From contig NZ_JH711481.1 in NCBI RefSeq assembly GCF_000269805.1, forward strand, positions 1 through 33,677: a stretch of DNA of 33,677 nucleotides, given 5' to 3'. The position numbers and the translations under genes were made by a program. Positions 1-33,677 of this stretch are shown piece after piece. Numbering within the stretch: position 1 is the first letter of the stretch; each line of letters opens with the position of its first letter. This DNA is from Actinomyces massiliensis 4401292. GTDB lineage: Bacteria > Actinomycetota > Actinomycetes > Actinomycetales > Actinomycetaceae. The notes beneath the pieces are model-generated. The model was not told the origin of the DNA and made no database searches. It saw only the letters and a list, made by a program, of their open reading frames with translations.

Positions 1-420
1 ACAAAAGAAGCGCCAGCCGGGCTAAAATCCCAACCAACACACCTCTCAAGGCACCGGAAAATTTTAAGCAGATCAGGCTTTTCTGGTCAAGCTTCAGAGC
101 CTGTGACCCTGGTCGCCCGACCTTTATCGCTTTCAGTGGTGTTCCACCACGGATCAGCTACCTTTTCCGGTCGATGCCGCCCTCAGAACCGAAGTTCATC
201 GTGGCAGCGAGGAGGATGTTAACCATCAAGGAGGGCCATCCGTCCACTCCAATCGTCGTGATGTGCAGCACGAGGCGCACGGTTGTCGACGACAGTCTCC
301 GCGAGTCACGCACGTACGCCCGCAACGGCGCGGTGAACAGCCCCGCTTTGGGCCGCCATCTCGGGTCTATCCAACGCCACAATGGGTCGCAGACCATGAA
401 GGACTTTAGGACGCCTCGAC
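1..420. other. Left edge, no supportable gene
   Basis: No coding region here could be supported. A minus-strand reading frame at 158-397 (79 codons) has no Shine-Dalgarno sequence before its ATG and no recognisable motif, and the overlapping plus-strand frame runs antisense into the TetR gene. Base composition is less GC-rich at the extreme left. No tRNA, terminator or clear repeat was seen. Confidence 0.4.
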
Positions 421-1032
421 TCAGGTCAGGCCTCCACCCTCCCCGGCGTCGGCGAGCAGCGCCTCCGCGGCGACCGCGATGCGAGCCAGCTCCTCGTATC
501 CGGCACCGTCTCTGGCCTGAACCGACATGCCCTGGATCAATGCCGCGATCGTGCGGGAGAGTCCGGCGATATCGGCCGTCTCGGGCAGCTCGCCCTGCTC
601 GACTGCGTCCGCAATGCGCCGGCGCAGGCCATCAAGGGCGTGATCGCGTTCCGCCCGGCAGATCGCCGTAGCGGCCTCGGCGCCCTGTCCGGCCGCGAGC
701 TGGCCGGTTGAGACGAAGCAGCCCAGACCGGGCTCGGTGGTGAACTCGCGGGCCGCGCGATCGAGGTATTCGACGACCGCCTCGATCAACGGGGCACCCG
801 GACGGATGCCGAAGCCGTACTCGTCCTGGTACAGCCGCACCGCCCGATCGAAGAGGCGCTCCTTGGACTCGAACGCCCGGTAGAGCTGCGGCGCGGTCAG
901 CCCCGTCGCCTCCTGCAGCACGATCATGCTCGCGCCCTCGTAGCCGCGCTCCCAGAAGACCATCAGGGCGCGATGCAGCGCCTCATCGGGGTCGAATGTC
1001 CGGGGTCGCCCCGCTCTGCGCATTGCTTCCAT
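421..1032 (-). CDS. TetR/AcrR-family transcriptional regulator
   Basis: A 203-residue protein of usual TetR length. The N-terminal GRPRTFD segment and the helix-turn-helix at about residues 18-58 (FWERGYEGAS...TGLTAPQLYRAFESKERLF) match TetR DNA-binding domains; the C-terminal ligand/dimerisation half is not specific enough to predict a ligand. No good ribosome binding site precedes either possible ATG (1032 or 1023), so the mRNA may be leaderless. The gene is divergent from the SDR gene at 1088 with 55 bp between them, the usual arrangement for a repressor controlling its neighbour and itself. It is separate from the siderophore operons, so a role in that locus is unproven. The family call is firm; the target is inferred. 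Confidence 0.88.
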   Translation of the reverse strand: MEAMRRAGRPRTFDPDEALHRALMVFWERGYEGASMIVLQEATGLTAPQLYRAFESKERLFDRAVRLYQDEYGFGIRPGAPLIEAVVEYLDRAAREFTTEPGLGCFVSTGQLAAGQGAEAATAICRAERDHALDGLRRRIADAVEQGELPETADIAGLSRTIAALIQGMSVQARDGAGYEELARIAVAAEALLADAGEGGGLT

Positions 1033-1087
1033 AGTGACCGCTACGATATCGTGCGATCAATTACGTATCGATCGCTACGGAGGACTC
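1033..1087. promoter_or_regulatory. Divergent promoter/operator between TetR and SDR genes
   Basis: This 55-bp gap must hold the promoters of both divergent genes. It contains the inverted pair GCGATC...GATCGC with an 11-bp spacer, the self-complementary CGATATCG, and a second pair CGATA...TATCG. These are plausible TetR operator half-sites. A good ribosome binding site, GGAGGA, lies just before the SDR ATG at 1088. Operator function is inferred from position and symmetry. Confidence 0.5.
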
Positions 1088-1846
1088 ATGACCCGCTCCA
1101 CGGCTCTTATCACCGGCGCATCCCGAGGCATCGGCGCCGCCACTGCAGTGGCCCTCGGCCGGGATGGCATCTCGCTCGTCGGCCTTCACTACGGCCACGA
1201 CCGGGCCGCCGCGGAGGCGACGGCCAAACGCATTCGGGCACTTGGCGCGGCAGTAGTGCTGATCCAGGCCGATCTCACCGAGGGCGAGGCCGCCTCCGCC
1301 AAGATCGCGCAGGAGTGGACGCACGCGGTGAGCGAGCATGGCTTCGCCGGCACCGACGTGCTCGTGAGCAACGCGGGGATCAACAGGGCGCAGACGCTGA
1401 CCGAGCTCGACCCCGACACATACGCCCGAGTGCAGGCGATCAACCTCACCGCACCGCTCTTCCTGCTCCACCACCTCGCGAGCTCCCTGAATGACAACGG
1501 ACGCGTGATCGCCGTATCCACCGGCTACACCCGCATTGCGGCGCCGACCCACCTCGCCTACACCGCCTCCAAAGCGGGGCTGGAAGGAGCTCTGCGCGCC
1601 GTCTCGCCAGAGCTCGCAAGGCGGGGAATCACCGTCAACTCGGTTGCGCCGGGCATCATCGACACCGACCTCAACGCCGACTGGATCAACGCGCCGGGCG
1701 CCCGAGCGGGCGCAGCCGAGGTGTCCGCATTCGGCAGGATCGGCACCCCGGAGGACGTCGCCGACATCATCAGCTATCTCGCGAGCGATGCCGCCCGGTG
1801 GATCACCGGGCAGACGATCGACGCCACGGGTGGGTCGAGACTTTGA
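1088..1846 (+). CDS. Short-chain dehydrogenase/reductase (SDR), FabG-like
   Basis: A 252-residue classical SDR that probably oxidises or reduces an alcohol/carbonyl with NAD(P)(H). The Rossmann motif TGASRGIG is at residues 9-16, the NAG motif follows strand 4 (VSNAGIN), and the catalytic Ser and YTASK motif lie in the segment VIAVSTGY...LAYTASK. The PG motif (VAPGIIDTDL) and the C-terminal ITGQTIDATGG are typical of FabG-like SDRs. The start at 1088 is chosen over an upstream in-frame ATG at 1034 because GGAGGA lies 3 bp upstream and the Rossmann fold then begins at residue 5. It is probably controlled by the divergent TetR. The substrate is unknown. I considered an EntA-type dihydroxybenzoate dehydrogenase role but saw nothing specific for it. 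Confidence 0.9.
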   Translation: MTRSTALITGASRGIGAATAVALGRDGISLVGLHYGHDRAAAEATAKRIRALGAAVVLIQADLTEGEAASAKIAQEWTHAVSEHGFAGTDVLVSNAGINRAQTLTELDPDTYARVQAINLTAPLFLLHHLASSLNDNGRVIAVSTGYTRIAAPTHLAYTASKAGLEGALRAVSPELARRGITVNSVAPGIIDTDLNADWINAPGARAGAAEVSAFGRIGTPEDVADIISYLASDAARWITGQTIDATGGSRL

Positions 1847-1967
1847 TCGGTCGGCGGGCAAGCATGATGAGCTGATTCGATTCGCGGAATCTCGGCGAGG
1901 GCGTGGGGCGTTGGTGGGTGCGGGGCGGCGTTTATTCTCTACGTCTGGGGCGGTTTCGAGGCAGTGT

Positions 1968-2033
1968 CGAGATCGGTCCGGTTCCGCGTCGAGATCGGTC
2001 CATCTCCGGCTCGAGATCGGTCCGGTTCCAGCT
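1968..2033 (+). repeat. 22-bp tandem repeat array, 3 copies
   Basis: The core CGAGATCGGTC starts at 1968, 1990 and 2012, an exact 22-bp period. The other half of each unit is also partly conserved (for example CGGTTCC in copies 1 and 3). It is a minisatellite-like array, not a CRISPR, because the unit-to-unit gap of 11 bp is itself similar between copies. The same core in reverse orientation occurs at 2375-2473 and 33112-33144. Confidence 0.85.
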
Positions 2034-2051
2034 TGGGGGCGTGGTTGTCTT

Positions 2052-2270
2052 GGGTGTTGCACATGGGAGCCCGGGGCCCTTGCGGGGCGGGGGCTGGTTT
2101 TTATTGGAATCACGGTCTTTTCCGATGAGCGTTGTGTACGGCGGTTGAGTTCCCATGTGCAATGAGGGGGGCAACGCACATGGGAGCGAGGACGTGGTCG
2201 CTACTGACATTACTTTTCCGCATGATTCCGCTGTTTTTGCTGACGCGAGGCGCGCGCGAGTGTGCAACAC
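2052..2270. repeat. Distal inverted repeat enclosing a hairpin
   Basis: GGGTGTTGCACA at 2052-2063 is exactly complementary in reverse to TGTGCAACACCC at 2259-2270. It is nested inside the oppositely oriented 22-bp arrays, so arrays and this pair form one larger foldback structure of roughly 500 bp. The 12-mer GCACATGGGAGC also occurs twice directly, at 2059-2070 and 2176-2187. Confidence 0.6.
2151..2185. repeat. Short inverted repeat (hairpin)
   Basis: TCCCATGTGC at 2151-2160 and GCACATGGGA at 2176-2185 are perfect 10-bp arms with a 15-nt loop. There is no T-tract, so factor-independent termination is not supported. Confidence 0.55.
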
Positions 2271-2374
2271 CCACCACCCCGGCCCACGAGGGCATCAGTG
2301 GAGCCGGCTCGCGGCGGTTCGGCCCGACTCATACGGCCCCCAGCCCCGAAACATTGCACCCCGCACCGGAGTAC

Positions 2375-2473
2375 GACCGATCTCGACGCGGATTGCTACC
2401 GATCTCGAGCCGGAACCGGACCGATCTCGACGCGGAATACGACCGATCTCGGCACGGGTTGCGACCGATCTCG
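2375..2473 (-). repeat. 22-bp tandem repeat array, 5 copies, inverted relative to 1968-2033
   Basis: The core GACCGATCTCG starts at 2375, 2397 (one mismatch, TACC), 2419, 2441 and 2463, always 22 bp apart. It is the reverse complement of the core of the left array, and complementarity extends into the variable half (GGAACCGGACCGATCTCG matches the left array's reverse complement). It lies just past the stop codon of the last gene of the exporter/tailoring operon. Confidence 0.85.
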
Positions 2474-2518
2474 AGCCGAGCCCGCCAACACACCCCCATA
2501 AAGTCGAGGGAGCGCCCA

Positions 2519-3280
2519 TCAGACAATCTCGCGGGTGATCTCCTCGATGCCGTCGGCCAGCTCGCCGAGGAAACCGGCATCAGCGTCCAGGGGAAAGAAG
2601 TGTCCTCCGGGCAATACCTTCATCGCGAACCGTCCGCTGGTGAACCTGGACCACCGGGACAGCATGCCGGGGGTGACGGTGGGGTCCTGCTCCCCGGCGA
2701 ACGCCAGTATCGGGCAGGAGAGGACGGTCGAGGCGTGCCGGAAGTCCTCGTGCAGCACGTAGTCGCGCTGAATCCCCGTGAGCAGGAGGTTCATGATGTC
2801 GTCGTCCGCGAGGATCTCCGGAGGCGTGCCGCCGACGGCCTCCAGCTCCTCGCGCAGAGCATCCAGACCCATCGACGACCGGTACTCCCCCTCGATCGTC
2901 TCACCGGGGGCCTGCCGGGCGGCGATCACCACCGCCTCGGGAGGAGTCCGGTGGATCTCCTGCAGGCAGGCGGCCGTCTGGTAGGCGAGGGCCGCACCCA
3001 TCGAGTGGCCGTAGAGGGCGAAGGGCGCACCGGCCGCCAGCTGGAGAATCTCCCCGGCGAACTGCCGGCAGAGCTGGGAGAAGTCCGCTACCCAGCGCTC
3101 CCGCATTCGGGTAGCCTTGCCCGGCAGTTCCACCGGAATCGCATTGACCCGAGGGGCGGCGCCGACCCAGCCCCGGTAGGCGGAGGCATTGCCGCCCGCG
3201 TGGTGGAAGCAGAAGACGAGTAGCCCCCCGCCCCGTTCCGCCACGAACGGGAAGGCGCCCCTCCTCACCATGACCGTCAT
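2519..3280 (-). CDS. Type II thioesterase (YbtT/PchC-like)
   Basis: A 253-residue alpha/beta hydrolase of the external NRPS editing thioesterase family, which frees mis-primed carrier proteins in the cytoplasm. It shows the N-terminal FCFHHAGGNAS oxyanion segment, the nucleophile elbow GHSMG with Ser at residue 93, an Asp in GEQDPTV, and a C-terminal His in GGHFFPLD, completing a Ser-Asp-His triad. The ATG at 3280 overlaps the glycosyltransferase stop codon as ATGA, so translation is coupled. A later in-frame ATG at 3271 is possible. It is the last gene of the unit starting near 9.2 kb, and its natural clients are NRPS1 and NRPS2 in this window. It is not the product-releasing TE, which is fused to NRPS2. 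Confidence 0.93.
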   Translation of the reverse strand: MTVMVRRGAFPFVAERGGGLLVFCFHHAGGNASAYRGWVGAAPRVNAIPVELPGKATRMRERWVADFSQLCRQFAGEILQLAAGAPFALYGHSMGAALAYQTAACLQEIHRTPPEAVVIAARQAPGETIEGEYRSSMGLDALREELEAVGGTPPEILADDDIMNLLLTGIQRDYVLHEDFRHASTVLSCPILAFAGEQDPTVTPGMLSRWSRFTSGRFAMKVLPGGHFFPLDADAGFLGELADGIEEITREIV

Positions 3281-4518
3281 CTCGTGTCCTCTCGCTTGCA
3301 GGAGGCCGCCGGGGTTCCGCCGAGTCCGACCATCAGCTCGACCGCCGCATCGAGCCCCGGGTCGGCCGACAACAGTTGCGGCATGGTGCGCGCGGCCTGG
3401 TCGTACCCGCCGCTGACGAGGTCGGCGACCCCGGCTCCCAGGGCCCGCCTGGTGAGCTCACCGCGCTGGGCGTCGATGTAGGCGGGACCGGCACCGTTTC
3501 TGCGCACCGCCTGCGCATGGAACTGCTGGTCGCCGCCAAAGGCCACCGTCAGACACGGCAGCCCTGCGCGCAGGGCCGCGCCCGTCGTGCCGAGCGACCC
3601 GTGGCACAGCACCGCCCGGCACCGGGGCAGCACCACGGTGAACGGAACCCGGTCAACGGTGAGGAGCCCATCGCTTTCACCAGCCCCTTGATCGGGGTCC
3701 ACAATGATCGCGCGCAAGCCCTGTTCGACCAGGACTTCCCGCGTCCACCTCCACAGATCCCGCAAGCGGTCGGAGGCGACGCTTCCGAAACTGACCAGCA
3801 GTGGCGCTTCGCCTCGCTGCAGGAAGTCCTCGACGTCCTCGCGGAGCGGGGGCGCCGGATCCGGGCTGAGCCACTCGCCGGTGACATGGACATGCGGACC
3901 CCAGGCAGGGTCCGGCGGGTTGAGGCCGGGGCTGAACTGATAAATGGTCTGCGGTGACCCGCGTAAGACCCCGCGTCCCAGACCGAGACGACGTCGCCAG
4001 GTCTTCATCACCGGCCCCATTGCCCAGGTCATCATGGCGTTGGACAGACGGTGTATGAGGACCGCACGCCGAGTTCCGTCGAGGTTGCGAGGATCCACCA
4101 AGCTGTATGACCGGCACGGTTCAGTCGGATAAACCTGCACGCGCACGCTCGGCACGCCCCGGGAGGCGCCCAGAAGGCGCGCGACCTCACCGAACTGGTT
4201 GTGCATGACGACGTCGACCCCGGCCATGGCGCCCTCCAGCGCCTCGAAGATAGCCGGGTCGCCCAGCATCTGCCGCACACCCCGCACGGCGTCCAGCATG
4301 CCCTCTGAGTCCCCCAGCAGGCGCTTCATCATCTCCTGGCAGTCGCCGGGAAGACTGACGTACTCGACCCCCTGGATCTGCCGACCCGCGATGGTCTCGG
4401 CGAACTCGTCGAAGCCGGCGATCACCGTCTCATGGCCACGGGCACCGAGCGCCCCGCCGAGGTGGACGAATGGCAGCAGGTCGCCCTGCGAGCCCATGAC
4501 GACAGCCAGAACCCTCAT
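3277..4518 (-). CDS. GT1-family (GT-B fold) glycosyltransferase
   Basis: A 413-residue nucleotide-sugar glycosyltransferase resembling macrolide, sterol and IroB-type GT1 enzymes. The N-terminal MRVLAVVMGSQGDLLPFVHLG is the usual acceptor-domain start. The C-terminal donor site has CHGSLGTTGAALRAGLP at about residues 303-319, followed by the DQ pair in GGDQQFHAQAV near 330. The usual HHGG of this motif is CHGS here, an atypical variant. The start at 4518 is chosen because the longer frame adds a non-homologous Arg/Pro-rich extension antisense to the acetyltransferase gene. It lies 10 bp after the acetyltransferase gene and overlaps the thioesterase start. Position in the operon suggests it glycosylates the siderophore or an intermediate. 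The acceptor is inferred. Confidence 0.85.
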   Translation of the reverse strand: MRVLAVVMGSQGDLLPFVHLGGALGARGHETVIAGFDEFAETIAGRQIQGVEYVSLPGDCQEMMKRLLGDSEGMLDAVRGVRQMLGDPAIFEALEGAMAGVDVVMHNQFGEVARLLGASRGVPSVRVQVYPTEPCRSYSLVDPRNLDGTRRAVLIHRLSNAMMTWAMGPVMKTWRRRLGLGRGVLRGSPQTIYQFSPGLNPPDPAWGPHVHVTGEWLSPDPAPPLREDVEDFLQRGEAPLLVSFGSVASDRLRDLWRWTREVLVEQGLRAIIVDPDQGAGESDGLLTVDRVPFTVVLPRCRAVLCHGSLGTTGAALRAGLPCLTVAFGGDQQFHAQAVRRNGAGPAYIDAQRGELTRRALGAGVADLVSGGYDQAARTMPQLLSADPGLDAAVELMVGLGGTPAASCKREDTR

Positions 4519-4528
4519 GGTCGCCCGA

Positions 4529-5155
4529 TCACCACTGCCCAGTCGGCCACTCCGGGGTATAAGGCTCATCCAGGAGACGGTCCTCTGGGCCGATCTCGCG
4601 GACGACTCGGCAGGGGTTGCCCGCGGCCAAGACCATCGGGGGAACGTCCTTGGTGACAACACTGCCGGCACCGATGACAGCTCCGTGACCGATGGTCACC
4701 CCGGCCAAGACCACGCAGTGTCCGCCGATCCACACGTCGTGCTCGACGGCGATGGCCCCGCCCGTGCAGAACATGTTCTTGCGCTCATCAGGATCCAGGG
4801 CGTGGTTTCCCGCGAAGAAGGAGGAGTTCGGCCCCACCATGACATTGTTGCCGAAGGAAACCGGCGACATGTCGAGGATAGTGGTGTTGCGGTTGAAGGT
4901 GACGTCGTCGCCCACGGTGATGTTGGTTCCGTACTGGACGTTCAGGGGCAGGAAGACCATCATCCGCTCGCCCATCGAGCCGAGCAGATCTTGCAGGGCC
5001 GCACGCTTCTCGTCGTACTGGGTGGGACGCAGCTGGTTCATGGCGTGGCACTTCTCCGCACCGGCCATCATGTCCTCGTACAGGGACAGGTCATCGATGA
5101 CCCTGAAGGGCTGCCCGGTCCGGATCTTCTCTTCGATCTGCTCACGCGTATCCAT
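4529..5155 (-). CDS. Maltose/galactoside-type hexapeptide O-acetyltransferase
   Basis: A 208-residue left-handed beta-helix acyltransferase of the LacA/Maa/NodL group, normally trimeric and acetyl-CoA dependent. An N-terminal helical cap (residues 1-60: EKIRTGQPFRVIDDLSLYEDMMAGAEKC) is followed by hexapeptide repeats. The catalytic His is in AGNHALDP near residue 118, and IGHGAVIGAGSVVTKDVPPMVLAAGNPCRVVREI is the classical C-terminal repeat block. AAGGAG precedes the ATG by a few bases. It sits between the isochorismate synthase and glycosyltransferase genes, so it may acetylate the sugar added by the latter. Known members acetylate sugars or sugar-bearing lipids; the substrate here is inferred. 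Confidence 0.88.
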   Translation of the reverse strand: MDTREQIEEKIRTGQPFRVIDDLSLYEDMMAGAEKCHAMNQLRPTQYDEKRAALQDLLGSMGERMMVFLPLNVQYGTNITVGDDVTFNRNTTILDMSPVSFGNNVMVGPNSSFFAGNHALDPDERKNMFCTGGAIAVEHDVWIGGHCVVLAGVTIGHGAVIGAGSVVTKDVPPMVLAAGNPCRVVREIGPEDRLLDEPYTPEWPTGQW

Positions 5156-5169
5156 GATCGCTCCTTGTC

Positions 5170-5196
5170 GATGGGGTCGGTGGGGTCAATGGGGTC
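5170..5196. repeat. 9-bp tandem repeat, 3 copies, over a stop codon
   Basis: The units GATGGGGTC, GGTGGGGTC and AATGGGGTC follow with a 9-bp period. They straddle the stop codon of the isochorismate synthase gene (5186-5188), so the last codons and the spacer before the acetyltransferase ribosome binding site are built from the repeat. Confidence 0.75.
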
Positions 5197-6427
5197 GGCG
5201 GGATGCCGCCGGGGTGGGTCGCCCGACGGCATTCGCCGTTGGAGGGTCCGGGATCTGAAGGCCAATGACTGGGGGATCGACGAGCTCTCCGAGTGCCGAG
5301 GTGAAGGTCATCATCTTCGTCGCGGTCTCGCGCAACTCCGAAGCGGGATCGGAGGCGGCCACGATGCCGGCCCCCGCGAACATGGTCGCCCGGTCGGCGT
5401 GCAGCACTCCGGCGCGCAGCACCAGGGCCCACTCGCAGTCCCCATTCACATCCATCCAACCGATCAATCCCGCGAACAGGCCCCTGTCGAAGCCTTCGCA
5501 GCGGGCGATGAAGTCGCGCGCCGGAGTACTGGGCCAGCCGCACACGGCGGGCGTGGGATGCAGGTCGTACAGCAGTTCCAAAGGCGAGCGCCCCTCGCGC
5601 AGGACGCCCTCGATCGGGGTGCCCAGGTGCCACACGACAGGCGTGGCGACCAGCTGCGGACCCGACGGCATCTCGATGTCATCCACATGGCGGCCGAGCG
5701 CCTCCACGACGGCCCGGGAGACGTGTGCGTGCTCGGCGAGGTCCTTGCCGGAGGAGAGCAGGGCCCGGGCGGCCCGGATGTCGGAGGCGGGATCGGTCCC
5801 CCTGGCGATGGTCCCGGCGAGCGGGAGAGTCCATATGCGGGAATCACTGCAGGACAGGACGAGCTCGGGACTCGCCCCCAGCAGGATCCCCGGCTCGTCG
5901 AACAGGCCGCCCATTCCCCCGTCCAGGTCGAGACGGAACACGTAGGCGTCGGGGTTGCTCGCCCTCAGCCGCGCGAGCACATCCTCCGGCCGCCAGACCT
6001 CCGAGGCATGCGAGACCTCCACAGTCGCGCACCGACCCAGGACCACCTTGTCCATGGCCCCGGATCGGATGGCCGTGACGGCCTTCCGAACGATCCGGCG
6101 ATAACCGTCGGGATCAGGGGACTGCCCGATGACGTCGAGCCGGCCGGTCGGGGCGACGACGGCTCCCGGGCTCGGAGCCTGCTCCACGACGACCCGCACC
6201 GGCCGGTACAGAACCCCGGGGCGGCGCGCGTCGAAGGGAATGGCCCCGACGACCATCGCCGGCGCCTCCTCGTGCCCCTCGATCGAGGCGCGCATGGCCT
6301 CGTCGGCGGCCCTGGCAACCTCCTGACCCGTCCAGGCGCGGGGGACGACGGCGGCGGCGACTCCGGTCGCAACCACACTCCGCTGCCCGGTCACGAATTC
6401 GAATCGCGGCTCAGACGCTATTGACAC
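5186..6427 (-). CDS. Isochorismate synthase, EntC/DhbC/PchA type
   Basis: A 413-residue chorismate-utilising enzyme predicted to convert chorismate to isochorismate, the precursor of salicylate or 2,3-dihydroxybenzoate. It matches EntC as I recall that sequence: MVVGAIPFD, MDKVVLGR (general-base Lys near residue 128), GASPELVLS, LPLAGTIARG, LLSSGKDLAEHAHV, TPVVWHLGTP, LHPTPAVCGWP and LFAGLIGWMD...GDCEW. The LHPTPAxxGxP block favours a monofunctional isochorismate synthase over the bifunctional MbtI/Irp9/YbtS salicylate synthases. The start is GTG at 6427, directly after an in-frame TGA, with almost no Shine-Dalgarno; the EPRFEF segment requires a start this far upstream. The last 25 or so residues are a Pro/Arg-rich tail beyond the fold. 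No PchB-like lyase was found. Confidence 0.88.
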   Translation of the reverse strand: MSIASEPRFEFVTGQRSVVATGVAAAVVPRAWTGQEVARAADEAMRASIEGHEEAPAMVVGAIPFDARRPGVLYRPVRVVVEQAPSPGAVVAPTGRLDVIGQSPDPDGYRRIVRKAVTAIRSGAMDKVVLGRCATVEVSHASEVWRPEDVLARLRASNPDAYVFRLDLDGGMGGLFDEPGILLGASPELVLSCSDSRIWTLPLAGTIARGTDPASDIRAARALLSSGKDLAEHAHVSRAVVEALGRHVDDIEMPSGPQLVATPVVWHLGTPIEGVLREGRSPLELLYDLHPTPAVCGWPSTPARDFIARCEGFDRGLFAGLIGWMDVNGDCEWALVLRAGVLHADRATMFAGAGIVAASDPASELRETATKMMTFTSALGELVDPPVIGLQIPDPPTANAVGRPTPAASRRPH

Positions 6428-6439
6428 TCAGACACTCGC

Positions 6440-6466
6440 ATTCAAGGGATTCAGGGTATTCAGGGC
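6440..6466. repeat. 9-bp tandem repeat (ATTCAGGG type), 3 copies
   Basis: ATTCAAGGG, ATTCAGGGT and ATTCAGGGC follow with a 9-bp period in the 60-bp gap between the ABC-2 permease stop and the isochorismate synthase GTG. The same core is repeated before NRPS2 at 28130-28156. In the mRNA sense this reads as repeated CCCTGAAT where a ribosome binding site would be expected. Confidence 0.75.
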
Positions 6467-6487
6467 TATTAAGCAACCAGAGAAGGA

Positions 6488-7270
6488 CTACCGGCGCGAT
6501 CCAACGGTCTTGCGGGCCAGAATCACCAGGCTGAAGATGATCAGCCCCGCGAACCAGCCCACGAACAGGACGATATCCCCGGCGACCACCCGGTCGTTGA
6601 TCAGCCCGTCCGACAGCTCGGTCACCGCGGTCAACGGGGACACATCGACGATGGGCCGCAGCACCTCCGCGTACATGTCGCGCGGCATCATCGCGGTGCT
6701 GAAGAACATGGCCGCCATGACCAGGGGCGCGAAGCTCACCGCGCCCTGGGGGGTGTCCACCACGAATCCGAGCATGACGCCCACGGCTCCAGCGGCCACG
6801 GACACCACGGCCAGTACCACGAGAGTTCCCACCAGACCGGTGGCCGTGCGGAAGTCGGCGCCGTAGACCAATCCGATGACGACAGCCGCGATCATCGAGA
6901 CGAACGCGGTCACGGACTCGGCGAGGATTCGTCCGATCATGCCGGTGGACTGGTTGCCGGGGAGCGTCGCCAGCCTGTCGGGCAGACCGTCGTGGCGCTC
7001 CTGGACGATGTTCCCCGCCCCCATGAGAGCGGCCGTGAACGCCTGAGAGACCGCGACCATCACGCACACCGCGGTCATGTTCATCGGTGCGCCACTGAAT
7101 TGCTCCACCATTCCGGAGAACATGACGTTGAGGATAACCAGCATCACGACCGGCATCACCAAGGTGGACAGGACCGAGGGCGGCGAGCGCAGCCACCGCC
7201 TCAGCAGACGCCCGGCATGCACCCCGACCGCGCGCGACCAACCGATGCGCAGGGCCTCCCGATTGCTCAT
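6488..7270 (-). CDS. ABC-2 type transporter permease (exporter subunit 2)
   Basis: A 260-residue integral membrane protein of the ABC-2/DrrB group, with about six hydrophobic segments, including VLSTLVMPVVMLVILNVMF near the N terminus, VSMIAAVVIGLVYG and LVVLAVVSVAAGAVGVMLGF in the middle, and IVLFVGWFAGLIIFSLVIL at the end. The cytoplasmic QERHDGLPDRLATLP segment matches the coupling region of ABC-2 permeases. The start at 7270 has GGAGG upstream and overlaps the preceding permease stop as ATGA. With the second permease and the DrrA-like ATPase it should form a heteromeric exporter. Given the operon, export of the finished siderophore is the natural role, by inference. Confidence 0.88.
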   Translation of the reverse strand: MSNREALRIGWSRAVGVHAGRLLRRWLRSPPSVLSTLVMPVVMLVILNVMFSGMVEQFSGAPMNMTAVCVMVAVSQAFTAALMGAGNIVQERHDGLPDRLATLPGNQSTGMIGRILAESVTAFVSMIAAVVIGLVYGADFRTATGLVGTLVVLAVVSVAAGAVGVMLGFVVDTPQGAVSFAPLVMAAMFFSTAMMPRDMYAEVLRPIVDVSPLTAVTELSDGLINDRVVAGDIVLFVGWFAGLIIFSLVILARKTVGSRR

Positions 7271-8055
7271 GCTTGCCTCCTGAATGCTCCGGATACCCAC
7301 CAGACGCCGAGTATCAGTCCGATCGCCAGCCAGGCCAGCGCCTCCCAGCCCTCATCACCCGGGGTGAGGCCGCTAAGAAGGGCACGGTTCGTATCAATCA
7401 TCACCGAGAACGGCATGTGCCTGATAATCGGCTCCAGCCAGTCGGGCAGGGCGGCGATGGGGATGAATGCAGTGGACAGCATCAGCAGCGGCATCTCGAC
7501 GCCCTGGATCAGACCGGCCGTCTGAACGGGATGATGAGATCTCAGTGCCAGCCCGCAGAAGGCGAGCACCAGGACCTGCCCCATCAGCAGCGCGGTGAGG
7601 CATGACAGCAGAAGACCACCGACGCTGTCGGGTTTCGCGCCGCAGATAAGACCGATGACCACGATCGCCCCCACCGACAGCAACGCGCGCAGCAGGTCGG
7701 TGATCATTCGTCCGCCCACGGCCACCATGGCCCGGATGGGCATGGCCCGCAGACGGGCGAGTAGTCCGCTCTCCATGTCCACGGCCAGCGCCATTGACGA
7801 GCCGCCGGCGGTGAACATCACCGCCTGGAACATCGAGGCCGCCGTCAGGAACAACGCGTAGTCGAATCCCGACGCGCTGGCCGCATGCCCGAACACGATC
7901 CAGAAGGCGAGCATCGACATCCCGGGAATCACCAGTGCGGACACCAGGGAGGCGCTGTTGCGGCGAAGACGGAGGTTGTTGCGCTGCACGGCCCCCGCAA
8001 GGGCACGCGCGCTCGACGGTCTCCTGTCGGTGACCCGCTGCGCGAAGACCGTCAT
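7267..8055 (-). CDS. ABC-2 type transporter permease (exporter subunit 1)
   Basis: A 262-residue DrrB-like membrane protein with about six transmembrane segments (LVSALVIPGMSMLAFWIVFG, LFLTAASMFQAVMF, SVGAIVVIGLICG, LLSCLTALLMGQVLVLAFCGLA and others). The MESGLLARLRAMPI segment is the conserved cytoplasmic coupling motif of ABC-2 permeases. The start overlaps the ATPase stop as ATGA (8055/8052) and the stop overlaps the next permease start (7267-7270). All three exporter subunits are therefore translationally coupled, consistent with one complex. Confidence 0.88.
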   Translation of the reverse strand: MTVFAQRVTDRRPSSARALAGAVQRNNLRLRRNSASLVSALVIPGMSMLAFWIVFGHAASASGFDYALFLTAASMFQAVMFTAGGSSMALAVDMESGLLARLRAMPIRAMVAVGGRMITDLLRALLSVGAIVVIGLICGAKPDSVGGLLLSCLTALLMGQVLVLAFCGLALRSHHPVQTAGLIQGVEMPLLMLSTAFIPIAALPDWLEPIIRHMPFSVMIDTNRALLSGLTPGDEGWEALAWLAIGLILGVWWVSGAFRRQA

Positions 8056-9092
8056 GATCCGTTCTCCTCAGCCGACTCGACAGAGCCGGCGGAGTCGGCA
8101 GAGCCGGCATCGGATGCGAAGGCCGTACCGAGGAACACGTCATCCAGGGATGGCGGGGTCAGGGAGACCGAGACGACCTCAAGACCCGCGGAGGTGATCG
8201 CCCGGGTGGCCGAGACGAGGTCCTCTGTGCCGCCATGAGCGACGAATGAGACCTCCAGCGCGTCGACCGTGAAATCGTCATGCGGGTGGCCGAGCGCCCC
8301 GGGGAGAACGCTCTCGGCGACTCGCCGGGCCAGCGTCGCGTCGTCAAGCGCGATCCTGCAGATCGGCGCGCCGAACCGGCGTCGCAGCTCGGAGGGAGAT
8401 CCCTGCGAGACCTTGCGGCCCTCGCGCAGGACGACGATGTCGTCGGACAGGCGCTCCGCCTCATCAAGGTACTGCGTCGTGAGCAGGATGGCAACGCCCT
8501 GGCCCCGCAGCTCCTCGACCATCTCCCACAACTCCCGGCGCGACAGCGGGTCGAGGCCCGTCGTGGGCTCATCGAGGAACAGCAGCTGCGGTTCGACGAT
8601 CAGCGAGGCCGCGATGTCGAGCCGCCGCCTCATGCCCCCGGAGTACTTGGCCGCGCGCTGGTCGCCCGCATCCGCGAGCCGGAACCTGTCCAGCAGCTCA
8701 TCCGCGCGCTCGGCGGCAGCGGCCCGCCCGAAGCCGTTGAGGCGCGCGAAGAAGACGAGGTTCTCCTTGCCGGTCAGCTCCCCGTCAACGGCGGCGAACT
8801 GACCGGTCAGGGAGATGTGCCGGCGCACTTGTCTGGGCTGGGACACGACATCCGCACCGCACACGGTGATCGTCCCCGAGGTGGGCTTCATCAGTGTGGA
8901 GGCGATATTCACCAACGTCGTCTTGCCGGCGCCATTGGCTCCCAGCAGCGAGACCACCTGAGCGGGGCGGACGTCGAAGCTGAGGCCCTTGAGCACTTCC
9001 TTGGCCTTGGTGCCTTTGCCGAAGGTCTTGCAGAGATCGCGCACGCGCAGCGCGACTTCATTCGATGAGGGGATTGCGTCGGGGTCGGACAT
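8052..9092 (-). CDS. DrrA-like ABC exporter ATP-binding protein
   Basis: A 346-residue ATPase of the daunorubicin-resistance (DrrA) subfamily. It shows Walker A GANGAGKTT, the signature SGGMRRRLDIA, Walker B LLFLDEPTTGLDP with the catalytic Glu, the switch region ILLTTQYLDEAE, and the DrrA-type C-terminal domain ending in PSLDDVFLGTAF. A repetitive tail (DAGSADSAGSVESAEENGS) comes from a 9-bp repeat at 8074-8109. The start at 9092 is chosen because GGAAGGA lies just upstream and the following residues lead directly into the nucleotide-binding domain. An iron-box-like site lies about 100 bp upstream, making this the first gene of a second iron-regulated unit. Siderophore export is inferred from context. 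Confidence 0.92.
   Translation of the reverse strand: MSDPDAIPSSNEVALRVRDLCKTFGKGTKAKEVLKGLSFDVRPAQVVSLLGANGAGKTTLVNIASTLMKPTSGTITVCGADVVSQPRQVRRHISLTGQFAAVDGELTGKENLVFFARLNGFGRAAAAERADELLDRFRLADAGDQRAAKYSGGMRRRLDIAASLIVEPQLLFLDEPTTGLDPLSRRELWEMVEELRGQGVAILLTTQYLDEAERLSDDIVVLREGRKVSQGSPSELRRRFGAPICRIALDDATLARRVAESVLPGALGHPHDDFTVDALEVSFVAHGGTEDLVSATRAITSAGLEVVSVSLTPPSLDDVFLGTAFASDAGSADSAGSVESAEENGS
8074..8109. repeat. In-frame 9-bp tandem repeat, 4 copies
   Basis: GACTCGACA, GAGCCGGCG, GAGTCGGCA and GAGCCGGCA form a degenerate 9-bp array at the 3' end of the exporter ATPase gene. It encodes the Ala/Ser/Gly-rich C-terminal tail, outside the conserved domain, so copy number could vary without loss of frame. 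Confidence 0.65.
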
Positions 9093-9184
9093 GTACGTTC
9101 CTTCCAACATATGCGCAGGGGAGACAGGGTCAGGGAGGGGAGCTGGCAGCAGCCTCGTCATGCGGGCGCGTGCCAAGAACAGCA

Positions 9185-9213
9185 AATATCTTAGCTTAGA
9201 CTTACCTGGGCAA
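9185..9213 (-). promoter_or_regulatory. Iron-box (DtxR/IdeR-like) promoter of the exporter operon
   Basis: TTAGCTTAGACTTACCTGG at 9191-9209 matches the DtxR/IdeR consensus TTAGGTTAGGCTAACCTAA at 14 of 19 positions by my count. On the minus strand it lies between a -35-like TTGCCC (9208-9213) and a -10-like GATATT (9185-9190) with a 17-bp spacer, so a bound repressor would block the promoter. It is about 100 bp upstream of the exporter ATPase ATG and overlaps the 3' end of the ECF ATPase gene. The match is visible in the sequence; iron-dependent repression is inferred from the family consensus. Confidence 0.7.
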
Positions 9214-10710
9214 TTCAAGTGCTTCGGGCCCATCACCGGCGAGGAACTTCACCGCGCGGCGCAGCACGTCGCCGTCACAGGGCTCGGCGATCGCCGCCTC
9301 GCCCTCGTCGATGAGCAGCAGGAAGTCACAGCACTCGGCCAGCAGCTCGACGTCGTGGGTCACCACGAGAACGGTCCTGCCCTGCCGGGCGAGGTCCTCC
9401 AGCTGCAGGGCGACCTGCTTCATGTGGCGCAGGTCCAGACCGCTCGTGGGCTCGTCGAAGACGATCACCTCACGACCGCACACCAGCGCCGATGCGATGG
9501 CCACGCGTTGGCGCTCGCCCCCTGACAGGGACATCGGATGGCGCTCGCGCTTGTCCTCGAGGTTGAGCGCCGCCAGAACCTCGGTGATATGCGTCTGACG
9601 CTCACCACCGGCATCGGCCCCGATCGCCACGTCGGCGTCGACGCTCTCGCCGAACAGCTGATGGTTGACGTCCTGCATCACGAGGTAGGAGTGCCGCAGG
9701 CGCTGCTTGGGCCTGGACAGCTCGGCGCCCGCCAGGCGTAGGGCCCCCCTCGATCGCGGCTCCAGGCCCGTCAGCGAACGCACGAAGGTGGTCTTGCCCG
9801 CGCCGTTGCGCCCCACGACGCCGATCACCTGGGCCTCGGGCAGCACCAGGTGCTCGATGTCCATGGCGAGACGGGGCGCCTTCGGATACCGGAAGGCGAA
9901 GGAGTCCACGACCACCTCACCGACCACCTCACCGGCGCCGGTCGCGGGAGCGCCGACGGGCTCGGGAACCGGATGGGTGGACCGGAGCCCGAGTTCCTGC
10001 AGGTCGTGGTCGTTCAGGGAGCGGAACTGCTCACCGGTGAACTCCCGGCCGATGCGGCCGCGGTCCATGTAGACGACCCGATCGACCAGATCCGCGAGGT
10101 AGTACAGGCGATGCTCGGCGACCATCACCGTGTGCCCCTGCTGCTTCCACCGGGCCACGATCTCCCGCAACTCGCCGATGGCAGCCATATCAAGATTCGA
10201 GGAGGGCTCGTCCAGCAGGAGCACGTGAGGCTGCATGGCGGCCACGGCCGCACATGCCACCTTCTGCTTCTGCCCCCCGGACAACTCGACGAGTTGCCTG
10301 CGGACCAGATCCTCCATGCTGAACTCCCGGGCGACCTCGGCGATGCGCTGCTCGATCCGGGCCGGCTCCACCCCCAGGTTCTCGCATCCGAAGGCCAGCT
10401 CGCTGGTCACATCAAGGGTGAAGAACTGGGACTTGGGGTTCTGGAACACCGACCCGACGGTCTGAGCGATGTCGTGGGCCTCGGCGTTGATGATCGGCTG
10501 GGAGTCGAGCAGCACCTCACCCGAGATCCGGGCGTCGAAGAAATATCGCGCCACGCCGTTGAGGAGTCGCAGCAGGCTGGTCTTGCCGCAGCTCGACTCC
10601 CCGCACAGCAGGACCAGCTCACCGCGGTCCACCTGCAGGTTCATGTCGAGGAGCACCGGTTCGGCGGAATCCTGGCCGTAGGACATCGTCACGTTGCGCA
10701 ACTCGATCAT
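9202..10710 (-). CDS. ECF transporter fused double ATPase (A-A' subunit)
   Basis: A 502-residue protein with two ABC ATPase domains in tandem, as in fused energy-coupling-factor ATPases. Domain 1 has Walker A GESSCGKTS, signature LSGGQKQKVA and Walker B HVLLLDEPSSNLD. Domain 2 has GRNGAGKTT, LSGGERQRVA and VIVFDEPTSGLD. A Gly/Pro/Val linker joins them near residues 250-265. The Q-loops (FQNPKSQFFT and MQDVNHQLFGE) are of the ECF/CbiO type. The start at 10710 (MIELRNVTMSYG) forms an ATGA overlap with the T-component stop and is preferred to a longer frame. Clustering with S and T genes makes this a dedicated (group I) ECF transporter. Its stop codon overlaps the exporter operon's iron box. Confidence 0.92.
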   Translation of the reverse strand: MIELRNVTMSYGQDSAEPVLLDMNLQVDRGELVLLCGESSCGKTSLLRLLNGVARYFFDARISGEVLLDSQPIINAEAHDIAQTVGSVFQNPKSQFFTLDVTSELAFGCENLGVEPARIEQRIAEVAREFSMEDLVRRQLVELSGGQKQKVACAAVAAMQPHVLLLDEPSSNLDMAAIGELREIVARWKQQGHTVMVAEHRLYYLADLVDRVVYMDRGRIGREFTGEQFRSLNDHDLQELGLRSTHPVPEPVGAPATGAGEVVGEVVVDSFAFRYPKAPRLAMDIEHLVLPEAQVIGVVGRNGAGKTTFVRSLTGLEPRSRGALRLAGAELSRPKQRLRHSYLVMQDVNHQLFGESVDADVAIGADAGGERQTHITEVLAALNLEDKRERHPMSLSGGERQRVAIASALVCGREVIVFDEPTSGLDLRHMKQVALQLEDLARQGRTVLVVTHDVELLAECCDFLLLIDEGEAAIAEPCDGDVLRRAVKFLAGDGPEALELPR

Positions 10711-11474
10711 GCCACTGACGTCCTTCCCATGATCATGATGACCAGACACGCGCTCAGCAGTCCGATGAGCACGCCGTCCGCGGCCCGGAACCCGATGGTG
10801 CAGATGGTCGTCCTCCTGCGCCCGGACCCCAGCGCCCTGGTCACAGCGGACATGGACAGCTCGTTGCCGATGCTGACGACCGAGACCAGCAGGGGCACGA
10901 AACGGTACTCCAGCATCGCGACCGGATTGCGGAGACCCGAGATGCCGCGCATCCGCATCGCCGTCTTGATATCGCGGTACTCCTCCCCGATGGTCGGGAA
11001 GAAGCGGAAGATGATGGCCGCCGGGATCGTCAGCACATCGGGACAGCGCATGCGCTGCATCGCGGCGATGAACTCACTGGCAGAAGTGGTGCGCAGGGTG
11101 TACCAGCAACAGGTCGTGCCTGGCAGGATGAGCGAGAGTCCACCCAGCCAGGCCAGCAGGATGCCGAGAACTCCGTTATCCCAGTTGCCTGACTGCGTGA
11201 ATCGCCACACCAGCTGCGGCACTCCGGCCATGATCGCGTAGCTCACCGCGTAGCGCAGCCCGGCGACCACCAGTCCCGAGGCCATGAACAAGATGCAGGG
11301 CAGAGCGATCAGGAACCAGCGCATTCCTGCGCCGACGCTCGTCCCGGTGCCCGACGGGGACAGGAGAATCCCGGAGACGACCAGCACGACCAGCACCTTG
11401 GTACGAGGGTCCAGCTGCAGTCCTGCGGTCCGTCTCCCCAAACCCGGCAGGGTCGGCGGCATCATCGGCGGCAT
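10707..11474 (-). CDS. ECF transporter transmembrane (T) component
   Basis: A 255-residue membrane protein of the CbiQ/EcfT family. LDPRTKVLVVLVVSGILL starts the first membrane segment in the typical way. The cytoplasmic coupling region contains two Ala-Arg-Gly-like motifs in degenerate form: AAMQRMRCP (position of the first A-R-x motif) and TAMRMRGI (the second). Between them IIFRFFPTIGEEYRDIKTAM is typical of EcfT. The start at 11474 overlaps the S-component stop as TGATG, indicating coupled translation; a longer frame adds only antisense sequence. It would couple ATP hydrolysis by the double ATPase to the S component. Confidence 0.88.
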   Translation of the reverse strand: MPPMMPPTLPGLGRRTAGLQLDPRTKVLVVLVVSGILLSPSGTGTSVGAGMRWFLIALPCILFMASGLVVAGLRYAVSYAIMAGVPQLVWRFTQSGNWDNGVLGILLAWLGGLSLILPGTTCCWYTLRTTSASEFIAAMQRMRCPDVLTIPAAIIFRFFPTIGEEYRDIKTAMRMRGISGLRNPVAMLEYRFVPLLVSVVSIGNELSMSAVTRALGSGRRRTTICTIGFRAADGVLIGLLSACLVIMIMGRTSVA

Positions 11475-12097
11475 CAGACGATGCCCGCACGGCGGAAGTG
11501 CTTGTTGAAGATCCGCTGCCCGAGCAGACCGCCGAGGATCCCGCACAGGAAGGTGCCGACGATGATGACCGCGAACAACCAGCTCATGTGCCCGATCTCC
11601 GTCAGACCCTGCAGGTAGTCGTCCCCGTACCTGCCCTTGACGTCGGAAGCCAGATAGCTCTCCGTCGCGAAGAACAGCGGGATGTAGGTGGCCGTCGAGG
11701 TCAGCGACATCAGGGCATAGGCGATCACGCTGCGCTTGGCGCTCGTGTAGCCGCCGGTGTACAGCACGAACTCCCCAATCAGGGCCATGATCACGCCGCT
11801 GACGAGGACGAAGGGGCCGAGCCCCAGGAGGATGCTCACCAGACCGGTCAGGATCTCGAACACGAGCAGCATGCCCGGTTTGCGGACCTTGGAGAAGAAC
11901 AGCATCATCGGGATGCCCAGGATGATCGCTTGCAGCGGGGTGATCATCACGTAGGTGATGGGCGTGATGCCGATGAAGGCGATGATCACCCCGACCACCA
12001 TGTTGATGACGAAGAAGATGCCGATCGTCATGAAGTCGACGATGGTCATCCGTCGGTTCGGCTGGGCGGTCGTCTGTTCCTGCGGTGTCTGACTCAT
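11474..12097 (-). CDS. ECF transporter substrate-binding (S) component, MptD/MptS-like
   Basis: A 207-residue, strongly hydrophobic protein with about six membrane segments (for example FMTIGIFFVINMVVGVIIAF, LVSILLGLGPFVLVSGVIM, LFAVIIVGTFLCGILGGLLG). It resembles the MptD/MptS family of predicted ECF S components. AAGGAGC precedes the ATG by a few bases. It is the first of three coupled ECF genes, 105 bp after NRPS1 in the same direction. S components bind the substrate and set specificity. In this position the ferric siderophore, or a metal-related cofactor, is the likely cargo. The family call is from sequence character and the cargo is inferred. Confidence 0.8.
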   Translation of the reverse strand: MSQTPQEQTTAQPNRRMTIVDFMTIGIFFVINMVVGVIIAFIGITPITYVMITPLQAIILGIPMMLFFSKVRKPGMLLVFEILTGLVSILLGLGPFVLVSGVIMALIGEFVLYTGGYTSAKRSVIAYALMSLTSTATYIPLFFATESYLASDVKGRYGDDYLQGLTEIGHMSWLFAVIIVGTFLCGILGGLLGQRIFNKHFRRAGIV

Positions 12098-12120
12098 GAC
12101 TGCTCCTTACTCTTTCTTTC

Positions 12121-12146
12121 TCTTGTTCTCTCTTGTTCTCTTGCCG
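12121..12146. repeat. Pyrimidine-rich 10-bp repeat between NRPS1 and ECF S gene
   Basis: TCTTGTTCTC occurs twice in tandem at 12121-12140, preceded by related TTTC repeats from about 12111 and followed by TTGCC. On the transcribed strand this is a purine-rich leader (GAGAACAAGA repeats) just upstream of the ECF S-component ribosome binding site. It may act as extra ribosome standby sequence, or may be simple slippage. Confidence 0.55.
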
Positions 12147-12202
12147 GGCTCAGGAAGCTGGTGATGGCGGGGACCGGCGGGGCGGATTCACGACGCAGCG
12201 CA

Positions 12203-15200
12203 TTAGATCTCGCCCTCGTCGACGTCTTCTCCGACGCTGTCAGCGATGTGGTCGGACAGCCGGCGCACCGTCGGATAGCCGAAAACGTCGCGAATGCTGA
12301 TCTGCACGGACATCTCCCGCCGGATCGAGTTGGCCAGGTGCACGGCCGTCAGCGAATCGCCTCCGATCCCGAAGAAGTCGTCATCGATGCTGATCTCCTC
12401 GACCTCCAGCATCGACCGCAGCATCCCGAGGATACGGGCATCGCGTTCGTTGCGGGGACCCTCGACGGCAACTGGGTTCTGCACCGCCGCGGTACGCAGG
12501 CGATCCCTGTCGATCTTCCCGTTCCAGGTGCGCGGCAGGTCGTCGAGGACGACGGTCGTGCGCGGCTGCATGTACTGCGGCAGCGCACTGCCGAGATGCT
12601 CGGCCAGCCCCTCGGGGGTGAACCCGTCATTCGCCACCACGTGGAGCACGATGCCCTTGTCGATAGTGGCCGCGCAGTCCCGCACCGTCGGCAGCCTGCG
12701 GGCGACCGATTCGATCTCGCCGAGCTCTATGCGGTAGCCATTGACCTTGACCTGGCCATCGTTGCGTCCCAGGAAGATGATGTTGCCGTCACGGCCGTAC
12801 ATGGCCCGGTCGCCGGTGCGGTACAGCCGCTCCCCGGTGCGAGGATGCGTGATGAACGAGTGAGCCGTCTTGGCCGGGTCGTTCCAGTAGCCCGTCGCCA
12901 GGCCACGACCGGCGATGTGAAGATCTCCGGGCACCAGGTCAGGACGGTCATCCAGACTGGAGTCGAGGACGTACATCCGTTGGTTGGTCAGGGGCCTGCC
13001 GTAGGGAACACTGGCGCTGCGGGCATCATCCGCGGAGATCTCGTACCAGTTCGACCAGATCGATGCCTCGGTGGCGCCACCGGACCCGTACACGGCACAG
13101 TTGCTGAAGCACTTCTCCGCGCGCACCGCGACGTCCACGGGGATCCAATCCCCGCTGAGCAGCACCGCCCTGATGCTGCGGTCGACCGGCCCCCGAGCGG
13201 ACAGGTTCTCTATGTGCTCTATGTGCTCTATGTGCTCTATGTGCTCGAGATACATTGAGAAGAACGCGGGGACCGAGTTCCACAGGGTGACCCGATGGGT
13301 CTGCACCATCTCCCACCAGTGCTCCGGGTCGTGCCGCCCCTGCCCGGAGGGCAGCACGAGAGCGGCCCCGCGGGCGAACATGCCGAACATGTCGTAGACC
13401 GACAGGTCGAAGTTCAACTGCGACAGGGCCAGCACCCTGTCCGTGGGCTGCACGTCCAGGCGCTCGTTGACGTCCAGGATCGTATTGACCGCCGCCCCAT
13501 GGGTGATGGCCACGCCCTTCGGGGCACCGGTGGTGCCCGAGGTGTAGATGACGTAGGCCAGGGCGTCCGGACCGGGAGCTGCGGCCACAGGACCTGCCGG
13601 GACCGACGGGTCCTCCGGGTCGCGGTCGGCCTCAGAGGCTGGGGAGCCGGCCGGATCCGCTGTGACGACAACGGTGGCTGCACTGGCAGCACTGGCAGCA
13701 GTGATAACGGTGCACTCCCGCTCCACCTCGCGGGGCGCCTCGCCGTCGTCATCGACCAGCACCACGCGGGCGCCCGCATCGCGGATGATCCCGAGGTTGC
13801 GGGCCGGCGGGTGGTCGATGCTCAGCGGCAGGTAGGCGCACCCGGCCTTCAGGACACCGATGACCGCACTGATCTGGCGGGCGGACTTGCCCATGAGGAT
13901 GCCGACCAGGCCCCCCGGCCCGGGGTCGGCGGCGAGCACCAGCTCCGCCCAGCGGTCGGACTCCTCATCCAGCTCCGAGTAGGTCAGGCTCCTGGTGGCA
14001 TCGACGACCGCCACCCGATCGGGGTGGGCGCGCGCCCCCGCCAGATAGAGGTCGAGCAGTGTCCGCTCCCCATCGGGCAGGACCCGGTCGGTGTCGTTCA
14101 ACTCGGTGATAGCGGCCTCGTTGAAGGAGGACGCGACCGTCGTGGTCGTCGCCCGCCACAGGTCCGGGGCGCCCGCCAGGTCCTCGATCGCCGCGACCAG
14201 GGCGCGGAACATCTCATCAACCATCCCGGAGGGGAAGATCGCCTCCACGGCATCCATGTTCAGCATCAGCCCGCCATGGTGCTCATAGACCTGGAGATCC
14301 ATCCAGACCTGCGGGGTCTGCGACAGGCCGTAGTCGATGACGCCCAGGTAGGGGCTGTCGTCATCGGTGTGCTCGACGACGCCCAGGCCGCAGGTGAACA
14401 CCACGGGCATGGTCACCTGCGCCCTGCGCTGCTTGTTGAGCATCCTCTCCACGGCCACGCCCGAGACGCTCGCGTGGGAGAGGTTGCTGAACATCCGCCG
14501 CTGTAGTGCCTTGGCCCGGTCCCGGAACGTCACGGCGCACCGGGTGTCCGCGCTGAGAATCGACAGACTGGTGAAGTCGCCGACGATGGCGTCGACCTCG
14601 GGCGCGAAACGGGTCCTGTCGAACTGAGTCAGGTTGATGCTCAGCCCCGGCTCCTCGCTGTAGCGCGCCAGCACCTCGGCATACACCTCGGCGAGGAACA
14701 CCGCGTCGGTCAGCCCCTCGTCCCGGATGCGTCGCTTGGCCGCCCGCCACAGCTCCGCGGACACGAGGGCCTCGTGCCTGACGAACTCGGAGGAGCCCGC
14801 CGGGTCGAGCCCGGAGACCGGCAGCTGGGGCGCGGGATGGATCGACTCCAGGGAGGACTCCCAGTAGGCGAGATCCCTCGCATGGGTCTCGCTGCGCGCC
14901 AACTCGGCGCTCGCCTCGACGTAGTCCTTGAAGGAGTACGGCAAGTACGGCAGTGCGTCGGTCAGGGATGTCGGGGAGGCCGGGGAGTCGGCCCCGTGCT
15001 CGTAGACCCGCTTCCACTCCCGGAAGAGACGGAACATGCTCCAGCCGTCGATGAACAGATTGTCGAAGCTCAGGAGCAGGCGCCCACCATCCGCGCGATC
15101 GACGTACCGGATGTCGAAACAGGGCCACTGCGTCGGGTCGAACCGCTGGTGGGACATCTCGTCACGAGCCGCCGCCACCCGCTGGTCGCCGTCAGGCGCG

Positions 15201-18200
15201 GCGCACCGCAGGCATGCGATCTCGTAGTGCGGCACCTGCGGGAGGAACCGCTGAGTGAGACCGTCCTCGCACACGACCGCGCGCAGCATCGGATGACGCT
15301 CGACCAGCGCGTTGAAGGAGCTCTCGAGCCGACTGGAATCAAGCACGGGGGTGTCCATCTCGAAGTAGCAGTGGCTCGACACATCGCCCAGTTCGACAGC
15401 CCCCGAACTGCCGATCAGATAGGACTGCTGGACCTCGGTGAGAGGGAAGGGCGCGAACTGGTCCTCGCCGTGCACGATCGGGGGCAGACCGGCCTCTACT
15501 CCCGCCCGGGATGCCGCCCCCTCGATCTGCGCGATCTCCTCGAGCTCCTCGATCCTGGCCGCCATATCGCGCAGCACGGGCGAGTCGAAAATGCTCTCCA
15601 GAGAGAACTCCACCTGGAAGCGCTCCTCGATGGCCCGCCGCAGCCTCGTAGCCATGAGGGAGTCGCCGCCCAGCCGGAAGTAATCGGAGTCGGCGCTCGC
15701 GCTCGTCTCCAGCAGTTCGTCCCAGATCTCGGCAAGCCGCCGTTCGGTGGCAGACAGGGCGGTGACGGCGGAGATGGGAGCCGCCGGGGAGCCGTCGTCG
15801 TCGGCCTCCTCGGGGATCAAGCCCGCCAGTGCCTCGCGGTCGACCTTCCCGTTCCCGGTGAGCGGGAAATGTGAGATCTCCATAATCCGCTTCGGGATCA
15901 TGTACTCGGGCAGCCTGGCGGACAGCAGTCCGGCGGCCCGGTCGTACTCGGCCGCGGGCAGCGGCTCGGGCTCGTCGCCGCCCGCCCTCGCGGCCACGAC
16001 GAGCACCATGGAATCCGTGACCTCAACGCGCTCCAGCGGGTTCCAGCCGTTGCGCCGCAGGGCGTCACTCCACTGGGGCGCGTTGAGCAGCATCTCCCCG
16101 GTGCCCGCGCGAAGGTCGCGGTGCTCCCCCGCGATGAACGCGGCGCTGATATCGGCCAGCGGCGAGGCGGAAGTCGTCTCCACCAGGACCATGAGGCCTC
16201 GGGGCTTGACCAGGCCCCGAACCTCCCGCAGCATCGCATCGACGTCGGCGCATTGGTGGAGGGTCTGGTTGCAGACCACCAGATCCGCTCTCTCGAGGAG
16301 GCGGGGAGTCGGCCCCTGGTCCCCGGACGCGCGCAGCTGAAGCTGTTCGAACAGGCCGGGAGCCCTCTGCGCGGCCAGATCCAGATGATGACGGGACTGG
16401 TCGGCGAGCACGTAGGAGCTCGGGGCGGCGACACGCAGGTAGTCGGCGGACTCCTCGGGGCGCCGGGCCCCGACCTCGAGAATCCGCACCGTCCCGTTGT
16501 GGGCCCGGCTCAGGCCGCCCACCACCTCGCGCAGCGCATCGTGGGTGAGGCGACCGAGCGGACGGGAGGCCAGGAACTCCTCCACCGGCACGAAGTCCGG
16601 GGCCTGGACGAACTCGGCGATCGTGGGGGCATCGGTCGCCCCCACGAAAGCGCGCTCGAAGGGGGCCACGAACCGGTCCAGCTGCTCGATCTGATCCATG
16701 TCGGCCGGGCCGGTCGTGTCGTTCAGGCCGGCCCTGCCGGGGAACTGCTCAGCACCGCCCTGCTCGCCGGCGAGCCGCCCCCGCCACGTGCGCCGCAGGG
16801 CGGACAGGTGCTCCCGGTCATTCGCCGCGGAAAGCTCGGAAAGCTCGGAGAGCTCGGCCTCCCAGCGCCGCATGGTCTGCAGGGCGTAGGAGCGCTGCAG
16901 GGCCTCGTCCTGGTCCACGGCGGCACGCAGCCGCTCGTCGGCCAGGACCGGTTGGATGCTCGAGGCCAGGTCGAAGCCCGACCACTGAGAGTCCTCATCA
17001 CCCAGGCCATCCGAGGCGGTGATCGGGCTGATCGCGGTGATCGGGGCGAACTGCGCGAAGGCCACCAGGGATGTCGAGGCCCGCCCCTGCGAGGCGACGC
17101 ACACCGTGCGCTCGACCGGCAGAAGAGCATCGCAGGCCGCCTCGATCTCGCCGAGCTCAATGCGGTGCCCGCGCAGTTTCACCTGGTTGTCGGTCCTGCC
17201 CAGGAACTCGATGGTCCCGTCGTGCCAGAACCGACCCATGTCGCCGGTCCGGTACCAGCGGCCGCCCTCCGAGGACACGAACTTCCGCCCGCTGAGCCCG
17301 GGATCATCGACATAGCACGTCGCCACGCCCAGGCCACCGATCCACAGCTCGCCCGCCACGTAGTCCGGGCAGTCCCGTCCGTCAGGGCCCACCACCCGGT
17401 AAGCCTGCCGCGCCAACGGGCGCCCGTACGGGATGGAGGCCCAGACGGCGGGCACCTCCTGCGGTACCTCGAGGGCATTCGACCAGATGGCGGCCTCGGT
17501 GGCCCCACCCATCGCCAGGATGCGGCCCTGGGGCATCACGGCCCGCATCCGCGCGGGAAGGCCGACATCGATCCAGTCGCCGGACAGCAGGACGTGGCGC
17601 AGACTCGCCAGCCGTGCGGAGTCCCCTACGGCGCCGGCCAGCAGCATCTCGAACAGGGTCGGCACGGAGTTCCAGACGGTGATCCCCTCGGAGGCGACCA
17701 GCTCGAGCCAGGCCTCGGCGTCACGGCGGCTCTCATCCGGGATCGTCACCAGCTCGGCCCCCGCAGTCAGCATGCCGAAGGCGTCGTAAACCGACAGATC
17801 GAAGTCGAAGGAGGACACGCCCAGTGCCTTGTCTTGGCAGCCGATGCCGAGTCGGCGGTTCACCTCGGCCACGGTGTTCCACGCGGCGCCGTGAGACACT
17901 TCGACGCCCTTCGGGGTACCGGTGGTTCCCGAGGTGTAGATGACGTAGGCGGGGTCCTCGGGCCCCAGCCGGGGCAGCTCCGCCGTCGCCGTCATCGCCG
18001 TTGCGGTTGCCGCCGCCCCGTCCGCGCCGGCGCACGCACGGTCGATATCGACGACCCGCACGGGGGCGCCGGCCCAAGCACCGGAGTCATCATCGGTGAG
18101 CAGATGCCCGATCCGGGGAGAGGCCAGGATGGCGGCGATCCGTTCGGAGGGCTGCTGCCGAGAGATCGGGACATACGCCGCTCCGGCCATCATGACGCCC

Positions 18201-20140
18201 AGCGCCCCGATGATCTGCCGGGGCCCCCTCGAGACCATGACCGCTGCCAGCTCTCCCCTGCCGATACCCGCCGCTACCAGGCCGGCGGCCACGGCACGGA
18301 CACGGGCGACCAGCTCCCGGTAGGTGGTGACCCGTCCATCAGCGGTTCGCAGGGCGGGACGATCCGCATACCGCTCGGCAGCGGCCAGCACCTGGGCCAC
18401 GAGTGTCGTGTCGGGCAACCGCCAGGTCGCCGCCTCGGCCCGGTCCCGACGACGCGCGATCACCCCGGGACTGTCGACCGGGCAGAGGATGGCGAGGTCG
18501 TGGGTGACGGCCGCAGTGATCTCGGCGACCAGCGCGCCGAAAAAGTCGTCGAGCAGCCCCTCGGGGAACAGCTGCTCGAGCGCGTCGCATATGATCATGA
18601 AACCGTCGACGGTGCTGAATACCTGCAGGTCGATCCATACCTGCGGGGTCTGGGAGATCATGTAGCCGATCTGCCCGAAGGCGTCGATGAACTCCTCGTC
18701 GACCAGGGGACTGCCCAGGTTGCAGGAGAACACCACCGGAGCCAGCACCTGCTCCTCGCGCCGGGTGCGCAGGTCGCGCAGGACGCGCACGGCCGAGTAC
18801 CGCGAATGGGCGACATCCTCGTAGAAGGAGTCCTGTATTGCGCGCAGGTCCTCGATGAAGGTGCGCGGCCGCGTCTGGTCGATGCTGGTCAGAGTCAGCG
18901 TGGTGAAATCCGCGACGACGTTCTCAATCGCCGGATCCGGATCCCGATTGAACAGCGGGACGGCCATGAGGAACCTCTTGTCCTCGCTCCACTGCCCGAC
19001 TGTGCGGGCGTAGGCCGTCAGCAGCACCATAGAGGGCGTAGTGCCGTGGGTCTCGCAGACCTGCCGCAGCGCCTCCCACGTCCGCATGTCGAAGGTGTGG
19101 GCCCGGCGCACGAAGCGGGGGTCGCCGCCCGCGTCGGCCCCTCTGCGCAACGGGAGCCGAGGACCGGCGGGCAGGTCCTCCAGGCGGTCGCGCCAGTACG
19201 TCCGGTCCTGCTCGATGGCAGCCGCGTTCTCCCGGGCTTTTCCCGCCAAGTACCGGGCGAAGCTCCACGACGGGTCGACATCGGGGGCCTCGCCGGTCGC
19301 GTAGTGGTGGGCGAGATCGCGAAGAATGATCTGGAAGCTCTGCACGTCGCACACGAGCAGGTCGATGTCGAAGTGGATGATCGCCCGGTCCGCGGAGAGC
19401 AGGCTGACCTGCAGGCAGGCCACCTGGCCCTCGTCGATGGCCAGAAGGCGGTGCGACAGGTGCTCCCTGATCCCGGCCAGGCTCTCCTGGAGGGAGTGGT
19501 CGTCCAGGCCGGTCAGATCGTGCACCTCGACGCTGGCGTTGACCGGCTCGGGAAGCACGTACTGCTTGCCGTCGCCGGTGTAGCAGGACCGCAGCATCGG
19601 ATGGGCGCGCAGGATCGTCGTCCAACTGTCCTGCAGCCGGGCGACGTCCAGCCTGCCGGCCTCGACCTCGACGTAGCCGTGGGTGCCGACCCCGCCGAAC
19701 TGCAGGGACTGCCCGCGGCCGACCCAGTAGGCGTACTGGACGTCGGTCAGGTCGAAGGGCTCGTGGTCACCCGCGGGCAGGTCGGCCTCCCCAGCCTCCC
19801 CGACCTCGGCCTCTCCAGCCTCGGCCATCGGAGCTTTCGCGGCGCTCGCGGAGCCGGCATCTGAGCCGCCGTCGTCGTGAGGTGCTTCCGCCGCATCCGC
19901 CGCATCCGGAGCAGCCTCGGCGAGCATCGTCGCCCACTCCTGGACCGTCGGACGCCGCATGAACGAGCCGAAGGACACGCGGTAGCCCTGCTTGATCCAG
20001 CCGGCGAGCAGCCGCATGGTCGGCAGCGATTCGAGGCCGAGGGCGAGCAGGTTGTCGTCCTCGGCGATCTCGGTCCGCCCGCCGACGATCTCCTTGAGAG
20101 CGCCCAGCAGTTCGTCACGGATCTCTTCCTTGGTGAGCAC
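12203..20140 (-). CDS. NRPS1: ArCP-Cy-A(pseudo-MT)-PCP-Cy-A-PCP
   Basis: A 2645-residue nonribosomal peptide synthetase of the HMWP2/PchE kind. Aryl carrier protein: residues 1-75, phosphopantetheine Ser38 in LGLESL. Cyclisation domain 1: about 128-560, DLLVCDVQS fits DxxxxDxxS. Adenylation 1: about 573-1430, with FDFDLSVYD, WNSVP and ATEAAIWS pointing to the cysteine code. An embedded methyltransferase-like insert near 1100-1380 reads LEVGARRPEES where active enzymes have a glycine-rich SAM loop, so it is probably a PchE-type epimerase domain. PCP1: GGDSL near 1492. Cy2: about 1563-2000, DNLFIDGWS. A2: about 2020-2545, again Cys-like (FDLSVYD, WNSVP, ATEASIWS). PCP2: GGDSL near 2594. No TE. 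The acidic tail EDVDEGEI could fit the NRPS2 docking domain. Start GTG behind GAGGAGAAGG, 10 bp after the aryl ligase gene. Confidence 0.95.
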   Translation of the reverse strand: MLTKEEIRDELLGALKEIVGGRTEIAEDDNLLALGLESLPTMRLLAGWIKQGYRVSFGSFMRRPTVQEWATMLAEAAPDAADAAEAPHDDGGSDAGSASAAKAPMAEAGEAEVGEAGEADLPAGDHEPFDLTDVQYAYWVGRGQSLQFGGVGTHGYVEVEAGRLDVARLQDSWTTILRAHPMLRSCYTGDGKQYVLPEPVNASVEVHDLTGLDDHSLQESLAGIREHLSHRLLAIDEGQVACLQVSLLSADRAIIHFDIDLLVCDVQSFQIILRDLAHHYATGEAPDVDPSWSFARYLAGKARENAAAIEQDRTYWRDRLEDLPAGPRLPLRRGADAGGDPRFVRRAHTFDMRTWEALRQVCETHGTTPSMVLLTAYARTVGQWSEDKRFLMAVPLFNRDPDPAIENVVADFTTLTLTSIDQTRPRTFIEDLRAIQDSFYEDVAHSRYSAVRVLRDLRTRREEQVLAPVVFSCNLGSPLVDEEFIDAFGQIGYMISQTPQVWIDLQVFSTVDGFMIICDALEQLFPEGLLDDFFGALVAEITAAVTHDLAILCPVDSPGVIARRRDRAEAATWRLPDTTLVAQVLAAAERYADRPALRTADGRVTTYRELVARVRAVAAGLVAAGIGRGELAAVMVSRGPRQIIGALGVMMAGAAYVPISRQQPSERIAAILASPRIGHLLTDDDSGAWAGAPVRVVDIDRACAGADGAAATATAMTATAELPRLGPEDPAYVIYTSGTTGTPKGVEVSHGAAWNTVAEVNRRLGIGCQDKALGVSSFDFDLSVYDAFGMLTAGAELVTIPDESRRDAEAWLELVASEGITVWNSVPTLFEMLLAGAVGDSARLASLRHVLLSGDWIDVGLPARMRAVMPQGRILAMGGATEAAIWSNALEVPQEVPAVWASIPYGRPLARQAYRVVGPDGRDCPDYVAGELWIGGLGVATCYVDDPGLSGRKFVSSEGGRWYRTGDMGRFWHDGTIEFLGRTDNQVKLRGHRIELGEIEAACDALLPVERTVCVASQGRASTSLVAFAQFAPITAISPITASDGLGDEDSQWSGFDLASSIQPVLADERLRAAVDQDEALQRSYALQTMRRWEAELSELSELSAANDREHLSALRRTWRGRLAGEQGGAEQFPGRAGLNDTTGPADMDQIEQLDRFVAPFERAFVGATDAPTIAEFVQAPDFVPVEEFLASRPLGRLTHDALREVVGGLSRAHNGTVRILEVGARRPEESADYLRVAAPSSYVLADQSRHHLDLAAQRAPGLFEQLQLRASGDQGPTPRLLERADLVVCNQTLHQCADVDAMLREVRGLVKPRGLMVLVETTSASPLADISAAFIAGEHRDLRAGTGEMLLNAPQWSDALRRNGWNPLERVEVTDSMVLVVAARAGGDEPEPLPAAEYDRAAGLLSARLPEYMIPKRIMEISHFPLTGNGKVDREALAGLIPEEADDDGSPAAPISAVTALSATERRLAEIWDELLETSASADSDYFRLGGDSLMATRLRRAIEERFQVEFSLESIFDSPVLRDMAARIEELEEIAQIEGAASRAGVEAGLPPIVHGEDQFAPFPLTEVQQSYLIGSSGAVELGDVSSHCYFEMDTPVLDSSRLESSFNALVERHPMLRAVVCEDGLTQRFLPQVPHYEIACLRCAAPDGDQRVAAARDEMSHQRFDPTQWPCFDIRYVDRADGGRLLLSFDNLFIDGWSMFRLFREWKRVYEHGADSPASPTSLTDALPYLPYSFKDYVEASAELARSETHARDLAYWESSLESIHPAPQLPVSGLDPAGSSEFVRHEALVSAELWRAAKRRIRDEGLTDAVFLAEVYAEVLARYSEEPGLSINLTQFDRTRFAPEVDAIVGDFTSLSILSADTRCAVTFRDRAKALQRRMFSNLSHASVSGVAVERMLNKQRRAQVTMPVVFTCGLGVVEHTDDDSPYLGVIDYGLSQTPQVWMDLQVYEHHGGLMLNMDAVEAIFPSGMVDEMFRALVAAIEDLAGAPDLWRATTTTVASSFNEAAITELNDTDRVLPDGERTLLDLYLAGARAHPDRVAVVDATRSLTYSELDEESDRWAELVLAADPGPGGLVGILMGKSARQISAVIGVLKAGCAYLPLSIDHPPARNLGIIRDAGARVVLVDDDGEAPREVERECTVITAASAASAATVVVTADPAGSPASEADRDPEDPSVPAGPVAAAPGPDALAYVIYTSGTTGAPKGVAITHGAAVNTILDVNERLDVQPTDRVLALSQLNFDLSVYDMFGMFARGAALVLPSGQGRHDPEHWWEMVQTHRVTLWNSVPAFFSMYLEHIEHIEHIEHIENLSARGPVDRSIRAVLLSGDWIPVDVAVRAEKCFSNCAVYGSGGATEASIWSNWYEISADDARSASVPYGRPLTNQRMYVLDSSLDDRPDLVPGDLHIAGRGLATGYWNDPAKTAHSFITHPRTGERLYRTGDRAMYGRDGNIIFLGRNDGQVKVNGYRIELGEIESVARRLPTVRDCAATIDKGIVLHVVANDGFTPEGLAEHLGSALPQYMQPRTTVVLDDLPRTWNGKIDRDRLRTAAVQNPVAVEGPRNERDARILGMLRSMLEVEEISIDDDFFGIGGDSLTAVHLANSIRREMSVQISIRDVFGYPTVRRLSDHIADSVGEDVDEGEI
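13209..13244. repeat. In-frame 9-bp perfect tandem repeat, 4 copies, in NRPS1 A2
   Basis: TCTATGTGC is repeated four times without mismatch at 13209-13244. On the coding strand it gives the peptide EHIEHIEHIEHIE inside the second adenylation domain, just before VLLSGDWIPV. The first adenylation domain has no such insert there. Being a multiple of three, changes in copy number would lengthen or shorten the loop without frameshift. The run is perfect, which suggests recent expansion. Confidence 0.9.
13683..13700. repeat. In-frame 9-bp repeat, 2 copies, in NRPS1 A2
   Basis: ACTGGCAGC is repeated exactly twice and encodes the Ala/Ser run AASAASAATV in a low-complexity loop of the second adenylation domain, upstream of the YVIYTSGTTG motif. 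Short, but the same period as the other arrays. Confidence 0.5.
16831..16857. repeat. In-frame 9-bp repeat, 3 copies, near the embedded domain of NRPS1
   Basis: AAAGCTCGG, AAAGCTCGG and AGAGCTCGG encode the ELSELSELS run in the linker leading into the pseudo-methyltransferase insert of adenylation domain 1. Confidence 0.7.
19888..19905. repeat. In-frame 9-bp repeat, 2 copies, in the ArCP-Cy linker
   Basis: CCGCCGCAT is repeated twice and lies in the Ala/Asp/Glu-rich linker (about residues 76-125) between the aryl carrier and the first cyclisation domain. A second, degenerate 9-bp run around 19785-19830 encodes the GEAEVGEAGEAD part of the same linker. Confidence 0.5.
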
Positions 20141-20150
20141 GTCCTTCTCC

Positions 20151-21773
20151 TCAGTCCTGTCGGTCGTCCGCGCACGCCTGGGCCATCACACGCAGCAGCT
20201 TCTTGTCGGCCTTGCCGATGTTGGTCAGCGGGATCGCATCGACCACGAACACCTGATCCGGCACCTTGTAGCGGGCGACCCCCCTGGCCATGAACTCCTC
20301 GCGGACGGCCCCGCGATCGATCTCCTTCTCGACGACGAGGGCGGCGACGGTCCTCTCGCCGAGGGCGCTGTCCGGCATCGCGAACACCGCCGCCCCGCGG
20401 ACCCCCGGAATCTGCCGCAGCAGCTGCTCGACCTCCTGGGGGGACACGTTCTCCCCCAGTCGGTTGATCTGCTCGACGACCCGCCCGCAGATGACCAGAT
20501 CCCCGTCCTCGGTGAGATAGCCCCGGTCCCCGGTGAGGAAGAAGCCGTCCTCGGTGAAGCAGTCGTCCCCGGCGCGGGATCCGGAGTACCCGAAGAAGGT
20601 GTAGGGGCCCTTCTCGATGACCTCGCCCGGCTCCCCCGGGCCGAGGTCGTGTCCCTGAGGGTCGACGATGCGGAGGATGTCGGCGTCGGAGATCGGCTTC
20701 CCCTGGGTGCTCAGGACGACCGGGGTCGGATCGTCCAGACGAGTGAATGTCGTGATCCCCTCGCCCAGGCCGTAACCCTGCTGGATGATCACGCCGAGCC
20801 TGTCCATCAGCCCTCTGCCCAGGTCCTCGTCGAGCTTCGCAGCGCCGATGATGACCTGTTCGAGGGACGACAGGTCGGCCGGGTACCATTCGGCGGCCTC
20901 GTACCAGACCTCGGCGACTGCGGGGACGACCGCGGTCAGGGTCACCCGGTTCGCCTCGATAGCGGTGAATGCCTCGTCGAAGGCCGCGCTCAGGCACATG
21001 ACGACGGTGCCGCCGCCGAGCAGGGTGCCGATCAGTCCGGGCTGGGCGAGCGGAAGGTCGTGGGAGGTCGACAGCACCGCCATGTACACGGTGTCCGGCC
21101 CGACCCGGCAACGCCGAGCGGCGGCTCTGGCGTTGTAGGCGTATGCCTCGTGGATGCGCGGGATGATCTTCGGCTCACTGGTGGTGCCGCCCGACAGCAG
21201 GTTCAAGGCGACGGATCGGTGGTGGGGCCACCGCGTGATCGGGGCGATCGGCTCCTGCGGGACCGCGCCCGGGTCGGGAAGCAGTATCCGCGGCACGGCG
21301 CCCGCGCGGGGCTGCCCGCCGTCGGCGCAGATCATCCGGAACCCGAGCTCGTCCAGGTCCATCTGCTCGACCATCTCAACGCAGTCGAACCCGAGCTGGT
21401 CACGACCGCCGATGTAGGCGACCGGATGCAGTTCACGGGCCAGTGCCCGCACCTCGGCCTGTCGGTGCGAGGGCAGCATGAGGGTCGGGACCGCCCCGAT
21501 GCGCATCAGCGCGAACAGGGTCACGACATAGGCTGCGCTGTTGGGCAGCTGAACGAGCACCTGGTCGCCCTCAGCCAGGCCCCAGGCGGCGAAGTCCCGG
21601 GCGAACTGGGCGATCGCTCGCTCGAGCTCCGCGTGGGTCAGCCTCGCGTCATGAGCCACGACGGCCGGGTGGTCGGGACGGCGCAGTCCGGCCTCATGGA
21701 GCTCCTGGCACAGGCTCTTGCGCGCCAGGTGACCGCTGTCCTCGTAGCGGGTCAAGACGTTGTCGATGTTCAT
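20151..21773 (-). CDS. Aryl-acid AMP ligase (EntE/DhbE/PchD family) with atypical pocket
   Basis: A 540-residue stand-alone adenylating enzyme that should activate an aryl acid and load it on the NRPS1 ArCP. Family motifs: LLSGGTTSEPKIIPR (P-loop), IIQQGYGLGEGI, NTQGKP-like STQGKPISDAD, FLTGDRGYLTEDGDL, GRVVEQINRLGENVSPQEVE, and the catalytic Lys in LTNIGKADKK near the C terminus. The substrate loop is unusual. Where EntE reads HNYAMSSPG, this enzyme reads HDLPLAQPG at 238-246: Asp239 replaces the Asn that contacts the 2-hydroxyl, and Gln244 replaces the Ser (Cys in salicylate enzymes). Salicylate or dihydroxybenzoate is therefore not assured. The start at 21773 has AAGGAG, which overlaps the VOC gene stop. 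NRPS1 follows 10 bp downstream. Confidence 0.92.
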   Translation of the reverse strand: MNIDNVLTRYEDSGHLARKSLCQELHEAGLRRPDHPAVVAHDARLTHAELERAIAQFARDFAAWGLAEGDQVLVQLPNSAAYVVTLFALMRIGAVPTLMLPSHRQAEVRALARELHPVAYIGGRDQLGFDCVEMVEQMDLDELGFRMICADGGQPRAGAVPRILLPDPGAVPQEPIAPITRWPHHRSVALNLLSGGTTSEPKIIPRIHEAYAYNARAAARRCRVGPDTVYMAVLSTSHDLPLAQPGLIGTLLGGGTVVMCLSAAFDEAFTAIEANRVTLTAVVPAVAEVWYEAAEWYPADLSSLEQVIIGAAKLDEDLGRGLMDRLGVIIQQGYGLGEGITTFTRLDDPTPVVLSTQGKPISDADILRIVDPQGHDLGPGEPGEVIEKGPYTFFGYSGSRAGDDCFTEDGFFLTGDRGYLTEDGDLVICGRVVEQINRLGENVSPQEVEQLLRQIPGVRGAAVFAMPDSALGERTVAALVVEKEIDRGAVREEFMARGVARYKVPDQVFVVDAIPLTNIGKADKKLLRVMAQACADDRQD

Positions 21774-21784
21774 GTCGCGCTCCT

Positions 21785-22393
21785 TCAGACGAATTCCGCC
21801 CGGATGGCGCCGGCGCCGACACTGCACGCGAGCAGATCGTCCGCTCCCGCCAAGCGGCAGATCTCCACCGCGGTCCGGGTGCCCTCGAACTCGATCCGGT
21901 CCATCCTCGTGATCCCGTTGGGGTGCGGGGCGTCACGGTGCGTGTCGGCGGCGAATCGGGTGACGAACATGGGGATCGCCCAGTCGTCGGGGCACAGGCA
22001 CCGACAGGCGAGCCTGCGTCCATGGGGGTCCTTCCGGGAGATCCGCGCAGTGACGGTGCGGACCCCGCGCTCCTGGCAGATCGCCTTCAAGCGGCCGAAG
22101 TCCTCGCGATCGACCTCGAAGACGACCCGGGAGTAGCCCTCGGGCATGCCGGCGACCGCATCACTGGTATCGACCATCTGCCCATGTCCGATCAACCGCA
22201 GGTAGCGGCGGATCAAAGCGGGCATGGTGACCCCGGTCCGGATCTCCAGGTAGGGCCCCTGGGAGAAGTAGATCAGCGCATTGCTGGGATTCTTCGCCCG
22301 CCCGTACTCGACCTCGAATCCCTGCGCGCGGAACTTCTCGACCGCCGCCTGGAGATCGTCGGCCTTGTAGACGATGTGCCCGACCGTCATCAT
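21785..22393 (-). CDS. VOC/glyoxalase-fold protein of unknown role
   Basis: A 202-residue protein. The N-terminal half (HIVYKADDLQAAVEKFRAQGFEVEYGR...NALIYFSQGPYLEI) matches the glyoxalase-like (VOC) fold, Glyoxalase_3 type, with His of GHIVYK and Glu of YLEI at usual metal-ligand positions. The C-terminal half is less clear but has RVVFEVDREDFGRLKAICQERGV as a second VOC-like module. The start is 5 bp after the NRPS2 stop, with GGGGGAG just upstream; a second ATG follows directly at 22390. It is embedded between NRPS2 and the aryl ligase in the biosynthetic operon, so a role in precursor formation, tailoring or product binding/resistance is likely but cannot be chosen. A remote possibility is aryl-acid formation from isochorismate, since no PchB-like lyase is seen. 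Confidence 0.75.
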   Translation of the reverse strand: MMTVGHIVYKADDLQAAVEKFRAQGFEVEYGRAKNPSNALIYFSQGPYLEIRTGVTMPALIRRYLRLIGHGQMVDTSDAVAGMPEGYSRVVFEVDREDFGRLKAICQERGVRTVTARISRKDPHGRRLACRCLCPDDWAIPMFVTRFAADTHRDAPHPNGITRMDRIEFEGTRTAVEICRLAGADDLLACSVGAGAIRAEFV

Positions 22394-22398
22394 GATGA

Positions 22399-25300
22399 TC
22401 ACTCCCCCCGCTCGAAGGCAGGCAGCAGGGAGCGGAAGTTCTCCTCGAGCAGGCAGGTGGCGTGGGATCCGGAGATGGTGCGCACCTCCAGCTCGCCCAA
22501 CGCTGTGGCGGGCCAATCGACGTCCCCGCCCAACTGCGGGTAGAAGCCCTGGATATCCCCGGCGGGCTGGAGCACGAGCACCTCGCCCATGTAGATGTCG
22601 GGCACGTAGCCGATGGTTCCCCGCAGCGAGTGGCGGAAGACGTCGTAGAGGATGTCGAGCATCGCGCGGGCCGACTCCGCCTCGGCGTCGAAGCCGCGGA
22701 TCGCCGAGTAGATCCTCTTGCGCCGGGCGCGCGGCGACAGCTCCGACAGCGTCGTGAAGAACCTGCCCACCGCTGCGAACCGGCCGTCGAGGGCGCACAG
22801 CTCGTCGTCGGTGATGTCCCGGTTGACCCCGTCGAGAATGTGGTACAGGCCCTCGGTGAGGGTCGGGAAGTCGAACTCGGCCCCCATCGCGGGCAGGTCG
22901 GCGTCGAAGACGCAGCCGTAGGCGAACTCGCACAGCAGCTCGTTCGCCACGCGGTGCGGGCACAGGTGGGTACTGATGCACACCACCCTGCCGACCTCGC
23001 GGCCGAGCTCGGTGAGCACCTTCGCGGTCTCGAGGGCGAAGAACCCGCCGATGCAGTAACCGACCAGCTCGTAGCTGTCCATGTCGAGGGCGAGCAGCTC
23101 CTGGGCGTACACCCGGGCCCGGTCGCTGATCAGTGACCGGGTCGGGCAGTCGAGGTAGTCGTCGGAGTCGCCGGCGGTGAACCCGACGTGGGCGAGCCCC
23201 GGATCCCTGTCGAGCAGCTCCGGGACCAGGAACTCGTAGTCCTTGAGGCGCCCGGTGCCGGCGTGGAACATGACCCGGCAGGATCGCGCCCCCTGCGGAA
23301 TCCGGTAGATGTGCAGGCATTTCGAACCATTCGGGGAACCGCTCGCGATGGTGGACAGGGCCGGCATCGGGGCGGGGGCCTCAGGAGCCTCGACACGGTC
23401 GGGCGTATCCGCAGGGGCCTCACGAGCCTCGTCATCCCGGGGCGCCGGGGCGCCGGAGCCCGCCATCTCGGCGATTCCAGCGATCGTGGGATGCTTGAGC
23501 ATCTCGCGCATGATGAAGTCCCAGGTCCGATCCTGCAGGCCGGGCACCTCCCGGCGCATACGGGTGACCGCCTCGGCCATCAGCAGCGAGTCGCCGCCGG
23601 CGGCGTAGAAGTCCTCCTCGCGACCGATCTCGGAGACCTCGAGAACCTCTCTCCAAACCTCCGCGATCCGGCTCTCCAGACCTTTGAGCGGCTGAGCGGC
23701 CCTCGGGTCCTCGACGGCGCCCCCGGACTCGTAGGACTGGGCGAGAGCCCTGCGGTCGACTTTCCCGTTCGCGCTCAGCGGCAGCTCATCCATGATCCGC
23801 ACCGATGCGGGAACCATGTAGCCCGGCAGGTTGGCCCGCATATGGGCGAGCAGGTCGTCCTCATCGACCGTGGAGGCAGCAGGGACAGTAACGGCAACGG
23901 AACCAGCAGGGCCGGCTGAGTCGGCGGGGTCGGCGGGGTCGCCGACGACGATCAGGCGCTGACCGCACTCACGCAGAGGATCCCCTTCAGCCGGGTAGTC
24001 GGCCAACCGGCGCAGGCCGGTCGCCTCGTACACACGGTCCCACTCAGCGTCGTCGATGAACACCTTGTGCGAATCGGCGCGGTGATCGGTGAACGGAACC
24101 AGGCTCATCTTGATCGAGATGGAGATGAGGGCCGCGTAGAGCTCGATGACCGGCTCGACCATCACGATCACACCGCCTCCGCGCCGCAGCTGATCGAGCC
24201 GGGCGAAGGCCTCCTCGATGTTCACCGCATTGTGCAGCACATTGGCGCAGATGATGACGTCATAGGCGCCCGGCTCGATGTCCTGGGAGGCGCAGTCCAC
24301 GTTCACGTCGAACAGGCTGTAGGTCATGAAGTCCGCGAGATCGCGGTCCCGATAGGTCTGCCTGGCATTGCGCAGGAAGAAGGTCGAGATGTCGGTGAAC
24401 CGGTACTCGATCACGTTGCCCGGCAGACGCCCGACGATGTTCTCCGTGGTCGCGCCGATACCCGCGCCCACCTCGAGGATCCGCACCGGACGGTCCCCGC
24501 GGGATGAGACGATCCCCACCACAGCCTCGGCGACCGCGGCGTTGATCGCCTTGCTGATCCTGTTCTGCCCATAGATGGCACGGGCGTTCTCGGTGTCGCC
24601 CTTGGGGAAGAACAGATCGACGGGGTTGACCTCGCCGCGCAGTTGGCCCAGCAGGGTCGTCGCCGCATGTCGCTGGTAGGCGAAGAGCACGGGGCTGTTG
24701 CGGACTCGGTTCTCCAGCTCTTCGAACCTGTCCCAGCACTTCTCGATGCGGAACCCGTCCAGAGCCTCCCGGGTAATGGAATAGCCCTGCGAGTCGGAGG
24801 CGACGAGCCCCTCGGCGACCAGGATCTGCAGCCAGCGCCCCACGAGGCCGCGGTACTCGTCGTCGGGGGCGATCCTCTCGGTGATCTCCGCCAGGTCATG
24901 GCGCCTGCCGGGCACCAGGAACACCCCGGCCCCCTGGAATGCCGCCAGCAGCGCAGCCAAGGATGCCTCATTGCCGGCGCGCGTCCACTCGGCGATGGTC
25001 GCTGAATCTGCTGAATCTGCTGGGTCTGCCGGGTCAGCCGGGTCAGCCGAGGCGTCGGCGGGCGCCCAGCGGCGCTCCAGCATGGCGCGCAGCGACTCCC
25101 CGGCCGGAGCACTCTCGCCCCGCCTCTCGTACTCGCCCCGCCCTTCCTCGCTCCGCCTTTCCCCGCTCTGAGGACCGGCCCCGATCCCCTCGACCGTGGA
25201 CGGGGTCACGAAGGCGCGCAGCCTCTTGCGCCCATCGACGTCCTGGGTGATGACGACGGCCCGCTCCACGCCCTCATGACTCTCCAGCACGGACTCGATC

Positions 25301-28089
25301 TCACCGGTCTCGACCCGGTAGCCGTTGATCTTCACCTGGTGGTCCGCGCGTCCGTGGAACTCGATCACGCCGTCAGCGCGGTAGCTGCCGATGTCTCCGG
25401 TGTCATAGACGCGGATGCCGGACCTGTCGGAGACGTAGAACTTGGCAGCGGTGGTCTCCGGGTCGTCGAAGTACCCGGTGGCGAGGCTGTCGCCGGAGAT
25501 GTGGATGCGGCCCGGGACGCCGTCGGGGCATTCGCGGCCGAACTCGTCGAGGACCCACACGCCCTGGTTCGACAGGGCCGTGCCGTAGGGGATGGTCGCA
25601 TCGGGGGCGTGATCGGTCATCGGGTGGAAGATCGACCAGATGCCCGCCTCCGTGGCGCCGCCCAGGCTGATGAGTTCGGCGTTCGGGAACTGCGGTGCGG
25701 CAGCGGCCGGCAGGGTGCGCACGATGAGATCCCCGGACAGCATGACCAGGTCCATGCCGGGGTCGGGCGGCTGCCCGGCCGCCTCGCGCTCCTGCAGGAG
25801 CATCTGGAACAGCGCAGGGACGGTGTTCCAGGTGTCGACGCGGTTGTCCGCCATCAGGGCGATCCAGCGGCTCGGGTCCCTGGACTCCGATTCGAGCGGC
25901 AGGACGAGGGTGCCGCCGCTGGCGAAGGCGCCGAAGATGTCGTAGACCGACAGGTCGAAGGACAGCTTCGACAGTGCGAGCACCGTGCGGGGCCTACCGC
26001 GCCCGAGGCGCTCGTTGACGTCGTCGATGGTGTTCATGGCCGCCGCATGGGTCATGACCACGCCCTTGGGCGTCCCGGTGCTTCCCGAGGTGAAGATGAT
26101 GTAGGCGGTGTCGTCCACGGGACCGGATTCCGGCACCGCCCCGCTCCAGGATCCCGCCTCCAGGGCGTCCACGTCGATAACCGCGGGGTGCCCCTGGGAC
26201 GGGGTGTAGAGGCCGTCGGCGATGATCGCCGCGGGACGGCACAGCGAGATCATGCGATGCTGCCGGGCAGGGGGCTGATCGTGGTCGATCGGCACGTAGG
26301 CGGCGCCCGCGGAGACCACGGCGAGGGCGGCGGCGACCTGCCACACGCCCTTGCCCAGGACGATGGCGACCCGATCTCCGCGGCCGACACCCGACAACCG
26401 GGTCTGAAGCGCCTCGACGTGGGCCGCCAGCCGGTCGTAGCTGTAGGTGGTGTCCCCCCAGACGAGCGCCGGGAGCTCGGGGGCGCGCCGCGCCTGCTCC
26501 CAGAAACCGTCCTGGAGACTGCGGGCGATGCGCTCCTGCGCGGTGTCGTGGACGCGCGCGCGTATCTCCCGAGTCCCGGAGCTCAGGCTCACCACCTCGT
26601 CCTGGTGCCAGGTCTCCTCGTCGTCGACGAGGCGGTCGAGCAGGCCGGTGAACGCCGCCCACATGTCGTCGAGGATCTCAGGAGCGATGACGCCGTCGCG
26701 CACGTCCCAGTTGACGTTGCAGGTCGCGTCGTCCTCGAAGGCCTGGCAGTCGATCCACACCTGCGGGGTTCGACTGACGCCGTGGACCAGCTCGTACGCC
26801 TGTCCCTCATCATGGCGCAGACCGGCGCCCAGGGCGCTGGTGAACACGATCGGAACGATGGCCGGCGCGCCCTTGGCGCGCCCCAGCTCCCGCAGCACCT
26901 CGACCCCGGGGAAGGCGGCGTGGGACAGCTCGTCGAACAGCTGCTTCTGGGTGGCGCGGACCCGCTCGAGGAAGGATCCCGGCCGGGGGCGGCAGGCATG
27001 GACGACCACCTCGGTGAAGTCGCCCACGATCCGCTCAACCCCCTTGATGGCCTGGTCGCGGCTCATCGAGGTGACATTCACGCAGAAGTCGCCGCTCGAG
27101 GACCACCGGCGGATGACATCGGCATAGGCGGTCAGCAGCACATTGGACGGGGTGACGCCGTTCCTGCCGGCACGGCGGGTAAAGGCTTCCCAGGCCTCGG
27201 GTCCGCATTTCCACACGCGTCTGGTGAAGCGCGCCGGTTCGTCGTCGCTCGGAGCCGACGCATGCTCGAGCGGCAGCGAGGGCTTGTCCCGCATCGTCTC
27301 GATCGCCTCGGCCCAGTACTGCTTGGCGCTCTCGTACTCCGCGGAGCCGGCGGGGTCGGCCGCCCGTCGGGTGCGCGCCATGATGATGTCGCGGAAGGTC
27401 GCCTCGGCCAGGGGCGCCGGCCGCCGCCCCGCGTAGAGGTCCATCAGCTCCTGGGTCATCACCTTCACGCTCACGAAGTCCGCGATGATCATGTCCACGG
27501 AGAACTGCAGAATGCTGCACGCATCGAACTGCAGCAGCCGGAATTCGTGCAGCGGCCAGGCGCCCAGCGGGTACCTGCGATCCTCCAGCTCGCTGCGGTA
27601 CCGCAGGTAGTCCTCATCGGGGGTGCGCGGATCGTGGCCCCGCAGGTCGATCTCCTCCAGCACCGGCCCCTCCTCGAAGGGGACGACGCGCAGGGAGTCC
27701 GGAGGGATCACCACGGCCGAGAGCATGTCGTGACGGCGGATCAGCTCGTGCCAGGCGGCCTCCAAGCGCTCGCGGTCCAGCGGCGGAGCGAGCAGTTCCG
27801 CATAGCTGTGGCAGCCCGTACCGCCCAGTTCGTAGCCGGAGTACTGGCCGGTCGCGTAGGCCCGCTGGATGTCGGTCATCGGGAAGGGCTCGAAGCGCGC
27901 CTGCTCGTCGTGGCCGATGGCGTCCCGCTCGCGCAGGTGGGCCAGGACCTCCTCCTTGCGCGCCTTGAGCGCGGCCAGGTCCTCCCGCGTCAGGACTCCC
28001 TTCGGCGAGCGGTAGCCGAGCCGGTCGCCATTGGCCCACAGGGCAACTCCCCGGGACTGGAACTCCTCGATCATCTCCGCGATGTCCAC
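22399..28089 (-). CDS. NRPS2: docking-Cy-A-MT-PCP-TE
   Basis: A 1896-residue terminal synthetase with PchF-like order. Residues 1-60 resemble a TubC-type docking domain (IEEFQSRGVALWANGDRLGY). Cyclisation domain: about 67-510, DMIIADFVS fits DxxxxDxxS. Adenylation: about 525-1450, with FTSGSTGTPKG, FDLSVYD, WNTVP and ATEAGIWS, again a cysteine-type code. Embedded methyltransferase: about 1100-1400, with an intact SAM loop LEVGAGIGATTENIV near 1205, so probably active. PCP: GGDSL near 1498. Thioesterase: about 1580-1896, whose nucleophile elbow is GYCIGG (Cys near 1680) instead of GxSxG, with AGD and SGSHAT supplying Asp and His. Start GTG 6 bp behind a very strong AGGAGGT. It acts after NRPS1 although its gene comes first. 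The product is released as acid, cycle or ester; which is unknown. Confidence 0.95.
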   Translation of the reverse strand: MDIAEMIEEFQSRGVALWANGDRLGYRSPKGVLTREDLAALKARKEEVLAHLRERDAIGHDEQARFEPFPMTDIQRAYATGQYSGYELGGTGCHSYAELLAPPLDRERLEAAWHELIRRHDMLSAVVIPPDSLRVVPFEEGPVLEEIDLRGHDPRTPDEDYLRYRSELEDRRYPLGAWPLHEFRLLQFDACSILQFSVDMIIADFVSVKVMTQELMDLYAGRRPAPLAEATFRDIIMARTRRAADPAGSAEYESAKQYWAEAIETMRDKPSLPLEHASAPSDDEPARFTRRVWKCGPEAWEAFTRRAGRNGVTPSNVLLTAYADVIRRWSSSGDFCVNVTSMSRDQAIKGVERIVGDFTEVVVHACRPRPGSFLERVRATQKQLFDELSHAAFPGVEVLRELGRAKGAPAIVPIVFTSALGAGLRHDEGQAYELVHGVSRTPQVWIDCQAFEDDATCNVNWDVRDGVIAPEILDDMWAAFTGLLDRLVDDEETWHQDEVVSLSSGTREIRARVHDTAQERIARSLQDGFWEQARRAPELPALVWGDTTYSYDRLAAHVEALQTRLSGVGRGDRVAIVLGKGVWQVAAALAVVSAGAAYVPIDHDQPPARQHRMISLCRPAAIIADGLYTPSQGHPAVIDVDALEAGSWSGAVPESGPVDDTAYIIFTSGSTGTPKGVVMTHAAAMNTIDDVNERLGRGRPRTVLALSKLSFDLSVYDIFGAFASGGTLVLPLESESRDPSRWIALMADNRVDTWNTVPALFQMLLQEREAAGQPPDPGMDLVMLSGDLIVRTLPAAAAPQFPNAELISLGGATEAGIWSIFHPMTDHAPDATIPYGTALSNQGVWVLDEFGRECPDGVPGRIHISGDSLATGYFDDPETTAAKFYVSDRSGIRVYDTGDIGSYRADGVIEFHGRADHQVKINGYRVETGEIESVLESHEGVERAVVITQDVDGRKRLRAFVTPSTVEGIGAGPQSGERRSEEGRGEYERRGESAPAGESLRAMLERRWAPADASADPADPADPADSADSATIAEWTRAGNEASLAALLAAFQGAGVFLVPGRRHDLAEITERIAPDDEYRGLVGRWLQILVAEGLVASDSQGYSITREALDGFRIEKCWDRFEELENRVRNSPVLFAYQRHAATTLLGQLRGEVNPVDLFFPKGDTENARAIYGQNRISKAINAAVAEAVVGIVSSRGDRPVRILEVGAGIGATTENIVGRLPGNVIEYRFTDISTFFLRNARQTYRDRDLADFMTYSLFDVNVDCASQDIEPGAYDVIICANVLHNAVNIEEAFARLDQLRRGGGVIVMVEPVIELYAALISISIKMSLVPFTDHRADSHKVFIDDAEWDRVYEATGLRRLADYPAEGDPLRECGQRLIVVGDPADPADSAGPAGSVAVTVPAASTVDEDDLLAHMRANLPGYMVPASVRIMDELPLSANGKVDRRALAQSYESGGAVEDPRAAQPLKGLESRIAEVWREVLEVSEIGREEDFYAAGGDSLLMAEAVTRMRREVPGLQDRTWDFIMREMLKHPTIAGIAEMAGSGAPAPRDDEAREAPADTPDRVEAPEAPAPMPALSTIASGSPNGSKCLHIYRIPQGARSCRVMFHAGTGRLKDYEFLVPELLDRDPGLAHVGFTAGDSDDYLDCPTRSLISDRARVYAQELLALDMDSYELVGYCIGGFFALETAKVLTELGREVGRVVCISTHLCPHRVANELLCEFAYGCVFDADLPAMGAEFDFPTLTEGLYHILDGVNRDITDDELCALDGRFAAVGRFFTTLSELSPRARRKRIYSAIRGFDAEAESARAMLDILYDVFRHSLRGTIGYVPDIYMGEVLVLQPAGDIQGFYPQLGGDVDWPATALGELEVRTISGSHATCLLEENFRSLLPAFERGE
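23914..23940. repeat. In-frame 9-bp repeat, 3 copies, in NRPS2
   Basis: GGCTGAGTC, GGCGGGGTC and GGCGGGGTC encode the DPADPADSAG linker between the methyltransferase insert and the final part of the adenylation domain. Confidence 0.7.
25001..25045. repeat. In-frame 9-bp repeat, 5 copies, in NRPS2
   Basis: GCTGAATCT (two copies), GCTGGGTCT and GCCGGGTCA (two copies) encode the ADPADPADSADSA run in the linker entering the methyltransferase insert. It is degenerate between but perfect within neighbouring pairs, as expected from stepwise slippage. Confidence 0.85.
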
Positions 28090-28160
28090 AACAGACCTCC
28101 TGCAAACTTCGATCGTGACTTAGGGGTGGTTCAGGGCATTCAGGGCATTCAGGGGCACCG
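28090..28160 (-). promoter_or_regulatory. Leader between reductase and NRPS2 with strong RBS and 9-bp repeats
   Basis: The 71-bp gap carries AGGAGGT about 6 bp upstream of the NRPS2 GTG, which fixes that start. It also carries three tandem copies of a TTCAGGGCA-type 9-mer at 28130-28156 directly after the reductase stop. In mRNA sense the repeats read TGCCCTGAA, the same core as before the isochorismate synthase gene (6440-6466). No promoter is evident, so NRPS2 is probably read from the upstream genes. Confidence 0.6.
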
Positions 28161-29240
28161 TCACCGATGCAGGTGGGCGGCAAGCCGGGTGAGCTGCGCC
28201 AGGTCGAGATGGGTGGACGACAACTCGGCTCCGAAGGCCCGCGAGGGGCCGATGAGCTGTCCGACGCGTGTCCAGATCGAGCACAGGGCGAGCAGGTACT
28301 CGGCCTCGTGCGCCCGATAGCCGGGGTCGTTGAGCTCGTCATAGATGACGTCGAGGCATTCGGCGATCGCGACCGGCCAGATGCGCTCGTACTGGATCCG
28401 CCTGGTCACCTCGGGCTCGACGGCGAGGCTCTCGTGCAGCCGGAACGAGCTGAGGCTCTCGTCGGCGTCGACCTCGAGGACGCCCGCCTCATCCCGGGGT
28501 CCGGCGGCGTTCGGGTGCCAGATGATCGGCCCGTCGCTCTCGGTGAGCACCAAGTTCCCGCCGGGGGTGAACACAGTGATCCTGTGACCGAGGTGCACGA
28601 AGTCGTCGGGGGCCTCGGGGTTCATCCTGTTGACCACCTGCAGACGCAACGGGGTGTTCCTCACCAACCCGGTGACCGTGGTGAACACCCCCAGATCCTC
28701 AGCGCGGTCATTGAGGTGCCACGGGGTGAAGCCACCGGTGATCCTCCCGATCACGTCGAGCATCGAGTACAGGAAGTGGATGCTGCACTCGGCCTCCAGG
28801 TGGAGGATTCCATAGCGCTCGCGCAGCACATCGACCATCCGCAGGTACTGCTTGATCGTGGAGCTGTGGCGGTAGAAGGTGTTGAGCCAGAAGCTCGTGC
28901 GGGCACGTGCCGCCTCGCGGTAGCAGGCGACGGCGTCATCGCGGTGGATCGGGTGCTCCATGAGGACGTGCTTGCCGGCGGCGAGCAGCTGTTGGGCGAT
29001 CTGCGACCCCGCCCCGCCTATGATCCCCGAGCGGACCACGACGCAGGCCAGGTCGACCTTCGGCAGCTCATCGATGCTGGTGCACAGAGGAACGCCGACC
29101 TCCGCCGCGAACCGCCTCGACTGCGCACTGCCCCTGGACATCATGGCGACCAGCTCGTACTTGTCCGGGAGCGCGCGGACGCCGGCGGCATAGATGCGGC
29201 CGAATGTCGTGCCGCACACGACGACTCGCAGGGTATCCAT
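28161..29240 (-). CDS. Thiazolinyl imine reductase (PchG/Irp3/YbtU family)
   Basis: A 359-residue Gfo/Idh/MocA-fold NADPH-dependent oxidoreductase predicted to reduce a carrier-bound thiazoline to a thiazolidine. The Rossmann motif VVVCGTTFGRIYAAGV at residues 6-21 has the form seen in this siderophore branch. LLAAGKHVLMEHPIHRDD near 85-103 is the family hallmark cofactor/substrate segment, and SIHFLYSMLDVIGRITGGFTPW lies in the substrate domain. AGGAAGG precedes the ATG by nine bases. It is the second gene of the operon, immediately before NRPS2, whose intact methyltransferase could N-methylate the ring this enzyme reduces, as in pyochelin. Ring choice among three is inferred. Confidence 0.92.
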   Translation of the reverse strand: MDTLRVVVCGTTFGRIYAAGVRALPDKYELVAMMSRGSAQSRRFAAEVGVPLCTSIDELPKVDLACVVVRSGIIGGAGSQIAQQLLAAGKHVLMEHPIHRDDAVACYREAARARTSFWLNTFYRHSSTIKQYLRMVDVLRERYGILHLEAECSIHFLYSMLDVIGRITGGFTPWHLNDRAEDLGVFTTVTGLVRNTPLRLQVVNRMNPEAPDDFVHLGHRITVFTPGGNLVLTESDGPIIWHPNAAGPRDEAGVLEVDADESLSSFRLHESLAVEPEVTRRIQYERIWPVAIAECLDVIYDELNDPGYRAHEAEYLLALCSIWTRVGQLIGPSRAFGAELSSTHLDLAQLTRLAAHLHR

Positions 29241-29312
29241 GGGATGTGGCCTTCCTAGGGTGGTGGCGCACAGCCGAGACGCCGACGACGCCGACTGCAG
29301 CCACCCAGGGGG

Positions 29313-29342
29313 AGTAGGGATTGGTTGGGATTAGTAGGGATT
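29313..29342. repeat. 10-bp tandem repeat, 3 copies
   Basis: AGTAGGGATT, GGTTGGGATT and AGTAGGGATT lie in the 122-bp gap between the saccharopine-dehydrogenase-like gene and the reductase gene. The outer copies are identical. No promoter or terminator is obvious in the gap. Confidence 0.75.
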
Positions 29343-29362
29343 GAGCATCCGGGGACGCCGGA

Positions 29363-30472
29363 TCATATGAAGCCCGAGTCGTCCTCCTCGGCCCAGTCGG
29401 AAATGGCCGAGACACTGGTGGGCGGCGTCTCGCGCACCTCGATGCCGCTCATACCCAGGGCGTCCAGGACCGCGGGGACTCGGAGGAACTCATGCCCCCA
29501 CTGGACCCCGGGGGCGCACCCGGCCTCCAGTGCCAGGAGCACGGCCTGGACGATCAGGATCGCGGTCAGGATGCTGCTGTTGTCGGCCCGGACGCTGATC
29601 GAAGTCCTCACGGGCCTGCCGTCGACGGTTCCACGAGCGGCGACCTGCAGGATGAACCAGTGGTCCCTGCCGGAGTCGAGGTGCGACTTCGCGGCGTCGA
29701 TCTCGGCGAACAGCTGCATGAGCTCCTGGTGGTCGTCGAGGTCGCCGTGGGTCATCGCCTTCAGCAGCAGATGCAGGGAGTCGCGGTCGGGGATGACCAG
29801 CAGCCCGTTGAGCCGCCGGATCCGGCAGTCGCGTGCGACCATCCGCAGCTCGTCGGTGACGAAGACCGAGCGCAGCACCTCGGCGTCGTCGGGAAAGGCG
29901 TCGGTGTCCTCGGCCTCCCACCGGCTCGCCTCGTGATCCGCCAGTTCGCCGTCGATGATCATCCGGTTCGGGTGCCCGTAACCGGCCCGGGTGCTGAGGA
30001 TGATGTCGGCGAACCCCGCGACGCCGCCCTTCTCGCGGCCGCCGCAGCACACCATGACCGATTCGCAGTCGTCGAGGAGCCCGGCCAGGTGACGCGTCAG
30101 CAAGCCGCTGAGCCCGGGCGTGCAACCGACGTTGATGATGCGCGCCTGCTGGCCCGCATCGCCGTCGAAGGCGTTGCCCCCGAACGGGTCGACGTAGATC
30201 ACCCCGGCCGGCAGCGCGGCGGCCACCGCATCCCCGATGAGGTAAGAAGGGCCGGCGCAGTTCACGACGACCTCGTGACCCTGGGCGAACTCGCGGATGG
30301 TCTCGGGGCGACGAGCATCGATGATGGCGGTCCGCTCCTCGGGGCTTCGCCTGGTTCTGTTGCCGCACGCGACCTCGCAGCCGGCCTGGCGCAGGAGCTC
30401 GACCACGAGGCCACCGACCGCGCCGTGCGAGCCGATCACGCCGATCCGTCGGCCACTGACTGCGTCATGCAA
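29363..30472 (-). CDS. Saccharopine-dehydrogenase-like NAD(P) oxidoreductase
   Basis: A 369-residue protein starting with a Rossmann fold, RRIGVIGSHGAVGGLVVELLRQAGCEV, followed by GNRTRR, VVNCAGPSYLIGDAVAAA and the VGCTPGLSGLLTRHLAG segment typical of saccharopine dehydrogenase-like reductases. The remainder has no clear motif. The start is taken as TTG at 30472 because GAGGAG lies 5 bp upstream; the nearby ATG at 30468 is in another frame. It is the first gene of the large biosynthetic unit, behind the iron box at 30574-30592. I recall a second, non-PchG class of thiazoline reductase (PchK of enantio-pyochelin) but could not verify its family, so a role as a second ring reductase is a hypothesis. 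Other reductive tailoring is possible. Confidence 0.82.
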   Translation of the reverse strand: MHDAVSGRRIGVIGSHGAVGGLVVELLRQAGCEVACGNRTRRSPEERTAIIDARRPETIREFAQGHEVVVNCAGPSYLIGDAVAAALPAGVIYVDPFGGNAFDGDAGQQARIINVGCTPGLSGLLTRHLAGLLDDCESVMVCCGGREKGGVAGFADIILSTRAGYGHPNRMIIDGELADHEASRWEAEDTDAFPDDAEVLRSVFVTDELRMVARDCRIRRLNGLLVIPDRDSLHLLLKAMTHGDLDDHQELMQLFAEIDAAKSHLDSGRDHWFILQVAARGTVDGRPVRTSISVRADNSSILTAILIVQAVLLALEAGCAPGVQWGHEFLRVPAVLDALGMSGIEVRETPPTSVSAISDWAEEDDSGFI

Positions 30473-30573
30473 AGCAACTCCTCAACGACGGCACGGCACC
30501 CGAGCAACGATCCGAAGGCGCACCATGAGAGAGCCCCTCATGCGCCCGCCTCGAGATCAGAGGCAACCCTTAG

Positions 30574-30611
30574 CTAGGCTCAACTTACCTAAGTGATTTT
30601 CGGGCGGTCAA
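30574..30611 (-). promoter_or_regulatory. Iron-box (DtxR/IdeR-like) promoter of the biosynthetic operon
   Basis: On the minus strand TTAGGTAAGTTGAGCCTAG (30574-30592) matches the consensus TTAGGTTAGGCTAACCTAA at 13 of 19 positions by my count, keeping TTAGGT and CCTA of the two half-sites. A TTGACC -35 element is at 30606-30611 with an 18-bp spacer to a -10-like TAAGTT at 30582-30587 inside the box, so repressor binding would cover the -10. The start codon is about 100 bp downstream. Iron-regulated expression is inferred from the match and from the gene content. Confidence 0.7.
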
Positions 30612-30735
30612 TGCCCGTCGATGAGCCCGCCCTGCCGGTCGAGACCGCACAACGGCGCCGATATGACTGAATAACGGCGAGATATCGGACCCAGTGGGCG
30701 CGGGTCACGAAATCGCATCGATGCGAGCGCACCTT
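30612..30735. other. Intergenic DNA upstream of the iron-box promoter
   Basis: No gene is seen. Two symmetric stretches stand out: CCGATAT (30658-30664) with ATATCGG (30682-30688), and the perfect 14-bp palindrome TCGCATCGATGCGA at 30713-30726. Either may be a regulator site; nothing ties them to a named factor. Confidence 0.4.
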
Positions 30736-30761
30736 CCGGCGGTGATTGCCGTGGCCGCCGG
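30736..30761 (-). terminator. Possible terminator hairpin after the HTH regulator
   Basis: CCGGCGG (30736-30742) and CCGCCGG (30755-30761) are 7-bp GC-rich arms with a 12-nt loop, ending 2 bp before the regulator's stop codon (30764-30766) on the minus strand. There is no T-tract, so termination is only suggested. Confidence 0.35.
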
Positions 30762-30763
30762 GT

Positions 30764-31189
30764 TCAAGCCGATGGACTCAGCGCTGCGGGGCTCAGCGCT
30801 GTGGCGAGCTTGTTCATGGCGGAGGCCGCGGAGGCGCTGACCGTGGGGCCCACGGCAGCCAGGCTGGCCATGAGGGCGGCGATCTCGGGCAGGTCCAGTT
30901 CGATCGGTCCGACGGGGGCGTCGTTCTCGATCGCGACGCCCCCTCCGCGGCCCGGGACCGCGATGATCGGGACTCCGGAATGGATCAGGCGCTCGATGTC
31001 GCGGGCGATGGTGCGTTCGGTGACGCCGAGTTCGTCGGCGAGACGCCCGTGGGTGAGCCTGGTCCGGCTCGCGTGCAACCGTTCGATGAGGTACTGCTGG
31101 CGCTCGACTCGTCGCAGAGTCAGATGGGAGTCACGAGACGCGGCCGCCGCCTGTCCAGGGGATTGATTCACGAACACCAGAGTAACCAT
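30764..31189 (-). CDS. Short YafY/DeoR-type HTH regulator
   Basis: A 141-residue protein with an HTH_11-type winged helix at about residues 28-82 (RRVERQQYLIERLHASRTRLTHGRLADELGVTERTIARDIERLIHSGVPIIAVPGRGGGVAI). It matches the N terminus of YafY/WYL regulators, which usually exceed 300 residues. Here a short helical tail (LPEIAALMASLAAV...) replaces the WYL domain, and the frame ends without sign of a frameshift nearby, so it may be a naturally short form or a remnant. It is divergent from the SnoaL-like gene with only 39 bp between, and its start overlaps the inverted pair TGACA...TGTCA (31189-31204), suggesting autoregulation and control of that neighbour. Confidence 0.82.
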   Translation of the reverse strand: MVTLVFVNQSPGQAAAASRDSHLTLRRVERQQYLIERLHASRTRLTHGRLADELGVTERTIARDIERLIHSGVPIIAVPGRGGGVAIENDAPVGPIELDLPEIAALMASLAAVGPTVSASAASAMNKLATALSPAALSPSA

Positions 31190-31204
31190 GACATAGGCGT
31201 GTCA
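31189..31204. promoter_or_regulatory. Possible operator of the YafY-type regulator
   Basis: TGACA (31189-31193) and TGTCA (31200-31204) form an inverted pair with a 6-bp spacer in the 39-bp gap between divergent genes, overlapping the regulator's start codon. The position suits an autoregulatory site that also controls the SnoaL-like gene at 31229. Confidence 0.45.
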
Positions 31205-31228
31205 GGGTATCTGCATAGTGTGGCTGTC

Positions 31229-31618
31229 ATGAACCACAAGATCCATGAGAACCACGAGATCCACGACATCATCGCCCGGGAATTCTTCGACTCCTACACC
31301 CGCGCCCTGCTCGATCGCGACGCGAAGGCGATCGCCGAGCATTACGCGGTGCCCGCACTGATCGAGTTCCCCGAGCAGGCCATCGCCGTGTCCGATGCTC
31401 GCCAGACCGAGGAGTTCTTCGCCGGGGCCTTCGGCCAGTACGAGGGCGTCTCCAGGAGCGATGCCGCGGTGGAGGTCGTCGCAGCGACCGGGCACAGCAT
31501 CTGGGCCGACGTGAGCTGGCACCACCACGGCGGCGCCCCAGACGAGCGGAGCATGTACCAGCTCGTGCGCAATGGCGATAAGTGGACGATCGCCGTCCTG
31601 ACCCCGCTGGACGCCTGA
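31229..31618 (+). CDS. SnoaL/NTF2-like small protein
   Basis: A 129-residue protein with the alpha+beta cone fold signature of NTF2/SnoaL-like proteins: an N-terminal helix FFDSYTRALLDRDAKAIAEHYAVPALIEFP, then strands ending in SMYQLVRNGDKWTIAVLTPLDA. Such proteins are often paired with YafY-type regulators. No catalytic residues can be named. The N terminus (MNHKIHENHEIHD) is encoded by two copies of an 18-bp repeat at 31232-31267, and removing it would leave the domain intact, so this extension is probably recent. The ATG at 31229 has no strong ribosome binding site; the leader is under 40 bp. No link with the siderophore genes is seen. Confidence 0.78.
   Translation: MNHKIHENHEIHDIIAREFFDSYTRALLDRDAKAIAEHYAVPALIEFPEQAIAVSDARQTEEFFAGAFGQYEGVSRSDAAVEVVAATGHSIWADVSWHHHGGAPDERSMYQLVRNGDKWTIAVLTPLDA
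31232..31267. repeat. In-frame 18-bp direct repeat at a gene start
   Basis: AACCACAAGATCCATGAG and AACCACGAGATCCACGAC are adjacent 18-bp units (15 of 18 identical) that encode NHKIHE and NHEIHD right after the start codon of the SnoaL-like gene. Confidence 0.65.
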
Positions 31619-31894
31619 ACAGCGCACCAACAAGATGGACGCCGAGACGAGCCCCCGCCCAGGACGGCGCCGCAAGTGCTCCCCCTGCTTTCGCTCAGCA
31701 GCACCTGCGTCCGCTCAGCGACTCCCCCTCCCCGCCGAACGGATCGAGCTGCGCCTTGATGGACCGCCTTCCTCCGGACTGCCGTGAGGCGGTCAGGCAT
31801 CTAGATACTCCGCTATAGAGGACTGCTCTCATGCGCTCACGCCTCATAGCCACAACCGTACGATTCCGCCGCCGCGAGGTCGGGTCGCCGCCAT
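31619..31894. other. Gene-free spacer
   Basis: I see no supportable gene, terminator or repeat in this 276-bp stretch. Small frames on both strands lack ribosome binding sites and motifs. Confidence 0.4.
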
Positions 31895-31920
31895 AGTATT
31901 AGAAAGTGGTTTCTAATACT
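31895..31920. promoter_or_regulatory. Perfect 26-bp palindromic operator candidate
   Basis: The arms AGTATTAGAAA (31895-31905) and TTTCTAATACT (31910-31920) are perfectly complementary around GTGG. An AT-rich perfect palindrome in GC-rich DNA just ahead of a gene is typical of a TetR- or MarR-type operator. No regulator gene is adjacent, so the cognate protein lies elsewhere. Confidence 0.7.
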
Positions 31921-31938
31921 GCTGAAAACGCTCCGCAT

Positions 31939-32493
31939 ATGCGGCACAGGTGCGGGCTGCCGTGGGTATGGGGCGAGCCGGCCACCGATGTCCAGCTCCT
32001 GGCCCCCGCCGGTGCGGCGGACGCTCGGCCGGTGGTGCGCTCGGTTGTCGTGGACGCGCCTGCGGAGACGGTGTTCGGGTGGGTGTGTCAGTTGCGGCGT
32101 GCACCGTACTCCTACGACTGGCTGGACAATTTCGGGCGGCGCAGTCCGCGCGAAGCTGATCCCTCATTGACCGGGCTGGAGGTCGGTCAGTCCTTCATGA
32201 CGATCTTCGAGTTGGTCGGGTTCGCGGCACCGTCCTCGGTGAGGTTGCGGATGAAGGAGGGTTGGCCGACGGCGGCGTTCGGCGCAATCGACCTCACCTA
32301 CAGCATTGAGGCGGCGGACGCGGAGCGCACGCGTCTGTCGGCGGTGATGTGGATGCTACCGATTGGACGAGTTCTGGGCCGCACCCGCCGGTATCTGCTG
32401 GCCTGGGGCGATCTGGTGATGATGCGCAAGCAGCTGCGCACCCTCGCTGCCCTGGCCGAACGCGACACCACCAACGCGAAAACGAGGCATTGA
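31939..32493 (+). CDS. SRPBCC/polyketide-cyclase-like protein
   Basis: A 184-residue protein whose central part (VVRSVVVDAPAETVFGWVCQLRRAPYSYDWLDNFG) resembles the first strand and helices of the SRPBCC (START/Bet v 1-like) fold seen in polyketide cyclase/lipid-binding family members. IDLTYSIEAADAERTRLSAVMWM fits later strands and the Arg-rich end fits the long C-terminal helix. These proteins bind hydrophobic ligands; none can be named. The ATG at 31939 is used; an in-frame GTG at 31906 lies inside the upstream palindrome and would add 11 residues. No ribosome binding site is seen for either. It is probably repressed through the palindrome. Its relation to the siderophore locus is not evident. 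Confidence 0.7.
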   Translation: MRHRCGLPWVWGEPATDVQLLAPAGAADARPVVRSVVVDAPAETVFGWVCQLRRAPYSYDWLDNFGRRSPREADPSLTGLEVGQSFMTIFELVGFAAPSSVRLRMKEGWPTAAFGAIDLTYSIEAADAERTRLSAVMWMLPIGRVLGRTRRYLLAWGDLVMMRKQLRTLAALAERDTTNAKTRH

Positions 32494-32602
32494 GGCTTAG
32501 AGGCTTGTTGATGGGTCTTTATGTGTCTTTCCCGAGGAGCCGGTCGTTTTCGTTGAGGTGGGCCGGTGCACCTGCGAGGTCGATCGGGGCTTGCTGGGTC
32601 GG

Positions 32603-32730
32603 GTGTGTCCAAAGCGGAGGAGATTAAAGCCCCGGTGGTCTGGATATCTCTAAGAAAACCTGCGATGACCTGGTGTTTTGGGTGTCGCGCTGCATGGTGC
32701 CCGGGTCAATCTCCTCCGTTTTGGACACAC
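32603..32730. mobile_element. MITE-like element, 128 bp, with 23-bp inverted ends
   Basis: The left end (32603-32625, starting GTGTGTCCAAAGCGGAGG) and the right end (32708-32730, ending CGTTTTGGACACAC) are inverted copies identical at 22 of 23 positions. The four bases TCGG directly flank both sides (32599-32602 and 32731-32734), consistent with a target-site duplication. The 82-bp interior has no coding capacity. It is therefore a non-autonomous miniature element or the deleted remnant of an insertion sequence. The family is not identified; the terminal TGTG...CACA is common to several IS groups. Confidence 0.8.
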
Positions 32731-33111
32731 TCGGCGCCGTCAACACGCAACACTGACCCCGCAACAGGCCGAGGCACTCGCGGGCGCTTGAGCACCGTCA
32801 TGGACGAGAGTTCCAGCCGCCAGCGTCGTCACGATTCGCGACAAACGAGGCCAGGCGCCTCCGCGCCGCCCAAAAAACCGCATGATTTCAACGGTCTAGT
32901 CAGGACATCGGGAAGTCTTCGGACGCGTTTGCCCCGAATCTGGATATTCGAACGCCTCCCGCCCTCACGATGACCAAGTTCAGGGCGGGTGAGGCGCATG
33001 GGCGGTCTTGCTCGGAGCTTCAGGGCATTTCCGAGCGGGAGCGACAAAGCCCGGGCAGGCCCCCGAGGTACCGCACCCAAGACGCCCGACGTCACGGATG
33101 TATCGGGACAC

Positions 33112-33144
33112 CACGATCTCGATGCGGAGTACGACCGATCTCGG
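33112..33144 (-). repeat. 22-bp repeat, 2 copies, third locus
   Basis: CCACGATCTCG (33112-33122, degenerate) and GACCGATCTCG (33134-33144) are spaced 22 bp apart, the same core and period as at 1968-2033 and 2375-2473. On the minus strand the array is followed 27 bp on by GTCTTGGGTG (complement of 33075-33084). The left array is followed by the same decamer (2047-2056) after 24 bp, so the loci share a longer unit. Confidence 0.75.
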
Positions 33145-33329
33145 TGAAGGGATGCGCAAACTTCGGTGGAGGTAGCGAGATAGTGTTCGAACCTGACCCC
33201 GTCCTTCCACGTCCACGGTCTGTCGTCAACACCATACGGAAGCGCAGGTCACGGGCGGGCACCGCTTCACGCGCGCGTGAAGCCGCTCCTCAGCCTATTC
33301 CCCGACTAACCGACGCGATGCTTCGATAA

Positions 33330-33608
33330 GCCGAACGGCGCTACAAGGATGAGCAGACGTTGCGAACAATCGCGAGCGACCTGGGTGTCAGCCGTCCGCG
33401 GCTCGCAGCGCGTCTCCGGTCGCGCGGCGTGTCGATCCGGCGACAGGCACCCACTGCTGAACAGGTGTGCGAAATGCAGCGTCGCTACGAGACTGGTGAA
33501 TCGCTCGCGACCGTCGGTGCACAGCTCGGATTCGATGCCGAGACGGTGCGCACGCACCTACGATCGGTCGGCGTAGTGATGCGTGATGTCCATGGTCGGA
33601 ATCGGTAG
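33330..33608 (+). pseudogene. Truncated protein with two tandem HTH motifs
   Basis: The frame from just after a stop (33327-33329) to TAG at 33606-33608 encodes two similar segments: RRYKDEQTLRTIASDLGVSRPRLAARLRSRGVSIRR and RRYETGESLATVGAQLGFDAETVRTHLRSVGVVMRD. Each looks like a resolvase-type helix-turn-helix with the pattern RRY-x-L-x-LG-x-LR-GV. Only a TTG at 33360 could serve as an internal start, and the first helix would then be cut. The upstream DNA has no continuing homology, so this is probably the C-terminal remnant of a larger recombinase- or regulator-like protein. It could instead be a small intact HTH protein. Confidence 0.55.
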
Positions 33609-33677
33609 TACAAATACGTTACCCTCGCACGCGCTCCTGAGCTCGCTCGCGTGCGCGTTGACGGAGTCTCACTCTAA

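Follow-up and report, generated by a model that had tools for sequence, protein, structure and literature searches.

The window is a stretch of 33,677 nucleotides of Actinomyces massiliensis 4401292 (contig NZ_JH711481.1). Between about 2.5 and 30.6 kb it holds what looks like a full gene set, under iron control, by which a sulfur-rich three-cysteine iron chelator would be made, exported and taken up again. The gene calls agree with the boundaries 2519..30611 of the original prediction, which enclose the whole gene set. The features are:

2519..3280, minus strand: type II thioesterase (editing), stand-alone (PF00975, 134.4 bits)
3277..4518, minus strand: GT1/EryCIII-like glycosyltransferase (PF06722 over cut-off; TIGR04516 and Rgt far under their cut-offs)
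4529..5155, minus strand: Mac/LbH O-acetyltransferase (PF12464 and Hexapep)
5186..6427, minus strand: isochorismate synthase, EntC/DhbC type (TIGR00543 242.7, over the cut-off of 224.75)
6488..7270, minus strand: ABC-2 export permease, DrrC2 (TIGR00025/drrC, under cut-offs)
7267..8055, minus strand: ABC-2 export permease, DrrC1 (TIGR00025/drrC, under cut-offs)
8052..9092, minus strand: ABC export ATPase, DrrA (TIGR01188 303.0, just below the cut-off of 312.45)
9191..9209, no strand given: DtxR/IdeR-like box, 15/19, some 100 nt ahead of DrrA; it overlaps the ECF ATPase gene at its end
9202..10710, minus strand: ECF transporter fused double ATPase, EqbJ-like (two ECF/CbiO stretches)
10707..11475, minus strand: ECF T component, EqbI-like (exact start inside ORF 10707-11546 not certain; TIGR02454 27.5 bits, weak; between the S and A genes)
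11474..12097, minus strand: ECF S component, MptD/Trep_Strep family, EqbH-like (TIGR02185 110.1, cut-off 76.45)
12203..20140, minus strand: NRPS1, ArCP-Cy-A(Cys)-[MT-like]-PCP-Cy-A(Cys)-PCP (Pfam, motifs, homology, A codes)
15941..17053, minus strand: MT-like domain stretch embedded in NRPS1, without GxGxG (EVGARR)
20151..21773, minus strand: aryl-AMP ligase (TIGR02275), Asp at the DhbE-Asn235 site (HDLPLAQPG)
21785..22390, minus strand: VOC/Glyoxalase_3 protein, SrbJ/MchJ-like by family (PF13468, 61.9 bits)
22399..28089, minus strand: NRPS2, TubC_N-Cy-A(Cys)-MT-PCP-TE, Cys nucleophile GYCIGG (Pfam, motifs, homology)
28161..29240, minus strand: thiazolinyl imide reductase, Irp3/PchG/SrbI type (TIGR01761 252.0, cut-off 188.8)
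29363..30472, minus strand: saccharopine-dehydrogenase-like reductase (SacDH), PchK/SrbE/MchE type (PF03435 24.1 bits, cut-off 25.1)
30574..30592, no strand given: DtxR/IdeR-like box, 14/19, some 100 nt ahead of the start of SacDH

Beyond the parts named in the original prediction the locus contains the second reductase, the VOC protein, the ECF and Drr transporters, the isochorismate synthase, the acetyltransferase, the glycosyltransferase and the boxes. One methyltransferase (MT) domain, one MT-like domain and the thioesterase with a cysteine nucleophile (Cys-TE) are additional parts. There is no PKS module, as predicted.

The aryl ligase, the ArCP and the Cy-A(Cys) modules of pyochelin/yersiniabactin-type loci are all present. 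By Pfam NRPS1 has two Condensation, two AMP-binding and three PP-binding stretches, and NRPS2 has TubC_N, one Condensation, one AMP-binding, a methyltransferase, one PP-binding and a Thioesterase stretch. A motif scan of the two NRPSs gave DLLVCDVQS, DNLFIDGWS and DMIIADFVS for the cyclisation (Cy) domains. Motif counting alone was rejected because the loose motif recurs elsewhere in both proteins; the Cy call is therefore based on homology to solved Cy-bearing NRPS structures (BmdB, HMWP2, EpoB, PchE), and together with Pfam it bears out the two NRPS genes and three cyclisation domains originally proposed. The three A domains with a cysteine pattern also hold good: all three codes are of the cysteine type (DLYNLSMI, DLYNLSSI and DLYNMSLI), each one position off a published cysteine code, HMWP2 DLYNMSMI or BacA DLYNLSLI (Table 1 of PMC3672683, in part), and they support the proposed tris-cysteine product logic. 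The thioesterase that had been seen is matched by the terminal TE of NRPS2 and by the stand-alone enzyme at 2519-3280, the latter retained at 59-65% in three congeners (G030, G035, G039) and in Propionibacterium sp. oral taxon 192. On its own the embedded stretch of NRPS1 matches only methyltransferases and PKS chains. A PchE-type epimerase was considered for this domain and rejected, as a search with the isolated stretch gave no PchE chain at E 0.01; PchE appears only when the whole of NRPS1 is the query (65.6 bits, query 1243-1532, extending into the PCP), and for that reason the label MT-like without GxGxG was kept.

The reductase of the original prediction is the protein at 28161-29240; with its score over the TIGR01761 cut-off it is a trans-acting thiazoline reductase of the kind found in pyochelin/yersiniabactin-type loci. 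The SacDH, at 29-31% to proteins of Azospirillum and of the coelibactin type in Streptomyces, is only remotely linked to PchK, and no convincing relative was found among solved structures. The annotated order in Azospirillum (AMP-binding protein-NRPS-NRPS-SacDH-alpha/beta hydrolase-isochorismate lyase-isochorismate synthase) supports the PchK reading. PFL_3491 is given as "saccharopine dehydrogenase PchK" (PMC3377617, in part), and pchK is described as thiazoline-reducing and sven0516 as essential (PMC11626248, in part). For SrbE/MchE, an essential protein without an assigned role, the locus suggests PchK-type thiazoline reduction. The aryl-thiazoline-thiazoline-thiazolidine product first proposed is still one option, but with two candidate reductases (Irp3/PchG and a remote PchK) and an MT domain a product with two reduced rings and at least one methylation would fit too.

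The expected aryl ligase is present and scores 434.8 bits with TIGR02275, under the equivalog cut-off of 723.55. Its Asp replaces the substrate-contacting Asn found in 13 of 18 ligases compared, and Asp/Gln at the 235/240 sites is unlike both the usual salicylate and the usual DHB pattern. Therefore the cap may be something other than salicylate or DHB, and with this altered pocket a new cap could be checked on one enzyme. It should be noted that "salicylate synthase" was rejected as a name for 5186-6427 (TIGR03494 118.1 vs the cut-off of 325.15).

The exporter, isochorismate synthase, acetyltransferase and glycosyltransferase seem to form a block that was acquired separately. Including the promoter and box it shows 66-87% identity to one of Propionibacterium sp. 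oral taxon 192 F0372 (L054, L120-L122), where the order DrrA-C1-C2-ICS-AcT-GT is the same; the NRPSs of that strain are only about 37% identical to those of A. massiliensis and its ligase is at 48%. The acetyltransferase is at 87%, and other family matches, among those listed, do not exceed 45%. Propionibacterium also has a VOC protein, a SacDH-like protein, an Asp ligase, three Cys-type A domains and a thiazolinyl imide reductase, but its MT-like layout differs (the reductase is fused to MT) and no S or T component was matched in the 60 kb read. Three orthologous loci from congeners are without the exporter-ICS-AcT-GT arrangement, with neither isochorismate synthase nor acetyltransferase in the stretches read of them (G030, G035, G039). 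The locus is a mosaic, part of it apparently exchanged with a different cluster of a mouth bacterium, and this suggests that assembly lines can pass on the genes for precursor supply, decoration and export as one package. One may go further and tentatively suppose, with more doubt than confidence, a tris-Cys siderophore with a cap that is neither salicylate nor DHB (e.g. an amino- or N-heteroaryl acid accepted by the ligase with its Asp). A mobile cassette with its own iron-controlled promoter and exporter would then glycosylate and O-acetylate this siderophore, and would pass between different actinobacterial siderophore lines.

An alternative is that the isochorismate synthase, acetyltransferase and glycosyltransferase are unrelated cargo, such as a drug-inactivation or cell-envelope cassette, which merely lies within the operon. 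The glycosyltransferase weakly matches the profile of the rifamycin-inactivating Rgt and the acetyltransferase those of sugar and Vat acetyltransferases, all below cut-offs, and the lack of the synthase and acetyltransferase from the orthologous stretches also fits. We regard cargo as unlikely, since the same block lies in a second, divergent aryl-tris-Cys locus, that of Propionibacterium, and since the glycosyltransferase was found at E 1e-40 in 3 of 213 family genomes, all within the four that have the locus; these counts are not independent because G035 and G039 are closely related. No relatives of the glycosyltransferase were found in viral contigs.

The genes for the S (MptD family), T (weak match) and duplicated A components adjoin the NRPSs, as in equibactin. 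The ATPase is found at 64-65% in three congeners. In the flanks of 79 genome_contigs loci kept among at least 593 listed stretches, a sample with many general NRPS loci, there was on the other hand no MptD match. EqbHIJ is annotated as an S-T-AA-type ECF set (PMC8754150, in part) and deletion of eqbHIJ stops siderophore-linked iron import (PMC3672683, in part). The claim that tailoring and transport content is distinctive is upheld by these comparisons, except that the uptake genes have a precedent in the ECF arrangement annotated for eqbHIJ.

Two DtxR/IdeR-like boxes precede two putative transcription units. The 19-position box score is partly post hoc, having been devised after sight of the TTAGGTAAG stretch, and was controlled with 20 and 300 Markov sequences and with sites in relatives. 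The window has two sites of at least 14, whereas none of the 300 Markov sequences had two and 10 had one site of 14. Sites of 14-15 stand at the matching place before SacDH in G030, G035 and G039, and Propionibacterium has an 18/19 site before DrrA. Against this, the top boxes of G030 and G039 (16/19) and an equal 15/19 box of G035 are found at other places, close to other transport-like genes. A search with the strict IdeR pattern, allowing up to 3 mismatches, gave 0 sites. Besides the operator-like boxes at the promoters the genome has two DtxR-family proteins as candidate regulators, and DtxR-family genes occur in all five genomes searched.

Rather than mainly an iron siderophore, the product might be an antimicrobial or a chelator of zinc or of mixed metals. 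A Drr-type exporter, which is typical of antibiotic loci, is present. Coelibactin is a predicted zincophore (PMC3430247, in part), transvalencin A is a zinc-containing compound and mupirochelin has been described as a weak siderophore (PMC10080011, in part). The boxes before both putative units and the EqbHIJ-type transporter point to iron, however, which makes such a product rather improbable.

We favour, as the probable reading of the whole, an iron-regulated aryl-tris-Cys siderophore locus with Drr export, ECF re-import, cap supply and decoration. The cap would be fed by the isochorismate synthase, and the stand-alone ligase would put the aryl acid on the N-terminal carrier of NRPS1. Three cysteines would be joined and cyclised, two by NRPS1 and one by NRPS2, and the Irp3-type and PchK-type reductases would turn one or two thiazolines into thiazolidines. 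The MT domain of NRPS2 would methylate the last ring, and pyochelin and sorangibactin, taken as models, make N the probable site; the best matches of the domain are PKS C-methyltransferases (CurJ, AprA, DisA), which weighs against taking N-methylation as shown. The Cys-TE would release the chain, the glycosyltransferase and the acetyltransferase would probably modify the product or a precursor, as decoration or as a mask, and the Drr-type exporter would carry the product out. The ECF transporter probably brings the ferric complex back, as in equibactin, and a DtxR/IdeR-family repressor, by predicted binding, likely silences the two units when iron is abundant. It weighs against this explanation that neither a DHB gene nor one for isochorismate-pyruvate lyase could be recognised in the window; the CM_2 family has a single gene in the genome and likewise in 4 other genomes searched. 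The locus supplies concrete genes for making a sulfur-rich siderophore in an actinobacterium with a small genome. The PMC passages and listings covered, which besides the papers cited here include PMC13238742, PMC8150894, PMC8549736, PMC12971057, PMC10296737 and PMC12005286, contain no description of it or of a glycosylated thiazoline siderophore.

The closest group is coelibactin, sorangibactin and mupirochelin, which share the SacDH (here just under the Pfam cut-off), two NRPSs and the Cys-TE. The P450 and stand-alone methyltransferases of this group were not recognised; all genes at 2519-30472 were assigned to other families in the profile search. That this is an ordinary coelibactin/sorangibactin cluster, with Ser/Thr first and homocysteine thiolactone last, is very improbable in spite of the common VOC (coelibactin is without), SacDH, thiazolinyl imide reductase and Cys-TE and of a sorangibactin first A domain that was predicted Cys yet took Ser, so that code prediction failed there (PMC10127202, in part): the first A domain here is FDLSVYD with the Cys code DLYNLSMI, against FDLATWD in two Streptomyces loci, the embedded NRPS1 domain is by spacing missing from these two, a P450 or stand-alone methyltransferase was, as said, not recognised here, and an enantiopyochelin-type locus of Azospirillum likewise has a Cys-TE, which is therefore no sign of a thiolactone.

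The sorangibactin locus (srb, Sorangiineae MSr11367; PMC10127202, in part) shares two NRPSs, the last a five-domain one with MT, aryl ligase, Irp3-type reductase, SacDH (SrbE), VOC (SrbJ) and Cys-TE. The A. massiliensis locus differs in lacking recognised SrbF/G-like methyltransferases and P450, in having isochorismate synthase in place of an Irp9-type salicylate synthase, in a ligase pocket off the salicylate pattern, and in adding the module 1 MT-like domain, ECF transporter, glycosyltransferase and acetyltransferase. Mupirochelin (mch, Pseudomonas NCIMB 10586; PMC10080011, in part) shares by annotation isochorismate synthase, ligase, VOC, thiazolinyl imide reductase, SacDH, two NRPSs and type II thioesterase; its isochorismate-pyruvate lyase, P450, two methyltransferases and TonB receptors were not recognised in our window.

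Among plasmids 2218 records match NRPS2, 0 at 60% or more and 10 with a single place covering at least 80%. The coelibactin-type loci on plasmids of Streptomyces sp. SAT1 and S. clavifer (L033/L034) align with NRPS2 over 94-95% at 34-36% and share SacDH, thiazolinyl imide reductase, TE/hydrolase and ligase. They carry a P450, a methyltransferase, a salicylate synthase and a pair of ABC ATP-binding proteins, with no match to an S or T component.

The suggested kinship with coelibactin- and equibactin-like loci is thus upheld on both sides, by the SacDH, reductase and Cys-TE and by the S-T-AA set, and a coelibactin-type assembly line is here combined with an equibactin-type ECF transporter in one locus. 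Equibactin (eqb, Streptococcus equi ICESe2; PMC3672683 and PMC8754150, in part) also shares type II thioesterase, thiazoline reductase and in-line MT/TE. It differs in that one A domain serves all cysteines, that it depends on supplied salicylate, and that it has EqbKL transporters and the DtxR-like EqbA in the locus.

The gene run on the minus strand (30472 to 2519) is compact, shows a strong third-position GC bias and belongs to a genome of 3.37 Mb in 13 contigs. The original prediction listed two NRPSs with three cyclisation and three adenylation domains, an aryl ligase, a reductase and a thioesterase, and all of these were found at the locus. The cysteine specificity claimed for the adenylation domains agrees with their codes (DLYNLSMI, DLYNLSSI and DLYNMSLI), each of which is one position off a published cysteine code (PMC3672683, Table 1). 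The first reading as a siderophore locus was correct in outline. It is a real siderophore locus, complete by gene content and with signs of iron control, and it joins a coelibactin/sorangibactin-type assembly line to ECF genes of the equibactin type and to an export/decoration block that appears to have been exchanged.

NRPS1 (12203-20140) has the order ArCP-Cy-A-[MT-like]-PCP-Cy-A-PCP and NRPS2 (22399-28089) the order TubC_N-Cy-A-MT-PCP-TE. The SAM motif of the NRPS2 methyltransferase is intact (ILEVGAGIGATT), and since its best matches among solved structures are PKS C-methyltransferases, the sequence does not settle N- versus C-methylation. The embedded domain of NRPS1 has no GxGxG (EVGARR or similar) in all five aligned loci, i.e. 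the window, three congeners (G030, G035, G039) and Propionibacterium sp. oral taxon 192 F0372 (Prop192). We take this to fit the embedded epimerase-like domain of the pyochelin/yersiniabactin synthetases, to which the direct match is weak. At the thioesterase nucleophile, 10 of the 12 NRPS2-type proteins read have GYC or GHC, and the two others, from the same-genus genomes G009 and G013, have GHS.

There are two reductases. The thiazolinyl imide reductase (TIR) scores above its curated profile cut-off, and the saccharopine-dehydrogenase-like protein (SacDH, 29363-30472) just below the Pfam saccharopine cut-off. SacDH is 29-31% identical to proteins of two Streptomyces coelibactin-type loci and of one Azospirillum locus, the annotated gene order of which is similar to the operon pchDHIEFKCBA (PMC8150894). 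PchK is labelled "saccharopine dehydrogenase" (PMC3377617); pchK is described as thiazoline-reducing, and sven0516 as essential (PMC11626248). SrbE of sorangibactin, indispensable and given without an assigned role in PMC10127202, is likened here by description, as its domain description is the same as that of PchK and SacDH. Because of this shared description we propose that SrbE/MchE and SacDH may be PchK-type thiazoline reductases. Adjoining SacDH is a short HTH_11/PafC-type regulator gene (30764-31189), possibly truncated, in which an effector domain was not found. A divergent TetR regulator and a short-chain dehydrogenase (the latter by eye) near the contig edge (421-1846) are probably outside the locus.

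Three genes encode ECF transporter parts:

11474-12097, minus strand, S part (family profile)
10707-11475, minus strand, T part (weak match)
9202-10710, minus strand, fused A part (family profiles)

EqbH, EqbI and EqbJ are annotated as the same S, T and A parts (PMC8754150), and equibactin-linked iron import is reported to be lost on deletion of eqbHIJ (PMC3672683). The Drr-type exporter genes come next after the ECF genes. In G035 (C78, L018) the match to the fused ATPase changes frame at ~5150, with query residues 2-446 in one frame and 445-503 in another, possibly a frameshift or an assembly error.

Two 19-bp DtxR/IdeR-like sites lie about 100 nt before DrrA (15/19) and before SacDH (14/19), by a looser 19-position score picked after one site had already been seen; a stricter iron-box pattern gave 0 sites. 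Among 300 Markov control sequences none had two sites of at least 14 and 10 had one. Sites of 14-15/19 precede SacDH in the three congeners and one of 18/19 precedes DrrA in Prop192; the same site list also places sites of 15-16 at other positions in the three congener regions, and one of 15 at another position in Prop192. The genome has two DtxR-family genes.

For the aryl cap, 18 distinct ligases at 250 bits or more were compared among the loci, one duplicate of the window being removed. At the DhbE-Asn235 site 13 have Asn and five Asp (the window, the three congeners, which are close relatives, and Prop192); at site 240 these five have Q, N, N, N and S. The DHB hydroxyls are described as contacted by Asn235 and Ser240 (PMC10296737), and Ser/Cys at the second site as distinguishing DHB from salicylate (PMC12005286). 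The pocket is thus non-standard, and the cap may be salicylate, with which the Asp would still be compatible, or another aryl acid. Neither an isochorismate lyase nor a gene for DHB could be recognised in the window, and a search of five genomes gave a single CM_2 gene in each.

SacDH as anchor (E 1e-20) was found in 4 of 213 family genomes, all of one genus. G030, G035 and G039 keep the order SacDH, TIR, NRPS2, VOC, ligase, NRPS1, S, T, AA, DrrA, C1, C2, TEII at 52-73% identity, the T component being 34-43% identical over parts. No match to the isochorismate synthase (ICS) or the acetyltransferase (AcT) was found in the stretches read from these three. The glycosyltransferase (GT) is present in 3 of 213 family genomes (E 1e-40), every one with the locus: in G039 it is ~7 kb beyond TEII, in G035 it is at a contig end syntenic with the G039 GT region, and the same search found none in G030.

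The block is different when compared with Prop192, where DrrA (82% identity), DrrC1 (78), DrrC2 (80), ICS (66), AcT (87) and GT (71) occur in the order of the window; window against congeners gives 71-72, 67-73 and 54-60% for the three Drr proteins. Outside the block Prop192 is at 38 (NRPS1), 48 (ligase), 32 (TIR) and 27% (VOC), and TEII, at 59-65% to all four, is without a Prop192-closer pattern. The window and Prop192 group together in the trees of DrrA (support 0.94) and DrrC1 (0.81). In the DrrC2 tree both are separated from the congeners (1.00), among which a long outgroup branch falls. The DrrA promoter including its box can be aligned between the window and Prop192, and no box before DrrA is among the best six sites listed per congener. 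The simplest reading of these comparisons is that the block from ~9.2 kb to ~3.3 kb would have been replaced by a Prop192-like version. The Prop192 locus (L121-L122) differs in its TIR-like protein of 737 aa with a C-terminal methyltransferase-like part, a short NRPS2 in which the SAM motif was not found, and an NRPS1 with an MT-like stretch in module 2, a layout unlike that of the window.

The congeners have another enzyme elsewhere in the genome, 35-39% identical to ICS, which is probably MenF because its neighbour looks by eye like UbiE/MenG in two of the three. On contig C3 of A. massiliensis (L154) there are MenD-like and UbiE-like genes (named by eye), beside which nothing matched the MenF-like gene of the congeners; the MenD match as reported contains two TGA. 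The locus ICS (5186-6427) is the sole close isochorismate-synthase-like gene found in this genome.

The coelibactin-type loci of Streptomyces sp. SAT1 (L033) and S. clavifer (L034) are carried by linear plasmids, 841 kb and 456 kb long respectively, and contain a salicylate synthase, a P450, SacDH, a Gfo/Idh/MocA oxidoreductase and two NRPSs. Between gyrB-like and recF-like genes (by eye), G009 (C3, L125) and G013 (C6, L126) carry genes for an MptD-type S component and for a fused ECF ATPase; the 20 kb read there contained no NRPS. G013 (C22, L024-L025) and G009 (C14, L022-L023) also have a second thiazoline-type NRPS locus, which is divergent. In G013 the NRPSs of this locus adjoin a pair of ABC proteins, beside which lie an MptD-like gene and one for a fused ECF ATPase (~41%).
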